A stretch of DNA of 64,000 nucleotides from Roseateles koreensis. GTDB taxonomy: Bacteria; Pseudomonadota; Gammaproteobacteria; Burkholderiales; Burkholderiaceae_C. The stretch spans positions 62,001-126,000 of the forward strand of contig NZ_JAQQXS010000009.1 of assembly GCF_028595305.1 (NCBI RefSeq), written 5' to 3'. Shown one piece after another: positions 1-64,000 of the stretch. A model generated the notes under the pieces. The model was not told the origin of the DNA, did not search any database, and saw nothing but the letters and a program-made list of their open reading frames with translations. The position numbers and the translations under genes are program-made. How positions within the stretch are numbered: the stretch's first letter is position 1; every line of letters starts with the position of its first letter.

Positions 1-185
1 CAGATGGGGCCGGCCGCACCGGGCGCGTTGTTGACGCGTGCGCACAAGCCGTAATAGTTGCGCTCCACCTGCAGTGAGGTGCCGAGCTTGCGCGCCAAGC
101 TGTCAATCCACCAGAAACCCGCGTTATGGCGGGTGTCTTCATATTCAGGGCCGGGATTGCCGAGGCCAACAAAGAGACGAATCAT
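1..185 (-). CDS. pth: Peptidyl-tRNA hydrolase (N-terminal 61 residues; gene runs off the left edge)
   Basis: Pth cleaves peptidyl-tRNAs released from stalled ribosomes. Reading leftward from the ATG at 183-185, the translation begins [20 protein letters not shown] and continues NAGFWWID, the family's N-terminal signature. Asn10 and His20, the catalytic positions in the E. coli enzyme, are both present. Only the first third of the usual ~190 residues is inside the window. In related bacteria pth usually follows rplY directly; here three other genes separate them. Confidence 0.93.
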
Positions 186-233
186 GGGGCCGCATTATCG
201 GGCCGGGGGCGCACCAAGAATGGATTGACGATT

Positions 234-1238
234 TCAGGTTTCTCGGCGGGCGCTGGCAAAACGCTCGCGGTACTCATGGGGCGCCACCCCCAAACGCTTC
301 ACGAACAGTTTTCGCAAGGATTGTTCACTGGAGAAGCCAACCCGGCCCGCCACGCTCTTGAGCGGCAGCGGCCCTTCTTCCAGCAGGCGGCGGGCCGCTT
401 CGAGCCGAGCGGTTTCAATGAATTGCATCGGGCTGCTGCCGATTTCCCGGTGGAAAACGCGCCGGAAATTACGCTCGCTCATCGCTGCACGGCTGGCCAA
501 CTCCGACATGGACAGGGGCTGGTGCAGGTGCTGCAACACCCAATCCTGCAACTCGCGCACGCTGGGGTGTTGGCTGCGTTGCCCCTCCAAGTGAACGCTG
601 AACTGCGACTGGCCGCCAGGGCGTTTGAGGTAGACCACCAGCTCTCGGGCGATGTTCAGCGCTACCTCTCGGCCCAGGTCTTCTTCCACCAAAGCCAGGG
701 CGAGGTCGATGCCTGCGGTGACGCCGGCCGAGGTCCAGATGTGCCCGTTGCGCAGGTAGATGGCATCGGCCTGCACGTCGACGGCGGGGAAGCGGGATTT
801 GAGCAGTTGGGCCGCGCTCCAGTGTGTGGTGGCCACGTGGCCGTCTAACAAGCCCGCGGCCGCCAAGAAGAAGCTGCCGGTGCACAGGGCAACCAGGCGC
901 TCGATCTGGGGGGCGGCGTTGCGGGCCCAGTCGATGATGGCGGGGCTTTCTTGCATGGCCTGCTCGATGTTGCGGCATCCGACGATGATGGCCGTCTCGG
1001 GCAGGTGGCTGGCGCTGATCGCCTGCGTGGCCTGCAGTTGCAGCAGGGTTTCAGACTGCACCGGGCCCACGGTGGTGGATGCAATGGCAATGTCGTACAA
1101 CTCCTTTTGCCCCCGCTGCAACAGCTGCCGATTGGCGTAGTCGAATACGCTCAAGGTGCCCACCACCTCCAGGCCTTTGAAGCCGGGGTAGACGATGATC
1201 TGGACGCGCTGGCGCCCGGAGGCCGTGGAGTACTTCAT
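234..1238 (-). CDS. GlxA-type AraC-family regulator (DJ-1/PfpI-like domain plus AraC HTH)
   Basis: A 334-residue transcription factor. Residues about 10-190 form a DJ-1/PfpI-type amidotransferase-like domain; Cys119 in VALCTGSFFLAAAGLL sits where the nucleophile-elbow Cys lies in this superfamily. Residues about 230-330 are a double helix-turn-helix AraC DNA-binding domain (SMSELASRAAMSERNFRRVF, then RVGFSSEQSLRKLF). AGGA lies shortly before the ATG. It ends about 100 bp upstream of nothing else of its own and lies just downstream of frmA on the same strand, so control of frmA or of a methylated-amine or formaldehyde-yielding pathway is plausible but only inferred. The effector is unknown. 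Confidence 0.85.
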   Translation of the reverse strand: MKYSTASGRQRVQIIVYPGFKGLEVVGTLSVFDYANRQLLQRGQKELYDIAIASTTVGPVQSETLLQLQATQAISASHLPETAIIVGCRNIEQAMQESPAIIDWARNAAPQIERLVALCTGSFFLAAAGLLDGHVATTHWSAAQLLKSRFPAVDVQADAIYLRNGHIWTSAGVTAGIDLALALVEEDLGREVALNIARELVVYLKRPGGQSQFSVHLEGQRSQHPSVRELQDWVLQHLHQPLSMSELASRAAMSERNFRRVFHREIGSSPMQFIETARLEAARRLLEEGPLPLKSVAGRVGFSSEQSLRKLFVKRLGVAPHEYRERFASARRET

Positions 1239-1341
1239 GATTTTTCCTGGGAGCTTATTCGCCCGACTCTGCGGGCAAAACAGCGCTCAAGCATAGACAG
1301 GGCGCATGCCCCGTCAATCATGAAAGTATGGGGGCGGGAGC

Positions 1342-2448
1342 TCAGAACACGACGACGGAGCGAATCGATTCCCCGCGCGCCATCAAATCAAACCCCTTGT
1401 TGATGTCTTCAAGCTTGAGCGTGTGGGTGATGAGCGGGTCGATGGACAGCTTGCCCTCCATGTACCAGTCGACGATCTTGGGCACATCGGTGCGCCCGCG
1501 TGCACCGCCGAAGGCAGAGCCTTCCCATTTGCGCCCGGTCACGAGCTGGAAGGGCCGGGTGGCAATCTCCTGGCCCGCTGCAGCCACGCCGATGATCAGG
1601 CTGCGGCCCCAGCCCTTGTGGCAACACTCCAGGGCTTGGCGCATGGTGGTCACGTTGCCGATGCACTCGAAGCTGTAGTCGGCGCCGCCGTCGGTCAACT
1701 CGACGATGCGGTCGACCACGTTGTCCACTGCTTTGGGGTTGATGAAGTGCGTCATCCCGAATTGGCGGGCCATGGCCTCGCGCTCGGGGTTGAGGTCAAC
1801 GCCGATGATTTTGTCGGCGCCGACCATGCGGGCTGCTTGGATCACGTTGAGGCCAATGCCGCCGAGGCCGAAGACCACCACGTTCGCGCCCGCTTCCACC
1901 TTGGCGGAGAACAGTACCGCGCCGACGCCGGTGGTCACGCCGCAGCCGATGTAGCAAACCTTGTCGAAGGGCGCGTCGCTGCGGATTTTGGCCAAGGCGA
2001 TTTCAGGCACCACGATGTGGTTGGCAAAGGTGGAGGTGCCCATGTAGTGCAAGATGGGCTGGCCATTGAGCGAAAAGCGTGAGGTGCCGTCAGGCATCAA
2101 ACCCTTGCCTTGGGTACCCCGAATTTGCTGGCAGAGATTGGTCTTGCGGGAGAGGCAGAACTTGCACTGGCGGCACTCCGGTGTGTACAGCGGGATGACG
2201 TGGTCACCGGCTTTCAGCGAGGTAACACCCGCGCCGACCTCCAGCACGACGCCGGCGCCTTCGTGGCCCAGGATGGCGGGAAACAAGCCTTCCGGGTCCG
2301 CGCCGGACAGCGTGTATTGGTCGGTGTGGCAGATGCCCGTGGCCTTGATCTCCACCAGCACTTCACCGGCCCTGGGGCCTGCCAGATCGACGGTTTCAAT
2401 GGTGAGGGGCTGATTGGCCTTCCAAGCGACGGCTGCTCTGGTTTTCAT
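1342..2448 (-). CDS. frmA: S-(hydroxymethyl)glutathione dehydrogenase / class III alcohol dehydrogenase
   Basis: A zinc- and NAD-dependent dehydrogenase that oxidises S-hydroxymethylglutathione, the spontaneous adduct of formaldehyde and glutathione. The 368 residues match the family length. Catalytic zinc ligands are Cys40 (TGICHTD), His62 (GHEGAGVV) and Cys169 (YIGCGVTTG); structural zinc ligands are Cys92, Cys95, Cys98 and Cys106. The NAD-binding GLGGIGL lies near residue 195. No S-formylglutathione hydrolase gene (frmB), its usual partner, follows it here. The region upstream is shared with the CysB-like regulator that points the other way. The same enzyme also reduces S-nitrosoglutathione in other organisms. 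Confidence 0.94.
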   Translation of the reverse strand: MKTRAAVAWKANQPLTIETVDLAGPRAGEVLVEIKATGICHTDQYTLSGADPEGLFPAILGHEGAGVVLEVGAGVTSLKAGDHVIPLYTPECRQCKFCLSRKTNLCQQIRGTQGKGLMPDGTSRFSLNGQPILHYMGTSTFANHIVVPEIALAKIRSDAPFDKVCYIGCGVTTGVGAVLFSAKVEAGANVVVFGLGGIGLNVIQAARMVGADKIIGVDLNPEREAMARQFGMTHFINPKAVDNVVDRIVELTDGGADYSFECIGNVTTMRQALECCHKGWGRSLIIGVAAAGQEIATRPFQLVTGRKWEGSAFGGARGRTDVPKIVDWYMEGKLSIDPLITHTLKLEDINKGFDLMARGESIRSVVVF

Positions 2449-2799
2449 AGGGGGCTTTCCTGTGTGAAAAATCGATCAGAAACGGGAGATAACTGGCGAA
2501 AGCGGGGAAAAAGATCCGCGCGCGAAAAAACACGTCACCGAGTCTTCGGGCATTCACTATAGAAAGCGCCTGCGCCTCTCAGGCAGGACTCGGCCGGAAT
2601 GGGGCGTATTTGGCCGCTGCAGCGTGCAGTTTGTCCGTTCTGTACGGAATCGACAAGTTCGCGGGGCGCCATGTTGCGAGGTTTGCGTTGTGGATCGCCC
2701 AGCTTGGGCAATTGACTGCCGCTGACTCGTGTCGCGAATAGCAGGAACTGCGCATGGCCGTTGTCGGCATATCGATATCGCTTTTTATTGGAGGACGAA
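2449..2799. promoter_or_regulatory. Divergent control region between frmA and the CysB-like regulator
   Basis: About 350 bp with no convincing gene. It should hold the promoters of frmA (leftward) and of the regulator (rightward). A short inverted repeat GCCCAGCTTGGGC and the self-complementary TATCGATATCG occur in its right half. I cannot assign -10 or -35 elements with confidence. Confidence 0.4.
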
Positions 2800-2835
2800 A
2801 TGCGCTGCGCTCATAACAATGCGAGCATTCGATAA
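2800..2835 (+). CDS. Possible 11-residue leader peptide (MRCAHNNASIR) upstream of the CysB-like regulator
   Basis: ATG at 2800 follows a strong Shine-Dalgarno GGAGG (2790-2794) by five bases and opens an 11-codon frame closed by TAA at 2833. The next gene starts 9 or 24 bases downstream in the same frame and has no comparable ribosome-binding site of its own, so coupling or attenuation is possible. The third codon is Cys, which is suggestive next to a CysB-type protein but proves nothing. Confidence 0.35.
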   Translation: MRCAHNNASIR

Positions 2836-2859
2836 CAGCCTTGAATGCGCGCCAATTTC

Positions 2860-3813
2860 ATGAACTTTCAACAACTCCGCTCCATTCGCGAGGCCCGGCG
2901 TCGTGGCTTCAACTTGACTGAAGTTGCGGCGGCGCTTCACACCTCGCAGCCTGGCGTGAGCCGACAGATCCGGGAATTGGAGGATGAGCTGGGGATTGAA
3001 ATCTTCATGCGCGCAGGCAAGCGCCTGACGGGTTTGACCGAGCCCGGCGCGCATGTGATGCCGATTGTCGAAAAGCTGCTGAACGAAGCCGAGAACCTGC
3101 GCCGCGCCAGCGCGGACTATGCCAGCACCGGCCGCGGCAGTCTGCGCATTGCCGCCACCCACAGCCAGGCGCGCTATGCGCTTCCGCCGGCGGTGCGGGA
3201 CTTTCGCCTCAGCCACCCCGATGTGGAATTGAATCTGCACCAAGGTTCGCCGCAACAGGTCGCGCAATTTCTGCTGGACGGTGAGGCTGATGTCGGCATC
3301 GCCACCGAAGCGCTGGCGCAATATCCGGGGCTGATTGCCTTGCCTTGCTATCGCTGGACCCATTCGGTGATCACGCCGCCAGGGCATCCCTTGGCCCTTG
3401 AAGCGGCGCAGGGCCAAGTGCTGACCTTGGAGCGGTTGTCCCAGTTTCCCATCGTGACCTATGAGGTGGGCTACACCGGCCGCTCCCACATCGATGACGC
3501 TTTCCGGCAGGCTGGCCTCGCCCCGAACGTGGTGCTGGCCGCCATGGATGCAGACGTGATCAAGACCTATGTTGACTTGGGGCTTGGTGTGGGCATTGTG
3601 GCGTCGATCGCCTATGACGAAGACCGCGACCGTCACCTCTCAGCGGTCGATGTGCGACATCTTTTCGCTGACAACATGACGCGCTTGGCGGTGCGGCGCG
3701 ACGCGTATTTGAGAGATTATGTCTACGCCTTCATCGCCACCTTTGCCGCACCTTTGACACGTGCTGCGGTGGACGAAGCGCGCCGCGCAGCCAACGCCGC
3801 CAGCGCTGACTAG
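2860..3813 (+). CDS. LysR-family regulator, CysB-like
   Basis: A 317-residue LysR-type activator. The N-terminus MNFQQLRSIREARRRGFNLT and the helix-turn-helix ALHTSQPGVSRQIRELEDEL match the CysB/Cbl subgroup, whose members sense O- or N-acetylserine or related ligands and control sulfur assimilation. The effector domain spans about residues 90-300. I chose ATG 2860 because family members begin with MN-hydrophobic-QQ; an in-frame ATG at 2845 would add five residues. No sulfate-assimilation genes lie nearby, so the regulon cannot be read from context. The gene ends before a shared terminator at 3879. Confidence 0.87.
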   Translation: MNFQQLRSIREARRRGFNLTEVAAALHTSQPGVSRQIRELEDELGIEIFMRAGKRLTGLTEPGAHVMPIVEKLLNEAENLRRASADYASTGRGSLRIAATHSQARYALPPAVRDFRLSHPDVELNLHQGSPQQVAQFLLDGEADVGIATEALAQYPGLIALPCYRWTHSVITPPGHPLALEAAQGQVLTLERLSQFPIVTYEVGYTGRSHIDDAFRQAGLAPNVVLAAMDADVIKTYVDLGLGVGIVASIAYDEDRDRHLSAVDVRHLFADNMTRLAVRRDAYLRDYVYAFIATFAAPLTRAAVDEARRAANAASAD

Positions 3814-3878
3814 CCTGGTTCACCCCCACCTCCCCACACCGCCTTGGCACATCGCTGAAATACAGGCTTGCAAACGAC

Positions 3879-3901
3879 AAAGCCCCGCAGAGCGGGGCTT
3901 T
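3879..3901. terminator. Bidirectional intrinsic terminator between the LysR gene and rplY
   Basis: A perfect 10-bp stem AAAGCCCCGC / GCGGGGCTTT with an AGA loop. It ends in a T-run on the plus strand and, by symmetry, on the minus strand. It lies between two convergent genes and can stop transcription from both. Confidence 0.85.
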
Positions 3902-3948
3902 GGGTACCACGATCAAGGGCTGATCGTGGCGGGCGAAGGGGCGAAGAA

Positions 3949-4575
3949 TTACTTCTTGCCCTTCTTCTTGCCCTTGCCGTCGTCGGCAGGTGCAGCAACA
4001 GCCACGATCACTTCTTCAGCGACGGGCTCAACCGGCGTGGCAACCACGGGGTTGGGCTTGCCGTGGGTCACAACCTTCACGCCGGCGGGCAGCTTCAGGT
4101 CATTGACGTGCACCGAGTGACCCTTGGTCAGGCCGCTCAGGTCCACTTCGATGAACTCGGGCAGTTGTTGGGCCAGGCAAGTGATCAGCAACTCGTTGAT
4201 GACGTGGTTGACCGTGCAGCTGTCGGTCTTGACAGCCACGGAGGTCTCTTCGCCCACGAAGTGCAGAGGCACCTTCTTGGTGATCTTGGTCGTGCCGTCC
4301 ACGCGCTGGAAGTCAGCGTGCAGGACTTGCGGCTTGTAGGGGTGCAGTTGGAAGTCGCGCAGCAGAACTTGCGTGACGGCGCCGTTCAGTTCCATCTCGA
4401 GGATGGTGCTGTGGAAGGCTTCCTTCTTCAGGGCGTGGAACAGGGCATTGTGGTCCAGTTCGATCACGGCAGGTTCGCCAGCACCGAAAACGATGGCGGG
4501 AACGCGGCCAGCAATGCGCAGGCGGCGGCTCGCTCCGGTCCCCTGCAATTTGCGCTCAAAAGCGACGAATTTCAT
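3949..4575 (-). CDS. rplY: 50S ribosomal protein L25 (general stress protein Ctc type)
   Basis: L25 binds 5S rRNA in the large ribosomal subunit. The 208-residue long (Ctc/TL5) form has an N-terminal 5S-binding domain starting [20 protein letters not shown], a C-terminal beta domain, and a Lys-rich tail ending GKGKKKGKK. Start chosen at ATG 4575, preceded by GGAGAAA; an upstream in-frame ATG at 4629 lacks support. It lies 65 bp after the prs terminator on the same strand, as in other Burkholderiales. Confidence 0.95.
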
Positions 4576-4661
4576 AAGTTTCTCCAAAAAGGATAGAGCA
4601 CCCGCGACCAGGTTGCTCCGGTAAAGCATGGCCTGAATACATCAACAGGCCCGCATGAAAA

Positions 4662-4689
4662 CAAGCCCGGGTGTTGCCACCCGGGCTTG
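4662..4689 (-). terminator. Intrinsic terminator or attenuator between prs and rplY
   Basis: A perfect 12-bp stem CAAGCCCGGGTG / CACCCGGGCTTG with a TTGC loop, followed on the minus strand by TTTT. It begins four bases after the prs stop codon. It either ends the prs transcript or reduces read-through into rplY. Confidence 0.85.
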
Positions 4690-4693
4690 AAGA

Positions 4694-5656
4694 TCAGAAA
4701 TTGTTGTTCTGCTCGCTGAACAGCGAGGTCACCGATTCACCGTCGGAAATACGGCGGATGGTTTCCGCAAACAAGAAGGCCACCGATAGCTGGCGGATCT
4801 TGCCGCAGGCTTTGGCCGCGTCGTTCAGCGGAATGGTGTTGGTGATGACAACCTCGTCCAGCATGGACTTGGAAATGCGTTCAATCGCCGGGCCCGACAA
4901 GATGGGGTGGGTGCAATAGGCAAACACGCTCTTGGCGCCGCGGTCTTTCAACACTTCAGCTGCCTTCACCAGGGTGCCGGCGGTGTCGATCATGTCGTCC
5001 ATGATGACGCAGTTGCGGCCGTCGATTTCACCGATGACGTGCATCACTTCAGAGACATTGGCAGCCGGACGGCGCTTGTCGATGATGGCCAGATCGCAAC
5101 CCAGCTGCTTGGCCAGCGCACGGGCACGCACCACGCCGCCGACGTCGGGGCTGACCACCACCAGATTGGAATAGTTGCGGGCCTTCAGGTCTGACAGCAG
5201 CACCGGTGAGGCGTAGATGTTGTCAACCGGAATGTCAAAGAAGCCTTGGATCTGGTCGGCGTGCAGGTCCATGGTCAGGACGCGCTCGACACCCACGGTT
5301 TCCAGCAAGTTGGCCACCACCTTGGCCGAGATCGGCACACGGGTCGAACGGGGGCGGCGGTCTTGGCGGGCGTAACCGTAGTAAGGGATCACGGCGGTGA
5401 TGCGGCGAGCGCTGGCGCGCTTCAGGGCATCAACCATGATCAACAGTTCCATCAGGTTCTCGTTGGTCGGCGCGCAGGTGGGCTGAACCACGAAGACGTC
5501 GCGGGCACGCACGTTCTGCTGAATCTCGACGGTAACTTCACCGTCAGAGAAACGGCCCACCACGGCCTTGCCGAGCTCGAGGCCCAGATGCGTGGCGATT
5601 TCTTGGGAGAGAACCGGATTGGCGTTACCGGTGAAGAGGACGGTATTGAGCAGCAC
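4694..5656 (-). CDS. prs: Ribose-phosphate pyrophosphokinase (PRPP synthetase)
   Basis: Makes 5-phosphoribosyl-1-diphosphate from ribose 5-phosphate and ATP for nucleotide, NAD, His and Trp synthesis. The 320 residues show the ATP-site [10 protein letters not shown], the divalent-metal region [11 protein letters not shown] and the PRPP-binding motif [12 protein letters not shown]. The start is GTG at 5656, six bases after AAAGGA; an overlapping ATG just upstream is out of frame. The gene follows tRNA-Gln on the same strand and ends at a strong terminator. Confidence 0.97.
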
Positions 5657-5783
5657 GAGCCATCCTTTACGGAAAAGGACCCGTGGTCAGCCGCGTGTCC
5701 GGGTAGAAAAAGCAAGGGCCCCTAACGGTGAGATTAGAGGCCTGTGGAATCAAGCGCTGAAGCGCTGACTTCCTGAAGAAATT

Positions 5784-5860
5784 TGGCAGGGGAAGAAGGA
5801 TTCGAACCTTCGCATGTCGGAATCAAAATCCGATGCCTTAACCAACTTGGCGACTCCCCT
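5784..5860 (-). tRNA. tRNA-Gln (anticodon TTG)
   Basis: A 77-nt cloverleaf read on the minus strand. The acceptor AGGGGAG pairs with TTCCCCT (one G·T pair), the D arm contains GTCGCCAAG, the anticodon loop TTTTGAT carries TTG, the T arm is GGTTCGAATCC, and CCA is encoded. It lies between ispE and prs. Confidence 0.96.
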
Positions 5861-5899
5861 ACACAGGACACAGCAGAGCTGCTGCACCCTATATTTGTT

Positions 5900-6907
5900 T
5901 CAGCGACTTTCCGTTTGGGCCCAACCGTGAAGTGGGTGCTGATCCAAACAGCCGCATATTCTAGCACACCATTTGGGGGGTAAACCCTCCGAAAGTTTTG
6001 CTGAGGCTTTCGCCAACATGCGACTCTCATTTCCTGCTGCTGCATCACCGCTTGCATCGGGCGTTAGCCTTGCGAAGACGGCACTGCCTGATCCGGTCAT
6101 TCGGCTGTTGCCAAATTTTGTTTCAAGCATTTGCAGTGCCTGAACGACTTCGGGGCAGCTTGCCTCTGCTGGCTTTTGCAGGTCGTTTCGACCAAAGCCG
6201 TGCAAGAAACTTGCTATTCCTTCACCGTCCAGGGCCACAACCTGATCTTGCTTTGTTTGTGGATGTTCAAGCTCAAGAGCTTCTTCACAAACGCTGCGTT
6301 CTTTGTTGTGTGCAGGAAAGCCCGCTACTATAGCCACAGATTTTGATCTTGCCAAGAGGGGACTCGAAAATATTTCTGCAGTGGCGATGCTTTGGCTGGG
6401 TTTGATCACGGCGAAATGCTGTTTTGGCAGACGGATCGGATGCAGAATTTCGCCGATGCCTTCGACGAACGCGTGCGTTCCACCCAAAAAAAACGGCACG
6501 TCCGCGCCCAGGCTCAAACCGATAGATAAAAGTTTTTGCAAGGGCAGGTTCAGTCCCCACAAACGGTTCAAAGCCAGCAAGGTGGAGGCCGCGTCGGACG
6601 AGCCGCCGCCCATGCCGGCCCCGGCCGGCAACCGTTTCTCGATGTGGATGTCGGCGCCAAGGGTGCAGCCGCTGTGGTGTTGCAGCGCACGCGCTGCGCG
6701 CAGGCACAGGTCGTCCGGGGGCAGTGAGTCGCCCTGGTCATGGCGTGCTAACTGGCCGTCTTGGCGGCGTTCGAAGTGCAGGGTGTCGGCCCAGTCGATC
6801 AGCGCAAAGATCGATTGCAGCAGGTGGTAGCCATCAGGGCGCTTTCCCACCACATGCAGGAACAGGTTGAGCTTGGCGGGCGCCGGAACGTCATAAATCG
6901 CTTGCAT
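5900..6907 (-). CDS. ispE: 4-diphosphocytidyl-2-C-methyl-D-erythritol kinase
   Basis: A GHMP kinase of the MEP isoprenoid pathway. The substrate site PAPAKLNLFLHVVGKRPDGY opens the protein and the ATP-binding glycine-rich loop LPAGAGMGGGSSDAAS lies near residues 93-107. At 335 residues it is about 40 longer than usual. The extra part is residues 188-230, coded by 6216-6346, where the DNA is visibly AT-richer and uses rarer codons than its neighbours. The GHMP C-terminal motif MTGSGSAVFAR remains intact, so the enzyme should be functional. lolB lies upstream on the same strand. Confidence 0.95.
   Translation of the reverse strand: MQAIYDVPAPAKLNLFLHVVGKRPDGYHLLQSIFALIDWADTLHFERRQDGQLARHDQGDSLPPDDLCLRAARALQHHSGCTLGADIHIEKRLPAGAGMGGGSSDAASTLLALNRLWGLNLPLQKLLSIGLSLGADVPFFLGGTHAFVEGIGEILHPIRLPKQHFAVIKPSQSIATAEIFSSPLLARSKSVAIVAGFPAHNKERSVCEEALELEHPQTKQDQVVALDGEGIASFLHGFGRNDLQKPAEASCPEVVQALQMLETKFGNSRMTGSGSAVFARLTPDASGDAAAGNESRMLAKASAKLSEGLPPKWCARICGCLDQHPLHGWAQTESR
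5958..5986 (-). promoter_or_regulatory. Possible promoter for tRNA-Gln/prs inside the 3' end of ispE
   Basis: On the minus strand TAGAAT (5958-5963) is preceded after 15-17 bases by TTTACC or GGTTTA, a passable sigma-70 pair. It lies about 100 bp before the tRNA. The -35 match is imperfect. Confidence 0.3.
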
Positions 6908-6956
6908 CGACTTTTGGGAACACTAAAAAAACAATGAAAACGGGCGGCGGTGCCGA

Positions 6957-6970
6957 GAGCCTCAAGGCTC
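6957..6970 (-). other. Small hairpin enclosing the lolB stop codon
   Basis: On the minus strand the sequence GAGCC-TTGA-GGCTC forms a 5-bp stem with a tetraloop holding the TGA stop. It is short and has no T-run. It is listed because other genes in this window also have a stop codon within a hairpin. Confidence 0.3.
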
Positions 6971-7570
6971 GATGCGGGCGCGCAGGGTGACTGTAGGGTC
7001 GTTTTGCATGCTGCCTTCGCTGTCGGCCGCGCTTCGGGTGGCCACGATCAGGCCTTGGCGCGTGGCCGCGTCGTAGGCAGACAAATCAACGCGCCAGCCC
7101 AACTGGAAGAAGCCAGGGCTGGGCGCCAGCAAGGGCCGGCTCGGCACCTGGGGCCAGGGGCGCCCTTGCAGCCAGTCGAACAGGGCCGCCACCGGAATGG
7201 GTTCGCCCAGCAATTCACGGGTCAGTTCGTCCAGGTCGGTGTAGCTGCGGTCGGCGTCTGGCGTTTGGAGCTTGACTTCACCGGGCCGCCACGAGGCGCG
7301 CGCCAGCAAACTGCCCAGTGGCGTGCTCAAGGTCAATTGGCCGGCGGCCGGGTTGCCGGTCAGCTCAAAACCGGCGTTACCTCCCGTGGCACGAGCGCTG
7401 CCGCTGTTGTTGACCTGTACGCTGAGTCTGCCGTTCAGGTTCACGTCGCCTTCGGCCAGCACCATGGTGGGCTTGCGGTCCAGGCTGGCGCAACCGGGCA
7501 GCACGGCGCCAAGCGCCAAAAGGGCAGCAAGGGCAGCAAGGCGGGCGGACGTGCCCAGGGGCGACTTCAC
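6962..7570 (-). CDS. lolB: Outer-membrane lipoprotein LolB
   Basis: LolB receives lipoproteins from the carrier LolA and inserts them into the outer membrane. Its 202 residues include a lipoprotein signal peptide with the lipobox LPGC near residue 25 and the LolB-type beta fold with GRLSVQV, ASWRPGEVKLQTPDADRSY and ALFDWLQGRPWP. The start is taken as GTG 7570, which overlaps the TGA of the upstream TPR gene (GTGA). This removes an N-terminal extension seen with earlier starts and places the signal peptide correctly. Confidence 0.88.
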   Translation of the reverse strand: MKSPLGTSARLAALAALLALGAVLPGCASLDRKPTMVLAEGDVNLNGRLSVQVNNSGSARATGGNAGFELTGNPAAGQLTLSTPLGSLLARASWRPGEVKLQTPDADRSYTDLDELTRELLGEPIPVAALFDWLQGRPWPQVPSRPLLAPSPGFFQLGWRVDLSAYDAATRQGLIVATRSAADSEGSMQNDPTVTLRARIEP

Positions 7571-9414
7571 AGTTTGACCTTCAGCCGCTGCAGGGTTTCT
7601 TGCAGCGATTCGTTTTTGGCGTCGCGTTGGAGGCCTTCTTGCCAGACCTTGCGGGCTTCGTCTTGTTGTTCGTTGCTCCAAAGTACCTCACCCAGGTGCG
7701 CAGCGATTTCGGCGTCCGGGCGGGCCGCGTAAGACTGGCGCAACAGGCGCAGCGCCTCGGCCTTGTTGCCCAGGCGGAACTCCACCCAACCCATGCTGTC
7801 GAGGATGAAGGGTTCATCGGGCACAAAGCTGAGTGCCTTGGCGATCAGGCTGCGCGCCTCTTCGAGCCGAATTTTGCGCTCGGCCAGCGAGTAGCCCAGC
7901 GCGTTGTAGGCGTTGAAGTGGTCGGGCTTGGCGGCGATGACCTGGCGCAGGAGCGATTCCATCTCGTCATAACGCCCCAGCTTCTCGGACATCATGGCCT
8001 GTTCATAGAGCAAGTCAGCGTCGGCGGGCAGGCGCTCGTTGGCCTGGGCCAGTACCGTGTAGGCGGCTTGCCAGTCGCGCTGGTCGCGCAGCAGCTGGGA
8101 TTCAGCGAGGAGCTTGCTGCGCAGCAATTCGGGCGTGTCTTCAGGCAGGGTCTGGATCAAGACACGTGCCTCGGCCATCTTGCCCTGGCGCGCCAGCAGT
8201 GAAGCGCGCCGGAACCGGGCCTCGGTCAGGCGTTCGGGACTGTCAATTTTTTTCAACCAAGATTCGGCCGCTTGCAAGTCGCCACGCATTTCGGCTGCCT
8301 GTGCCAGCATCAACCAAGCTTGCTGGCGGGCTTCGCGCTGGCCTTGTTCTTGGGCTTCGGTGGCGGGGGATGGGGCCTTGTCCAGCAGGTCCAGGTACTC
8401 GGTTAGCGCGTTTTCAGCGGCCTGTGGATGGTGGCCATCCAACTCAAGGGCACCCAGGCCGAACCATGCGGTGGAAATCTGCGGCGCGGCGAGGGTTACG
8501 GTGCGGAACTCGCGGGTGGCGTCCACCGTGCGTTGCGCCCGCACCAGTGCTTGACCGTAGGCCAGCCGCAGGGCGTGGTTTTGGGGCGTGGCGGCAAGCC
8601 GTGCCTGCACCAGGGCTTCGGCGGCAGGCAGCTTGCCCATCAGCTCCAAGGCCAGTTGCATGGGCTCATCGGCTTGCGGAAATTCAGCGGCGATCTCCTG
8701 GGTGCGACTCAAGGCTTCCGCAGGCTCGTCAGCCGCCAAGGCCAAGCGGGCCTGCGTGGCGCGCGCGGCGAGCCGGGTTTGCGCTGACTTGGCGGCGGTA
8801 TCCAGGACTGGGTTCAGGGCAGCCAGGATTTTCTTGGGCTCCGGGCTGCGTTGAAACAGCCGGGGCAAGGACAGCAAGATGCTGCTGCGTTGATCGGGTG
8901 GCGTCAGGGCTAACCAGGCACGCAAGGGGTCTGCCGCTTCAGCGGGCCGGTTCAAGAGGGCCACCAGTTGCAGGTTCATCTGCTGGGCCGCCACGGACTG
9001 GGGCAGGGTGTCCCGCCAGGCCTTGGTGGCCTGCAAGGCTTGGTCACCCGCGCGGGCTTGCAAGGCGATGTTCACCACGCGGCTGAACAGCGCCTCGTCG
9101 CCGGTGCGGCGGGCCGCATCCAGCAGCACTTGATAGGCCACGCCGGGCTGGCCGCTGCGCAATTCCATCTCGCCGACCAGCAATTGGTAGAACAGTGGCG
9201 CGTCGAGGTCGGAGTTGACGGGGGTGGCCGCCACCGCAGGCTCGGTCGCGGCGATCGGCTGGCTGGCAGTGGTGCTGGCATCAACGTCGGCATTTGCGGC
9301 ATCTGGCGCGGCCATCACTTGAAGGGCCAGGCCGGCCCCGATCAAACCGAGCAATGCGCGCAAGGGGTAACGAGGGACAAAATCTCCGCGGCGGCGGGGG
9401 CAAAACTCGGGCAT
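7567..9414 (-). CDS. Exported TPR-repeat protein
   Basis: A 615-residue protein with a hydrophobic N-terminal export signal (residues about 15-36) and tetratricopeptide repeats along most of its length. The clearest repeats are at residues 450-600 (LLYEQAMMSEKLGRYDEMES, HFNAYNALGYSLAERKIRLE, DSMGWVEFRLGNKAEALRLL). It is translationally coupled to lolB through a 4-bp overlap, an arrangement common in Burkholderiales. A scaffold role at the cell envelope is likely, but no activity is known. It diverges from mutM across about 95 bp. Confidence 0.85.
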   Translation of the reverse strand: MPEFCPRRRGDFVPRYPLRALLGLIGAGLALQVMAAPDAANADVDASTTASQPIAATEPAVAATPVNSDLDAPLFYQLLVGEMELRSGQPGVAYQVLLDAARRTGDEALFSRVVNIALQARAGDQALQATKAWRDTLPQSVAAQQMNLQLVALLNRPAEAADPLRAWLALTPPDQRSSILLSLPRLFQRSPEPKKILAALNPVLDTAAKSAQTRLAARATQARLALAADEPAEALSRTQEIAAEFPQADEPMQLALELMGKLPAAEALVQARLAATPQNHALRLAYGQALVRAQRTVDATREFRTVTLAAPQISTAWFGLGALELDGHHPQAAENALTEYLDLLDKAPSPATEAQEQGQREARQQAWLMLAQAAEMRGDLQAAESWLKKIDSPERLTEARFRRASLLARQGKMAEARVLIQTLPEDTPELLRSKLLAESQLLRDQRDWQAAYTVLAQANERLPADADLLYEQAMMSEKLGRYDEMESLLRQVIAAKPDHFNAYNALGYSLAERKIRLEEARSLIAKALSFVPDEPFILDSMGWVEFRLGNKAEALRLLRQSYAARPDAEIAAHLGEVLWSNEQQDEARKVWQEGLQRDAKNESLQETLQRLKVKL

Positions 9415-9510
9415 GAAAGCTCCTGCGTGGACACAAGCCTCGGTGCGATGTCCTTTGCGGGCGCATGGCGCTGAGGCGGCCCCGCCATTCTGCCCCGATA
9501 TGATGACCCC

Positions 9511-10347
9511 ATGCCCGAGCTCCCCGAAGTCGAAGTCACGCGCCGCAGCTTTGCGCAGGCCATTGAAGGTGCCACCGTCTTGCAGCTACGTCTGGGGAAA
9601 CCGCTGCGCTGGCCTCTGGGTGTGGCGCCGGAGGGCTTGCTGGGTGGGCGGGTCGGCGCTGTCAGCCGCCGAGGTAAATATTTGTGGCTGCCGGTTTCCA
9701 AACCCCTGGAGACGGGTGGATTGCTGATGCACCTGGGCATGTCAGGCTCGCTGGCGTTTACGGCGGGCGTCCCGTCTTTGCCCGCGGCTGGGCCACATGA
9801 CCATTTCGATCTGCTGACTGATCGCGGCTTGTTGCGATTGACCGACCCCCGGCGGTTTGGTGCCGTGGTGTGGTCGCCCGCGCAGGCGCTGCCCCCGGCT
9901 GCACCTTTACTGGCCAGCCTGGGGCTGGAGCCCTTTGATCCTCGCTTCAATGGCGAGCATCTGCGTGCGGGCCTCAGCGGCCGGCGGGTGGCTGTCAAGC
10001 AGGCTTTGCTGGCGGGCGACATCGTGGTGGGCGCCGGCAATATCTATGCGTGTGAAGCCTTGTTCCTCGCCGGTATTGACCCGCGTTTGATGGCCATGAA
10101 GGTCAGCCGGCCGCGTGCCGAGCGTTTGGCTCTGGCTGTGCGCGGCGTGCTTGCCCAGGCGTTGGAGGCCGGCGGCACCACGCTGCGGGATTTCAAGGAC
10201 GCGCACGGCGTGGCGGGCAGTTTTCAGATGCAGGTGCAGGTGTATGGCCGTGAGGGGCAGCCCTGCAGGCGTTGCGACACGCCAATCCGGCGCATCGTGC
10301 AAGGCCAGCGCTCCACCTTTTTCTGTCCGCAATGTCAAAAGAAGTAA
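9511..10347 (+). CDS. mutM: Formamidopyrimidine-DNA glycosylase
   Basis: Base-excision glycosylase/AP lyase that removes 8-oxoguanine paired with C. The 278 residues begin [12 protein letters not shown]; Pro2 is the N-terminal nucleophile after Met removal, with Glu3 beside it. The helix-two-turn-helix region has [17 protein letters not shown]. The C-terminal zinc finger has [10 protein letters not shown] and FCPQC. It overlaps mutY, its partner in the GO system, by 16 bp. Confidence 0.97.
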
Positions 10348-11420
10348 ATCCTTTGTCCTCAAGTTCATCGTCGGGGTTGACCCCGGTGCTCGCCGACTTC
10401 GCGCCCTTGTTGGTGGCTTGGCAGCGCCGCCATGGCCGCCACACGCTGCCGTGGCAAAACACGCGTGATCCCTACCGTGTGTGGCTTTCAGAAATCATGC
10501 TGCAGCAGACGCAGGTGGCCACCGTGCTGGCGTATTACCAGCGATTTCTGGCGCGTTTTCCTACGGTGACAGATTTGGCGGCCGCTTCGCTTGACGAGGT
10601 GCTGACCTTGTGGGCGGGCCTGGGTTATTACAGCCGGGCCCGCAATCTGCATGCCTGCGCCCAGGCGGTGGCGCAGTTGCATGGCGGGCAATTTCCGCAC
10701 AGCGCTTTGCAGCTTCAAACCCTGCCGGGCATTGGCCGCTCGACCGCGGCGGCGATTGCGGCGTTTTGTTTCGGCGAGCGTGTGGCGATTTTGGACGGCA
10801 ACGTCAAGCGGGTGCTGACGCGCTTGTTGGCCTTTGACGGCGATTTGGCCCGCAGTGCTGAGGAAAAGAAACTCTGGCTGCTGGCAACCGAACTACTGCC
10901 CCAGCAGCCTGACATGGTGGCCTATACCCAAGGCTTGATGGATATGGGGGCCACCGTCTGCACGCCGCGCGCGCCGCAATGCCCAGCGTGCCCCGTGAGT
11001 GCCTTGTGCCGGGGGCGTGAGACGGGCGAGCCCACTTTGTTTCCGGTAAAGACCCGAAAACTCAAACGCAGCCAGCGCGAAAATTGGTGGTTGTGGCTGG
11101 AGCATGAGGGTCAGGTCTTGCTGCAGCAGCGTCCGGCCACCGGCGTGTGGGCGGGGTTGTGGAGCTTGCCGCTTTACGACGATGAGGCGGCGTTGCAGCA
11201 GGCCGCGCAAAGTTTGGGCTTAGGTTTGGGTCAGAGTGCAGCGCTGGAAATCATGCCCCGCATTCAGCATGCCTTGACCCATTTCGACTGGACCTTGCAC
11301 ACCCAGCGCGCCGAGCTTGAGCGCCGACCCACCGACGCCCAGATCAGCGGCCACTGGGTGGCACGTGAGCGCTTGGCTGACTATGCGTTGCCGGCGCCGC
11401 TCAAGAAGCTCATGGGTTGA
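10332..11420 (+). CDS. mutY: A/G-specific adenine DNA glycosylase
   Basis: Removes adenine mispaired with 8-oxoguanine. The start ATG 10332 lies inside mutM and gives 362 residues beginning MSKEVNPL. Visible features are the catalytic Glu in [17 protein letters not shown], the helix-hairpin-helix [18 protein letters not shown], the catalytic Asp in ILDGNVKRV, and a 4Fe-4S cluster Cys-x6-Cys-x2-Cys-x5-Cys ([17 protein letters not shown]). The C-terminal MutT-like domain reads 8-oxoG ([18 protein letters not shown]). An 18-bp duplication begins immediately after its stop codon. Confidence 0.97.
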
Positions 11421-11451
11421 GCGGTTTCAGCGGCTTCTGCGGTTTCAGCGG
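11421..11451. repeat. 18-bp tandem duplication spanning the rapZ stop codon
   Basis: GCGGTTTCAGCGG occurs at 11421-11433 and 11439-11451 with an 18-bp period. On the minus strand it duplicates the end of rapZ, so two TGA codons lie in frame 18 bases apart. The array also abuts the mutY stop (11418-11420) on the other side. Confidence 0.85.
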
Positions 11452-12458
11452 GCGTCCAGTTCCCGGTGCCGCTTGAGCACTTGGCCGTGGTCGGCGAATT
11501 TTCGCGCCAGCGCTTCCACCAAATACACCGACCGGTGTTGGCCGCCCGTACAGCCAATCGCCACGGTCAGATAACTGCGTTGATCGGCGGCATAGCTGGG
11601 CAGCCAGGTGGCCAGAAAGCCGGAGATCTGCCCCATCATCAGCGCGACTTCAGGTTGCGCTTCCAGATAGGCGGCGACAGGGGCATCCCGGCCATTCAGA
11701 GGGCGCAGCTCGCGGTCGTAATACGGGTTGGGCAGCACGCGCACGTCAAAGACCAGGTCGGCATCGCTGGGTACGCCGTGCTTGAAGGCGAATGATTCAA
11801 ACACCAATGTGAGCGAGGTGCCGTCCACCACCACCAAATCACGAACCCAGGCGCGCAGTTGCGCCGGGCGCAGCTGGCTGGTGTCCAACACCGTTGACTC
11901 CACGCGCAGGGCGCTCAGCAGTTCACGTTCTAGATGGATGGCATCCAGCAGGGCGCGGTGTTGGTCGTCGCCATCACCGCTGCCAAGGCTCAGCATGGTG
12001 TTGTCATGGCTTGCTACGGCTTGGTTATCGGCAAGCATCACGCCGCCCAAGTCCTGCCGCAAGGGATGCGGCCGCCGGGTCTCGGAGAACCGGCGCATCA
12101 AGGCATCGGTACTGGCGTCCAGGAAGATGGAGCGAACTGCCACGCCTTCTGTGCGCAATTGTTTGATCAGCGGGATCAGCAGGGGCAGGGAGCCGGCGCT
12201 GCGCACATCGACGGCGATCGCCACATGGCGTTTACCGCGATGCTTTTCCAGCCGCAAAAAGGCCAGCAGCAGTTCTGCGGGCAGGTTGTCCACGCAGAAG
12301 AAGCCGGCATCTTCCAGCGCATGCATCACCACGGATTTGCCGCCGCCCGACATGCCGGTGACCAGCACCACATCGCTTTGATGCAGCAAGACCGGGGCGG
12401 GCGCTGGGTTTGTGGTGGGTGCGTCCGGCATGGAGGCGTCCTTGGCGTTGCCGCTCAT
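11445..12458 (-). CDS. rapZ: RNase adapter / nucleotide-binding protein RapZ
   Basis: A 337-residue RapZ (YhbJ/YvcJ) protein. In E. coli it binds GlmZ sRNA and brings it to RNase E, linking glucosamine-6-phosphate level to GlmS synthesis. Seen here: Walker A GMSGGGKS near residue 35, the family block [20 protein letters not shown], and the C-terminal [16 protein letters not shown]. The N-terminus carries an Ala/Pro-rich extension of about 20 residues. Its ATG overlaps the recN stop. No ptsN or rpoN lies alongside, unlike the enterobacterial arrangement. Confidence 0.94.
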
Positions 12459-14185
12459 GATTTGGCTTTCTTGGCTTTGACGGGGGCGCGGGGCGGTGGG
12501 TTGGCGTTGGTGCTGGCACCGCTGGCCGACAGGTCCAGCATCTCCTGGGCATGGGCCAGGCTGGTGCTTGAGAGCCGTTCGCCGCCCAGCATGCGGGCGA
12601 TTTCCGCAGTGCGGGTTTCACCGGTGACGGGGCGAACGTCGCTGCAGGTCTGGCCGTTTTGCAGGGCCTTGGCCACCACCAGGTGTTGATCGGCGCAGGC
12701 GGCGACTTGCGGGAGGTGGGTGACAGCCAGCACCTGGCGGTCGCGACCTAACTGCTTCATCAAGCGGCCTACTGTTTCGGCCACGGCCCCGCCCACGCCG
12801 GCATCAATTTCATCGAATATCAAGGTGCCCACGCCTTGGCCGGCGCCGGTGTTGTGCTGGCTGGCGGTGACCGCAATCGCCAGCGCAATGCGGGACAACT
12901 CGCCGCCAGACGCCACCTTGCCCAAAGGGCGGGGTGCGCTGCCGGCGTGGCCTGCCACCAAGAATTCGGCCGACTCCAGGCCAAAGCTCTGGGGTTGATC
13001 TTGGGGCTGCAGTTGAATGTCAAACACGCCGCCGGCCATGCCCAGTTGCTGCATGGCCTGGGTGACGGCGCTGGCCAATTGAGGGGCCGTGCGCCGGCGC
13101 GCTTCCGAAACTTTTCCTGCTTGTGCCAGATAGTTTTGGCGTGCTTGCGTCACGCTTTTTTCCAGCGCGTCGAGGTCGCTGGCGGCGTCCAGCGCTTGCA
13201 GCTCGGCGCGCCATTGGCTGTGCAAGGCGGGCAATTCCTGCGGCGGGCGGCGGTAGCGGCGCGCAAGGTTCAGCCAGGCCGACACGCGCTCATCCAACTC
13301 CGCCATGCGGGAGGGTTCCAGATCGGCGCCGTGGAGGTAGGTGCTGAGCGTATGGGCAGCGTCTTGCAACTGGGTTTGGGCACCGCGTAGGGCCTCAACG
13401 GCAGGCAACAGAGTGGCGTCGAAGTCCAGCACCTTTTCCAAGGGATCAAGCGCGGCGCTGAGCAGGCTGTCGGCACTGGGCTCGGACTCGCTCAAGTCAT
13501 TCAGCGCGGAGCGGCAGGCGTCCAGCAGCGATTGGGCGTGAGAGAGCTTTTGGTGCTCGGCGTTGAGCTCGCTCCATTCATCGGCACCGGGTGAGAGACG
13601 GTCGACTTCGCCGATCTGCCAAGCTAGGCGTTCGCGCTCACGCAAGCGCTCGCCTTGGGCGGTTTGGGCTTGGGCCAAGGCTTCAGCCGCTTGTTTGAGG
13701 GCGTTGAAGGCGGCGCTGAGTTCAGCCAGGTTCAGGCCCGCATAGTCGTCCAGCAAGGCCCGTACCGACGCCGGGCGGGTCAGGCCTTGCCATGCGTGCT
13801 GACCGTGAATGTCCAGCAAGCTGTCCGCCAGCTCACGCAACTGGCTCACGGTGGCGGGGCTGCCGTTGATCCAGGCGCGGCTCTTGCCTTGCGAGTCGAT
13901 GGTCCGGCGCAGCAGCAGGGTATCGGCCTCATGGTCAAAGCCGGCTTCGTCCAGCCACGGGTGCAGGTGGGCTGGGCGATCAAATTCAGCGCTGATGTCG
14001 GCGCGGCTTGCACCTTCGCGCACCACGCCGGCTTCGCCCCGGCTGCCCAAGGCCAGTTGCAGCGCGTCGATCAGAATGGATTTGCCGGCGCCGGTTTCAC
14101 CGGTCAGCACGGAAAACCCGCCCCCAAAATCCAGCTCCAACTCGGGGACGATGACAAAGTCCCTCAGGGCCAAGCGCCGCAACAT
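12455..14185 (-). CDS. recN: DNA repair protein RecN
   Basis: An SMC-like ATPase of double-strand-break repair; 576 residues. Walker A GETGAGKS at about 29-36 and Walker [13 protein letters not shown] with the following [16 protein letters not shown] flank a coiled-coil region rich in Ala, Glu, Gln and Leu (about residues 150-350). It follows nadK by two bases and overlaps rapZ by four, so the three genes form one operon. Confidence 0.96.
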
Positions 14186-14187
14186 GG

Positions 14188-15063
14188 TCAGCTCACTCCT
14201 TCATACCAGCGCAGTTTGCGGCGCAGTGTGGCGTAATAACTCCATCCCTTGGGATGCAAAAAACACACCTGGTGGGCCGAGCGCCGCACCGTGATGCGGT
14301 CACCGTGCAAGAGGCTGGCCAGGCTCTGCATATCAAAATTGACGCTGGCGTCGCGGCCCGCCACGATTTCCATGCGCACCTCGCCGGTATCTGGCAGCAC
14401 GATCGGCCGGTTCGACAAGGTGTGCGAGGCGATGGGCACCAGCAACCAGCCTGCAATCGAGGGGTGCAAGATGGGCCCGCCGGCCGACAGGGAATACGCC
14501 GTGGAGCCCGTGGGTGAGGCAACGATGATGCCGTCAGCCCGCATATTGGCGACGAAGTCGTCGCCCACATCCACCCGCAACTCCACCATGCTCGCGGTGG
14601 CGCCGCGGCTGACCACCACATCGTTGAGCGCCAGGCCTTCAAAGATGCTGCGCCCGTCGCGCCAAACCGCACCTTCAAGCATGGGGCGGTTCTCGGTCTC
14701 GAAATCGCCCGCCAGAATCGGTTTCAAAGCCTCCTGGTAGCGTTCAATGGAAATGTCCGTGATGAAGCCCAGGCGCCCCTGGTTGATGCCCACCAGCGGC
14801 AAGCCGTGGTGCGCCATTTCTCGTGCAAAGCCCAGCATCGTGCCGTCGCCGCCGACAACAATCGCCAAGTCGCATTGCTGGCCCAGTTCAAGTTTGGATT
14901 TGGCGTCGAAGGCTGTGATGCCGGTGTTCAAGGCCGTGTCATGTTCCAGCGAAACATCCAGGCCTTGGCGCAGCACGAAGTCGGCAATTTCTTCCAGAAT
15001 TGGACGAATGCCCCGGGCTTGATGCTTGCCCACGAGTGCCACATGTTGGAAGGGTTTGGCCAT
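14188..15063 (-). CDS. nadK: NAD kinase
   Basis: Phosphorylates NAD to NADP. The 291 residues contain the catalytic GGDGTML motif near residue 70 and [10 protein letters not shown]. The second conserved region [20 protein letters not shown] is also present. First gene of the nadK-recN-rapZ operon; the 102 bp upstream are shared with the divergent hrcA. Confidence 0.96.
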
Positions 15064-15165
15064 GGGGCGGAATTACACCACAGCGCCCTGCCGTTTCATG
15101 GGACATTGCCGGGTTTCGCATGGCCCTCCCGCAGAGGGGGCGCCCACTGTCCTTACAATGGCTGA

Positions 15166-16188
15166 ATGCTCGACGAGCGATCCAAATCCCTGCTGAAAAC
15201 TCTGGTTGAACGTTACATCGCTGACGGGCAACCCGTGGGTTCGCGCACGCTCTCCAAAGCCTCGGGCTTGGAGCTGAGCCCGGCCACCATCCGCAACGTG
15301 ATGGCCGATCTTGAAGAACTGGGCCTGATTGCCAGCCCCCACACCAGCGCCGGGCGCATCCCCACCTCGCGCGGTTACCGGCTGTTTGTCGACACCATGT
15401 TGACCACGCAACCCTCCTTGTTGGGTGCTGACGCCCGCCCGATCGAGGCCACGCACCTTCAGCCCGATCAGCCCCAGCGCGTTATCGCCAGTGCGGCGGC
15501 CTTGCTCTCGAATCTTTCCAATTTTGTCGGCGTGGTCACTGCACCGCGCAAGCCCAGCGTCTTTCATCACATCGAGTTTTTGCGCCTGGGTGAACGCCGG
15601 GTCCTGGTGATCATGGTCTCGCCCGACGGCGACGTGCAAAACCGCGTCATCTTCACCGCCCAAGACCTGAACCAGTCGGAACTGGCGGAGGCCAGCAACC
15701 GGTTGAACGCCGGCTATGCCGGCCTCAGCCTCGAGTCGGTGCGGGAGCGTCTCAAGTCAGAAGTCGACGCCCTGCGCAGCGAAATAGCTGCCCTGATGAG
15801 CGCCGCCGTGCAAGCCGGCACCGATGCCATGGCCGAAGAACAAGAGCGCGTGGTCATCTCCGGCGAACGCAATTTGCTGACCGTGCAAGACTTCGGCAAC
15901 GACATGGGCAGCCTGCGACGTCTGTTCGACATGTTCGAACAAAAAACACAGCTGATGCGCCTGCTCGACGTCTCCAGCCGTGCCGAAGGCGTGCGCATCT
16001 ACATTGGCGGCGAAAGCCAGGTCGTCCCGTTCGAAGAGCTCTCTATCGTGTCATCGCCCTACGAAGTCGACGGCCAGATCGTCGGCACCCTGGGCGTCAT
16101 CGGCCCCACCCGCATGGCCTACGACCGTATGATCCAGATCGTCGACATCACTTCCCGCATGATCAGCCAGGCCTTGTCGCAAAAGTGA
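15166..16188 (+). CDS. hrcA: Heat-inducible transcription repressor HrcA
   Basis: Represses groESL and dnaK operons by binding CIRCE elements. The 340 residues include an N-terminal winged helix ([40 protein letters not shown]), a central GAF-like domain, and the C-terminal [20 protein letters not shown] typical of HrcA. No CIRCE inverted repeat is visible in front of the gene, so it is not obviously self-repressed. It is divergent from nadK. Confidence 0.96.
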
Positions 16189-16282
16189 GTGAGGCGCGGC
16201 AAGCATCAGCGGCCTCGCCATCAAGCTTCACCCTATACAATCCGCGCCTTCCGGTGCAACGCCGGTCTGTACTTCCCCCCGG

Positions 16283-16359
16283 GGGCCGTTAGCTCAGTTG
16301 GTTAGAGCAGAGGACTCATAATCCTTTGGTCGCAGGTTCAAGTCCTGCACGGCCTACCA
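16283..16359 (+). tRNA. tRNA-Met (anticodon CAT, elongator-like)
   Basis: A 77-nt cloverleaf. The acceptor GGGCCGT pairs with ACGGCCT (first pair G·T), the D arm is AGCTCAGTTGGTTAGAGC, the anticodon loop CTCATAA carries CAT, the T arm is AGGTTCAAGTCCT, and CCA is encoded. A tRNA-Ile2 with lysidine-modified CAT cannot be fully excluded. The DNA downstream is accessory in character. Confidence 0.93.
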
Positions 16360-16433
16360 CTTGTTCCCACACTCGGCGCTGCAAGAGTCGGTCATCAGAG
16401 GTTCTATCTTTGCATTGGCCTAGAGCAAGCCGG

Positions 16434-16736
16434 CTATTGGCAGGCTTGTCTGGCTTTCTTGTTTGCCCGTGCGCTGGTGGCTTTGCGCTCTGCCATCTCT
16501 TGGTAGTCCTTGGTCTTGGCCTCGCTTGCTCTATGCCACTGCATGTTTGCCGGCACATCAGGCCTGCCGGCGCAAAGGGGCCTCACAAGGTCAATGACAT
16601 AGCCGGGACATGAGCCCTTGTCGCTGCCGGTCGCCGGGCAAGGATGCGAGCGCTTGAACTCGGCCTTCGCGGCGTGTGACCTACTACCTGCATGTGAACA
16701 CCTCAGCGCCGTGGTCGCGACAAGTACCGCCGCCAT
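16434..16736 (-). CDS. Small HNH-endonuclease-like protein with signal peptide and an altered active site
   Basis: A 100-residue product from ATG 16736 (the open frame extends further upstream, but that part overlaps the next gene and looks random). It has a hydrophobic start, then HPCPATGSDKGSCPGYVIDL and VRPLCAGRPDVPANMQWHRA. These match the short HNH proteins common in Burkholderiales, which normally read D-H-V-x-P-L-C-A-G-G. Here the His is Leu (GACCTTGTG), a single-base change, and the second Gly is Arg. The protein is therefore probably catalytically dead or decaying. It follows the other HNH gene by five bases. Confidence 0.65.
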   Translation of the reverse strand: MAAVLVATTALRCSHAGSRSHAAKAEFKRSHPCPATGSDKGSCPGYVIDLVRPLCAGRPDVPANMQWHRASEAKTKDYQEMAERKATSARANKKARQACQ

Positions 16737-16741
16737 CCGGA

Positions 16742-17209
16742 CTAAACGGTATCCCTTTTGAGATTGCCGGCATTCTTCTTGAAGTTGCATGGGTAGCACT
16801 CTGCCTGGATATTCAAAATATCGTCGGACCCGCCGTGGTACACCGGCCGAATGTGCCCCTTCGTCCAAACGTACTTGTATCGGGAATCCCGGCGTGCTGC
16901 TACCTCGCACCAGGGCCGTGCGCAGACTGCGCAATTTGGCGACTTGGATAGCAGGGCCTCCCACTGACTGTTTGTATGCGACCCACCGTTGGCCTCCATT
17001 TTTTGCTTGCGCTTTACCGCTCTTGTATTGCGGCAATCCATGCAGCGATTCCATGGTGTATGGAATCGCGTTCCGCCGCACTTCGTGCAGACAGGGCTTA
17101 GGTTCGCGGGTTCATCTCTAGCGAAAGTGCCAGCATCTCGACCTTTGCGAGCGGAACATTCGTTTGCCAGCTTCTTACGGCGCAACGGCAGTGCCTGGAG
17201 CACAGACAA
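16742..17209 (-). CDS. HNH endonuclease with zinc-ribbon-like Cys pairs
   Basis: Up to 155 residues. An N-terminal Cys-x2-Cys...Cys-x2-Cys ribbon (CTKCGGTRFHTPWNRCMDC) is followed by the HNH core: CAVCARPWC, then KGHIRPVYHGGSDDILNIQ and ECYPCNFKKNAG. The His, Asn and Cys-x2-Cys pattern is that of phage and mobile-element HNH nucleases. The start is uncertain; TTG 17209 is the furthest option and no good ribosome-binding site is visible. It lies next to a tRNA gene with a second HNH gene downstream, which suggests a leftover of an integrated element. Confidence 0.65.
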   Translation of the reverse strand: MSVLQALPLRRKKLANECSARKGRDAGTFARDEPANLSPVCTKCGGTRFHTPWNRCMDCRNTRAVKRKQKMEANGGSHTNSQWEALLSKSPNCAVCARPWCEVAARRDSRYKYVWTKGHIRPVYHGGSDDILNIQAECYPCNFKKNAGNLKRDTV

Positions 17210-17397
17210 AGATGGGCTGATTGCGGGCTTGCTTGCCGCTGAGAACCGTCCGGGCCCCTCGTCACTACAAGGATGGGAGGGGGGGAACTGCCCTGCAGAC
17301 TTCGCGGCGTGCGGAAATGGAGGTACGCGAGGGGCGGTGAATCGAGGGCAACTCGTACCGCCCCAACGCTTGCATCAAAAACGCGGGATTTTGCCGC

Positions 17398-17652
17398 TCA
17401 GCTCTTCTTTGCCTTTGGCGCCGCAGCGTAACTTTGGCAAGCTTTGGAGGATTCATCCTTGGCATTGCTTGCATGCGACTGAGCAATCATGGCGTGATGG
17501 GCCGCCCCTTGCGGGTCGCCCTTCTCAAGTTTTGCGGCAGCTTCTTTGTGATGCGCCGCGGCTTGACCGTGGTGCTCTGCCGCCATCTGATGATTGGCCG
17601 TTCCGTCGTGTGAATTGCCCCGGCCCTCATCCTTGCTGTGCTGCTGGTTCAT
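17398..17652 (-). CDS. Small His/Ala-rich helical protein
   Basis: An 84-residue acidic-to-basic protein from ATG 17652, with a strong AAGGAG eight bases upstream. It contains repeated H-H-x-x-A-A units (MAAEHHGQAAAHHKEAAAKL, GAAHHAMIAQSHASNAK) and a Lys-rich tail. Short proteins with such repeats occur in Burkholderiales and Xanthomonadales without known function. The spacing of His pairs could bind metal, which is speculation. No partner gene adjoins it. Confidence 0.6.
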   Translation of the reverse strand: MNQQHSKDEGRGNSHDGTANHQMAAEHHGQAAAHHKEAAAKLEKGDPQGAAHHAMIAQSHASNAKDESSKACQSYAAAPKAKKS

Positions 17653-18311
17653 AGCGAACTCCTTAAATGGTGCGTAGTTAGGAACATCGCCTGTGTTGAA
17701 AACAGGCTTGCCCACCTTAGTTCGCCAGAGCTCGCATTTCTGTGCGCTGCCGCACCGTGAAGACAAGAAAGAGCCTGGATGCAGCTGTGGCCTCTTTGAT
17801 TGGCGCATCAAAATTTCGTTCAGCGCCGACCCTTCTCTAAAAGTCTTCCATCCCAGAGGAATCCTGATGTATGCCCTACTGAACAAACCATGCACAGATG
17901 CCCAACGCCGATGCCCGGCTGTTTGTAGGTCAGTGTCCACAAAGCCGGCAGCCGCTGATTGGCCGGTCCCGGCCGCATTTGGTCGAAGTTTTGAAGCTCA
18001 TCGAAGCGCACGGGGCGAGCTCCTTCGCTGGGGCATCGCATGAAGATGGCGTCGGAACCGTCGAGCATGGACGACAAGTCGGAGGCGCGACACATCCATT
18101 TGGTTAATCGCCGTATGTTGAACTAAATGTCGGTTTTTACGGGGCGGCTGGAAGTGTTGCTTGGCGATGCATTGCAAATACCCCTTGTTTTTCAAGAAGT
18201 CTGGAGGGATTCGGCGGACTTCTTTCATGCGATTTTCTAGGGAAACCACCATAAGCCGATCTAAAGTTCGGATTTAAAGTGAGGCCATCGCAAAAAACGA
18301 GGGAGCTTCAA
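17653..18311. other. Non-coding stretch before the catabolic cluster
   Basis: About 660 bp in which I recognise no gene, RNA or element. Open frames here are short and lack family features. It should contain the promoter of the first gene of the cluster near its right end. Confidence 0.4.
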
Positions 18312-19517
18312 TTGAGCAAGAGTGCAACGATTGCCATCTTGGGTGGGGCGGGCATGATGGGGCAGGGCATCATTCGCGATCTGTTGTCCGAGCGGGCGAT
18401 CATCGATATCGCTGAGATCAAGCTCTTCGACTCAAATCGTGAGCAGATGACCGCGTTGAGCCGCGAGCTCAATGATGCTCGCCTGACTTTGTGCGAGCTG
18501 GATGTGTGTGACGCGCAGGCGTTGGCTCAGTCGTTGCGGGGAGTGGATATTTGCGTCAATTCAATCCCGACCTTGGCTGGCTTTCAGATGGACATCTTTG
18601 CCGCCGCCTTGGCTGCCAAGGTGGACTATGTGGACCTCGGGGGGCTTGGCACTTACACGGTTAAGCAACTCGAATGGCATGAGCGCTTTTGCGCCGCAGG
18701 CGCGGTGGCCGTTCTTGGCGTCGGTGCAGATCCCGGTATGTCAAATGTGATCTGTCGCGCTGTGGCTGATCAGTTGGATGAAATAGACAGCATCAAGCTC
18801 TATTGGGCAGCAACCTTGTCCGGACCTGAGAACCCGGTTTTGGTCCCGCCTTACAGCGTGTCGACGGTATTGGCCGAGTATGCGCATCCATGTATTCAGT
18901 TCTTGGACGGCCGTCATGTTGAATGCGCGCCGCAAACAGGAGTCGAGGTCATTGATTTGCCGCAGCCTTGGGGGCGCTGCGAGTTCATGTACTCAATCCA
19001 CTCCGAGCAGCTTACTGTGCCCTTGGCAGAGGGCATTCGCGAAAAGGGCATCAAGGAGTTCACCTGGAAGCTGCATCTTCCTAAGCGTGAGCATGAGGCC
19101 TGGGTCGGACTGGTCAAGGCCGGGTTCGGTGACTTTGATCGGCCAGTGGATATCAATGGTGTTGCTGTCCGCCCGCTGGATGTTTTGAATGCAGTTATCA
19201 GCCGCAATATCAGCGAGAAGGCCACGCTGATCCCCGCGCAAAAGAGCAGTGAGATCCACTTCGCCATTGGGCGTGGCAGGGTTGACGGCAGGCCCGCAAC
19301 GGTGCGTTGTGAGGTGATCGTTCATCCGGATCCGATGTACGCGGGCTATGTAGACGCAGCGACGTCAATGAATGCCTCCATCGCCGTTCAACTGATGCTA
19401 AGAGATCCTCGCCGACCCGGCGTGTATGCCCCTGAAGGCTATTTCAATGTTGACGCCTACTTCGAGGAATCCAGAAAGCGCAAGTTCGCGATTTCGTTGA
19501 CACGTGAGCTGGCTTGA
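18312..19517 (+). CDS. Saccharopine dehydrogenase-like NAD(P)-dependent oxidoreductase
   Basis: A 401-residue protein with an N-terminal Rossmann fold (AILGGAGMMGQGIIRDL). The family blocks VDYVDLGGLGTY and VLGVGADPGMSNVICRAVAD are typical of saccharopine and carboxynorspermidine dehydrogenases, which form or split secondary amines between an amino acid and an aldehyde or ketone. The start is taken as TTG 18312 because GAGGGAG lies six bases upstream; a GTG at 18279 without a ribosome-binding site would add eleven residues. Its stop overlaps the start of the following aldehyde dehydrogenase, so the two are co-translated. The substrate is unknown; a role in amine metabolism fits the cluster. 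Confidence 0.8.
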   Translation: MSKSATIAILGGAGMMGQGIIRDLLSERAIIDIAEIKLFDSNREQMTALSRELNDARLTLCELDVCDAQALAQSLRGVDICVNSIPTLAGFQMDIFAAALAAKVDYVDLGGLGTYTVKQLEWHERFCAAGAVAVLGVGADPGMSNVICRAVADQLDEIDSIKLYWAATLSGPENPVLVPPYSVSTVLAEYAHPCIQFLDGRHVECAPQTGVEVIDLPQPWGRCEFMYSIHSEQLTVPLAEGIREKGIKEFTWKLHLPKREHEAWVGLVKAGFGDFDRPVDINGVAVRPLDVLNAVISRNISEKATLIPAQKSSEIHFAIGRGRVDGRPATVRCEVIVHPDPMYAGYVDAATSMNASIAVQLMLRDPRRPGVYAPEGYFNVDAYFEESRKRKFAISLTRELA

Positions 19518-21025
19518 GTACCCCGGCGGCCACCATGCGTCTCCAGCTCTATATCGACGGTGCTTTTGTTGAGCCCGTCAGTGGCGCCTATATGGACGTC
19601 ATCGATCCGGCTCGCGAAGAGGTGTTCGCTCAGGCCGCGGCGGCATGTGCTGCGGACGTCGAAGCGGCGGTGACGGCAGCTCGCCGTGCCTTTGACCAAG
19701 GCCCTTGGCCTCGAATGTCAGCCGGGCAGCGCGCGGCCTTGATGCGTCGCGTGGCCTCCGCCATCCGGCAGGATCAGCATGCATTGGCTCAGCTGGAGGT
19801 GCGTGACAACGGCAAGCCCTTGAAAGAAGCGTTATGGGATGTCAGTGACGCGGCCTATTGCTTTGATTTTTACGCCGATATGGCTGAAAAGATTGAAGCT
19901 GAGGGTGAGGCTGCGGTGGACGTAGGCGACGCACGCTTTGCATGTCACGTGCGCAAGGAACCCATCGGAGTGGTGGGCGCGATCACGCCCTGGAATTTCC
20001 CATTGCTGATGGCTGCGTGGAAGGTAGCGCCAGCCTTGGCTGCAGGCTGTAGCGTAGTGCTCAAGCCTTCTGAGTTATGCCCACTAACGTGCGGTGAACT
20101 GGCTCGTTACCTACACGCATCGGGCTTGCCGGCCGGAGTGTTCAACCTGATTACAGGCACTGGCCCAGAGGCGGGTTCCCAACTGGCAGCGCACCCGGGC
20201 GTCGACAAGGTGGCATTTACCGGGTCTCAGACAACCGGCTCGAAGATCATGGCCGCAGCGGCGCGCGATATTCGCAAAATCAGTCTGGAATTGGGCGGCA
20301 AGTCGCCCTTCATCATCTTTGCCGACGCTGATCTCGACAAAGCGGTGCAGTGGATCCAGTTCGGCATCTTCTGGAATCAGGGCCAAGTTTGTTCAGCCAC
20401 CTCTCGGGTTCTCGTGCAGCGGCCACTGTATGCCGCGCTAGTGGAACGCTTGAAGGCTGCTGCCGAGGCGATCACCATCGGGCCGGGCGATGGCGACAGC
20501 GTGCAGATGGGCCCGCTGGTCAGCGCCGTGCAGCATGCCAGGGTGATGGACGCGATTGCGGCCGGGGTGCACGGTGGGGCGCGCCTGGTCAGTGGCGGTG
20601 AGCGGCCGGCGCATCTCGCCCACGGCTACTTTCTGCAGCCGACCGTCTTCACCGATGTTCCCACCGACCAGGCTTTGTGGCGCGAAGAGGTGTTTGGCCC
20701 GGTGGTCTGCGTCAATGCCTTCGATAGCGAAGCCGAGGCGATCGCGCAGGCCAATGACAGCCGATACGGCCTGGCCGGCGCGGTGATGTCCGCCGATCTA
20801 GACCGCTGCGGCCGAGTTGCGCGTGCGCTCCGTGCTGGCGTGGTATGGATCAATTGTTCGCAACCCACCTTCACGCAATTGCCTTGGGGTGGTTACAAGG
20901 CCTCGGGCATTGGCCGAGAGCTCGGGCGACACGGCATTGAGGCCTTTATGGAGATCAAGCAGATCACCAGCTTTGTGACTGATGAGCCCTGGGGCTGGTA
21001 CCCGGAGAAATCTATCTCAGGGTGA
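19514..21025 (+). CDS. NAD(P)-dependent aldehyde dehydrogenase (betaine/aminoaldehyde type)
   Basis: 503 residues of the ALDH superfamily. Visible: [20 protein letters not shown], the cofactor-loop [11 protein letters not shown], the general-base Glu in [10 protein letters not shown] and the nucleophile Cys in [11 protein letters not shown]. Closest in style to betaine/4-aminobutyraldehyde and gamma-glutamyl-aminobutyraldehyde dehydrogenases. TTG 19514 overlaps the previous stop (TTGA); an ATG at 19535 is a possible alternative. It likely oxidises an aldehyde made by one of the two amine oxidases of the cluster. Confidence 0.88.
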
Positions 21026-21152
21026 GCCGGGGGCGACATCAGCAAGTTCTTGAATTTTGTTTTATCGGGTGAATCGAAGTTCAGTCTTACGCGTTCCTAT
21101 GTAACGCAATCGCCGGTGACGGCAACTCCACAAATCAGACGGGAGATCAAAC

Positions 21153-22580
21153 ATGGTTCTTCAGCATCTTGAGCATCGGACTGGCGCATCTCGCTTGCGC
21201 CGAACGTCGCTGTCTTGCTTGATGGCGGGGCTGGGCATGGCCTTGACCGTGGTGGGCTCCGCCGCTTTCGCCGCGGACGCCTCCGCGCTTGGGGCCGGGC
21301 GCACACCGCTCGGTGGGGAGGTGGCCGCCAGCAAGGATGGGCGCATACCGGCCTGGGTCAACGAGGCGCAAGCGGTGGAGGGCTGGTCCTACGGCAAGCT
21401 GCGCAAGGATCACTGGAAGTACAAGGGCGACAAGCCGATCGCTTCGATCACGGCCGGCAATGCGGCCCAATTTGCGGAGCAACTGAGCCCTGGTCAACTG
21501 GCTCTGCTCAAGCAAAACCCCGGCTTTCAGATGGAGGTCTACCCGACGCGGCGCAGTTGTGGGGTACCGGACTTTGTTGCCGAAAACACCAGAAAGAATA
21601 TCGGCACAGCAAAACTGGGTGAGGATGGCTGGAGCTTGAAGCAAGCCGTGGTGCCGGGCATCCCGTTCCCCACGCCCGCCAGCGGCGAGCAAGCCATGAT
21701 GAACTGGAAGATGCGCTACCACGGGGTCGGCATCGACTATCCAAATGGCTTCACCTTCGTGTCACCACGCCGCGGCAGCGAGGACTGGATCCAAGCCGGC
21801 TTCGAGCAAACCATGTTCTATCCCTGGGGCAAGAAGGGCTCCAACAAATTGTCTGAGATTGGCAATATCGAGTACTTCACCTACTTCAGCTACAAGTCGC
21901 CGGCGGCGCTGGCTGGCCAAGCCTTGTCAGCCAACGTCAACCTCGATACCCCCAGCACCGACACCTTCTACTACTTCCCGGGCCAACGTCGCGTGCGCCG
22001 CCTGCCGACCTACGCCTATGACGCGCCCCAGATTGGTTTCGAGAACCAGTATCTGTTGGACGAAACCATTATGTTCACCGGCACCTTGGACCGCTTTGAC
22101 TGGAAGCTGGTCGGCAAGAAGGAGCTGCTGGTGCCTTACAACGTGTTTGGGGCTTATGACTTCAAGGCCAAGACATCTGAGGTGATGCAGAAGAACGCGC
22201 TGGCGGCGAGTTCGCGCCGCTACGAGTTGCACCGGGTCTGGGTGATCGAAGCCAGCGTCAAGAAAGGCGCACGCCATGTCTCGCCCAAGCGCACCTTTTA
22301 CCTCGACGAGGACAGCTGGAACGTGGTGCTGGCCGAGGACTATGACATGCAGGGCGCGCTGTGGAAGGTGCGCGAAGGTTTCTTGATTCCGGTCTACGAG
22401 ACGGGCACATGTGACGTGGCCGCATTCAGCCAATACAACCTGCCGGAAGGCCGTTACATCTTCGACTTCAGCACCGTTGGTGCCGGCGTGGATGCCAGGT
22501 GGCTGACCGAGGCCAGCGGCGAGCGCATGAAGGCTTCGTTCTACACGTCCGAAAACCTGCGCGCCATCAGCGATCGTTGA
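21153..22580 (+). CDS. DUF1329-family exported protein
   Basis: A 475-residue protein with a clear signal peptide ending near SAAFAADA (residue about 42). It has DUF1329 features: GRTPLGGEVAASKDGRIPAW, GQRRVRRLPTYAYDAP and VWVIEASVKKGARHVSPKRT. The family has a lipoprotein-carrier-like fold and is usually encoded beside a DUF1302 protein and an MMPL transporter, as here. Its biochemical role is not established. A 127-bp gap before it may hold a promoter. Confidence 0.85.
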   Translation: MVLQHLEHRTGASRLRRTSLSCLMAGLGMALTVVGSAAFAADASALGAGRTPLGGEVAASKDGRIPAWVNEAQAVEGWSYGKLRKDHWKYKGDKPIASITAGNAAQFAEQLSPGQLALLKQNPGFQMEVYPTRRSCGVPDFVAENTRKNIGTAKLGEDGWSLKQAVVPGIPFPTPASGEQAMMNWKMRYHGVGIDYPNGFTFVSPRRGSEDWIQAGFEQTMFYPWGKKGSNKLSEIGNIEYFTYFSYKSPAALAGQALSANVNLDTPSTDTFYYFPGQRRVRRLPTYAYDAPQIGFENQYLLDETIMFTGTLDRFDWKLVGKKELLVPYNVFGAYDFKAKTSEVMQKNALAASSRRYELHRVWVIEASVKKGARHVSPKRTFYLDEDSWNVVLAEDYDMQGALWKVREGFLIPVYETGTCDVAAFSQYNLPEGRYIFDFSTVGAGVDARWLTEASGERMKASFYTSENLRAISDR

Positions 22581-22607
22581 CGCACCGCCATCCTCAAGGA
22601 GAAATTC

Positions 22608-24239
22608 GTGAAAAAGCCAAATTTTGGGGCTGGCGTGCTCGCCGCCGCTGCGGCCACCGCCTGCGCTTGTGCCCATGCTGAAACCTTCAGCAACGAGTAC
22701 TTCGCTGGTAGCTTTGACTCCACACTAAGCCTTGGCACAGGCATTCGTACCAAGGCTCCCAGTGGTGCCTTGATCATCGAGGGCAATCAGGGCGGGCCAG
22801 CCGGTCAGCTGGCAATCACCAGCGCCATGGGCGACCAGGGCGACCTCAACTATGCCAAGAATGATGCCTTCACCAGCTATCTGAAAGGCTCGCATGAGCT
22901 GCTTTTGAAGTTCCCGGAGAACATCACAGCGATGGCGCGGGTCAGCTGGCTGCGCGATTTCACGGCCGCTCGTACCACCGGTTGGACCAGCGCTACCACG
23001 CCACCCGGCCTCGACGGTAATCTGGCCGACGATGCACGCAGTGATCTGAAATTCAAGGCTCGTTTGTTGGACCTCTGGGTCAGCAAAAAATTCGAGATCG
23101 ACGATCAGTCGGTGCGAGTGCGGGTCGGCAATCAGGTGATCAGCTGGGGTGAAAGCCTGTTCGTGCCAGGCGGCATCAACGTCACCAACGCGGTGGATGT
23201 GATGCGCCTGTCGCAACCCGGCACCCAGCTCAAGGAAGCCATCCTGCCCGCGCCCATCATCAGCGCGGCCGCCGGGCTGGGCAATGGTTTGAACGCCGAG
23301 GCCTATGTTCAGTTGGGCTGGAACGCCAACTACATGCCGCCGACCGGCAGCTACTGGTCGGTCTCCAATGGCCTGGGTGCTGGCCACGATGCCTATGGCC
23401 TGCAAGAGGGCAAGGCGCGCAATAGCGGCCAGTGGGGCTTGTCGTTGCGCTACCAGCCACAAGGCACACAGCTGAACCTGGGTGCCTACGTTATCAACTA
23501 CCACGACAAGTCGCCCACCTTCACCTTCAACAACCCGAATGGCGCGATGGGTTGGGTGTACGGCGAAGACCGCAAGCTGTACGGCTTGTCTGCCAACTTC
23601 CCACTCGGCGACTGGGCCATTGGTGGCGAAGTGTCGTACCGGCCCAAAGACGCGGTAACCCTCAATGCCGCCAATGGCTGTACCTCGCAGAACGGCACAT
23701 GTGCGGTCGACACCGCTCGCGTTCAGATGGCGTTGACGGCATTGTTCAGCCTCAGTCCTGACGCTTCGCCGACCTTGCTGAAAGTATTGGGCGCAGATTC
23801 AGGAACGCTGCTGGCTGAGGCCGTGGCGATCCGATTCCCCAATCTGAAAAGCCAATACGGCGATGATTTGATTGCGGCCGGCGGGTGGGGTTGGGGTCAG
23901 GAGAAGTCGGCCACGGGAGTGCCCCTGGCGGTCGGCAGCAAGAACTCGTCGGGCTTCAATTTTGACTTCAGTTGGGTCTATGACGGCACGCTGATTCCGG
24001 GCTGGCAGGTGGTGCCCGAGGTGTACTACTTCCGCGCACTCTCGGGCCGTACCCCTAATGGTGCCGCCACGTTCATGCAGGGTGCTAGCTCAGCCAACTA
24101 CGTCGTGAGCTTCATCCAGAACCCGGCCAAGTGGCAGTTTGCGATCAACTACGCCCGCTTCATGGGCGGCGACAGCGCCTTTGACCAACCCTATCGCGAC
24201 CGCGACTTCATCGGCCTGAATCTCTCGCGCAATTTCTGA
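22608..24239 (+). CDS. DUF1302-family predicted outer-membrane beta-barrel protein
   Basis: 543 residues with a signal peptide (cleavage near AHAETFS, residue about 25). Alternating hydrophobic strands and aromatic girdles follow, ending in a C-terminal Phe (LNLSRNF), as in outer-membrane barrels. Recognisable blocks include VRVGNQVISWGESLFVPGGI and FDFSWVYDGTLIPGW. It lies 28 bp after the DUF1329 gene and directly before the MMPL transporter. Passage of a hydrophobic compound through the outer membrane is an inference from this grouping. Confidence 0.83.
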   Translation: MKKPNFGAGVLAAAAATACACAHAETFSNEYFAGSFDSTLSLGTGIRTKAPSGALIIEGNQGGPAGQLAITSAMGDQGDLNYAKNDAFTSYLKGSHELLLKFPENITAMARVSWLRDFTAARTTGWTSATTPPGLDGNLADDARSDLKFKARLLDLWVSKKFEIDDQSVRVRVGNQVISWGESLFVPGGINVTNAVDVMRLSQPGTQLKEAILPAPIISAAAGLGNGLNAEAYVQLGWNANYMPPTGSYWSVSNGLGAGHDAYGLQEGKARNSGQWGLSLRYQPQGTQLNLGAYVINYHDKSPTFTFNNPNGAMGWVYGEDRKLYGLSANFPLGDWAIGGEVSYRPKDAVTLNAANGCTSQNGTCAVDTARVQMALTALFSLSPDASPTLLKVLGADSGTLLAEAVAIRFPNLKSQYGDDLIAAGGWGWGQEKSATGVPLAVGSKNSSGFNFDFSWVYDGTLIPGWQVVPEVYYFRALSGRTPNGAATFMQGASSANYVVSFIQNPAKWQFAINYARFMGGDSAFDQPYRDRDFIGLNLSRNF

Positions 24240-24271
24240 GTTGCACGACTCTTTAGCTGGCAAGGCGATCA

Positions 24272-26665
24272 ATGACTCACCGCTATCTCGACCGATTCGA
24301 AGCCCTCTGCTTTGGCAGGCGCAAGTTGCTGATGGGGCTGCTGCTTGCGCTGACCGTGGCCATGGGCTTCTTCGGCAAGCAGCTGCGCATGGAGGCGGGC
24401 TTCGAAAAGCAGATGCCGACCCACCACCCCTATGTGGATACCTTCCACGCCTATCGTGACGACGTGATGGGAGCCAACCGGCTCAATATCGTGGTGCGCG
24501 CGAAGAAGGGGCAGATCTGGACTGCTGCCGGCCTCAACCGGCTCTACCAGGTGAGTCAAGCGGTGACTTTTTTGCCCAATGTGGAACGACTGGGTGTGCA
24601 GTCGCTGTGGACGCCCAATAGCTTTGTCAACGAGATCACGGAGGAGGGCTTCCGTGCCGACCCCTTGATCGATGGCAGCGTCACGCCGGATGCGCTGGAC
24701 GAGGCGGCGATTCTTAAGATCAAGGCCGCTGCGATCCAGGGGGGATTCATCGGCACCTTGGTCTCGCGCGGCCAAGACAGTGCCATGGTCACGGCTGAAC
24801 TGATCGAGACCGACAAGGACGGCCACAAGCTCGACTATGTCGACTACAACCGCATCCTCGAAGAGCAAATTCGCAAGCGCTTCGAGGACGCGGACTTCTC
24901 GATCGAGATCATCGGCTTTGCCAAGCAAATCGGCGAGATCGCCGACGCTGCAAGCTCGGTGCTGGTGTACTTCGCCCTGGCCATCTTCCTGACCGCCGTG
25001 GCCGTCTATTGGTACTGCCGCTCGCTGCTGTTCACGCTGCTGCCGATTCTGTGTTCCTTCACCTCACTGATCTGGCAGTTTGGCGCGCTGCACTTGCTGG
25101 GCTTTGGGCTTGATCCCTTGGCGGTGCTGGTGCCGTTCCTGGTCTTCGCCATCGGCGTGTCGCATGGCGTGCAGCAGATCAACTTCATCGTCCGTGAAGT
25201 CTCTCTGGGGCGCAGCTGCGAGCAGGCTTGCCGCGCCAGTTTGTCGGGGCTTTTGATTCCCGGCACCTTGGCCTTGGCCACGGCCTTTGTGTCTTTCATC
25301 ACCTTGCTGCTGATTCCGATTCCTATGGTGCGGGAGTTGGCGATTGCGGCCTCGCTGGGGGTGGGCTTCAAGATCGTCACCAATCTGGTCATGCTGCCGG
25401 TGCTGGCGTCATTTTTTCGGATGAGCCCCGACTATGCCAACTCCGCCATGAACTTGCGCGAGGCCCGCGCCGTCTGGCTGCGCAAGCTGGCGCGCATCGC
25501 GCAGCCGCGCAATGCCGCCATCTGCCTGACTGTTGTGGGCGCGGTGTTGGGTCTGGCGGTCTGGCAAAGCCAAGGCAGGGTGGTGGGCACCGTGCTGCCC
25601 GGCGCGCCGGAGCTGCGCCCGGATGCACGCTTCAATCTCGACGCGGTGTCGATTGCTAGCAATTACGACACCGGCCTGGACTGGCTGACCATCATCTTCG
25701 AGGCCAAGCCAGCTGCTGGCGCCGCTGCGCCTGAGCCCGGCATCGGCTTTTGCGGCCAGGTCAACATCGGCCTGTACCAGGACAGCTTTGTGTGGGCGCT
25801 GCAGCCGGTGGAGGGGGTGCTCTCGATTGCGGCCTTCTCCGAGCAAATGAAGCAGTACAACCTGGGCTATAACGAGGGCAATCCGAAGATGGAGTCGGTG
25901 CCGCTGGATGCTGCCAACTTCGCTGCCTTGGCCACCGAGATCTCGCGTGGGCGCGGCACCATGCGCAAGGACTGCAGCATGACGGCGGTGCACCTGTACC
26001 TGACCGATCACAAGGCGGTCACCATCCACCGGGTCATTGACGCCGTCAAGGCCTTCGCCGCCAGCAATACCGAGCCGGGTGTGCAAATCCGCTTGGCCTC
26101 GGGCAATGCTGGCGTGCTGGCGGCCGTGAATGAGACGCTGGAGCAGAGCGAATTGCCCATGCTGCTCTATGTCTACGCTGCCATCGTCGCCTTGGTGCTG
26201 CTGACCTACCGTGATTTCCGCGCCGTGCTGGCTTGCTGCTTGCCGCTGACCATTGGCACCTTCATCGGCTACTGGTTCATGAAGGAGCTGCAGATCGGTT
26301 TGACGGTGGCCACCTTGCCCGTGATGGTGCTGGCCGTAGGTATAGGCGTTGACTACGCCTTCTACATCTACAACCGCTTGCAGCTGCATCTGTCCCGCGG
26401 CCTGGAGATCAGTGCGGCGCTGGAGCAAGCCATTCTGGAGGTGGGCACCGCCACCATCTTCACCGCCGTCACGCTGGCGGTGGGTGTGGCCACCTGGTCC
26501 TTCTCCGAGCTGAAGTTTCAAGCCGATATGGGCAAGCTGCTGGCCTTTATGTTCATTGTCAATATGGTCATGGCAATGACCGCCTTGCCCGCTTTTGCGG
26601 TCTGGCTGGAGCGTTTGTTTCCGCGTACCCAAGCCGTCTGTGTCCCTGGGCTGATGCAGCACTGA
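24272..26665 (+). CDS. MMPL/RND-family transporter
   Basis: 797 residues. One membrane helix near residue 20 (LLMGLLLALTVAMGFFG) is followed by a large periplasmic loop, then a bundle of about five helices starting near residue 228 (SSVLVYFALAIFLTAVAVYW). The pattern repeats in the second half (MLLYVYAAIVALVLLTY, then GIGVDYAFYIYNRL with an intramembrane Asp). This duplicated topology is that of MMPL-type RND proteins, which move lipids or other hydrophobic compounds using the proton gradient. An 11-bp tandem duplication covers the stop codon. Confidence 0.87.
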   Translation: MTHRYLDRFEALCFGRRKLLMGLLLALTVAMGFFGKQLRMEAGFEKQMPTHHPYVDTFHAYRDDVMGANRLNIVVRAKKGQIWTAAGLNRLYQVSQAVTFLPNVERLGVQSLWTPNSFVNEITEEGFRADPLIDGSVTPDALDEAAILKIKAAAIQGGFIGTLVSRGQDSAMVTAELIETDKDGHKLDYVDYNRILEEQIRKRFEDADFSIEIIGFAKQIGEIADAASSVLVYFALAIFLTAVAVYWYCRSLLFTLLPILCSFTSLIWQFGALHLLGFGLDPLAVLVPFLVFAIGVSHGVQQINFIVREVSLGRSCEQACRASLSGLLIPGTLALATAFVSFITLLLIPIPMVRELAIAASLGVGFKIVTNLVMLPVLASFFRMSPDYANSAMNLREARAVWLRKLARIAQPRNAAICLTVVGAVLGLAVWQSQGRVVGTVLPGAPELRPDARFNLDAVSIASNYDTGLDWLTIIFEAKPAAGAAAPEPGIGFCGQVNIGLYQDSFVWALQPVEGVLSIAAFSEQMKQYNLGYNEGNPKMESVPLDAANFAALATEISRGRGTMRKDCSMTAVHLYLTDHKAVTIHRVIDAVKAFAASNTEPGVQIRLASGNAGVLAAVNETLEQSELPMLLYVYAAIVALVLLTYRDFRAVLACCLPLTIGTFIGYWFMKELQIGLTVATLPVMVLAVGIGVDYAFYIYNRLQLHLSRGLEISAALEQAILEVGTATIFTAVTLAVGVATWSFSELKFQADMGKLLAFMFIVNMVMAMTALPAFAVWLERLFPRTQAVCVPGLMQH

Positions 26666-26672
26666 TGCAGCG
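26651..26672 (+). repeat. 11-bp tandem duplication covering the MMPL stop codon
   Basis: CTGATGCAGCA (26651-26661) is followed directly by CTGATGCAGCG (26662-26672). The second copy contains the TGA stop at 26663-26665. Confidence 0.8.
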
Positions 26673-26683
26673 GGCCACTCAAA

Positions 26684-27733
26684 GTGAATATGCCAATGTT
26701 TGAATCAGCGCGAATTGCAGCTTGGGGGTCTTTCCGAGCCACTTTTCGAGCCATTTTGCGCGCCGCTTTCCGCGCGATGGCCATCACTGCTGCACTAGCC
26801 GCCGCATGGCCCGGCCAAGCTGCCGAGCCTGCGCCGACGCCGGTGCAACTGCGCCCGGCGACGCGCTCGGCGCACGCCCAGCAAGCGCCGATCTTGGCGG
26901 CGGCCTGGGCCGGCGCGCGTGCCGTGGCGGTGGGTGCGCATGGCACGGTGCTGCTGTCGGATGATCGTGGCGCCAGCTGGCGCCAGGCCAGCATGGTGCC
27001 CACGCAATTGACGCTGACGGGGCTGTCTTTTGCCAATGAGCGCGAAGGCTGGGCGGTAGGGCATGGCGGCGTGGTGCTGCACACCCAGGATGGCGGCGAG
27101 CGCTGGCAGCTGCAGCGCAGCGAGCTGAGCCGGGACCGGCCCCTCTTTGCGGTGCATTTCTTTGATCGCGAGCGCGGTGTGGCCGTGGGCCTGTGGTCCC
27201 TGGTGCTGTTGACGCGTGATGGCGGCCGCCATTGGCAGACGCAAGAGCTGGCGCCGCCGCCAGGCTACCAGCGCGCCGACCTCAACTTGTTTGGCTTGTT
27301 TGCCGGCCCCGAAGGTGGGCTCTATGCCGCGGCCGAAAAGGGATATGTCTTGCACTCGGCCGATGGGGGGCAGAGCTGGGACTATCTCAGCACCGGCTAC
27401 CGCGGTTCTTTCTGGTCGGGTCTTGCCCTGCCGGACGGTGTGTTGTTGGTGGGAGGGCTGCGCGGCGCGCTCTACCGCAGTGGCGACAACGGGCGCAGCT
27501 GGAGCCGCATCGAGCAGGCGTCCAAAGCCGCCATCACCGCCTGGGCACAGACCGGCGAGCGCAGTTGCATCGCGGTCGGGCAAGACGGCTTGCAGCTGCT
27601 CAGCGTCGACAACGGCGCCAGCTTTCGGGCCGCGCCCCGCCAGGACCGGGCGCGTCTCGCTGCGGTGCTGGCCAATGAAGACCGGCCCGCACTGCTGTTT
27701 TCGGGCCAAGGCCCTTTGACCTCACAACCCTGA
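26684..27733 (+). CDS. YCF48/BNR-like beta-propeller protein, exported
   Basis: 349 residues. A hydrophobic export signal (AITAALAAAWPGQAAEPA, residues about 33-50) precedes repeated propeller blades. These carry the Asp-box-like signature S-x-D-x-G-x-x-W: LLSDDRGASWRQ, LHTQDGGERWQL, LLTRDGGRHWQT, LHSADGGQSWDY, YRSGDNGRSWSR. Such YCF48-like proteins are often encoded next to MMPL transporters and DUF1302/DUF1329 proteins. It probably works with the transporter in the periplasm. Confidence 0.82.
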   Translation: MNMPMFESARIAAWGSFRATFRAILRAAFRAMAITAALAAAWPGQAAEPAPTPVQLRPATRSAHAQQAPILAAAWAGARAVAVGAHGTVLLSDDRGASWRQASMVPTQLTLTGLSFANEREGWAVGHGGVVLHTQDGGERWQLQRSELSRDRPLFAVHFFDRERGVAVGLWSLVLLTRDGGRHWQTQELAPPPGYQRADLNLFGLFAGPEGGLYAAAEKGYVLHSADGGQSWDYLSTGYRGSFWSGLALPDGVLLVGGLRGALYRSGDNGRSWSRIEQASKAAITAWAQTGERSCIAVGQDGLQLLSVDNGASFRAAPRQDRARLAAVLANEDRPALLFSGQGPLTSQP

Positions 27734-27794
27734 CGAGCCGAGCACTAGGCATCGTTCTCAATCCAATCATCTGAGCTCAGCTCAAGCCAATTCA

Positions 27795-29210
27795 ATGTCC
27801 AACCCAATCAGTCACGACGATCTTTGCTATTTGCCTGCCACGGCAGCGCTAGTGCTATTTAGTGAGGGCGCCTTATCCCCGGTGGAGCTGCTCAATGCCT
27901 ACCAGGCGCGGGCCGAAAAGCTGGAGCCACAGCTCAATGCCTTCAGCGCCCAGCGCTTGGAAGCGGCGCAAGAAGCCGCGCGTCTTTCGGAGCAGCGCTA
28001 CAGCAAGCGCTATAGCAAGAGCGCGAACCCTCTGCGCGCCCTCGAAGGCCTGCCGGTCGCGCTGAAAAACGAGCACACGCTCTGTGGCTGGGTCACCACC
28101 AAGGGCTCTTGGTTGCTGGGCAATCAAGCCGACACGGTCAACGCGCCCATCACTCAGCGCTTGCTGGATGCCGGGGCCGTCATCCACGCGCAGACCAATG
28201 TGCCTGAGTTCTATATGGCCTGCTTTACGCGCTCCGAGCGCCATGGTGTGAGCCGTAACCCCTGGAATCTTGCCCTGACGCCGGGTGGCTCCAGCGGTGG
28301 CAGCGCTGCCGCCCTGGCGGCCGGCTTGACGGCCATGGCCTCGGGCTCGGACATAGGCGGCTCCATTCGCATCCCGGCCAGTTATTGCGGCGTGGTCGGC
28401 CTCAAACCCAGCTATGGCCGGGTGCCGGTGACGCCGATTGCCTATGCCTTGCACACCATGAACCACATCGGCCCCATGGCCCGCACCGTGGCCGATTGCG
28501 CCCTGATGTTCAATGTGGTGAACGGCCCGCACGCGGATGACCCGGCCGCCATCCGGCCCAAGCTGGAAGTACCGCTGGCATTTGAGTCGGTCAAGGGCCT
28601 GCGCATCGCCTTGTCCTACGACCTCGATAGCTTCGAGGTGCATGCGGATGTGCTGCGCGGCCTGGAGCAAGCGGCGCAAGCGCTGCGCGAGCAGGGGGCG
28701 ATGGTTGAGCCGGTCAAGCTGGGCTGGACCGATAACGGCGCCGACGCCGTGTTCCAGCGCCTGGGCTTTGAAACCGGGCGGGAGTTTGCCTGTCGCATCC
28801 TGCGCCAGAACTTGCCCACCAGTGACTACATCCGCCAGTTCGCCATCGACGGTATGAACGTGACCGGCGAGCAGTACCTGGCCACCAATCAGGTGGTCGG
28901 CCGCATGTATGACTCGATGTCCAAGGTGATGGCCAGTTATGACGCGCTGATCTGCCCCACCATGGCCAGCATCGGCAGCCCGGCCGAAGGTGGTGTTGAC
29001 GCCAACGAGATGCTGCGCAGGGATGCCATGACCTATCCCTTCAACCTCTTGAGCCGCCATCCCGTGCTCAGCGTGCCCTCTGGGCTGGCGAGCAATGGGG
29101 TGCCGATGGGCGTGCAAGTGGTGGGGCGCACTTTGGATGAGACGACCGTATTCCAGATCGGTGCGGCCATCGAGCAGGCGCTTTGGCAACGCCGTCGTCC
29201 GGCAATCTGA
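27795..29210 (+). CDS. Amidase-signature family hydrolase (first of two)
   Basis: 471 residues of the amidase-signature superfamily, which hydrolyses carboxamides with a Ser-cisSer-Lys triad. The Lys lies in LPVALKNEH. The two Ser lie in TPGGSSGGSAAALAAG and GSDIGGSIRIPASYCG. The C-terminal region (SVPSGLASNGVPMGVQVVGR) is also typical. The cytosolic substrate could be a primary amide, an N-acyl amine or a gamma-glutamyl amide. It precedes the permease gene by less than 50 bp. Confidence 0.9.
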   Translation: MSNPISHDDLCYLPATAALVLFSEGALSPVELLNAYQARAEKLEPQLNAFSAQRLEAAQEAARLSEQRYSKRYSKSANPLRALEGLPVALKNEHTLCGWVTTKGSWLLGNQADTVNAPITQRLLDAGAVIHAQTNVPEFYMACFTRSERHGVSRNPWNLALTPGGSSGGSAAALAAGLTAMASGSDIGGSIRIPASYCGVVGLKPSYGRVPVTPIAYALHTMNHIGPMARTVADCALMFNVVNGPHADDPAAIRPKLEVPLAFESVKGLRIALSYDLDSFEVHADVLRGLEQAAQALREQGAMVEPVKLGWTDNGADAVFQRLGFETGREFACRILRQNLPTSDYIRQFAIDGMNVTGEQYLATNQVVGRMYDSMSKVMASYDALICPTMASIGSPAEGGVDANEMLRRDAMTYPFNLLSRHPVLSVPSGLASNGVPMGVQVVGRTLDETTVFQIGAAIEQALWQRRRPAI

Positions 29211-29257
29211 AGCTGCTTCGTGCTTCCTTCATTCCTCCAAATAAGCGAGCCACCAAC

Positions 29258-30622
29258 ATGAGCAGCGAACTCGACAGCAGCGAGAATGGAAAGCTCAAGC
29301 GCGCCTTGAGCTACCGTGACTTGGTCTTTTACGGCCTGGCCTATACCGCGCCGATTGCGCCTCTGACGATGGCTGGCTTTGTTTGGGAGGAGTCGCGCGG
29401 CCTGATCGCCTTGGCCTATCTGCTCGGGGCCTTGTGCGTTTACTTCACGGCCAGCAGCTACGCCGTCATGACCCGGGCCATGCCCAACGCCGGATCGGTC
29501 TACGGCTTTGCCGGCCGCACGATGGGGCCCTTTGCCGGCTTTCTGGCGGGCTGGATGATTCTGCTGGACTACTTGCTCGTGCCGGCCTTCACCTATGCGC
29601 TTTGCGCGGTCAGCCTGGAGACCTTGCTGCCAGGGGTCGACAGGGCCAGTTGGGTCTTGGTGTCGGTGTTGGCGACTTTCGCCGTCAACTGGTTCGGTAT
29701 TTCAGTGACCTCACGCGTCAGCTTGTGGTCGGTGGTCTTGCAACTGATGTTGCTGGCTGGTGTGATGGTGATCTGCCTGTTGGCGCTGCTAAAGGGGCAG
29801 GGCAGCGGCGCGCTGACTCTGGCGCCCTTTTACTCGCCAAGGCAATGGGACGGCACGGCCGTGTTGGCCGCCACCTCGATCTGCGTGATGAGCTATCTGG
29901 GCTTTGATGCGGTGTCCACCTTGGCCGAGGAGATCAAGGATGGCGACACCCGCGTGGTCGGCAAAGCCATCCTGACCAATCTGGCAATCACGGCTTGCTT
30001 GTTTGTGCTGAGCGGCTGGGTACTGGGCAACTTGCTGATTGGCTTTACGGAGCCTGATTCTGCACGCCTGATCTACGACCTCTTGGCGTCGATGCTCGGC
30101 CCACAGGCCGCCATCGCATTGGCCTGGTTTCTGGTCATCGTGGTGGGCGTGCCCAATGTGCTGCCGATGCAGGTTGGTGTGGCCCGCGTGCTGTTCGCGA
30201 TGGGACGTGAAAACACCTTGCCGGCGGTCTTGGCCAAGGTTCATCCTCGCAATGGCAACCCCTATGTGGCCATGATTGTGTCGACTTCAGTGTCCCTGGT
30301 TATCGCTTTGCTGATGCGGGATCGCATCAGCGAGTTGGCCATGTTCATCAGCGTGGGCGCGCTGACCGGATTCATGTTCGTGCATCTGTCCGTGCTGGTG
30401 CAGTTCAGCCGCCATGCCGGGCGTCGTTGGTGGGCCCATGTCCTGGCACCTGTGCTCGGCGTCGGGACCATTCTCACCATCATGACGCATCTGGGCACGA
30501 TGGCCCTGACCGTCGGCGGCGTCTGGCTGCTGCTTGGCCTTCTCTATCGACTCTTGTCTCGGAGCGGGCTGCCCGGGGCAACGATCGCCAACCCCACCGA
30601 GCCCGCACAAAAAAACGTTTAG
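29258..30622 (+). CDS. APC-superfamily amino acid/amine permease
   Basis: 454 residues with about twelve membrane helices, starting YRDLVFYGLAYTAPIAPLTM after a short polar N-terminus. APC-family features include the helix-1 unwound region and the helix 6-8 block (VLAATSICVMSYLGFDAVST LAEEIKDGD shortened here to its start). PuuP, the putrescine importer of the Puu pathway, belongs to the same superfamily. ATG 29258 is chosen over an upstream in-frame start because it begins MSSELDSS just before the first helix. Confidence 0.87.
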   Translation: MSSELDSSENGKLKRALSYRDLVFYGLAYTAPIAPLTMAGFVWEESRGLIALAYLLGALCVYFTASSYAVMTRAMPNAGSVYGFAGRTMGPFAGFLAGWMILLDYLLVPAFTYALCAVSLETLLPGVDRASWVLVSVLATFAVNWFGISVTSRVSLWSVVLQLMLLAGVMVICLLALLKGQGSGALTLAPFYSPRQWDGTAVLAATSICVMSYLGFDAVSTLAEEIKDGDTRVVGKAILTNLAITACLFVLSGWVLGNLLIGFTEPDSARLIYDLLASMLGPQAAIALAWFLVIVVGVPNVLPMQVGVARVLFAMGRENTLPAVLAKVHPRNGNPYVAMIVSTSVSLVIALLMRDRISELAMFISVGALTGFMFVHLSVLVQFSRHAGRRWWAHVLAPVLGVGTILTIMTHLGTMALTVGGVWLLLGLLYRLLSRSGLPGATIANPTEPAQKNV

Positions 30623-30630
30623 GAGTCAAG

Positions 30631-32214
30631 ATGGTTCGCAATCCTTTGATGCAAGCCCTGGTGAACGCGATGGACGTGGCGCGATTGCGCAATGAACATG
30701 GCATGTCCAACCGGGAGGCGCAGGCGCTGTTGATCGAGCGCCGCCAACTGCTGAAGACGGCCGCAGCCGGCTCGGCCGCGATGCTGAGCGCCACGCCGCT
30801 GTTGGCGGCAGCCACGCCAGAGAAGCAGCCACGGGGCGGTGTGGCGCCCGTCACTCCGCCTCGTATCGTCGTGGTTGGGGCCGGCTTGGGCGGCTTGGCT
30901 GCGGCTTATGAGTTGAAGAAGGCTGGCCTGACAGCCACGGTTTATGAGGCTTCTGAACGACTGGGGGGGCGCTGCTGGTCCAATGTAACCGCCTTCCCCG
31001 GTCAGGTCGCCGAGAACGGCGGTGAGTTGATTGACACCGCTCACCGTGAGTTGCGCGGCCTGGCCCGTGAACTCGGCCTGGTGTTGGACGATTTGGCGGC
31101 CTTTGACACGGCCCAGGGCGGCGAGATCACCTTCTGGATTGCCGGCGCCCGCTACACCTGGGACGAGCAGGTGAATGACTTCGCTGCCTGTTCTGCACAG
31201 TTTGACGCCGACAACAAGGCCGCGCCATTCCCGCAAACCTGCCAGCAATACACGCCGCGCGGCTGGGAGTTGGACCATATGTCCATCACCGACTACATCA
31301 GCCGCTACGTGCCAGGTGGCCTCAGCTCTAGACTGGGGCAGTTGCTGCATCTCTTGATGGATGCGTCCGCTGGCGTGGCGGCGTCCAAAGCCAGCGCCTT
31401 GGACTTGGTCGAATTCTTTGCGCCCAACGGCTCGGACGAGCGCTTCCACATCCGCGGAGGTAACGATCAGTTGGTCAAGGGCATGGCGGCAAAGCTGGAC
31501 CCGGCGCAGATCCGCACCGGACACGCGCTGACCGCGCTGGAGCGCAATGCCGATGGGACTTACAAGCTGTGCTTCACCGCCGCGGGCCAGCTTCTAAACG
31601 TGGTGGCCGACCATGTGGTCTTGGCCTTGCCCTTCTCGATCTTGCAGAGTTCGGTGGACTACGGCCGCGCGGGCTTCGACGCGATGAAGGTGGCCTGCAT
31701 CCAGAATTTCACGATGGGCATGCACAGCAAGTTTCAGCTGCAGTTCAATCGGCGCATCTGGCGTGAGCAAGGCTACACCGGCCTGAGTGATAACGACAGC
31801 GGCGGCTACCAGATCAGCTGGGAGGTCACCCGCGCCCAAGCCGGCACGGCAGGCATTTTGACCAGCTTCACCGGAGACAAGGTGGCCGTGGCGATGAATG
31901 ACCGGCCCATCGCCCAGAAGGCCGAGGCCATGCTCGATAGCTTGAACTTGGTCTACCCTGGCATCAAACCGCTATGGAATGGCAAGGCCTTGCTGAACTA
32001 CTGGCCCGGCAACCCCTGGAGCAAGGGTGCCTACAGCGCACACCCGGTGGGTAGCTACACCGCTTACTACGGCTATGCCGGCGTGCGGCAGCAAAACTGC
32101 CACTTCGCTGGGGAACATGCCTCTGTGCTGCATTCCGGCTTCCTCAATGGTGCGGTGGAAACCGGCCAGAACTGCGCCCGGGCCATTTTGGCCGACCTGC
32201 GCGGCGCGGGCTGA
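30631..32214 (+). CDS. Flavin monoamine oxidase with twin-arginine signal
   Basis: 527 residues from ATG 30631, preceded by AGGAG. The N-terminus carries a Tat-type motif (ERRQLLKTAAAGSAAML, residues about 36-52), so the folded flavoprotein is probably exported. The FAD dinucleotide fold follows (VVVGAGLGGLAAAYELKKAG), then ERLGGRCWS, and the C-terminal FAD site FAGEHASVLHSGFLNGAVET. Family members oxidise primary or secondary amines, including polyamines, tyramine and nicotine-type substrates, giving an aldehyde or ketone, ammonia or amine, and reduced flavin. The substrate here is unknown. Confidence 0.87.
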   Translation: MVRNPLMQALVNAMDVARLRNEHGMSNREAQALLIERRQLLKTAAAGSAAMLSATPLLAAATPEKQPRGGVAPVTPPRIVVVGAGLGGLAAAYELKKAGLTATVYEASERLGGRCWSNVTAFPGQVAENGGELIDTAHRELRGLARELGLVLDDLAAFDTAQGGEITFWIAGARYTWDEQVNDFAACSAQFDADNKAAPFPQTCQQYTPRGWELDHMSITDYISRYVPGGLSSRLGQLLHLLMDASAGVAASKASALDLVEFFAPNGSDERFHIRGGNDQLVKGMAAKLDPAQIRTGHALTALERNADGTYKLCFTAAGQLLNVVADHVVLALPFSILQSSVDYGRAGFDAMKVACIQNFTMGMHSKFQLQFNRRIWREQGYTGLSDNDSGGYQISWEVTRAQAGTAGILTSFTGDKVAVAMNDRPIAQKAEAMLDSLNLVYPGIKPLWNGKALLNYWPGNPWSKGAYSAHPVGSYTAYYGYAGVRQQNCHFAGEHASVLHSGFLNGAVETGQNCARAILADLRGAG

Positions 32215-32369
32215 CGCGGGTCTGGTTTCGGCGGCCTGTTGATGCAGGGGTGGGCGCGCGCCGCCCCCGCGGTTCAGCGCCGCCGCTGACGGCTGTTCAT
32301 GTCCTTGCATTGCACGTCACACGGTATTGCCTTCACTGCACCGCTGGCTGCCTCACTTTCGAAACTCAT

Positions 32370-33890
32370 ATGTCAACGAATCGCGACCCCTTTGATGCCC
32401 GCCACGCTCAGGTCTTTCTCGAAGGCGCTTACCGCGCGCCCTTGTCTGAGCGCGTCAAGACCTCGATCAATCCGGCTACGCTCGAGCAGCTTGGCCGCTA
32501 CCCGCTCTGCGCCGAGGCCGATATCGAACGCGCCGTCGCCATGGCGCAGTGCGCCCAGCGCGAATGGAAGCGCACCGACACACAGACGCGCGCGGGCTTG
32601 TTGCACGCGGTGGCGCAGGCGATTGAAAACTCCCCGTTGCGCGCTGAGTTGGCGCAACTTCTGTGCCGTGAGATGGGCAAGCCCTACCCAGATGCCGCGG
32701 GCGAAATCTCACTCTGCGCGTCAGTGTTTCGCTACTACGCTGAAATGGCGCGCGACGATGGCGGCAAGGTGGCTGGAACCAACCAGACCGGTTCCTTTCA
32801 GTACATGCGCTACGAGCCTTACGGCGTCTCGGTGCACATCCTGCCCTTCAACTATCCCTTTTTGCTGATGTGCTGGACCGTGGCCGCCTCGCTGGCGGCA
32901 GGCAACGCCTGCATCATCAAGCCGGCCGAGGCGACCTCGCTGGCCACGCTGCGCTTCATGGCCTACTTCGAGGCGTTGCCACCCGGCTTGATCAGCTGCC
33001 TGCCCGGTGATGGGCAAACCGCCCAGGGCTTGATTGCTTCGCCCGGCACCCATGCCGTGGCCTTTACCGGTAGCGTAGCGGCGGCCCGCGCCGTGGGTGC
33101 CGCTTGCGCCGAGCGCATGAAGCCCTGCGTGCTGGAAGCGGGTGGCAGCGATCCGATGATCATCTCGCGCCACGCGCCGATCGAGATTGCCGCGGCGGGC
33201 TGCGTCAACTCGGCCTTTCTCCTGAGCGGCCAGGTCTGCACCTCCTCGGAGCGCTTCTTTGTCGTGGACGAGGTGCATGAGGCCTTTGTGGCCGAGTTTG
33301 CCCGTCGCACCCGCCAGCTGCGTGTGGGTGATGGCATGGGCATGGCCGAGATCGGGCCCCTGGTCAGCCAGGCCGCGCGCGACAAGGTGGCGCGTTTGGT
33401 GGCGGAGGCCGTCAGCCAGGGCGCGCGCGTGGTCTGTGGCGGCCGTATTCCACCCGACTGGCCGAATGGCTGGTTTTATGAGCCAACCATCCTCACCGAC
33501 GTCACCCCGCAAATGGCCATCATGCGGGAAGAATGCTTCGGCCCTGTGGCGGCAATTTGCCGCGTCGCCGACTTTGACGAAGCGCTGCGCCTGGCCAACG
33601 ACAGCGAGTTCGGCCTGGGTGCCTCGGTCTTCACCACCGATCTGGCTGAGGCCATGGAAGCCGCCGATCGGCTGGAATCTGGCATGGTCTGGATCAATAA
33701 CCCGCTGATCGATAACGACGCCTTGCCCTTTTCCGGCGCCAAGATGTCCGGCCTGGGCTGCGAGCTCGGCCGCTTCGGCCTTGACGCGTTTCGCCGCACC
33801 AAGATGGTGGTGCTCGACCACCAACCCCGCATCCATGACTGGTGGCTGCCGCGCCCGGACGAGGCGTTTTTCCCGGCCCAGCAAGGCTGA
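32370..33890 (+). CDS. Aldehyde dehydrogenase (succinate-semialdehyde dehydrogenase-like)
   Basis: 506 residues from ATG 32370. ALDH features: PFNYPFLLMCWTVAASLAAG, AFTGSVAAARAVG, the general-base Glu in VLEAGGSDPMI and the nucleophile Cys in SGQVCTSSER. The sequence differs clearly from the aldehyde dehydrogenase at 19514, so the pathway probably makes two different aldehydes. The 155 bp before it contain no gene and may include a promoter. Confidence 0.87.
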   Translation: MSTNRDPFDARHAQVFLEGAYRAPLSERVKTSINPATLEQLGRYPLCAEADIERAVAMAQCAQREWKRTDTQTRAGLLHAVAQAIENSPLRAELAQLLCREMGKPYPDAAGEISLCASVFRYYAEMARDDGGKVAGTNQTGSFQYMRYEPYGVSVHILPFNYPFLLMCWTVAASLAAGNACIIKPAEATSLATLRFMAYFEALPPGLISCLPGDGQTAQGLIASPGTHAVAFTGSVAAARAVGAACAERMKPCVLEAGGSDPMIISRHAPIEIAAAGCVNSAFLLSGQVCTSSERFFVVDEVHEAFVAEFARRTRQLRVGDGMGMAEIGPLVSQAARDKVARLVAEAVSQGARVVCGGRIPPDWPNGWFYEPTILTDVTPQMAIMREECFGPVAAICRVADFDEALRLANDSEFGLGASVFTTDLAEAMEAADRLESGMVWINNPLIDNDALPFSGAKMSGLGCELGRFGLDAFRRTKMVVLDHQPRIHDWWLPRPDEAFFPAQQG

Positions 33891-33929
33891 GCGCAGGCCA
33901 TTCCCCCTTTTGTCCCCAACGAAAAAACT

Positions 33930-35360
33930 ATGTACAACGCAAACACCTATTTGAGCGCCACCGAATTGCTGGCGAGATTCAAGGCCACCACCCTTGATCC
34001 GGTGGACTATCTGGAGACCGTTCTGGCCACCGCGCACAGCCAGCAGTCCAGCGTCAACTGCGCGGCCGGCATCTTTGCTGATGAGGCCCGTGCGCGGGCC
34101 CGGGAATCAAGCCGCCGCTACCGTGCCGGGCAGGCCCGAGCGCTGGAGGGTGTGCCCGTCATCATCAAGGAAGAGACTGCCGTGGAGGGCTGGCCACGGC
34201 CGATGGCGTCCTTGGTCTTCAAGGACCGGATCGCGGCCGAAAATCATCCCATCGTGGACAAGCTGCTGGAAGCCGGCGCCATTCCTTATTTCCAGGCCAC
34301 CAATCCGGAGTTCTGCGTGCTCGGCCACACCTGGAGCAAGATGTACGGCGTGACCGGCAACCCCTGGTCCTTGGCGCATTCCTGTGGCGGCTCCAGCGGC
34401 GGCTCGGGCGCGGCCTTGGCGGCCGGCGTGGCGCCCTTGGCCACCGGCAGCGATATGGCGGGATCCATCCGCATTCCCTCATCGCTGTGCGGTGTGTACG
34501 GCTTCAAGCCACCCTTTGGCCGCCTGGCCTGCACCCCCACGGATGAGTACTTTGTTCAGGCCGTGGAAGGCCCGATGGCGCGCACTTTTGACGATCTGGT
34601 GCTGATGCAAAACGTGCTGGCCGGGCCGCATCCGAAGTCCTATACGACCTTGCCCTATACACCCCTGCCGACGACTTATGGTGATCTGAGCGGCATGCGC
34701 ATCGCCTACAGCCCGGCCTTTGGTCACCCGGCCTTGGCCGCCGACGTTCATCGCAATCTGATGCAGGCGCTTGATGGCTTGCGCAGCCGTGGGGCGGTGG
34801 TCGAGCAAGTCACGCTGGACTGGGATTTGGAGCGCATCAACCAGGTGTTGCTGGATGGCTTGCGCGCCATCTTTGTGGATGAGTTCATGCTGGACATCCC
34901 GCCCACCGAGACCGACAAGCTGTGCAGTTATGTCAAGTTTTTGCATGACAAGGCCCTGGATAAGAAGGTGTCCATCATGCCCAGCGCCATCCTGACTCAG
35001 CAATTGCACCGCGAGATGCAAGCAAAGGTCTGGGGGCAGGGCTATTCAGCCTTTGTCTGCGCCACCATGCTGAGCACCGATCTGGCCGCCGATCAAGATC
35101 CCGTGTTGGAGCCCATGCTCAAACTCGATGGTCATGATGTCGATGCCTACCTGGGCTGGGTGCTGACGCCGGCTTTCAACCTGCTCAATCGTTACCCAGT
35201 GCTGGCGGCGCCGACCGGGTTGTCGGACATTGGCGTGCCCACCGGGATGCAAATCGTTGCCAATGCCTATGACGATGAGACCGTGTTCCGGGTAGCTTCC
35301 AACCATGCACTGGCCGGTACCTCGCGCCTCTTCATCGATCAGTTTCCGCCGGCGGCTTGA
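33930..35360 (+). CDS. Amidase-signature family hydrolase (second of two)
   Basis: 476 residues. Catalytic Lys in VPVIIKEETAVEGW; Ser residues in SCGGSSGGSGAALAAG and GSDMAGSIRIPSSLCG. It resembles the first amidase only in these motifs, so the two probably have different substrates. It runs 39 bp behind the aldehyde dehydrogenase and converges with the TetR gene. Confidence 0.9.
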   Translation: MYNANTYLSATELLARFKATTLDPVDYLETVLATAHSQQSSVNCAAGIFADEARARARESSRRYRAGQARALEGVPVIIKEETAVEGWPRPMASLVFKDRIAAENHPIVDKLLEAGAIPYFQATNPEFCVLGHTWSKMYGVTGNPWSLAHSCGGSSGGSGAALAAGVAPLATGSDMAGSIRIPSSLCGVYGFKPPFGRLACTPTDEYFVQAVEGPMARTFDDLVLMQNVLAGPHPKSYTTLPYTPLPTTYGDLSGMRIAYSPAFGHPALAADVHRNLMQALDGLRSRGAVVEQVTLDWDLERINQVLLDGLRAIFVDEFMLDIPPTETDKLCSYVKFLHDKALDKKVSIMPSAILTQQLHREMQAKVWGQGYSAFVCATMLSTDLAADQDPVLEPMLKLDGHDVDAYLGWVLTPAFNLLNRYPVLAAPTGLSDIGVPTGMQIVANAYDDETVFRVASNHALAGTSRLFIDQFPPAA

Positions 35361-35387
35361 TGGGGCTAAGCCGAGCGGCTGCCGCCT

Positions 35388-36104
35388 TCAGCTGAGGCCT
35401 GGTGAGGGGAGGTCGGCCTTGTTCTTCACAAGCATGGCGGCCCGTTCTCTTTCATTCATCAGCAGCATATTGGTCACCAGGGCATATTGACAAACGCGGC
35501 GGTGGTCTTCGTAGAGCGCTGCCTTGTCGGGGTCACGCAAGATCGATTCGACCAAAAGGTAATGATCCAGAATCGTGATGGTGCGAGCCACAACCTTGCA
35601 TTGCTCAGTGCTGACGTTCGGGACCAGGCAATGGATGGCATCTGCTAACAGGCCATTCAGCTGGAGATCTATCTCCTCTTCCAAGGCTTTCAGTTCTGGT
35701 ACCGAGGACAGAAGAGAGATCAGGCCACTAACGCCGGGCACCTGTTGGTAGAGCGGCTTGACCACCTCGTAAACCATGGTGAGGTAGCGGAATAGATCCT
35801 TGCAGCCTGTGAGGTTCGGATGGATGGCGGCGATGGCATCCTTAAATTGCTCCAGCCAGCGGCTGGCCAGGGCATGGAGCACGGCTTCTTTGTTGGGAAA
35901 GTATTCGTACAAACCGCCGACCGAGAGCCCCGCTGCGGCGGCGATGCGTTTGGTGGTGAGCTTGGCCAAACCGCCTTGCTCAATCTCGGTGCCCGCTGCG
36001 GCCAAGATGATTTCGATGGTTTTGATGCCGCGTTCCTGTTGAGGAATGCGGCGCTTGCCGGGCGGCTTGTGAGCAGGTCGTGTGATGGGGGCGGGTTGAT
36101 CCAC
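35388..36104 (-). CDS. TetR-family transcriptional regulator
   Basis: 238 residues. The helix-turn-helix lies at about residues 25-75 (KTIEIILAAAGTEIEQGG, TTKRIAAAAGLSVGGLYEYF, PNKEAVLHALASRWL); the ligand-binding domain fills the rest. It is the only minus-strand gene of the 18-39 kb cluster and is divergent from the glutamine-synthetase-like gene across about 155 bp, where its operator should lie. It is the likely local regulator, probably responding to an amine or pathway intermediate. Confidence 0.88.
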   Translation of the reverse strand: MDQPAPITRPAHKPPGKRRIPQQERGIKTIEIILAAAGTEIEQGGLAKLTTKRIAAAAGLSVGGLYEYFPNKEAVLHALASRWLEQFKDAIAAIHPNLTGCKDLFRYLTMVYEVVKPLYQQVPGVSGLISLLSSVPELKALEEEIDLQLNGLLADAIHCLVPNVSTEQCKVVARTITILDHYLLVESILRDPDKAALYEDHRRVCQYALVTNMLLMNERERAAMLVKNKADLPSPGLS

Positions 36105-36259
36105 TGCGAGGGTGATTTTGAAAGCAATTCAGATGAATAACGACACCGGGGCCAAGTGTGCAATTTTACCATGCGGGTGCCCTGCAAAGACGAGCCCGAC
36201 TGCCCTTGTCACGGTTCTGTACACCCTGCCAATGAGTGCTAATTTTTTGGAGGCAATTC

Positions 36260-37618
36260 ATGGCTGATGCGTCAGCAAACAAGCTGTCTCGGATGGCTTT
36301 GGAAACAGAGCCTTATGTGCGATTTGCCGTCACCGACATCGACGGCGTCTGCCGCGGCAAGCACCTCAGCGGCGAGAAAATGGCCAGCATATTGGAGGGC
36401 GGCGGCACCATTGCCAGCGCGGTGTTCGGCTGGGACATCGAGGATCGCCTCTACGACCGCGTCAGCTTCACCGGCTTTCACACAGGCTTCCCCGACATCG
36501 GCCTGCGGCTCGACCCCGCCACCGCGCGCCAGCTGCCTTGGGATGATGGCCGCTGGCTGATTTTGGGTGAACATGTGCAGGCTGATGGTCAGCCCTTGCC
36601 GATCTGCCCGCGCCAGGTGCTCAAGCGAGTGCTGGCAAAGGCCCAGCGCATGGGCTTCTCGGCTCAGGTTGGGGTTGAGTTCGAATGGTTTGTGCTGGCC
36701 GAGAGCGAGCTGTCGGTGCGCCAGAAGGGCTATCGCGACCTGGCTACTGCCACCCACGGCGCCACCAATTACTCCCCCTTTCGCATCGATGCCCAGCAGG
36801 CGTTTGTGCGCGACCTGTTCACCAGCCTGAACGCCATGGATGTCCCATTGGAGGCTTTGCATACCGAGGCCGGTCCAGGGAATTTTGAGGCTGCGATCCG
36901 CTACACCGAGGCCTTGCTGGCGGGCGACCGTGCGGTGCTGTTCAAGGAGTCGGTGCGCGAGATAGGCCGCCGCCACGGGCTTTTGAATACCTTCATGGCC
37001 AAGTTCTCGGTGGACTATCCCGGCTGCGGCCAGCATCTGCACCAAAGCCTTTGGCGCGATGGGCGCAATGCTTTCTTTGATGCCAAGGGCGAGGCTGGCA
37101 TGAGTGACACCATGCGCCACTTTATCGCTGGCCAGCTACACGGCCTGCCGCTGCTGCTGCCGATGTATGCGCCCTTCATCAACAGCTACAAGCGTTTGGT
37201 GGACAACAACCTCGCGCCAGTCAAACCGACCTGGGCGATCGATAACCGCAATGCTTCGCTGCGCGTGATACCCGGCACGGCCTCATCGCTGCGGCTGGAG
37301 ACGCGCAGCGCAGGCGCGGACGCCAATCCCTACCTCGCCATTGCAGCGGCATTGGCTTCGGGCCTTTATGGCATCGAACATCAGCTGGCGCTTGAGTTGC
37401 CGGCAGTCAACGGCGCCAATCATGGTGCTGAAGGCGTGCAGCGCTTGCCCGCCACCCTGGCGGAGGCCACGGCCGCGATGAGCCAATCCACCTTGGCCAA
37501 AGAGTTGTTCGGCCCAGAGTTTGTGAGCCACTTTGTTGAAACCCGCCAGTCTGAGGTGGCGCGCTTCAATCAATGCGTGACCGATTGGGAGCTGGCACGC
37601 TATCTTGAGCTCGCTTAA
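36260..37618 (+). CDS. Glutamine-synthetase-like gamma-glutamyl-amine (polyamine) ligase
   Basis: 452 residues from ATG 36260, preceded by TTGGAGG. GS-fold catalytic motifs: GVEFEWF (metal Glu), EAGPGNFEAAIRY, GCGQHLHQSLW, NRNASLRV and LETRSAGADANPYLAIAA. The protein lacks the C-terminal adenylylation region of true GlnA and resembles PuuA and related GlnA-like enzymes. These join glutamate to an amine (putrescine, spermidine or a monoamine such as ethanolamine) at the expense of ATP. A PuuB-like oxidase follows directly, which strengthens the assignment. Confidence 0.87.
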   Translation: MADASANKLSRMALETEPYVRFAVTDIDGVCRGKHLSGEKMASILEGGGTIASAVFGWDIEDRLYDRVSFTGFHTGFPDIGLRLDPATARQLPWDDGRWLILGEHVQADGQPLPICPRQVLKRVLAKAQRMGFSAQVGVEFEWFVLAESELSVRQKGYRDLATATHGATNYSPFRIDAQQAFVRDLFTSLNAMDVPLEALHTEAGPGNFEAAIRYTEALLAGDRAVLFKESVREIGRRHGLLNTFMAKFSVDYPGCGQHLHQSLWRDGRNAFFDAKGEAGMSDTMRHFIAGQLHGLPLLLPMYAPFINSYKRLVDNNLAPVKPTWAIDNRNASLRVIPGTASSLRLETRSAGADANPYLAIAAALASGLYGIEHQLALELPAVNGANHGAEGVQRLPATLAEATAAMSQSTLAKELFGPEFVSHFVETRQSEVARFNQCVTDWELARYLELA

Positions 37619-37653
37619 TCCCGTCTAGGCCCAACGATAAAACTACTCCCCCT

Positions 37654-38943
37654 ATGCAAGAACATGTCACGCCGTCGTACTACAACGCTACGCGAAACTC
37701 TGACCGGCGCTATCCGGTGTTCGAGGGGGACGTTCGAGTGGATGTGGCTGTTGTCGGTGGCGGCTTTACGGGCGTGGCGACCGGGCTGGAGTTGGCAGAA
37801 CGTGGCCGAAAAGTTGCGTTGGTTGAGGCTCAGTCTATTGGCTGGGGGCAATCGGGGCGCAACGGCGGTCAGGTGACGGGCAGTCTTTCGGGAGACGGTG
37901 CCATTCGCCGCCAATTGCTGCGCCAAATGAGCGAGCAAGCGGCAGGCGAATTTATCTGGATGTTGCGTTGGCGTGGTCACGACATCATCCGCCGCCGGGT
38001 GCAGCAATACGGCATTGACTGCGATCTCAAGATGGGTCATCTGCACGCCGCATACACCCCCAAGGCGATGGATGAGTTCAGCCGTGCCTATGCCGAGATG
38101 GTTGCTCGCGGTATGGCCGATGAGGTGGAGTTGGTTCAGGCCAAGGATATTGGGCGATTCCTCGATACACCTCTGTATCACGGTGGTATTTATAACCGCC
38201 GCAATATGCATTTGCATCCACTTAATCTATGCCTGGGCGAGGCGCAGGCGCTGAGCGATCTTGGCGGGTTGGTGTTCGAAAATTCTCCGGTCCTGGAGAT
38301 CGTGCATGGCGCGACGCCTTCGTTGCGCTTGCCCCAGGGGCGCATCGTGGCGGATCAAATCGTGCTGGCTGGTGATGTCTATCACCAGTTGGAGCAGCGC
38401 AAATTGAGCGGCATGATCTTTCCGGCGCCTGGAGGCATTGTCACCACTGAACCTCTGGGCGATCTAGCAAGGCAACTCAATCCGCAGGACCTTGCTGTTT
38501 ATGACAGCCGCTTTGTGCTTGACTACTACCGCATGACAGCCGATGGCCGCTTGCTGTTTGGCGGAGGCGCCAACTATTCGGGCCAGCCATCGCGAGACCT
38601 GGCTGCCGAACTGCGCCCTTGCATTGAGCGTACTTTTCCGCAATTGCGGCGCGTAGCGATCGACTATCAGTGGAGTTGCAATATGGGCATTGTGATCAAT
38701 CGCATTCCACAGCTTGGGAAACTGGCCCCTAATGTTTGGTTTGCGCAGGGCTATTCGGGCCATGGCCTAGCCACCTCCCATATCGTCGGAGAAGTGATGG
38801 CGGGCGCTGTGATGGCGGAGAGTGAGACCTTCGACGTCTTTCAGCGATTCCATCATGTGCGAGCACCGGTGGGTGACTGGTTGGGTCGCAAGATGCTGTC
38901 ACTGGGGATGTGGTACTACCTCCAGCTTGAACGATTCCGCTGA
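37654..38943 (+). CDS. PuuB-like FAD-dependent oxidoreductase (gamma-glutamyl-amine oxidase type)
   Basis: 429 residues of the DAO family. It begins EHVTPSYYNATRN, as PuuB-type enzymes do, then shows the FAD fold VAVVGGGFTGVATGLELAERG and IGWGQSGRNGGQ. The C-terminal FAD contact is AQGYSGHGLATSHIVGE. PuuB oxidises gamma-glutamylputrescine to the aldehyde, the step after the ligase encoded just before it. Last intact gene of the cluster; a LysR fragment and a transposase remnant follow. Confidence 0.87.
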   Translation: MQEHVTPSYYNATRNSDRRYPVFEGDVRVDVAVVGGGFTGVATGLELAERGRKVALVEAQSIGWGQSGRNGGQVTGSLSGDGAIRRQLLRQMSEQAAGEFIWMLRWRGHDIIRRRVQQYGIDCDLKMGHLHAAYTPKAMDEFSRAYAEMVARGMADEVELVQAKDIGRFLDTPLYHGGIYNRRNMHLHPLNLCLGEAQALSDLGGLVFENSPVLEIVHGATPSLRLPQGRIVADQIVLAGDVYHQLEQRKLSGMIFPAPGGIVTTEPLGDLARQLNPQDLAVYDSRFVLDYYRMTADGRLLFGGGANYSGQPSRDLAAELRPCIERTFPQLRRVAIDYQWSCNMGIVINRIPQLGKLAPNVWFAQGYSGHGLATSHIVGEVMAGAVMAESETFDVFQRFHHVRAPVGDWLGRKMLSLGMWYYLQLERFR

Positions 38944-38965
38944 ACTTGTTGCAGGCTTGATATGC

Positions 38966-39060
38966 ATGTTCGTTCGCACTAGCCGGCGCACGCGCCTGAC
39001 TCGGGCGGGGAGACTTTTTCTGGCGCATGTGCCGCGTGTGTTATCTGCCTTGGGGCAAGC
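38966..39060 (+). pseudogene. Fragment of a LysR-type regulator (HTH wing region)
   Basis: One frame reads MFVRTSRRTRLTRAGRLFLA then HVPRVLSALGQA. This matches residues about 40-75 of LysR-family proteins (F-x-R-x-S-R-R-x-x-L-T-x-A-G-x-x-F-L). Both ends of the domain are missing: no recognition helix lies before it and no effector domain after it. It is a remnant next to a transposase fragment. Confidence 0.6.
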
Positions 39061-39092
39061 CGGGCCGGTCCGAATTTTTGTGTGTGTTTGGT

Positions 39093-39253
39093 TCATTGAA
39101 CCTTCACCGATTTCGTGAACCGGTATTCGTAGAGGATCGCGAATTGGTCCATCGCTGATTTCCAGTTGTCGGCCGCCCTCCCCAGTCCTCGGTGATGTTG
39201 CGCAGGGCCAGCCAGATCAGCCAGGTGGCCGCGGCGTCGCTGGGGAAGTGCCC
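39093..39253 (-). pseudogene. IS256-family (Mutator-type) transposase remnant, C-terminus only, frameshifted
   Basis: On the minus strand 39253 downward reads GHFPSDAAATWLIWLALRNI then TEDWG; after a one-base frameshift it continues RAADNWKSAMDQFAILYE then YRFTKSVKVQ and a TGA at 39093-39095. This is the characteristic C-terminal end of IS256-family transposases. The catalytic core is absent. The 54 bp between it and the dnaE2 stop are of unclear origin. No terminal inverted repeat could be identified by eye. Confidence 0.75.
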
Positions 39254-39308
39254 AGCCAGGCTGAGCATGACGTAGCGCGCGAGGTGGGTTGCGGCCTCTT
39301 GGGCAACC

Positions 39309-42300
39309 TCAGCGGAAGTCGCGGCTTCCCATACCTAGTCGCCCCAGCCAGGGGCTCAGGTCGTCGAAGTGGTGGGCGAGCAGGTGCCGGACACCGTTTT
39401 CGGCTTGCCATTTGCCGTGCACGGCCAACAGGCGGGCGGTGCGCAGCAGCGTGCGGTGGGCGGCGTAGATATCCGGCCACACGATGACTTGCACGCAGCC
39501 GGTTTCGTCTTCAAGGCTGATGAAGAGCGTGCCTTTGGCGGTTTGCGGGCGTTGGCGCACGGTAACGATGCCGCAGGCATGCGCTTGACGTCCGCTGGGC
39601 CAGGGCAGCAGTTGGGTGGCTGTTTGGAGGCCGAGCCGGGCCAGGCGTGGGCGCAGGAGCTTGAGTGGATGGCTGCGCAGGGTCAGGCCCAGGGAGGCGT
39701 AGTCCCACAGCACTTCTTCGCCCTCAGGGGCCGCAGGCAAGGGCAGGGGTTCTTCCAGCGGCAGGCTGCCTTGCAGCAAGGGTGGCAGGCGCGTTAGGGC
39801 GGTGGCTTGCCAGACTTGTTGGCGGCGTTGGCCGGCCAGCGTTTGCAAGGCGTCTGCGGCGGCCAGTTGCTGCAGGTCTTGCTGATCGAGGCTGGCGCGT
39901 TCGGCCAGTTCTTGCGTGTTGTTGAAGGGGCCGTGCAGCCGTGCCGCGGCGATGCGCTGGGCGGCGGCGTTAGAGAGGCCGGCAATGAGTTGCAGGCCCA
40001 GGCGCACGGCGGGCTGGGTTGACCCAGGCCGGGGCTCCAGGCTGCAGGCGGGGCTGCTGAGGTTGACGTCGGCGGGGCGCACCTCGATGTTGTGCTGGCG
40101 GGCGTCTTGCACCAGTTGGCTGGGGGAATAAAAGCCCAGGGGCTGGGAGTTCAGCAAGGCGCAAAGAAAGACGGCGGGCTCATGGCATTTGATCCAACAC
40201 GACACATAGGTCAGCAGGGCGAAGCTGGCGGCGTGCGACTCCGGAAACCCGTAGGACGCAAAGCCTTTGATCTGGCGGAAGATGGCTTCGGCAAATTCAT
40301 CCGTGTAGCCGCGCTCGCGCATGCCGGCGACGATTTTTTCGTGAAAGGATTGCAGGTCGCCAGGCCGCTTCCAGGCCGCCATGGCGCGGCGCAACTGGTC
40401 CGCCTCGCCGGCGGAAAAACCGGCCGCAATCATCGCCACCTGCATCACCTGTTCCTGAAAAATCGGGATGCCGCAGGTGCGCCCAAGTGCAGCCTTCAAT
40501 TCGTCTTTGGGATAGGCGATAGCGTCCGGGTGTTTGGCCCGGTTGATCAGGTAGGGGTGCACCATGCCGCCCTGGATGGGGCCGGGCCGCACGATGGCCA
40601 CTTCAACCACCAGGTCGTAGAAATTGCGCGGCCGCAGCCGGGGCAGCATGGACATCTGCGCGCGCGATTCGATCTGGAACACGCCCACTGTGTCAGCCCG
40701 GCAGATCATGTCGTAGGTGGGGGTGTCGCCCTCGGGCACGTCTTTCATGCCGAAGGGGCGGCCGCGCAGCTGGCTGATCAGCGCAAAGCTGCGGCGCAGG
40801 GCGCTGAGCATGCCCAGGGCGAGCACGTCGACCTTCATCAGGCCCAGGGCGTCGATGTCGTCTTTGTCCCACTGGATCACGGTGCGATCCACCATGCTGG
40901 CGTTCTCAATTGGCACCAGGCGGGAGAGCGGCCCTTGCGTCAGCACAAAGCCACCGGGGTGCTGGCTGAGGTGGCGCGGCATGCCCATCAGCTGACGGCT
41001 GAGCAGCAGCAGCTGACGCAGCTTGAGCGTGGTTTGGTCGAAACCGAGTTCGCGGCTCAGCTGCTGCAGGCGATCTTCGGGCAGCACCTCGTCGCTCCAG
41101 CTGTGTTGGTCTTTGCTCAGGCGCTCAGTCAGGGCTTCGTCCATGCCGAGCGCGCGGCCCACATCGCGCAGCGCGCTGCGCGGGCGGTAGCAGATCAGCA
41201 CGGCGGTGAGGGCGGCGCGTTCGCGGCCGTATTTGCGGTAGAGGTATTGGATGACCTCTTCGCGGCGTTCATGCTCGAAGTCGACGTCGATGTCGGGCGG
41301 CTCGTTGCGTTCACGGCTGATGAAACGTTCGAACAGCATGCTGCTGCGCGCCGGGTCCACCTCGGTGATGTGCAGGCAGAAGCAGACGATGCTGTTGGCC
41401 GCCGAGCCCCGGCCCTGGCACAGAATGCCCTCGCCGCGCGCGAAGCTGACCACGTCGGCCACGGTGAGAAAGTAGTGCTCGTAGCCGAGATCCTGAATCA
41501 AGGCCAGCTCGTGCTCGATGGCCGCCCGGTGCGCAGGGTTTGTGCCTTGCGGCCAGCGCAGGGCCGCGCCGGCTTCGGTCAGTGCGCGCAGATGCCGGGC
41601 CGGCGTGCAGCCGAGCGGAATCACCTCGCTGGGGTATTGGTAGCGAATTTCGTCCAGCGAAAACTGGCAGGCCTGAGCCACTTGCAGGGTGGCGCGCAGC
41701 AACTCGGGCGGATAGAGCTGGGCCAGCCGCAGGCGGCTGCGCAGATGACGTTCGGCGTTAGGCTGGAGATCCAGGCCGCAGTCGGCAATGGGGCGATTCA
41801 GTCGCGTGGCCGTCATCACGTCTTGCAGGGGCTTGCGTGAGCGCACATGCATGTGCACATCGCCGGTGGCAACCAGGGGCAGTGCGGTGGCGGCGGAGAG
41901 TTCACGCAAGCGGTGCAGCCACAGTTCATCGCCCAACTCGCGCAGGAGGTTCACGCCGATCCATGCCATGCCGCCAAAGGCTTGCAGCAGCCAGCGGGCC
42001 TGGGCCAGCAGTTGTTCGTCGGTGGCCTGGCGTTGCGGCAACAGCAGGGCCAGGCAATTGGCACTGAGAACCGGGGTTTGTTGCCGCAAGGTGGGCCAGT
42101 CGAGCCGGTAGCTGCCTTTGGGCGCGTTGCGCCGCAGCGCAGTGATGAACTGGCACAGATCGCCATAACCCTTGAGATTGCGGGCCAGCAACACGAGCTT
42201 GAAGAGCGGCAGCCCGGCCTCGTCACGGACAAGAAATTCGCTGCCGATCAGCAGCTTGAGCCCACGGGCTTTGGCGCTGACATGGGCACGTACCACGCCA

Positions 42301-42446
42301 GCGAGTGAGCATTCATCGGTGAGGGCCAAAGCCTCATAACGTTGAAAATGAGCACGCTCCACCAATTCGCCCGGGCTAGAAGCGCCGCGCAGAAAGGAGT
42401 AATGGCTGAGGCAATGCAGCTCGGCATAGGCCGTCATCGTTCGCAT
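39309..42446 (-). CDS. dnaE2: Error-prone DNA polymerase III alpha subunit (DnaE2/ImuC)
   Basis: The translesion polymerase of the ImuABC mutasome. The 1045 residues start MRTMTAYAELHCLSHYSFLR (PHP domain, about 1-280). The polymerase core has the catalytic acidic motif PPDIDVDFEHERREEV near residue 390 and HPGGFVLTQGPL. A helix-hairpin-helix and an OB-fold follow (RQRPQTAKGTLFISLEDETG), and the protein ends in SRDFR, as DnaE2 proteins do. It is shorter than replicative DnaE and lacks the tau-binding end. Third gene of the imuA-imuB-dnaE2 operon, 27 bp after imuB. Confidence 0.95.
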   Translation of the reverse strand: MRTMTAYAELHCLSHYSFLRGASSPGELVERAHFQRYEALALTDECSLAGVVRAHVSAKARGLKLLIGSEFLVRDEAGLPLFKLVLLARNLKGYGDLCQFITALRRNAPKGSYRLDWPTLRQQTPVLSANCLALLLPQRQATDEQLLAQARWLLQAFGGMAWIGVNLLRELGDELWLHRLRELSAATALPLVATGDVHMHVRSRKPLQDVMTATRLNRPIADCGLDLQPNAERHLRSRLRLAQLYPPELLRATLQVAQACQFSLDEIRYQYPSEVIPLGCTPARHLRALTEAGAALRWPQGTNPAHRAAIEHELALIQDLGYEHYFLTVADVVSFARGEGILCQGRGSAANSIVCFCLHITEVDPARSSMLFERFISRERNEPPDIDVDFEHERREEVIQYLYRKYGRERAALTAVLICYRPRSALRDVGRALGMDEALTERLSKDQHSWSDEVLPEDRLQQLSRELGFDQTTLKLRQLLLLSRQLMGMPRHLSQHPGGFVLTQGPLSRLVPIENASMVDRTVIQWDKDDIDALGLMKVDVLALGMLSALRRSFALISQLRGRPFGMKDVPEGDTPTYDMICRADTVGVFQIESRAQMSMLPRLRPRNFYDLVVEVAIVRPGPIQGGMVHPYLINRAKHPDAIAYPKDELKAALGRTCGIPIFQEQVMQVAMIAAGFSAGEADQLRRAMAAWKRPGDLQSFHEKIVAGMRERGYTDEFAEAIFRQIKGFASYGFPESHAASFALLTYVSCWIKCHEPAVFLCALLNSQPLGFYSPSQLVQDARQHNIEVRPADVNLSSPACSLEPRPGSTQPAVRLGLQLIAGLSNAAAQRIAAARLHGPFNNTQELAERASLDQQDLQQLAAADALQTLAGQRRQQVWQATALTRLPPLLQGSLPLEEPLPLPAAPEGEEVLWDYASLGLTLRSHPLKLLRPRLARLGLQTATQLLPWPSGRQAHACGIVTVRQRPQTAKGTLFISLEDETGCVQVIVWPDIYAAHRTLLRTARLLAVHGKWQAENGVRHLLAHHFDDLSPWLGRLGMGSRDFR

Positions 42447-42473
42447 GAAGAGGTTCCTGGTTTCGAGCTGAGG

Positions 42474-43883
42474 CTATGCGAACACGCCGTGCAAAAACCA
42501 GCCCGACTCATCACCCACGAGGCGCTGCTGAAAAATCCACAGCACCCCGGCCGCGGCGCTCAGGGCCAGAAAATAGTCGCGCTGCACATGCTGTGAGGTT
42601 TGGGTTTGAGCCTGAGCTTGCTGCAACGGTGGGGCGGCTTCGTCGTCCCACCAACCCCCTTCGATGCGTTGCGGGCCGGCCAGCAGGCGCAGAGGTCCCA
42701 TGTATTGCGGCTGGTCTTGGTAGACGACCAGGCGCAGCGGTGGATTCAGCAGCCAACTGGGTTGCGGGGACTCGGGCGGGCGGGCGCCGGCGCGTGGCGG
42801 CTGGCCGGGCCAGGGTTGCCAGCGCTGCATGCGCTCCAGCCGGTGGTCTTCATGCAAGTGGCCGCAGCGCACCTGGGTTTCTCCCAGACGCACGGCGAGT
42901 CGTTCCAACAACTGCGGCAGGGATTTTTGGGGCGGCTCTGAACCGGGTGAAGACGCGGCGCCGGAGCTGCTTGAGGAGGACGGCAGCAGCAGCGTGGCGC
43001 TGTGCTCCTGCAAGGGCAGCACAGCGCCGGCGTGCAGGCTGATTTCGCCCACGGCGGCAGGCAAGCTGAGCCGCAGCAGGTGCTCGTGCAGCAGGCCTGC
43101 CAGATGGCGAAAATCGCGTGTGACTTCAGCGGTGCGCAACTGCAGCGCGCCGTGGCTGGCGATCTCGCGGGCCCGCATGGTGTCATGCACCCAACGCAGT
43201 TCTAGGTGTTGCACGCCAGCGTGCCGTGCAGCCAGCCAGGCGCACAGCTGGCGCAGCAAATGTTCGGCGTGGTGCAGCAGGGCCATGGCGTTGTCGCTGC
43301 GCTGCGGCAGCTCCAGTCGGGCGTTGAACTGCTCGGGCAAGATGATCCAGGCATGCACTTCATGCAGGTGCCCGTAGGCCTGATCCAGCGCGTAGAGCAG
43401 CGTCTGCCCGAAGCGGCGGCCCAGCGCGGCGCGCGGCAGCCGGCGCACGTCGCCCAGGCGCTTGCAGCCCAGCCGGGCAAGCATGGCTGCGTGGGCCTGC
43501 ACAGCGCTCAGGGCCTGCAACGGCAGGGTGTCGAGTTGCGCCGTTACGCTGCGCGAGTCGGGCCAGCGCAGGCCGGTTTCAGGCTGCTCCGGCAGGCAGC
43601 GGGCGCGTGCCAATGCGCCCAGGCTGGTGGCCGCCCAGGCGGCGCCTTGCAAGTGCAGGCCAGCATGGCCGGCGTGCGCCAGCACGCGTTGGTGCAGGGC
43701 TTGCACGCCGCCAAACAGCCGCAGGCTGGCTTGCACTTCCAGCACCACGGCTTCTTCCAGCCATGCCACCCGGGGCGTGAACTGCAGGGCCCACCAAGCC
43801 AGCGCCTGCTGTTGGGGGCGCGGGCCAGGGTGGGCTTCTTCAGTGGGGGCTGGTGGCGGGCTGAGCAGGGCGAGCCAATGCAT
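42474..43883 (-). CDS. imuB: Y-family-like mutasome protein ImuB
   Basis: 469 residues. A Y-polymerase-like fold without convincing catalytic acidic residues; in other bacteria ImuB is an inactive scaffold linking DnaE2 to the beta clamp. Seen: TPRVAWLEEAVVLEVQASLR, a helix-hairpin-helix around LGCKRLGDVRRLPRAALGRR, and a little-finger-like domain, followed by a long Ala/Gln/Pro-rich region. It overlaps imuA by 44 bp. Confidence 0.9.
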   Translation of the reverse strand: MHWLALLSPPPAPTEEAHPGPRPQQQALAWWALQFTPRVAWLEEAVVLEVQASLRLFGGVQALHQRVLAHAGHAGLHLQGAAWAATSLGALARARCLPEQPETGLRWPDSRSVTAQLDTLPLQALSAVQAHAAMLARLGCKRLGDVRRLPRAALGRRFGQTLLYALDQAYGHLHEVHAWIILPEQFNARLELPQRSDNAMALLHHAEHLLRQLCAWLAARHAGVQHLELRWVHDTMRAREIASHGALQLRTAEVTRDFRHLAGLLHEHLLRLSLPAAVGEISLHAGAVLPLQEHSATLLLPSSSSSSGAASSPGSEPPQKSLPQLLERLAVRLGETQVRCGHLHEDHRLERMQRWQPWPGQPPRAGARPPESPQPSWLLNPPLRLVVYQDQPQYMGPLRLLAGPQRIEGGWWDDEAAPPLQQAQAQTQTSQHVQRDYFLALSAAAGVLWIFQQRLVGDESGWFLHGVFA

Positions 43884-44727
43884 GGCGAACCTCGGCTGCG
43901 GAGCGCGTTGGCGGGGCGGCTGGTGTGGGCGTGGGATGCGCGCCCTGGCTTGAGAGCGGCGTGCCGGCCGGCGTGTGCGGACGAGCGGGCCAGGGCTGCG
44001 CGCGCATGCGGGGTGTCAGCACCTGGTGCAGCCCCTCCGGCAGGGCGGGCAGTTGCAGGGCGTGTTCGTGCACCGGTCCGCGTCGTTTGAACAGGTGCAC
44101 TTGCAAACACCAGTCGTCGCCGGGGCTGAGGTGCAGGCGCAAGGGCGCCGCCGAGGACTGGGCCTGCACCGCCAGGGGGCGGAATAGAAAAATGGGGGCG
44201 TTCGCGCCCAGCGCGTGGCTTTGCAAGCGCCGGATCTGCTCGGGCTGGGCCTGTGGCAACCAAGCCAGCACAGCGGCAGCAGCATGGGCTTTGATGGCCT
44301 GCTCGGTGGCCCAGAGTTGCTGTTGCGGCGAGTGGGCTTCAATCCAGATGAGTTGCTCAGGCGCCAGGCCACAGGCCAGCAAACCCGGCAGATGGGGTGT
44401 GTGGGGGGGATTGATCAACAAGAGCACGGGGGCTGACCCGGGCCGCGCCGGCGCCTCTCCTGATCGGCGCTGCTGCGGGTGGGGCGTGGCGGTGCTGATG
44501 AGCAATGTGCGCAGCGCCGGCGCCAGCAGCCGCCATTCCAGATGGGTGTGGGGCGCTTGCAGGATCTCGCTCAAGGCTTGGCTGGGCCAGCCCGCGCCGG
44601 GCAGTTGTGCATCCAGTTCGGCGAAACCGCTGGGCAGGCCAGGGCGTACCGTGCTGCCCAGGCTATTGGCGCGCCAGACTTGCGTGTGCAGAGGGAGCGG
44701 CGGGGTGGTGACCGCGGTGGAGGGCAT
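43840..44727 (-). CDS. imuA: Mutasome accessory protein ImuA (SulA/RecA-like)
   Basis: 295 residues, first gene of the SOS mutagenesis operon. The N-terminal half has the RecA-like block RPGLPSGFAELDAQLPGAGW and PSQALSEIL; the C-terminus is Pro/Ala-rich and low in complexity. ImuA is required with ImuB and DnaE2 for damage-induced mutagenesis in Caulobacter and Mycobacterium-type systems. The start lies 50 bp from a consensus LexA box. Confidence 0.9.
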   Translation of the reverse strand: MPSTAVTTPPLPLHTQVWRANSLGSTVRPGLPSGFAELDAQLPGAGWPSQALSEILQAPHTHLEWRLLAPALRTLLISTATPHPQQRRSGEAPARPGSAPVLLLINPPHTPHLPGLLACGLAPEQLIWIEAHSPQQQLWATEQAIKAHAAAAVLAWLPQAQPEQIRRLQSHALGANAPIFLFRPLAVQAQSSAAPLRLHLSPGDDWCLQVHLFKRRGPVHEHALQLPALPEGLHQVLTPRMRAQPWPARPHTPAGTPLSSQGAHPTPTPAAPPTRSAAEVRHALARPAQPATSPH

Positions 44728-44776
44728 GGTGTTTGACCGGCAGGCTTCGGAAGTGAAACGCAGTCGGGAGATGATA

Positions 44777-44810
44777 CATCAATAACTGTATATTTATACA
44801 GTTATTGATG
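44777..44810. promoter_or_regulatory. LexA (SOS) box in a 34-bp palindrome upstream of imuA
   Basis: CTGTATATTTATACAG at 44786-44801 fits the gammaproteobacterial/betaproteobacterial consensus CTGT-N8-ACAG exactly. It is the centre of a longer palindrome: two perfect 16-bp arms (44777-44792 and 44795-44810) around a TT. It lies 50 bp before the imuA ATG and 154 bp before the GNAT gene, so it could affect both. Confidence 0.92.
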
Positions 44811-44964
44811 GGGTGGAACCCCTCGACAGGTGGCGGGTGTCCCTCGTTCCCGTGCGGGGAAAATCCATGAATCGTTCATTTGAGGGGGGGGGTGTCCGAC
44901 CTTGTCTGATGTTAAGGTGGACAATAAGGGTTTCCACTCAATTGCCGGATGGGGGTCGATATCC

Positions 44965-45552
44965 ATGGCATTGCTTGATTCATTGCTGGTGCAAGACACC
45001 GCTCGGCTGCGTCTGCGGGCGCCCTATGCGAGCGATCTTGCATCTCTCTACGAGGTGCATGCCGATCCTGTCACCAACCGTTTCAGTCCTGGCGGGCCCT
45101 TGATCAACCCGCAGGAAGCGCAGGCTTTGTTGGACAACTGGGCTGCGCACTGGGAGACGCATGGTTATGGCTACTGGGTGATCACGCTGCGCGATCAGCC
45201 TGAGCAGGTGCTGGGTTTTGGCGGCGTGATGGTGCAGCCTATCGAGGGTCAGCAGGGCCTGAATCTCTATTTCCGTTTTCGCCCGCAGGCTTGGGGGCAA
45301 GGTTATGCCTCCGAGATGGCCATGGCGGCGCTGGCGCTGGCCTTTGAGCGCGTGCACGCGCCGGCCGTACTGGCGGTGGTGAGGCCTGCCAACATGCCCT
45401 CGCGCAAAACCCTGGAGCGCATCGGCATGCGGCTCAAGGGTTCTTTGGCGGATGTGCCGGGCCAAGCGCCCAGTCTTCTGTACGAGATGACCGCTGCGCA
45501 CTTTGCTGTGATGCCGCGCCACACCCCTGAGCCCACGCCCTTTGGGGGTTAA
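44965..45552 (+). CDS. GNAT-family N-acetyltransferase (RimJ/RimL-like)
   Basis: 195 residues from ATG 44965 (an upstream TTG at 44902 is possible). It starts with the RimJ/RimL pattern DTARLRLRAPYASDLASLYE and has the acetyl-CoA loop RFRPQAWGQGYASEMA, then VVRPANMPSRKTLERIGMRL. Members acetylate protein N-termini, antibiotics or small amines; the substrate here cannot be read from context. It is divergent from imuA. Confidence 0.88.
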   Translation: MALLDSLLVQDTARLRLRAPYASDLASLYEVHADPVTNRFSPGGPLINPQEAQALLDNWAAHWETHGYGYWVITLRDQPEQVLGFGGVMVQPIEGQQGLNLYFRFRPQAWGQGYASEMAMAALALAFERVHAPAVLAVVRPANMPSRKTLERIGMRLKGSLADVPGQAPSLLYEMTAAHFAVMPRHTPEPTPFGG

Positions 45553-45742
45553 GGTTGTCAATACGGTTTGAAGGTTAGCGGTGCCGGCGCGAGCTCTGCG
45601 CATCGATGGGATGCTGTGACGATGATCCCCCTAGGTCGATCCTTGTACGTTGCTGTTCAGTAAGCGCTGCATTACACATAATCAGCGGCCTTTGTAATCG
45701 GGCTTGATTCATGGACGGCCCAACAACCCAGGGTTCTCAAAC

Positions 45743-47104
45743 ATGCGACACACGATTTTTCGCAAGGGGCTCAGCGGACTGCTGCTGTGTGGAGTGATGG
45801 GTTTATCCCAAGCGCAGGCACAGGACAAGGCGCCCAAGCCCAGCGGCGTGTTGTTCGAGAACGTGCGCATCTTCAATGGCACGGCGGACCGCGTGTCATC
45901 GCCGTCTAATGTGCTGATCGTTGGCAATGTGATCCGGACGATTTCGAGTGCGCCGATCGTTGATCCCGCAGGTGTCACCGTTGCACGCGTGCAGGGCGGT
46001 GGCCGAACCTTGATGCCCGGTCTGATCGATGCGCACACCCATGTGATGTTCGCCACGGTGCCCCAGATGGCGATCCTCACGGCTGACCTTGGCTTTATCA
46101 ATGTGGCGGCCACCAAAGCGGCGAACGATATGCTGATGCGCGGCTTCACCAGCATCCGCGATCTGGGCGGGCCGGTTTTTGGCCTCAAGCGGGGCATTGA
46201 TGCTGGTTGGGTGGCTGGCCCGCGCATCTGGCCTTCGGGGGCTTTCATTTCACAGACCGGTGGTCATGGCGATTTTCGCCTGCCCAATGAGTTGCCGGTG
46301 CGCCCCGGCGAATTCAGCTTCAGCGAGCGGGTGGGTGCGGCCGCGATTGCTGACAATGCCGACACCGTGCGCCTGCGTGCACGTGAATTGCTGGCCCTGG
46401 GCGCTTCGCAGATCAAGTTGATGGCGGGCGGTGGGGTGTCGTCTTCGTTCGACCCGCTGGATGTCACCCAGTACACCGTGCCTGAGTTGCGTGCTGCTGT
46501 GGAAGCTGCTGAAAACTGGGGCACTTACGTGACCGTGCACGCCTACACCCCGCGTGCGGTGCGCCAGGCTATTGATGCGGGCGTGAAATGTATCGACCAC
46601 GGCCAACTGCTGGACGATGCCACCGCCAAACTGATGGGTGAAAAAGGCGTGTGGTGGAGCTTGCAGCCCTTTGTTGAAGATGGCCATTCATCGTTTGCGG
46701 AAGGTTCACCTAACCGACTCAAGCAGCAGGAAATGTTCAGCGGCACCGACACGGCCTACGCCTTGGCTCGAAAGTACAAGATCAAGACGGCCTGGGGCAC
46801 CGACATCTTGTTCAATGCCGCTGCGGCAGCCACCCAGGGCGAGCAATTGGCGCGGATGACGCGCTGGTACACCCCCGCCGAGGCTTTGAAGATGGCCACT
46901 TCGGCCAACGCCGAACTGCTGGCGCTGTCGGGCCTGCGCAGCCCTTACCGTGGCAAGCTGGGGGTGGTGGAGGAAGGCGCGCTGGCCGATTTGCTGCTGG
47001 TGGACGGCAACCCCATCGAGAACATTCAGCTGATTGCAGACCCGGCGAAGAATTTCCTGCTCATCATGAAGGATGGCAATATCTACAAGAACCAGGGCTT
47101 GTAA
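45743..47104 (+). CDS. Secreted metal-dependent amidohydrolase (imidazolonepropionase-like)
   Basis: 453 residues from ATG 45743, with a signal peptide ending near SQAQAQD (residue about 26). Amidohydrolase metal ligands: HxH in LIDAHTHVMF, the carbamylated Lys in ASQIKLMAGGGV, His in TVHAYTP and CIDHGQLL, and Asp in AWGTDIL. The C-terminus returns to the beta-sandwich (GVVEEGALADLLLVDGNPIE). Related periplasmic enzymes cleave dipeptides or organophosphates. It appears monocistronic. Confidence 0.88.
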   Translation: MRHTIFRKGLSGLLLCGVMGLSQAQAQDKAPKPSGVLFENVRIFNGTADRVSSPSNVLIVGNVIRTISSAPIVDPAGVTVARVQGGGRTLMPGLIDAHTHVMFATVPQMAILTADLGFINVAATKAANDMLMRGFTSIRDLGGPVFGLKRGIDAGWVAGPRIWPSGAFISQTGGHGDFRLPNELPVRPGEFSFSERVGAAAIADNADTVRLRARELLALGASQIKLMAGGGVSSSFDPLDVTQYTVPELRAAVEAAENWGTYVTVHAYTPRAVRQAIDAGVKCIDHGQLLDDATAKLMGEKGVWWSLQPFVEDGHSSFAEGSPNRLKQQEMFSGTDTAYALARKYKIKTAWGTDILFNAAAAATQGEQLARMTRWYTPAEALKMATSANAELLALSGLRSPYRGKLGVVEEGALADLLLVDGNPIENIQLIADPAKNFLLIMKDGNIYKNQGL

Positions 47105-47109
47105 GCCCT
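47094..47109 (+). other. Hairpin enclosing the amidohydrolase stop codon
   Basis: AGGGCT-TGTA-AGCCCT, a perfect 6-bp stem. The TAA stop (47102-47104) lies in the loop and first stem base. No T-run follows, so it is not a classical terminator. Confidence 0.4.
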
Positions 47110-47171
47110 TGCCCACGCGCAGGCTTTGGTGCTTGTGGCCCTGATTTCCATCAACGACAGAAAGACACTTC

Positions 47172-47771
47172 ATGCAACTCATTGGCATGCTGGACTCCCC
47201 CTATGTGCGGCGCGTTGCCATCTCGATGCACCTGCTTGGTCTGCCCTTCGAGCACCGACCTATTTCGGTGTTCAGCAGTTATGAGGCGTTTGAGCAGATC
47301 AACCCGGTTGTCAAGGCGCCCAGCTTGGTGTGCGACAACGGGGTGGTGTTGATGGAGTCCGGCCTGATCCTTGACTATCTGGAGGCGCTGTCCGAGCGCA
47401 GCCTGATGCCTGGCGATTTGGCGGAGCGCCAGCAGGCGCTGCACATCCTGGGGCTGGCATTGGCGGCATGCGAAAAGACCGTGCAAATCGTCTACGAACA
47501 GAACCTGCGCCCCACCGACAAGCAGCACGCGCCTTGGTTGACGCGTGTGCAAGGCCAATTGCAGGCTGCCTATCAGGGGTTGGATGCGGCGTTGGCGGCA
47601 TTTGATGAAGCCGAGAGTGCCTTTCACCAAGGCCACCTGACGGCTGCTGTGTCCTGGACCTTCACGCAGGCCAAGCTGCCTGGGGTGTTTGCACCTGAGG
47701 CCTTTCCGCATGTGGCGGCCCTGGCCACCACGGCGGAGCAATTGCCGTTCTTCCAGGCGGCAGCGTTCTGA
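47172..47771 (+). CDS. Glutathione S-transferase
   Basis: 199 residues. The N-terminal thioredoxin-like domain has SPYVRRVAISMHLLGLPFEH, with Ser at the usual catalytic position, and VLMESGLILDYLE for glutathione binding. The C-terminal part is all-helical. Substrate unknown; it could serve detoxification. It lies 68 bp after the amidohydrolase on the same strand. Confidence 0.9.
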   Translation: MQLIGMLDSPYVRRVAISMHLLGLPFEHRPISVFSSYEAFEQINPVVKAPSLVCDNGVVLMESGLILDYLEALSERSLMPGDLAERQQALHILGLALAACEKTVQIVYEQNLRPTDKQHAPWLTRVQGQLQAAYQGLDAALAAFDEAESAFHQGHLTAAVSWTFTQAKLPGVFAPEAFPHVAALATTAEQLPFFQAAAF

Positions 47772-47781
47772 AATAGTCAGC

Positions 47782-47801
47782 GCGTTAGGGCGTTAGGGCG
47801 T
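47782..47801 (-). repeat. 8-bp tandem duplication containing the stop codon of the solute-binding protein
   Basis: On the minus strand ACGC-CCTAACGC-CCTAACGC: the 8-mer is duplicated so that TAA occurs twice, eight bases apart in different frames. The first TAA (47793-47795) ends the gene. Confidence 0.75.
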
Positions 47802-48575
47802 GTAGCCATATGAGGCGTAGATTTTGCGGATCACGCCTTTTTTGTCCAGCCCGGCGAGCGTGTTGTTGAGCAGACGCACCTGTTCGTCGGGCAATTGCTT
47901 CTGGCAGGCCAAGTACATCTCGGTACGGTTGAACTTCAGCACCGGCTCGATATTGCTGATGCCCTGCTGCTGAAGGCGGTACTGGCCAATCAGCCGGCCG
48001 GTGGCCCAGAAGTCGATGCGCCCGGCCAGCAGTTTTTTGGGGTTTACATCGTCAGACGGCGCCACGTCAACCTGGTGGCCGCGGGTTTGCAGGTAGGACA
48101 CGATGGCGTCTCCCTGGTAGCTGCCAATGCGCATGTTCATCGCCTCATCCAGTTGATTGAGACGGCTGGAGCCGACACGTGCAAACAAGGTCCAATCGTT
48201 GTATACCAGTGGGCCGATCCATTTGTACAAGGTTTCCCGTTCGGGAGTGCGCGACATGGAGTACACACAGGTGTTCACCTGCGTGCGTGCCATGGCAATG
48301 GCACGGGCCCAGGGGTACGCGGCCACCTCATAGTCGTAGCCCGCAGCTTCCAGCATGGCCTTGACGATGTCGGTGGAGATGCCTGTCACCTGCCCGTTGG
48401 CATCGCTCATGTTGTAGGGCGGGTACTCCTCGGTGACAAGAACGAGTCGCTGCGCATGCGGGCTTGAATGGGCGCCCGCGGCGAAGACTGCCAGGGCCAG
48501 GGCGCGAAAGACGTTGAAGGCGCCAAAAACGCCAACGGCGTTGAAGAGGGATGCGACTCGCCGATCTGCACGCAT
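47793..48575 (-). CDS. Periplasmic solute-binding protein, family 3
   Basis: 260 residues from ATG 48575, preceded by GGGAG; an ATG at 48602 would add nine residues. A signal peptide ends near GAHSSPHA. The binding fold shows LVTEEYPPYNMSDANGQVTG and GISTDIVKAMLEAAGYDYEV, the family-3 start used for polar amino acids and related ligands. No ABC permease or ATPase gene adjoins it, so it is an orphan receptor or a sensor-type protein. Confidence 0.85.
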   Translation of the reverse strand: MRADRRVASLFNAVGVFGAFNVFRALALAVFAAGAHSSPHAQRLVLVTEEYPPYNMSDANGQVTGISTDIVKAMLEAAGYDYEVAAYPWARAIAMARTQVNTCVYSMSRTPERETLYKWIGPLVYNDWTLFARVGSSRLNQLDEAMNMRIGSYQGDAIVSYLQTRGHQVDVAPSDDVNPKKLLAGRIDFWATGRLIGQYRLQQQGISNIEPVLKFNRTEMYLACQKQLPDEQVRLLNNTLAGLDKKGVIRKIYASYGYTP

Positions 48576-48680
48576 GAGTATTCTCCCTGCAGCGAAAAAC
48601 ATAACTTTCCGAGCATACGTCGCCTTGTGCGCGGAGAGGAGAGAGATAGTGGCATTTCCCAGTCAGGTTGCTTGCGCGCT

Positions 48681-49478
48681 TTATCGCGGCGATCCGTTCG
48701 CGTGCTCAGGGTTTTGGGCCGGTACCGCCTGCGGGAAGCAGCGCAAGCTCTGCAGGTTCAGCACTCGCAGGCCACCGTATTCGATGCGAATCAATTGGTG
48801 GCGCGCCAGCGTGTTGAGCGCCTGGTTCACCCGCTGGCGCGACAAGCCCACCAGATAGCCCAACTCCTGCTGCGTGATGCGCAGCATGCTGCCCACGCCG
48901 GGGTACAGCTGCGGATGAAAGAGCGCCGCGAGATTGCGCGCAACGCGCAGGTCGGGGTCGCTGATGCGGTCGATCTCACGCGCGGCAATGAATTGGCTCA
49001 GGCGCTCGTTCAACTGGTTCAGCATGTAGTGGTTGAAGGCGAGGCTGTTTTTCAGCAGCTCATGAAAGTTGTCGATCGGCAAGCCCGCCACGATGCTGGG
49101 CCGCAGCACCTGGATGTTGTAGCGATAGCACTCGCGTTTGAGCAAGGTACCTTCGCCAAACCAACCGCCGGGCGGTACCCCGGTGAAGGTGATGGCCTGC
49201 CCACTGCTGTCGTCGTTGCTCATCTTCAGCAGCCCGTCGATCACACCAAACCAGAAGTTAGCCTGCTTGCCAATGCGGCAGATGCGCTCGCCCACCTGGG
49301 CGTCGGCAACCTGCAGCTGCTGCGCAACCTTGCGCTGTTGGGCAGTATCCAGTACGGCCAGCCAGGGAATGGCATCCAGCTCCGTGGGCGTGGCGGCGCG
49401 CGCGCGTTGGCGCAGGCTGGAAGGGGGGCTTGGATGGGCATGCATGCTGACGAGTTCCCGGACGCAGAGTGACAGCAT
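48681..49478 (-). CDS. Crp/Fnr-family transcriptional regulator
   Basis: 265 residues: cyclic-nucleotide-binding-like beta-roll at about 40-150 (VGERICRIGKQANFWFGVID, VPPGGWFGEG) and a C-terminal winged helix with ITQQELGYLVGLSRQRVNQA. It lacks the N-terminal Cys cluster of FNR, so it is not an iron-sulfur oxygen sensor of that type. The start is uncertain: ATG 49478 or 49445. It diverges from the CoA-ligase/Liv operon and is its probable regulator. Confidence 0.85.
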   Translation of the reverse strand: MLSLCVRELVSMHAHPSPPSSLRQRARAATPTELDAIPWLAVLDTAQQRKVAQQLQVADAQVGERICRIGKQANFWFGVIDGLLKMSNDDSSGQAITFTGVPPGGWFGEGTLLKRECYRYNIQVLRPSIVAGLPIDNFHELLKNSLAFNHYMLNQLNERLSQFIAAREIDRISDPDLRVARNLAALFHPQLYPGVGSMLRITQQELGYLVGLSRQRVNQALNTLARHQLIRIEYGGLRVLNLQSLRCFPQAVPAQNPEHANGSPR

Positions 49479-49517
49479 GCTGAAAAAAGAAGGTGTGCAG
49501 ACCTCGGGAAAATACGC

Positions 49518-49553
49518 CCCAGGAAGTCCCTGGGATTGTCGTTACAAAGACAA
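49518..49553. promoter_or_regulatory. Two adjacent inverted repeats between the Crp/Fnr gene and the CoA-ligase operon
   Basis: CCCAGG-AAGTC-CCTGGG at 49518-49534 and TTGTC-N8-GACAA at 49536-49553. The second has the size and symmetry of a Crp/Fnr-family operator, although it does not match the FNR or CRP consensus. They lie about 40-60 bp from the regulator's start and about 100 bp before the ligase start. Confidence 0.4.
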
Positions 49554-49655
49554 CTAAGCGTCAAAGTCCGCCCTACTATGGGTCCACGAGATAGCTCGGC
49601 ACAGCCTCCTGGTGTGGGCTGCGGCAGCCCGACTGAGCGCAAGGAGACAGACAAG

Positions 49656-51602
49656 GTGAGTACTACTTTCCCTCGGCTCTTGCAAGAACATGCCCGCCGG
49701 CGCCCGGACGCAGCTGCATTGCGGGAGAAGGAGTACGGCATCTGGCAAACGCTGAGCTGGGCTGCGCTTGCCGTTTTGGTTCGCGAACTGGCGCACGGCC
49801 TGGCACACGCAGGTTTGCAGCGGGGCGCGCATGTGCTGGTGGTGGGCGAGAACCGGCCGCGTCTCTCGGCCGCCATGTTGGCGGCCCAGGTGCTGGGGGC
49901 GATCCCTGTCCCGTTGTACCAGGATGCGGTTGCGGCGGAGTTTGTATTTCCGATCAACAACGCCGACATCGCCTATGCGATCGTGGAAGACCAGGAGCAG
50001 GTCGACAAGATGCTGGAACTGCGTGAAGCCTGTCCGCAGCTTCAATACATCTGGTTTGACGACGCCCGGGGATTGCGCAGCTATGCGGATGAAGGCCTGG
50101 CCTCTCTGGACACCTTGTGCGACCAGGGGCGTCAGCACATGGCGCAGCATCCCGGGTTTTTTGACGAGCAGGTGGCGCAGGGACAAGCCAGCGATGTGGC
50201 GGCCCTGTTTTTCACCTCTGGCACCACCGGCAACCCCAAGGGCGTGGTGCACACCCATGGCAGCCTGATCGACCGCGCGCAGGCGGGTGCTCGTTTTGAC
50301 AAGCTGACGAGCAATGAGGAGGTGCTGGCTTATCTGCCGCCTGCCTGGGTGGGGCAAAACATCTTCAGCTACGCTCAATGGCTGGCCTGCGGCTATGTGG
50401 TGAATTGCCCGGAGTCGGCCAGCACCGTCAACATCGACTTGAAGGAAATCGGCCCGACCTACTACTTTGCGCCGCCACGCGTTTTCGAGGCGCTGTTGAC
50501 CAGCGTGATGATCCGCATGGAGGACGCCTCAGCGCCCAAGCGCTGGCTGTTCAATCACTGCATGGCCTTGGCGCGGCGGGTAGGGCCGGCGTTGATGGAT
50601 GGCCAGCCGGTGAGCCTGTTCTCCCGCTTGAAATATGCATTAGGCAATCTGGCCATCTACGGGCCGTTGCGCAATACCTTGGGCTTTTCGCGGGTGCGGG
50701 TGGCGTACACCGCAGGCGAGGCCATCGGACCCGATCTGTTCAGCTTTTATCGCAGCATCGGCATCAATCTGAAGCAGTTGTACGGGTCGACCGAAACGGC
50801 GGTCTTCGTCTGCCTGCAGCCCGACCATGAGGCCCGCGCCGACACGGTGGGCGTGCCCATCGAGGGCGTTGAAGTCAAGCTCAGTAGCGTGGGCGAAATC
50901 CTGGTGAAGTCGCCAGGCTTGTTCACCGCCTATTACAAAAACCCGCTTGCCACCGCCGAGGTGTTGACGCCGGAAGGCTGGTACCACACCGGCGATGCCG
51001 GATTCATCGATGGGCACGGCCATCTGAAGATCATCGACCGCGCCAAGGATGTTGGGCGGCTGGCGGGCGGGGACTTCGACGGCGCTCTGTTTGCGCCGAA
51101 ATACGTAGAGAACAAACTCAAGTTCTTCGCCTTCATCAAGGAGGCCGTAGCCTTTGGTGATCGGCGTGACAAGGTGTGCGCCTTCATCAACATCGACTTC
51201 GAAGCTGTGGGCAACTGGGCGGAGCGGCGCAATTTTCCGTACGCCGGCTATACCGATCTGGCGCAAAAGCCCGAGGTCTGCGCGCTGATCCGCGAATGCG
51301 TGGAAAAGGTCAACGCCGATCTGGCTCAGGACGAGATGTTGGCGGGCAGCCAGATCAGCCGCTTCCTGATTCTGCACAAAGAGTTGGACGCTGACGACGG
51401 TGAACTCACCCGCACGCGCAAGGTGCGGCGCGGTGCCATCGCGCTGAAGTACGGCGTGCTGATCGACGCCCTGTACGGCGGCAAGAGCAGCCAATTCATC
51501 GAGACGGCGGTTCGCTTTGAGGATGGCCGCGCGGGCGCCATCTCGGCGGAACTGAAGATCAGCGAAGCCACTTGCTACAAGCCGGCACGGAGGGCGGCGT
51601 GA
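49656..51602 (+). CDS. AMP-forming acyl-CoA ligase (long-chain fatty acid-CoA ligase-like)
   Basis: 648 residues from GTG 49656, with AAGGAG nine bases upstream. Adenylate-forming motifs: P-loop FFTSGTTGNPKGVVHTHGS, then YGSTETAVF and GWYHTGDAGFIDGHGHLKII. Members couple ATP hydrolysis to CoA thioester formation from fatty or aromatic acids. It overlaps livG by one base and leads an operon of Liv-type transporter genes, so it probably activates the imported acid. Confidence 0.88.
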   Translation: MSTTFPRLLQEHARRRPDAAALREKEYGIWQTLSWAALAVLVRELAHGLAHAGLQRGAHVLVVGENRPRLSAAMLAAQVLGAIPVPLYQDAVAAEFVFPINNADIAYAIVEDQEQVDKMLELREACPQLQYIWFDDARGLRSYADEGLASLDTLCDQGRQHMAQHPGFFDEQVAQGQASDVAALFFTSGTTGNPKGVVHTHGSLIDRAQAGARFDKLTSNEEVLAYLPPAWVGQNIFSYAQWLACGYVVNCPESASTVNIDLKEIGPTYYFAPPRVFEALLTSVMIRMEDASAPKRWLFNHCMALARRVGPALMDGQPVSLFSRLKYALGNLAIYGPLRNTLGFSRVRVAYTAGEAIGPDLFSFYRSIGINLKQLYGSTETAVFVCLQPDHEARADTVGVPIEGVEVKLSSVGEILVKSPGLFTAYYKNPLATAEVLTPEGWYHTGDAGFIDGHGHLKIIDRAKDVGRLAGGDFDGALFAPKYVENKLKFFAFIKEAVAFGDRRDKVCAFINIDFEAVGNWAERRNFPYAGYTDLAQKPEVCALIRECVEKVNADLAQDEMLAGSQISRFLILHKELDADDGELTRTRKVRRGAIALKYGVLIDALYGGKSSQFIETAVRFEDGRAGAISAELKISEATCYKPARRAA

Positions 51603-52420
51603 TGCAGGCGGCGCAGCAGCAAGGGCAGCAAGGCATGGCAGAAAGCGTGAGCGATGAAGTCATTCTCGACATCAAGAACATCAGCCTGAACTTTGGTGGG
51701 GTGAAGGCCCTGACTGACATCAGCTTCGATGTGCGGGTACATGAAATCCGCGCCATCATTGGCCCCAACGGCGCGGGCAAAAGTTCCATGCTGAACTGCA
51801 TCAACGGCGTGTATCAGCCGCAGGTGGGCTCCATCGCTTTTCGAGGGCAGACCTTCAAACACATGAGTTCGCGGCAGGTGGCGGAGATGGGGGTGGCGCG
51901 CACCTTTCAGAACCTGGCGCTCTTCAAGGGCATGAGTGTGCTGGACAACATCATGACCGGCCGCACCCTGCACATGAAAACCGGCCTGCTGCTGCAGGCA
52001 CTGCGCTGGGGCCCGGCGGAACGCGAGGAGATGGCGCAGCGCGAGAAGGTTGAGCACATCATCGACTTCCTGGAAATTCAGGCGCACCGCAAAACCCCGG
52101 TAGGCCGTTTGCCCTACGGCCTGCAAAAGCGTGTGGACCTGGGCCGCGCACTGGCCATGGAGCCCGAGGTGCTGTTGCTGGACGAACCCATGGCCGGCAT
52201 GAATGTCGAAGAGAAACAAGACATGTGCCGTTTCATCCTGGATGTGAACAAGGAGTTCGGTACCACCATCGTGCTGATCGAGCATGACATGGGCGTGGTG
52301 ATGGACATTTCAGACCGCGTGGTGGTGTTGGACTACGGCAAGAAGATTGGTGACGGCCTGCCCGATGAGGTTCGACGTAACGAGGACGTGATCCGCGCCT
52401 ATCTTGGCACTTCGCATTGA
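51602..52420 (+). CDS. Liv-type ABC transporter ATPase (LivG-like)
   Basis: 272 residues. Walker A GPNGAGKSS near residue 54, Q-loop RTFQNLALF, an unusual signature LPYGLQKRVDLGRA in place of LSGGQ, Walker B VLLLDEPMAGMN and the switch His in IEHDMG. TGATG overlap with the ligase stop; an ATG at 51635 is an alternative start. One of two ATPases of a branched-chain-amino-acid-type importer that probably carries an aromatic or fatty acid. Confidence 0.9.
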   Translation: MQAAQQQGQQGMAESVSDEVILDIKNISLNFGGVKALTDISFDVRVHEIRAIIGPNGAGKSSMLNCINGVYQPQVGSIAFRGQTFKHMSSRQVAEMGVARTFQNLALFKGMSVLDNIMTGRTLHMKTGLLLQALRWGPAEREEMAQREKVEHIIDFLEIQAHRKTPVGRLPYGLQKRVDLGRALAMEPEVLLLDEPMAGMNVEEKQDMCRFILDVNKEFGTTIVLIEHDMGVVMDISDRVVVLDYGKKIGDGLPDEVRRNEDVIRAYLGTSH

Positions 52421-52477
52421 GGATACCAATATGCGCCACCCCATCACCTTGTTCTTGCCCTTGGAGAGGTTTTCGCC

Positions 52478-53407
52478 ATGGGATTTTTGATTGAAACCAT
52501 CTTCGGCGGCCTGATGACGGGCATGCTGTATTCGCTCATTGCGCTGGGCTTTGTGCTGATCTACAAGGCCAGCGGCGTGTTCAATTTTGCGCAGGGCGCG
52601 ATGGTGCTGTTCGCGGCATTGGCCATGGCGCGCTTCACCGAATGGATTCCGCAATGGACGGGCCTTACGCAGCCGCTGCTGGTCAACGGGCTCGGATTTC
52701 TGGCGGCTTGCGCGGTGATGGTGCTGGTCGCCTGGCTGATCGAGCGACTGGTGCTCAGCAAGTTGGTCAATCAGGAAGGTATCACCCTGCTGATGGCCAC
52801 CATCGGCGTGACCTATCTGATGGAAGGACTGGGGCAGACCCTGTTCGGCTCGGACATCTACAAGATCGATGTAGGCATGCCCAAGGACCCGATCTTTTTG
52901 TTCGAAAAAACCTTTGAAGGCGGCGTGCTGGTCAACAAAGAAGACTTGTACGCCGCCCTGATCGCTGCGGCCATGGTGGCGCTGCTGGCGCTGTTTTTTC
53001 AGAAGACGGCAACGGGCCGCGCCTTGCGGGCGGTGGCGGATGATCACCAGGCGGCGCAATCCATCGGCATCCCGCTCTCACGCATCTGGGTCATCGTGTG
53101 GGCGGTGGCGGGTTTCGTGGCTCTGGTGGCCGGTGTCATCTGGGGCAGCAAACTGGGCGTGCAGTTCTCCCTCTCCCTGGTCGCGCTGAAGGCCTTGCCG
53201 GTGGTGATTCTGGGCGGCCTCACCTCGGTGCCCGGCGCCATCATTGGCGGGCTCGTGATTGGTGTGGGCGAGAAAGTCTCTGAGGTCTATCTCGGGCCCC
53301 TGATGGGGGGCGGCATCGAGATCTGGTTCGCCTATGTGCTGGCGCTGTTGTTCTTGCTGGTCCGCCCGCAAGGTTTGTTTGGCGAAAAAATAATTGATCG
53401 CGTATGA
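52478..53407 (+). CDS. Liv-type ABC transporter permease (LivH-like)
   Basis: 309 residues with about eight membrane helices, beginning ETIFGGLMTGMLYSLIALGF. The permease loop ALRAVADDHQAAQSIGIPLS contacts the ATPase, and VVILGGLTSVPGAIIGGLVI is conserved in the family. Its last codons are the left arm of a long hairpin, and the region after the stop is tandemly repeated. Confidence 0.92.
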   Translation: MGFLIETIFGGLMTGMLYSLIALGFVLIYKASGVFNFAQGAMVLFAALAMARFTEWIPQWTGLTQPLLVNGLGFLAACAVMVLVAWLIERLVLSKLVNQEGITLLMATIGVTYLMEGLGQTLFGSDIYKIDVGMPKDPIFLFEKTFEGGVLVNKEDLYAALIAAAMVALLALFFQKTATGRALRAVADDHQAAQSIGIPLSRIWVIVWAVAGFVALVAGVIWGSKLGVQFSLSLVALKALPVVILGGLTSVPGAIIGGLVIGVGEKVSEVYLGPLMGGGIEIWFAYVLALLFLLVRPQGLFGEKIIDRV

Positions 53408-53425
53408 CGCGAGCAATTATTTTTC
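53384..53425 (+). other. Long hairpin embracing the livH stop codon
   Basis: GAAAAAATAATTG-AT-CGCGT pairs with ACGCG-AG-CAATTATTTTTC around an ATG triloop. This gives about 17 pairs, one 2x2 internal mismatch and one extra A. The stop TGA (53405-53407) lies at the loop. The right arm is therefore the inverted complement of the last five to six codons of livH. It could act as an intra-operon attenuator or mRNA 3'-end protector. Confidence 0.7.
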
Positions 53426-53622
53426 AGAGAAGGCTAACTTGGACTCGTCCAAGTTAAGCGCCGAACGGCGCGGCCGGAACTAAAAAGGTCATCCATTGCG
53501 TATGACGCGAGCAATTATTTTTCAGAGAAGGCTAACTTGGACTCGTCCAAGTTAAGCGCCGAACGGCGCGGCCGGAACTAAAAAAGGTCATCCATTGCGT
53601 ATGACGCGAGCAATTATTTTTT
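53400..53622 (+). repeat. 98-99 bp tandem direct repeat (2.3 copies) after livH
   Basis: Copy 1 at 53400-53497, copy 2 at 53498-53596 (one extra A), partial copy 3 at 53597-53622. The copies are otherwise nearly identical. Each full unit contains the right arm of the livH hairpin, a second hairpin AACTTGGAC-TC-GTCCAAGTT and a third GCGCCG-AA-CGGCGC. The first unit starts within the final codons of livH. No open frame continues through it. It separates livH from livM. Confidence 0.93.
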
Positions 53623-53673
53623 CAACGAAGTCAGTGAGCGGACAGCGTCAAAGAATCATTGAGGAATCAGCCC

Positions 53674-54738
53674 ATGTTCTATCGTGAGAACGGCCAGTTC
53701 AAAACTTCTTACCGGGCAGACAGCCAGATCTTCCCGATCCGGCAGGACCGCGTCGCTGTTGCCGCGCTGTTGTTGCTGGCTTTCGTGGGGCTGCCCTTAT
53801 TGGCCACTGACTATCTGTTCAGCGCCATCCTGATTCCGTTTTTGATCCTCTCGCTGGCGGCGCTGGGCTTGAATGTGCTGGTCGGCTATTGCGGGCAGAT
53901 CTCCCTGGGCACGGGGGCCTTCATGGCGGTGGGGGCGTATGCGGCATACAACTTCCAGGTGCGCATCGAGGGCATGCCCTTGCTGGTGTCACTGCTGATG
54001 GGGGGGCTGTGCGCCACGGCCGTGGGTGTGCTGTTCGGCATCCCCTCGCTGCGCATCAAGGGGCTGTATCTGGCGGTGGCCACCTTGGCGGCGCAGTTCT
54101 TCTGCGACTGGGCTTTTTTGCGTATCAAATGGTTCACCAACAACTCGTCCTCGGGCAATGTGTCGGTGTCTGAATTGAGTGTGTTGGGGCTCGCCATCGA
54201 CGCACCGGTGCAGAAGTACCTGTTCTGTCTGAGCCTTGTCACCGTGTTTGCCCTGCTGACCAAAAATCTGGTGCGCGGTGCCATCGGCCGTGAATGGATG
54301 GCCATGCGCGATATGGACGTGGCGGCTGCCGTGATCGGCATTCGTCCGGTCTACGCCAAGCTCAGCGCGTTTGCGGTCAGCAGCTTCATCGTGGGCGTGG
54401 CCGGTGCGCTGTGGGGCTTTGTGCATCTGGGCTCTTGGGAGCCTGCGGCCTTTTCCATCGACCGCTCTTTCCAGCTTTTGTTCATGGTCATCATTGGCGG
54501 CCTGGGGTCGGTGATGGGCAGTTTTTTTGGCGCGGCCTTCATCATTTTTCTACCCATCGCCTTGAACCAGTTGCCGCGTTTGCTGGGCCTGCAGATTGGG
54601 ACTGAAACCGCCTCGCACCTTGAGCTAATGGTGTTCGGCGCCCTGATTATTTTCTTTCTGATCAAGGAGCCGCATGGCCTGGCACGGCTGTGGTCCACCG
54701 CCAAGGAGAAGTTGCGGCTTTGGCCATTTCCGCATTGA
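53674..54738 (+). CDS. Liv-type ABC transporter permease (LivM-like)
   Basis: 354 residues from ATG 53674, preceded by GAGG. About ten membrane helices; the LivM-type block LNVLVGYCGQISLGTGAFMA lies near residue 70. The ATPase-contact loop reads WMAMRDMDVAAAVIGIRPVY, and GGLGSVMGSFFGAAFIIFLP is conserved. The gene ends CCG CAT TGA, and this 9-mer is repeated in tandem after the stop. Confidence 0.92.
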   Translation: MFYRENGQFKTSYRADSQIFPIRQDRVAVAALLLLAFVGLPLLATDYLFSAILIPFLILSLAALGLNVLVGYCGQISLGTGAFMAVGAYAAYNFQVRIEGMPLLVSLLMGGLCATAVGVLFGIPSLRIKGLYLAVATLAAQFFCDWAFLRIKWFTNNSSSGNVSVSELSVLGLAIDAPVQKYLFCLSLVTVFALLTKNLVRGAIGREWMAMRDMDVAAAVIGIRPVYAKLSAFAVSSFIVGVAGALWGFVHLGSWEPAAFSIDRSFQLLFMVIIGGLGSVMGSFFGAAFIIFLPIALNQLPRLLGLQIGTETASHLELMVFGALIIFFLIKEPHGLARLWSTAKEKLRLWPFPH

Positions 54739-54756
54739 CCGCATTGACCCCACTGA
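54730..54756 (+). repeat. 9-bp tandem repeat giving three in-frame stop codons at the end of livM
   Basis: CCGCATTGA (54730-54738, the final codons of livM) is repeated exactly at 54739-54747 and imperfectly as CCCCACTGA at 54748-54756. A decayed fourth unit CCGACTCAT follows. Three TGA codons are in frame. Confidence 0.9.
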
Positions 54757-54846
54757 CCGACTCATCTTGATTCACTGTTCTTGCCCGACCCGAGGTTCCA
54801 TCTAAAACAGCGTGCCCAAGCGTGCGCATCACCGGAGACAACGTTC

Positions 54847-56175
54847 ATGAAAAACCTGACAACCTTCGTGCTGACGTCCACCTTGGCTGTGCTGAGCCTG
54901 GTGGGCAGCGCCGCCGTGGCGGGGGCCGAGACCAAGGAGCAGTTCTTCCCCTTGCTGGTTTACCGTACCGGGCCTTATGCGCCCAATGGCACGCCCTGGG
55001 CCAATGGCAAGCAGGACTACATCAAGATGGTCAACGCGCGCGACGGCGGCATCAATGGCGTGAAGATCACGTTTGAAGAATGCGAAACAGGCTACGCCAC
55101 CGACAAGGGTGTGGAGTGCTATGAGCGCTTGAAAGGCAAGGGCGCCAGCCTGTTCGATCCGCAGGCCACGGGTATCACCTTTGCGCTGACCGACAAGGTG
55201 ATCAAGGACAAGATACCGCTGGTCACGCTGGGCTACGGCCTGGCGGCATCGCAGGACGGCGGTGTCTTCAAATGGAACTTTCCCTTGATGGGCAGCTACT
55301 GGACGGCGGCGGACATGCTGATCCAGCACCTGGCCAAGAAGGAAGGCGGCTTCGATAAATTGAAGGGCAAGAAGATTGCGCTGGTCTATCACGATTCGCC
55401 CTTCGGCAAAGAGCCCATGCCGCTGTTGGACGAGCGCCAGAAGATGCATGGTTTTGAGCTGATTAAGATCCCGGTGACGGCGCCCGGCGTCGAGCAAAAG
55501 TCCGCCTGGCTGCAAGTGCGCCAACAGCGGCCCGACTATGTGCTGCTGTGGGGCTGGGGCGTGATGAACTCCACGGCGCTGAAAGAGGCGCAAGCCACGG
55601 GCTACCCGCGCGAGAAGATGTACGGCGTCTGGTGGGCGGGCGCTGAACCTGATGTCAAGGACGTGGGTGAGGGCGCCAAGGGCTATAACGCCCTGGCGCT
55701 GAACACCTCGGGTCAGGCGCCTAAGGTGATTCAAGACATCCTCAAGTACGTGCATGCCAAGGGCGAGGGTACGGGCCCCAAGGATGAAGTGGGGTCGGTG
55801 CTCTACACGCGGGGTTTGATCATCCAGATGCTGGGCGTGGAGGCCGTGCGGCGTGCGCAAGAGCGCTTCGGCAAGGGCAAGGTGATGAGCGCCGAACAAG
55901 TGCGCTGGGGCCTGGAGAACCTGGCGCTTGACCAGAAGCGGCTGGACGCGCTGGGCTTCTCGGGCGTGCTGCGCCCCATCAGTACCTCTTGCCAGGACCA
56001 TATGGGCTCGACCTGGGCGCGCGTGCACACCTGGGACGGCGCGAAATGGAACTTCAGCTCCGATTGGCTGCAAGCCGACGAGCAAATCCTCAAGCCCATG
56101 GTGAAGGTGGCGGCCGAAAAATACGCGGCGGAGAAAAAGCTCGAGCGTCGCACGCCCGCTGACTGCCAATCCTGA
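54847..56175 (+). CDS. Liv-type ABC transporter substrate-binding protein (LivK-like)
   Basis: 442 residues from ATG 54847. Signal peptide about residues 1-29 (ending VAGAETK). Type I periplasmic binding fold: FFPLLVYRTGPYAPNGTPWA, GGINGVKITFEECETGYATD, KIALVYHDSPFGKEPMPLL. Longer than LivK for branched-chain amino acids and typical of receptors for aromatic or other organic acids. Its neighbours (two CoA ligases) support an acid ligand. Confidence 0.9.
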   Translation: MKNLTTFVLTSTLAVLSLVGSAAVAGAETKEQFFPLLVYRTGPYAPNGTPWANGKQDYIKMVNARDGGINGVKITFEECETGYATDKGVECYERLKGKGASLFDPQATGITFALTDKVIKDKIPLVTLGYGLAASQDGGVFKWNFPLMGSYWTAADMLIQHLAKKEGGFDKLKGKKIALVYHDSPFGKEPMPLLDERQKMHGFELIKIPVTAPGVEQKSAWLQVRQQRPDYVLLWGWGVMNSTALKEAQATGYPREKMYGVWWAGAEPDVKDVGEGAKGYNALALNTSGQAPKVIQDILKYVHAKGEGTGPKDEVGSVLYTRGLIIQMLGVEAVRRAQERFGKGKVMSAEQVRWGLENLALDQKRLDALGFSGVLRPISTSCQDHMGSTWARVHTWDGAKWNFSSDWLQADEQILKPMVKVAAEKYAAEKKLERRTPADCQS

Positions 56176-56180
56176 CTGCC
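56159..56180 (+). repeat. 9-bp direct repeat around the stop codon of the LivK-like gene
   Basis: CTGACTGCC occurs at 56159-56167 and 56172-56180 (13-bp period). The second copy contains the TGA stop at 56173-56175. Confidence 0.55.
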
Positions 56181-56214
56181 CGTCTTGATGCCCTCGCCAC
56201 TTGCAAAGGCCCCC

Positions 56215-57039
56215 ATGAGCAACGCCAACCTGCTTCTCAATGTCAACGGCATCAAGGTGATTTACAACCATGTGATTCTCGTGCTGAAGGGCGTGTCCCT
56301 GCAGGTGCGAGAAGGCAGTATCGTGGCCTTGCTCGGCGGCAACGGGGCGGGCAAGACGACCACGCTGAGGGCGATCAGCAACTTGCTGGAGGGCGAACGC
56401 GGCGAGGTGACCAAGGGGGCGATCGAGCTGCGTGGCGAGCGCATTGAAAAGCTCTCGACCGCACAAATGGTGGAGCGGGGTGTGGTTCAGGTGATGGAAG
56501 GGCGGCATTGCTTCGCCCATCTCAGCATCGAAGAGAATTTGCTCACCGGCGCCTACACCCGCAAAGACGGCAAGGCTGCGGTGGCGACCACGCTGGAAAA
56601 GGTCTACAGCTATTTCCCCCGTCTCAAGACCCGGCGCGGTAGCCAGGCCGCCTACACCTCCGGCGGTGAGCAGCAGATGTGCGCCATCGGCCGTGCCTTG
56701 ATGGCCAATCCCCGCATGGTGCTGCTGGACGAGCCTTCGATGGGTTTGGCACCGCAGATCGTGGCAGAGGTGTTTGAGATCGTCAAAGACCTGAACGCCC
56801 GTGAAGGCGTGACCTTTTTGCTCGCCGAACAAAACACCGGCATGGCGCTGCGTTATGCCGACTACGGCTACATCCTCGAGAGCGGCCGCGTGGTGCTGGA
56901 CGGCGAAGCCCATGCTCTGCGTGAAAACGAAGACGTGAAGGAGTTCTACCTCGGCACCGGTGGCGCGAGCGCTGACAACCCGCGCAAGAGCTTCAAGGAC
57001 GTGAAGAGCTACAAGCGCCGCAAACGCTGGTTGGCCTGA
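56215..57039 (+). CDS. Liv-type ABC transporter ATPase (LivF-like)
   Basis: 274 residues from ATG 56215 (an ATG at 56185 is possible). Walker A GGNGAGKTT, signature YTSGGEQQMCAIGRAL, Walker B MVLLDEPSMGLAPQ and a switch region AEQNTGMAL, in which Gln-Asn replace the usual His. Second ATPase of the importer. The C-terminus is Lys/Arg-rich (KSYKRRKRWLA). Confidence 0.91.
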   Translation: MSNANLLLNVNGIKVIYNHVILVLKGVSLQVREGSIVALLGGNGAGKTTTLRAISNLLEGERGEVTKGAIELRGERIEKLSTAQMVERGVVQVMEGRHCFAHLSIEENLLTGAYTRKDGKAAVATTLEKVYSYFPRLKTRRGSQAAYTSGGEQQMCAIGRALMANPRMVLLDEPSMGLAPQIVAEVFEIVKDLNAREGVTFLLAEQNTGMALRYADYGYILESGRVVLDGEAHALRENEDVKEFYLGTGGASADNPRKSFKDVKSYKRRKRWLA

Positions 57040-57047
57040 CGGTCAGG
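57035..57047 (+). other. Small hairpin covering the livF stop codon
   Basis: CCTGA-CGG-TCAGG, with the TGA stop in the left arm. Short; significance uncertain. Confidence 0.3.
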
Positions 57048-57085
57048 GTCCACGGATTCAACGCCTCAAGGGACAGGATCAGACG

Positions 57086-58363
57086 ATGAGCCATAGCCAT
57101 GACGCCGCATTTTTTGATGCGATGGAAACGCAAGATCCGGTACAGCGCGAGCAAATGTTGATGCAGGCCTTACCGCAACAGGTCGCGCATGCGCAAGCCG
57201 CCACCTCCGCATTCACCGAAATTCTGCACGGCGTAGACGCCCTCGCCGTCAACAGCCGGGAGGCCCTGGCCCGCTTGCCTGTCACCCGCAAGAGCGAGTT
57301 GCTGGCGCGCCAGCAGGCGGGGCGGGCGAGCGACCCATTTGGTGGCTTTTCAGCCATCGGCTGGGCTGGGCTGGCGCGTGCGCAGGGCGCGCTGCGGGTG
57401 TTCCAGTCGCCCGGCACGATTTATGAACCACAAGGGCACGGCGACGACTTCTGGCGTGTGGCGCGTGCCTTGTACGCGGCGGGCATGCGCGCGGGTGATT
57501 TGCTGCACAACAGTTTCAGCTACCACCTGACACCGGCGGGCGCCATGATGGAGGCTGGCGCGCACCGGATGGGTTGCACCGTGTTTCCAGGCGGTGTGGG
57601 CCACACCGAGTTGCAGTTGCAGGCCATGGCGGAGCTGCGGCCACAGGGTTATGTGGGCACGCCCAGTTTTTTGAAGATCCTGCTCGACAAGGCTGCTGAA
57701 ACAGGCGTGGCAATCAGCTCGGTGCGCAAGGCGCTGTTCAGCGGCGAGGTTTTTCCTGCGGCGCTGCGTGATTGGATGGGCGAGCGGGGTGTGGCGGGCT
57801 ATCAGTGCTATGCCACCGCCGACCTCGGGTTGATTGCCTATGAAACGACCGCCCGCGAGGGCTTGGTGCTGGCCGAAGGGGTGATTGTTGAAATCGTCCG
57901 CCCCGGTAGCGGCGAGCCCCTGCCTGCGGGCGAGGTAGGGGAGCTGGTGGTGACGACCTTGACGCCCCACTATCCGCTGATCCGCTTCGGCACCGGGGAT
58001 CTCTCGGCCATCTTGCCCGGCACTTGTCCCACCGGCCGCAGCAATGCGCGTATCAAGGGTTGGATGGGCCGGGCGGACCAATCGGCCAAGGTGCGCGGCA
58101 TGTTTGTCCATGCCTCGCAGATGACCGAGATGCTACGTCGATTCCCCGAGTTAGGCCGCCTGCGTCTGGTGGTGGAAGGCGAGATGGCGCAAGACCGTAT
58201 GTGCTTGAAGGTTGAGGTGAGTGGCGCGCCCGAGGGATTGAGCGAGCGCTTGGCCCAGGCGCTCAGAGACATCACCAAACTGAGGGGCGAGATTGAACTG
58301 TTGCCGCCAGGCAGCCTGCCCAACGACGGCATCGTGCTTGAAGACGCGCGGCGCCATACCTGA
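57086..58363 (+). CDS. Phenylacetate-CoA ligase (PaaK)-like AMP-forming ligase
   Basis: 425 residues of the PaaK group: the start region ARLPVTRKSELLARQQ, YATADLGLIAYE at the acyl-adenylate site, and LTPHYPLIRFGTGDLSAIL. The C-terminal domain has GRADQSAKVRGMFVHASQM. It probably activates an aryl or arylalkyl carboxylic acid brought in by the Liv-type importer, as the last gene of the operon. Confidence 0.87.
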   Translation: MSHSHDAAFFDAMETQDPVQREQMLMQALPQQVAHAQAATSAFTEILHGVDALAVNSREALARLPVTRKSELLARQQAGRASDPFGGFSAIGWAGLARAQGALRVFQSPGTIYEPQGHGDDFWRVARALYAAGMRAGDLLHNSFSYHLTPAGAMMEAGAHRMGCTVFPGGVGHTELQLQAMAELRPQGYVGTPSFLKILLDKAAETGVAISSVRKALFSGEVFPAALRDWMGERGVAGYQCYATADLGLIAYETTAREGLVLAEGVIVEIVRPGSGEPLPAGEVGELVVTTLTPHYPLIRFGTGDLSAILPGTCPTGRSNARIKGWMGRADQSAKVRGMFVHASQMTEMLRRFPELGRLRLVVEGEMAQDRMCLKVEVSGAPEGLSERLAQALRDITKLRGEIELLPPGSLPNDGIVLEDARRHT

Positions 58364-58524
58364 ATGCCTGGCGGCGAATTCTGTCGCCGTCACCAAGCTC
58401 TTACGTAGTTTCCGTTGTCCGCCGCCCCTGCCTGGGTTCTAGCATTCAGGGGTGCGTCGCACTGCATTTCGGTGCGCGAGGGTGAGGGGCTCGAAATGAG
58501 CAAACGCGGGGCAAGGGCAGATAC

Positions 58525-59553
58525 ATGATGGGCCGCAGCGCTTGGAACTTCAAAAGACGCCGCTTGGCATGGGCATGGGCGGGGAAGGGCTTGGCCATAA
58601 CTTTGGCTTGGAGCGGTGTGCTGGCATCGGTTTGGGCCGTCGAGCCTGAGCGATCGTTGACTTTGATCGTGCCATTTCCGGCCGGCGGCCCCAGTGATCA
58701 ATTGGCCCGCAATTTGGCGCGCGCGCTGGGCAAGGCGCTGGCAACCGGGGTTCAGATCGAAAATATCGGCGGTGGCGGCGGCACGGTGGGGGTGCAAAAG
58801 GCCGCGCGTGCACAGCCTGATGGGCGCACCTTGCTGCTCCACCACATTGGCATGGCGACCGCGCCAGCGCTCTATCCGGCCCTGCCTTACAAGCCGCTGG
58901 ACGATTTTGAATACTTGGGCCTGCTGCAGGAGGTGCCCATGACCTTGGTGGGCCGACCAGGCTTGCCGGCCAAAGACTATGCACAGCTGAGCGCCTGGAT
59001 GGTGGCCAATCGAGGCAAGGTCAATTGGGCCAACGCGGGCCAGGGTTCGGCCTCCCATCTGTGCGGCCTGATGTTTCGCAACGTGACCCGGCTGGATCTG
59101 CGCAGCGTGCGCTATCGCGGTGCGTCCCCGGCCATGGCCGATCTGCTGGCGGGGCAGGTCGATTTGATGTGCGACATGAGCACCGACACTTTGGCGCAGA
59201 TCCGCAAGGGGCGCATTCGGGCCTACGCCGTGACCAGCAGCCATCGCCTGACGCAGGTGCCGGAATTGGCGGACGTGCCGACGCTGGATGAACTCGGGCT
59301 GAAAGGCTTTTCGGTGACCGTGTGGTACGGCCTTTACGCACCAGCCGGTACGCCCAAACCGGCGCTGGAGCGCTTGGCCAGTGCCTTGCAGCGTGTCCGC
59401 GCAGACCCTGACTTCATCGAGGGTGCCTCGGTCGCGGGGGCCAGCGTGGTGGTGGATGTGCGCGGTCAGGGCCTTGAGCACAAGCGTTTCGTCAAGGCTG
59501 AAATCATCAAATGGGGCGCAGCCCTGCGTGCCGCCGGTGACGAGGCCAATTAG
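58525..59553 (+). CDS. Bug-family tripartite tricarboxylate transporter receptor
   Basis: 342 residues. A signal peptide ends near VWAVEPE (residue about 39). Bug-fold motifs: LIVPFPAGGPSDQLARNLAR, GGGGTVGVQKAARAQPDG and YAPAGTPKPALERLASALQ. These receptors are greatly expanded in Burkholderiales and bind dicarboxylates, aromatic acids or amides. No TctA/TctB membrane genes adjoin it, as is usual. Confidence 0.9.
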   Translation: MMGRSAWNFKRRRLAWAWAGKGLAITLAWSGVLASVWAVEPERSLTLIVPFPAGGPSDQLARNLARALGKALATGVQIENIGGGGGTVGVQKAARAQPDGRTLLLHHIGMATAPALYPALPYKPLDDFEYLGLLQEVPMTLVGRPGLPAKDYAQLSAWMVANRGKVNWANAGQGSASHLCGLMFRNVTRLDLRSVRYRGASPAMADLLAGQVDLMCDMSTDTLAQIRKGRIRAYAVTSSHRLTQVPELADVPTLDELGLKGFSVTVWYGLYAPAGTPKPALERLASALQRVRADPDFIEGASVAGASVVVDVRGQGLEHKRFVKAEIIKWGAALRAAGDEAN

Positions 59554-59596
59554 GAATTCGTTCCACCCATTGGCGGGGCCGGGTGAGGCCTCAAAT

Positions 59597-60037
59597 TCAC
59601 AGGATGCGCAGCGGAATGGTCACGGGCCCATCGTTGAGCAGGCTGACTTGCATGTCCGCGCCGAACTCGCCGCACTGCACCACGGTGTGCTGGCTTTTGG
59701 CGAAGTTCAGGCAATGCTCGTAGAGCAGTCGGCCTTGCTCAGCCCCTGCTGCGCCGGTGAAGCTGGGCCGATTGCCGCTCGTGCAATCGGCTGCCAGGGT
59801 GAATTGCGAGACGATCAAAAGGCCACCGCCCACGTCTTGCACGCTCAAGTTCATCTTGCCGGCGGCATCGCTGAAGATGCGCAGCTTCAACGCCTTCTGA
59901 ATCAGCTTTTCGGCCTGCGCGGGGGTGTCGCCAGGCTCAGCGCAGACCAGCATCAGCAGGCCCTGGTCAATGGCGCCCGTGACGCGGCCGGCGACTTCGA
60001 CTTTGGCATGGCGGACTCTTTGCAATACGGCAATCAC
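59597..60037 (-). CDS. dtd: D-aminoacyl-tRNA deacylase
   Basis: Hydrolyses D-aminoacyl-tRNAs, protecting translation from D-amino acids. 146 residues from GTG 60037, with AAAGGAG upstream; the first residues [17 protein letters not shown] match the family start, so longer frames were rejected. Signature motifs SQFTLAAD and NDGPVTIPL (Gly-cisPro). Convergent with the Bug gene. Confidence 0.95.
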
Positions 60038-60165
60038 GTGAGGCAACTCCTTTGCCCGCATTGTCGGTGAGCGGCAGGCGCGTCCTACAATCTTGCGCAA
60101 CAACGCCGCCCTCTTTGAATTTATCCCTAACTTTTAAAGCCCTCAGCTTTTCAGAGCACGCCACC

Positions 60166-61086
60166 ATGAAAATCGAGTCCGCCGCGCCCGCTACCACCAC
60201 CGAGGTCTCCCACATCGCGCCGCGCGAAAAGGCGGAGATTCTTTCTCAGGCCTTGCCCTATATTCGCAAGTTTCATGGCAAGACCATCGTCATCAAATAC
60301 GGTGGCAACGCCATGACCGATCCGGCGCTGCAGCAAGACTTTGCGGAAGATGTGGTGCTGCTTAAGCTCGTCGGCCTGAACCCGGTTGTGGTGCATGGCG
60401 GTGGCCCGCAGATTGAAGGCGCTTTGAGCCGCCTGGGCAAGAAGGGGCAGTTCATCCAGGGCATGCGCGTCACCGACGAAGAAACCATGGAAGTGGTGGA
60501 GTGGGTGCTGGCCGGCCAGGTGCAGCAAGACATCGTTGGCCTGATCAATGTGGCCGGCGGCAAGGCGGTGGGCCTGACTGGGCGCGACGGCGGCATGATC
60601 CGCGCCAAGAAGTTGAAGATGGTCGACAAAGACGACCCCGCCAAAGAACACGATGTGGGCCAGGTGGGCGACATCGTCAGCATCGACCCGAGCGTGGTCA
60701 AGGCCTTGCAAGACGACCAGTTCATCCCCGTCATCAGCCCTATCGGTTTTGGCGAACAAAACGAGAGCTACAACATCAACGCCGACGTGGTGGCCGGAAA
60801 ATTGGCCGAGGTACTGAAGGCTGAAAAGCTGGTGTTGTTGACCAATACGCCCGGCGTGCTCGACAAGGCGGGCAATTTGCTGACCGACCTCAGCGCTCGC
60901 GAGATCGATGCCTTGTTTGCTGACGGCACCTTGTCCGGCGGCATGCTGCCCAAGATTGCCTCCGCCCTGGAGGCGGCCCGCAGCGGCGTCAATGCCGTGC
61001 ACATCATCGACGGACGCGTCCCCCACGCCATGCTCCTTGAAATCCTCAGCGATCAGGCTTACGGAACGATGATTCGATCCCACTAA
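60166..61086 (+). CDS. argB: Acetylglutamate kinase
   Basis: Second step of arginine synthesis. 306 residues from ATG 60166. Phosphate-binding Gly motifs [10 protein letters not shown] and [10 protein letters not shown], plus [20 protein letters not shown]. The N-terminal helix before the kinase core (about 30 residues) is the type found in arginine-inhibited hexameric enzymes, so feedback control is likely. The stop codon lies in the loop of a long hairpin, and the region after it is duplicated. Confidence 0.97.
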
Positions 61087-61105
61087 GGGATCGGATCGTC
61101 GTTCC
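61063..61105 (+). other. 19-bp hairpin with the argB stop codon in its loop
   Basis: GGAACGATGATTCGATCCC (last codons of argB) pairs with GGGATCGGATCGTCGTTCC after the loop ACTAA. The two imperfect positions would be G·U pairs in RNA, so all 19 positions can pair. The loop contains the TAA stop (61084-61086). Confidence 0.85.
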
Positions 61106-61212
61106 GCGTCCGAGCGGAGCGAGGACTTGCGATGATTTGATTTCAGCGTGCCAGGTCACGAGGGATCGGATCGTCGTTCCGCGTCCGAGCGGAGCGAGGA
61201 CTTGCGATGATT
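61086..61212 (+). repeat. 75-bp tandem repeat (1.7 copies) starting at the argB stop codon
   Basis: A 52-bp block at 61086-61137 recurs identically at 61161-61212, giving a 75-bp period. It contains the right arm of the argB hairpin and GTCCGAGCGGAGCGAGGAC. It starts with the last base of the argB stop codon. Confidence 0.93.
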
Positions 61213-61571
61213 GGGCGCCCCCTGCGCCAATGCAGAGGCCGACTTTGGCGAAATTGCCACGGTTCTGAGTTTTCAGGCGGCAACACTTGTACCGCGTGAG
61301 TGCGACAGGGCGTCGCAAGTGGTATTCAACAAATCGACGCTATTCGTGAATTTGTCATGAGTTGATGGGGCATCTCAAGGGGGTTGTTCGTTTTCGGCGC
61401 AGCAACCCCATGATCGTAGGGTGAGTTTTGCGGGAAGCACGCGGTAAGGTGTACCGCAGAGCCTTCTCACTTGTCGCTTCGCGCTAGGCTGCCTGAAGGA
61501 GTAGGAAAACAGGGAATCGGCCCTTTGTTTTTTTGGCAGTCTGGCAGGCTTTCGACGCCTCAGTATTTGCC
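61213..61571. other. Intergenic stretch before the response regulator gene
   Basis: About 360 bp with no recognisable gene. It should carry the promoter of the response regulator. Confidence 0.4.
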
Positions 61572-62264
61572 ATGCCTACTTTTTCAGTGTTGATTGTCGA
61601 AGACCAGGCTCGGTTTCGCGATGCATTTGTCTTGTCCCTGTCGAGCGTCAGGGACATCCGTCTGGTCGGTGTTGCGGCTGACTTGATGCAGGGCACCCGC
61701 ATGTTTGATCACTACCGGCCCGATGTGTTGCTGGTCGATCTGGATCTACCGGGTGGTAGTGGCATCGACCTGATTCGGCATGCAGCGCAGGCCAAGCCGG
61801 ACTGCGATGTGATGGTGATCTCTGTGTTCGGCGACGAGCAACATGTCTTGTCCAGCGTGGAGGCAGGCGCCACGGGCTATTTGCTCAAGGACAGTCTGGC
61901 GCTGGATCTGCCCGACCAATTGCGCAGCTTGCGTGCGGGTGGCAGCCCCATCAGCCCCATCATCGCTCGCCGTTTGCTGCAGCGTCTCTCGCCAATCAGT
62001 GGCCCTCCCGGGAGCAGCTTTCTCGCCAAGGAGGCTCGTTTGCGCAGCCTGGTTGAAGAAGACGCGATTGCGCTCTCCGAGCAAGAGTCGCGCGTGCTGC
62101 ACCTGGCCGCAAAGGGCTTCACTTTTTACGAAATTGCGCAATTCATGGAGGTGTCCAGCCATACGGTGACCACCTACGTGAAGCGGGTTTATCGCAAGCT
62201 GCATGTACGCTCGAAGGTGGAGGCAATTTACGAGGCGAGGCGCTTGGGTTGGCTGCGTGATTGA
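61572..62264 (+). CDS. NarL/LuxR-type response regulator
   Basis: 230 residues from ATG 61572. Receiver domain about 1-120 (VLIVEDQARFRDAF; phospho-acceptor Asp in VLLVDLDLPGGSGID; Lys in GYLLKDS). C-terminal LuxR helix-turn-helix (LSEQESRVLHLAAKGFTFYE, then VTTYVKRVYRKLHVRSK). No histidine kinase gene adjoins it in this window, so its partner is elsewhere. Function unknown. Confidence 0.9.
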   Translation: MPTFSVLIVEDQARFRDAFVLSLSSVRDIRLVGVAADLMQGTRMFDHYRPDVLLVDLDLPGGSGIDLIRHAAQAKPDCDVMVISVFGDEQHVLSSVEAGATGYLLKDSLALDLPDQLRSLRAGGSPISPIIARRLLQRLSPISGPPGSSFLAKEARLRSLVEEDAIALSEQESRVLHLAAKGFTFYEIAQFMEVSSHTVTTYVKRVYRKLHVRSKVEAIYEARRLGWLRD

Positions 62265-62353
62265 GCAAGCTGCGGTGTGTCAGACGGATGGCATGACGAG
62301 CCATCACCGGGCTGTGACAGAATCGCCGGACCCCAGTTCAACCACTTCAGCCG

Positions 62354-63094
62354 ATGCCTGCATCTCTGCCCGAATTGATCGTCACCGCGTCGACCGTGCA
62401 GCCCGAGGCAGCGCGAGCGCTGGATGTTGCAAGCGCCGCCGACAGCAGGGTTGCGGAATCGGCCACCTCCGCACCCGCAACGGCAGCGGCAGCGGCAACC
62501 GTCCCAGCCGCACGCAAGCGACCCCGACCTGGTGAGCGGCGTGTTCAAATTTTGCAAGCGCTGGCGGGCATGTTGGAGCAACCGGGGGCGGAGCGGGTCA
62601 CCACCGCGGCGCTGGCGGCCAAGCTGGCGGTGAGCGAGGCTGCGCTGTATCGGCATTTCGCGAGCAAGGCGCAGATGTTCGAGGGGCTGATTGAGTTCAT
62701 TGAAAGCAGTATCTTCACGCTGCTGAATCAGATCGTCGAGCGCGAAGGTGCAGGGCAGGCTCAAGCGCAAAAAATCGTGGCGGTGTTGATGCAGTTTGGC
62801 GAACGCAATCCCGGCATGACCCGCGTGATGGTGGGGGACGCGTTGGTGTACGAGAACGAGCGGTTGGTGGCACGCATGAACCAGTTTTTTGACCGCATCG
62901 AGTCCACCTTGCGGCAAGTGTTGCGCAACGCCGCAGAGGCTCAGGGCTCGAGCACGCCCACGGTCGAGGCCAATGCGCAGGCGTCGGTGCTGTTGAGCTT
63001 CATGATCGGGCGCTTGCAGCGTTACGCCCGCTCAGGTTTCAAGCGCATGCCGACCGAGCAACTGGAGTTTTCGCTCAAGCTGCTGGTCGCTTGA
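62354..63094 (+). CDS. slmA: Nucleoid occlusion factor SlmA (TetR-like)
   Basis: 246 residues. The helix-turn-helix ERVTTAALAAKLAVSEAALY and RHFASKAQMFEGLIEFIE match E. coli SlmA closely. SlmA blocks FtsZ assembly over unsegregated DNA. A poorly conserved, Ala-rich N-terminal extension of about 55 residues precedes the domain. It is often near argB in betaproteobacteria. A 12-bp duplication follows its stop codon. Confidence 0.9.
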   Translation: MPASLPELIVTASTVQPEAARALDVASAADSRVAESATSAPATAAAAATVPAARKRPRPGERRVQILQALAGMLEQPGAERVTTAALAAKLAVSEAALYRHFASKAQMFEGLIEFIESSIFTLLNQIVEREGAGQAQAQKIVAVLMQFGERNPGMTRVMVGDALVYENERLVARMNQFFDRIESTLRQVLRNAAEAQGSSTPTVEANAQASVLLSFMIGRLQRYARSGFKRMPTEQLEFSLKLLVA

Positions 63095-63118
63095 TGACGC
63101 GGAGTTTGACGCGGAGTA
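63095..63118 (+). repeat. 12-bp tandem duplication after the slmA stop codon, with further in-frame TGAs
   Basis: TGACGCGGAGTT (63095-63106) then TGACGCGGAGTA (63107-63118), directly after the TGA stop at 63092-63094. Read in the slmA frame this gives three TGAs. Confidence 0.75.
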
Positions 63119-63128
63119 TTCTCAGCGA

Positions 63129-64000
63129 TCAGGCCTCGGCGGAGACGATTTGCAGCGTCAGTGGCAAGAGACTTTCGTAGAGCTGATCGCTGGGCTGAGC
63201 GACCCCTTGTCGATCGACGGGCAAGGGTCCCAATAGGGCGGACAACATCGGCGTCAAGACGCTTTGCGTCACCCAGGTGGCGCCTCTGCCGGGCTCGCTT
63301 GATGCTGTGGGCACGACAAAGCCGAGCCAGCGCCCTGCAGGGTCGAACACCGGGCCGCTGGTCGCCGCAAAGGGCAGGGCGCGGTCCAAGACGGCTTGAC
63401 CTGCACTGGCGTCGCCCCGCCCCATGAAGCCCAGTTGCATGGCGGGCCAAGCGGGCTGGGCTTGCGGCACGGGCGCATAGGTCAAGGCTGCCACGGGGCT
63501 ACCGGCAAAGGCGCTGCGTGGGGCGCAGCGCAGCGCCGCCAGGCCGGCGGGCAGTTTCAGCGCTGGCGAGAGGGGGGCTATGCACAAACCCAACGCCGCC
63601 AGGGCGTCGTTCAGGGCTGCAAAGTCGGCCGTGGTGTCAGGCTGGGCCTCGGTCATTTCGCCCAGGCCATTGCGCAGCCAAAAGACCGGGCTGGGTTGCA
63701 GCGGCAACAAGGCGTGCTGCCCTTTGTTCAAGAGCAGGCCTGTGCCCCGAGCTTGCACCCTTGCATGGGCTGGCGCTTGGATGCCGAAGGGCCAAGGGCC
63801 GGGGCCGGTCCAGGTGGATGACGTATTGGCCGGGGCAGCGCCTGCCAAGGCCTGAACCAGCGGCTGAACTGCCAGCAAGGCGGGCAGGCCAGCCTGCCTT
63901 TGCAGGCCGGCGTCCACGAGGCGTGCGGCAAAAGCGGGTTGGCCGCTCAGCGCCTGCAGGCAGGCGTACAAGGCCAGCGCTTCAGGCTCGTCCTTGTGGG
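63129..64000 (-). CDS. Trypsin-like protein with possible Sel1/TPR-type N-terminal part (gene runs off the right edge)
   Basis: The open frame continues to the window edge, with HKDEPEALALYACLQALSGQ resembling an end of a Sel1-type helical repeat. The following part resembles a chymotrypsin-fold domain: LLNKGQHALLPL, then RALPFAATSGPVFDPAGRWL in the place of the usual G-x-S-G-G-P-V motif. The change around the nucleophile Ser (A-T-S-G-P) makes activity uncertain. It converges with slmA. The N-terminus is outside the window. Confidence 0.6.
   Translation of the reverse strand, partial: HKDEPEALALYACLQALSGQPAFAARLVDAGLQRQAGLPALLAVQPLVQALAGAAPANTSSTWTGPGPWPFGIQAPAHARVQARGTGLLLNKGQHALLPLQPSPVFWLRNGLGEMTEAQPDTTADFAALNDALAALGLCIAPLSPALKLPAGLAALRCAPRSAFAGSPVAALTYAPVPQAQPAWPAMQLGFMGRGDASAGQAVLDRALPFAATSGPVFDPAGRWLGFVVPTASSEPGRGATWVTQSVLTPMLSALLGPLPVDRQGVAQPSDQLYESLLPLTLQIVSAEA

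Follow-up and report, generated by a model that had tools for sequence, protein, structure and literature searches.

Direct repeats at gene ends of Roseateles koreensis: short duplications past stop codons and mirrored gene tails at livH and argB

Why do so many stop codons of unrelated genes, in one window of the Roseateles koreensis genome (the whole stretch of 64,000 nucleotides analysed here), lie in or beside a direct repeat? A preliminary description listed eight such repeats and treated them as a single phenomenon. All eight are present in the sequence at the gene ends named, several of the sizes given being periods and not repeat lengths. Their unity did not survive, since the two long ones, at livH and argB, are hairpins at the stop codon in which the gene tail is mirrored. 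The short ones are as follows.

11421-11451, minus strand: repeat at the rapZ stop, 13 nt exact, period 18
26651-26671, plus strand: repeat at the stop of an MMPL gene, 10 nt, period 11
47782-47801, minus strand: repeat at the stop of a solute-binding protein gene (SBP_bac_3), 12 nt, period 8
54730-54749, plus strand: repeat at the stop of a livM-like gene, 11 nt, period 9 (the TRF array reaches 54759)
56159-56180, plus strand: repeat at the stop of a LivK-like gene, 9 nt, period 13
63095-63117, plus strand: repeat directly 3' of the slmA stop, 11 nt, period 12

Repeats were counted when an exact run of at least 9 nt, with a period of at most 1.5 runs, lay no more than 5 nt from a stop. This rule, which was fitted to the eight repeats and is one of eight settings tried, picks out 10 of the window's 50 stops as touched. 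The rapZ stop and that of the convergent mutY-like gene, which ends at 11420, have a repeat in common, and a further stop of the ten, in a ribosomal L25-like gene, is touched by a coding repeat just upstream of it, so that eight repeats remain. Those of livM, the LivK-like gene and slmA are absent from the same ends in five sisters; in genome G001 the livM end carries another, different repeat. An attempt to date the rapZ, MMPL and solute-binding repeats yielded no match (E 1e-30) among the syntenic stretches compared.

The proposal of an enrichment at gene ends had been staked on a comparison with random intergenic DNA, and in 1.54 Mb of this genome lying outside the window the enrichment was found: 25 events in the 26,190 bp lying within 30 nt past stops versus 15 in the 3' intergenic DNA farther on, which totals 64,685 bp (p 1e-5). 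It was also seen in the held-out part alone (13 events in 13,820 bp versus 10 in 34,593 bp, p 0.005), and it holds against coding DNA and simulated chance as well. The rate of 0.95 event per kb in the 30-nt zone compares with 0.051 per kb expected from a first-order Markov simulation of that zone (0.03-0.065 per kb being the simulated range of chance for near-tandem repeats), which rejects coincidence, another of the causes first suggested, for the genome-wide enrichment. Stops did not differ from starts in the first 736 kb taken beyond the window (8/601 versus 6/601, p 0.79); they did in the held-out 800 kb (13/665 versus 2/665, p 0.007). In the relatives, the 0-30 nt zone was not significantly different from deeper DNA (7 versus 10 events, p 0.23), and the 0-60 nt zone exceeded what lies beyond (14 versus 3, p 0.003) with a cut that was picked after seeing the table. 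The window itself is an outlier, with 10/50 stops touched against 21/1266 elsewhere, though it was chosen by the reader who noticed the repeats. A conserved hot region was rejected, the five syntenic stretches of sisters giving 3/369.

The account that we favour, and regard as rather probable, has two parts: tolerated short slippage duplications at most ends, and template switching at livH and argB. The features of these two loci are listed below.

52478-53407, plus strand: livH-like permease gene, stop TGA at 53405-53407, Pfam BPD_transp_2
53386-53424, plus strand: livH stop-codon hairpin, arms 53386-53403 (coding tail) and 53407-53424
53400-53621, plus strand: livH tandem array, copies starting at 53400, 53498 and 53597 (last partial)
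60166-61086, start approximate, plus strand: argB-like amino-acid kinase gene, stop TAA at 61084-61086, Pfam AA_kinase
61062-61106, plus strand: argB stop-codon hairpin, arms 61062-61081 and 61087-61106
61086-61212, plus strand: argB direct repeat, 52 nt exact (61086-61137 and 61161-61212), period 75
61108-61126, plus strand: hairpin in the argB spacer (GNA loop, facing GA steps), second copy at 61183-61201

At both loci the stop codon lies in a hairpin loop whose arms are the coding tail (T) and its mirror image (T'); the argB loop (61082-61086) contains the stop and the livH loop (53404-53406) is inside the stop region. The name argB is that of the preliminary description, the family being supported by the Pfam AA_kinase match; the livH-like gene scores below the cut-off of the NCBIfam LivH/UrtB models. 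The livH array consists of 87 nt at period 98, then a third partial copy at 99, and its stretch occurs in a single place of its own genome, apart from its own mirrored part. In those genus genomes that have a match to the argB unit, 11 of 18, it is confined to the argB locus; the additional T copy there is no more than partial.

The argB end was available in 13 of the 18 genus genomes and the livH end in 16 (loci without an argB end, and two without livM, were dropped, and L059, a second liv locus of G012 lying far from the first, was left out of the livH and livM counts); outside the genus, the best 30 loci of 114 genomes with argB and of 100 with livH were taken, the sequence of L165 stopping at the stop codon. 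A mirrored arm (score at least 9.5) is found at 12 of the 14 argB loci tested, that is 11/13 within the genus plus G046 of another genus, with folding z values of -5.0 to -10.6, and at 9 of 16 livH loci, with z from -2.7 to -8.7. The arms co-vary: 76 of 77 variable cells are paired at argB (swapped mean 0.766; 0 of 2000 swaps reach the observed value) and 60 of 70 at livH (swapped mean 0.736; 3 of 2000 swaps), in a test that ignores relatedness, leans towards pairing by setting the mirrored arm at its best match to its own tail and, for livH, uses 10 loci including G009, probably a chance match. Arrays are present at 7 of 13 argB ends (score at least 35) and 4 of 16 livH ends (score at least 26); among 2025 gene ends, 12 have a score of at least 25, argB and livH ends accounting for four of them. 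Arrays common to sisters (G004/G014; G012/G015/G017) may be inherited, which would make independent events fewer than these counts.

The livH hairpin is patchy: it is missing in G003, G009, G008 and G012 and present in their sisters G006, G001, G013 and G015/G017. In G015/G017 the order is T, T', spacer, T again, which is the DUP/IN/DUP order of a small inverted triplication; spacers of tens of bases are visible between copies, and the ancestral state is needed to fix the breakpoints. The G012 sequence resembles that of G017 joined across the 9-nt CGCGTATGA copies at -6 and +136; it looks like a precise loss between direct tail copies, but could instead reflect a gain in G015/G017.

A template switch in replication would leave the tail T with its stop, the mirrored T', a spacer S and a whole or partial T. 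T and T' would then pair into a hairpin, its loop enclosing the stop, and the direct T copies would let replication slip across it, so that units are gained, as in the 98-bp and 75-bp arrays, or lost. We infer such an origin for the livH and argB structures, with slippage as the probable resizing step. Bacterial work exists on template switching between imperfect inverted repeats. A local mutational mechanism, one of the causes first suggested for all eight repeats, is the best reading for these two, and for the short ones it is inseparable from tolerance. Among 649 gene ends, inverted tail copies rise above every control only at livH, argB and C34:68544, so the mechanism would be rare.

That selection maintains these hairpins as structured RNA, to terminate, to pause or to protect the 3' end, with arrays as extra useful copies, is a serious alternative to which we give somewhat less than an even chance. 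It is favoured by the arm covariation and the strong folding, and by the terminator-like scores of the livH copies (three sites on the plus strand and one on the minus strand), but the livH hairpin is patchy among sisters, the terminator scan of the stretch gave zero T-tract sites at the argB end, and terminator-like sites in the stretch number 14 against 10.3 expected. Such selection is compatible with a template-switch origin, and the covariation may come from it or from copying between arms.

A further and tentative reading, on balance doubtful, is that bacterial gene ends can seed a grow-and-shrink cycle in which a switch mirrors tail and stop, and the tail copies then expand the hairpin or delete it cleanly; the stop-in-loop hairpin would be, as part of this same tentative reading, a 3' structure kept in step with the synonymous changes of its gene. 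If so, 3' hairpins can be born from coding sequence. These loci offer a natural case in which small inverted triplications in bacteria could be followed from their birth through growth to loss. If the covariation reflects copying between arms and not RNA selection, a functional RNA cannot always be concluded from covariation, a point that would bear on the finding of RNA families. Among the papers listed by a literature search, beyond whose reach most subscription journals lay, we saw no report of this pattern.

The template-switch account of the long repeats leaves the short ones (periods 8-18), which would be ordinary slippage duplications gathering in the first tens of bases past stops because DNA there is little constrained: a duplication containing or following the stop would leave the protein unchanged, and deeper intergenic DNA carries signals. 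This ordinary effect is thereby separated from the rarer mirrored tails around the stop. Between G004 and its sister G014, gap openings per aligned kb number 23-25 at 0-30 nt past stops (identity 0.77-0.83), 18.7 at 30-60 nt (0.79), 4.5 beyond 60 nt (0.86, with only 45-75% of the deeper intergenic DNA aligned, which favours its conserved part) and 0.6 in coding DNA (0.935). Gaps are thus most frequent, and identity lowest, just past stops, and relaxed constraint is the best explanation of the short repeats. The G003/G006 comparison, aligned over only 37%, was noisy. Near stops the rise is about five-fold for gaps and at most about two-fold for mismatches, so that a bias in mutation may act there, and the genome-wide tolerance gradient does not account for the window's excess. 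Both points, together with the peak of events that this genome shows at 30 nt or less from stops, speak for a hotspot in which bare RNA behind the terminating ribosome would give RNA-DNA hybrids or stalled forks and hence slippage past stops; we consider it improbable, as identity is also lowest past stops, as tolerance predicts, and the R-loop step is one that we infer.

Selection for back-up stop codons, also raised in the preliminary description, is very unlikely. Periods are divisible by 3 in 14 of 23 cases (p 0.006, one of several tests) and the stop itself is duplicated in 10 of 31 stop events, but the window periods of 98, 11, 8 and 13 are out of frame, and the available part of PMC6764699 describes a paucity, not an enrichment, of additional stops in eubacteria and reports no selection for them there. 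That the livH array is an assembly artefact, as a draft genome of 35 contigs and copies differing by one base in an A run could suggest, is also very unlikely, since the same end has arrays with other units in G015, G016 and G017, and repeats tend to be collapsed by short-read assemblers.

More general rules were rejected. A dispersed family of hairpins like that of the argB spacer (GNA loop, facing GA steps) was sought in 1.6 Mb (0.8 Mb of this genome, 0.8 Mb of relatives): of seven intergenic matches six were at argB ends, the seventh being elsewhere in G014. Nor do stops generally sit in hairpin loops, as 4 of 649 reach a stem score of 30, versus 0-2 at offsets within coding DNA and 9-13 at positions 30-60 nt past the stop. 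General downstream copying of gene tails gave zero direct copies above every control at the 649 ends; in relatives (712 ends), 3 direct and 5 inverted tail copies reach a score of 14, with 0 and 1 in the controls. The Rfam matches, two weak ones to MIR4380 on both strands of one place in L071, were below the cut-off and taken as chance.

How do these loci compare with known systems? The livH and argB structures seem to resemble small inverted triplications arising by template switching and resized by slippage. In the available text of PMC13334657 these are described in yeast and cancer genomes, with a median of 148/160/148 bp, and their precise elimination by slippage is demonstrated for plasmids in E. 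coli. Direct, inverted and direct copies with a spacer, able to form a hairpin, are common to both, but here the arms, of about 12-20 bp, are placed at stop codons, recur in related species and come with tandem arrays; the DUP/IN/DUP order is clear at livH only, the further direct copy at argB being partial. Template switching between imperfect inverted repeats, as far as the accessible part of PMC8604942 describes it, likewise makes arms more alike with several changes at once, whereas here a coding arm faces a non-coding one, and there are direct copies and arrays in addition. REP/BIME elements (see PMC12306157) are also tandem palindromic units in 3' intergenic DNA, but they form dispersed families; here the unit originates in its own gene and remains at it, and membership was rejected, the livH stretch occurring once in the genome and the argB unit at argB only. 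The hairpin clusters of intrinsic termination (PMC8355165, in part) place several hairpins just past the stop, but here the stop is inside the first hairpin and argB is without a T-tract. Finally, the fail-safe stops treated in the same part of PMC6764699 are extra stops past the primary one, whereas those seen here arise incidentally when tails are copied and are often out of frame.

All eight direct repeats that the preliminary description placed at gene ends (rapZ, the MMPL transporter, the solute-binding protein, livH, livM, the LivK-like gene, argB and slmA) are present in the window; several of the sizes given for them are periods, not repeat lengths. The draft genome from which this 64 kb window comes has 35 contigs and measures 4.37 Mb. 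A 1.6 Mb sample of it, window included, was fetched, and genes were called with a self-written codon-model finder (in such calls, stops are more reliable than starts). The repeat rule, i.e. an exact direct repeat of at least 9 nt with a period no longer than 1.5 runs, was picked, from eight settings tried, to match the eight repeats; when the second 0.8 Mb, the held-out half, was fetched, the rule had already been fixed. Stop or start codons within 5 nt of a repeat obeying the rule are called touched.

With the initial gene calls, 18 of 649 stops versus 3 of 649 starts were touched in the first sample. The later counts rest on retrained genes and merged events. A preference for stops over starts then held in the held-out 0.8 Mb (13/665 versus 2/665, p = 0.007) but not in the first sample outside the window (8/601 versus 6/601, p = 0.79). 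The predicted excess over intergenic DNA was borne out: outside the window, 25 events were centred 0–30 nt past stops (26,190 bp) against 15 in deeper 3' intergenic DNA (64,685 bp; p = 1e-5, or 0.005 for the held-out part alone), chance expectation in simulated sequence being 0.03–0.065 per kb in every zone. In 0.8 Mb from relatives, touched codons were 8/714 for stops and 4/714 for starts; 14 events lay at 0–60 nt versus 3 beyond (p = 0.003, with a cut set after seeing the data), and the 0–30 nt zone alone showed no significant excess over deeper DNA (p = 0.23). Repeat periods divisible by 3 were in excess at stop events in the 1.6 Mb (14 of 23), even with the junction past the stop.

After retraining and merging, 10 of the window's 50 stops were touched, two of them sharing one repeat and one owing to a coding repeat:

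Window 3952-3975, ribosomal L25/TL5-like gene: Lys/Gly-rich coding repeat directly 5' of the stop.

When the sample was divided into 25 segments of at most 64 kb, the window among them, no other segment had more than 3, and the syntenic stretches of five sisters had 3/369. The corresponding p of 6e-8 overstates the surprise because the window was chosen for its repeat pattern. The window's coding DNA showed no such excess of repeats (0.23 per kb versus 0.21 and 0.17 per kb).

Between the sister genomes G004 and G014, gap openings reached 23–25 per aligned kb just after stops, versus 4.5 beyond 60 nt and 0.6 in coding DNA, and identity was lowest just after stops; the G003/G006 pair leaned the same way at 0–30 nt, noisily and with only 37% aligned. 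This pattern fits relaxed constraint. A mutational excess past stops is a possible cause of the short repeats, since gaps rise more than mismatches near stops in G004/G014. Five sisters lack the livM, LivK-like and slmA repeats at the corresponding gene ends; G001 carries its own, separate livM repeat. At livM ends (window 54730-54760; G001, G009, G016), CAYTGA words recur every ~9–12 nt past the stop, not always in perfect repeats.

The argB and livH stops sit in the loops of long hairpins, whose stop-centred stems rank first and third among 649 gene ends. The mirrored arm, an inverted copy of the coding tail, was found at 11/13 argB and 9/16 livH ends in the genus. Outside it, among best loci, only G046 (another genus) reached the threshold at argB, where it has the arm (28 readable ends), and none of 27 readable livH ends did. 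The argB end (L139) of G033, from another genus, folds well by another route, and its tail and stop are, by eye, copied directly ~60 nt downstream, beside a hairpin. Folding energies of twelve argB hairpins range from -25.6 to -41.3 kcal/mol. Of the 77 argB cells at which the coding arm varies, 76 are paired, 71 of them by Watson-Crick pairing; exchanging arms among species lowers the paired fraction to a mean of 0.766 (0/2000 swaps reach the observed value). For livH the figures are 60/70 versus 0.736 (3/2000). The swap test ignores kinship and places each mirrored arm by best match to its own tail. Such covariation may arise by RNA selection or by copying between arms.

An argB array score of at least 35 was reached in 7/13 species (G000, the genome itself, G004, G009, G012, G014, G015 and G017) and a livH score of at least 26 in 4/16 (G000, G015, G016 and G017), some arrays surely being shared through descent; these counts are of species, not independent events. 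Only 12 of 2025 gene ends scored at least 25, four being argB or livH. On the livM tree, close relatives differ in the livH hairpin: present in G006, G001 and G013, it is absent from G003, G009 and G008, respectively. At livH, G015 and G017 carry a stretch that G012 lacks, with a 9-nt copy of tail plus stop at either end (-6 and +136 in G017); judged from sequence, the G012 end looks as precise loss between these copies would leave it. The livH copies of our genome differ by only one base, in an A run, and are therefore young or an assembly product. In G016, the livH-livM gap (L048) holds a different tandem array, of CGAGCGCAGCGAG core, at the same livH end.

The argB unit is no mobile family: of 18 genus genomes, 11 have a match, and in these the unit is confined to the argB locus; in G009 a single weak match of 20 nt lies beside that locus, on the opposite strand. 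The argB spacer string occurs in 6/399 family genomes, five times at argB ends and once (G143) in an unrelated stretch. The argB end is also found in four database records of Roseateles and Paucibacter, and no Rfam family reached the cut-off at ten loci scanned. Elsewhere in the genome, two unrelated stops (contig C34, ~74403-74440; contig C30, near the stop of 184773-185556) have tandem copies of a near-identical motif around AACTGGGG, which suggests a putative small dispersed element at gene ends.

We propose that the argB and livH ends were made as small inverted triplications, the origin step being inferred; such a triplication can survive because its first copy retains the stop. Polymerase slippage over the hairpin would then allow precise removal, as PMC13334657 reports for small inverted triplications on E. 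coli plasmids. Such triplications consist of a direct copy, then a mirrored one, a spacer and a second direct copy; the same arrangement is proposed for the argB and livH ends, at a smaller size.
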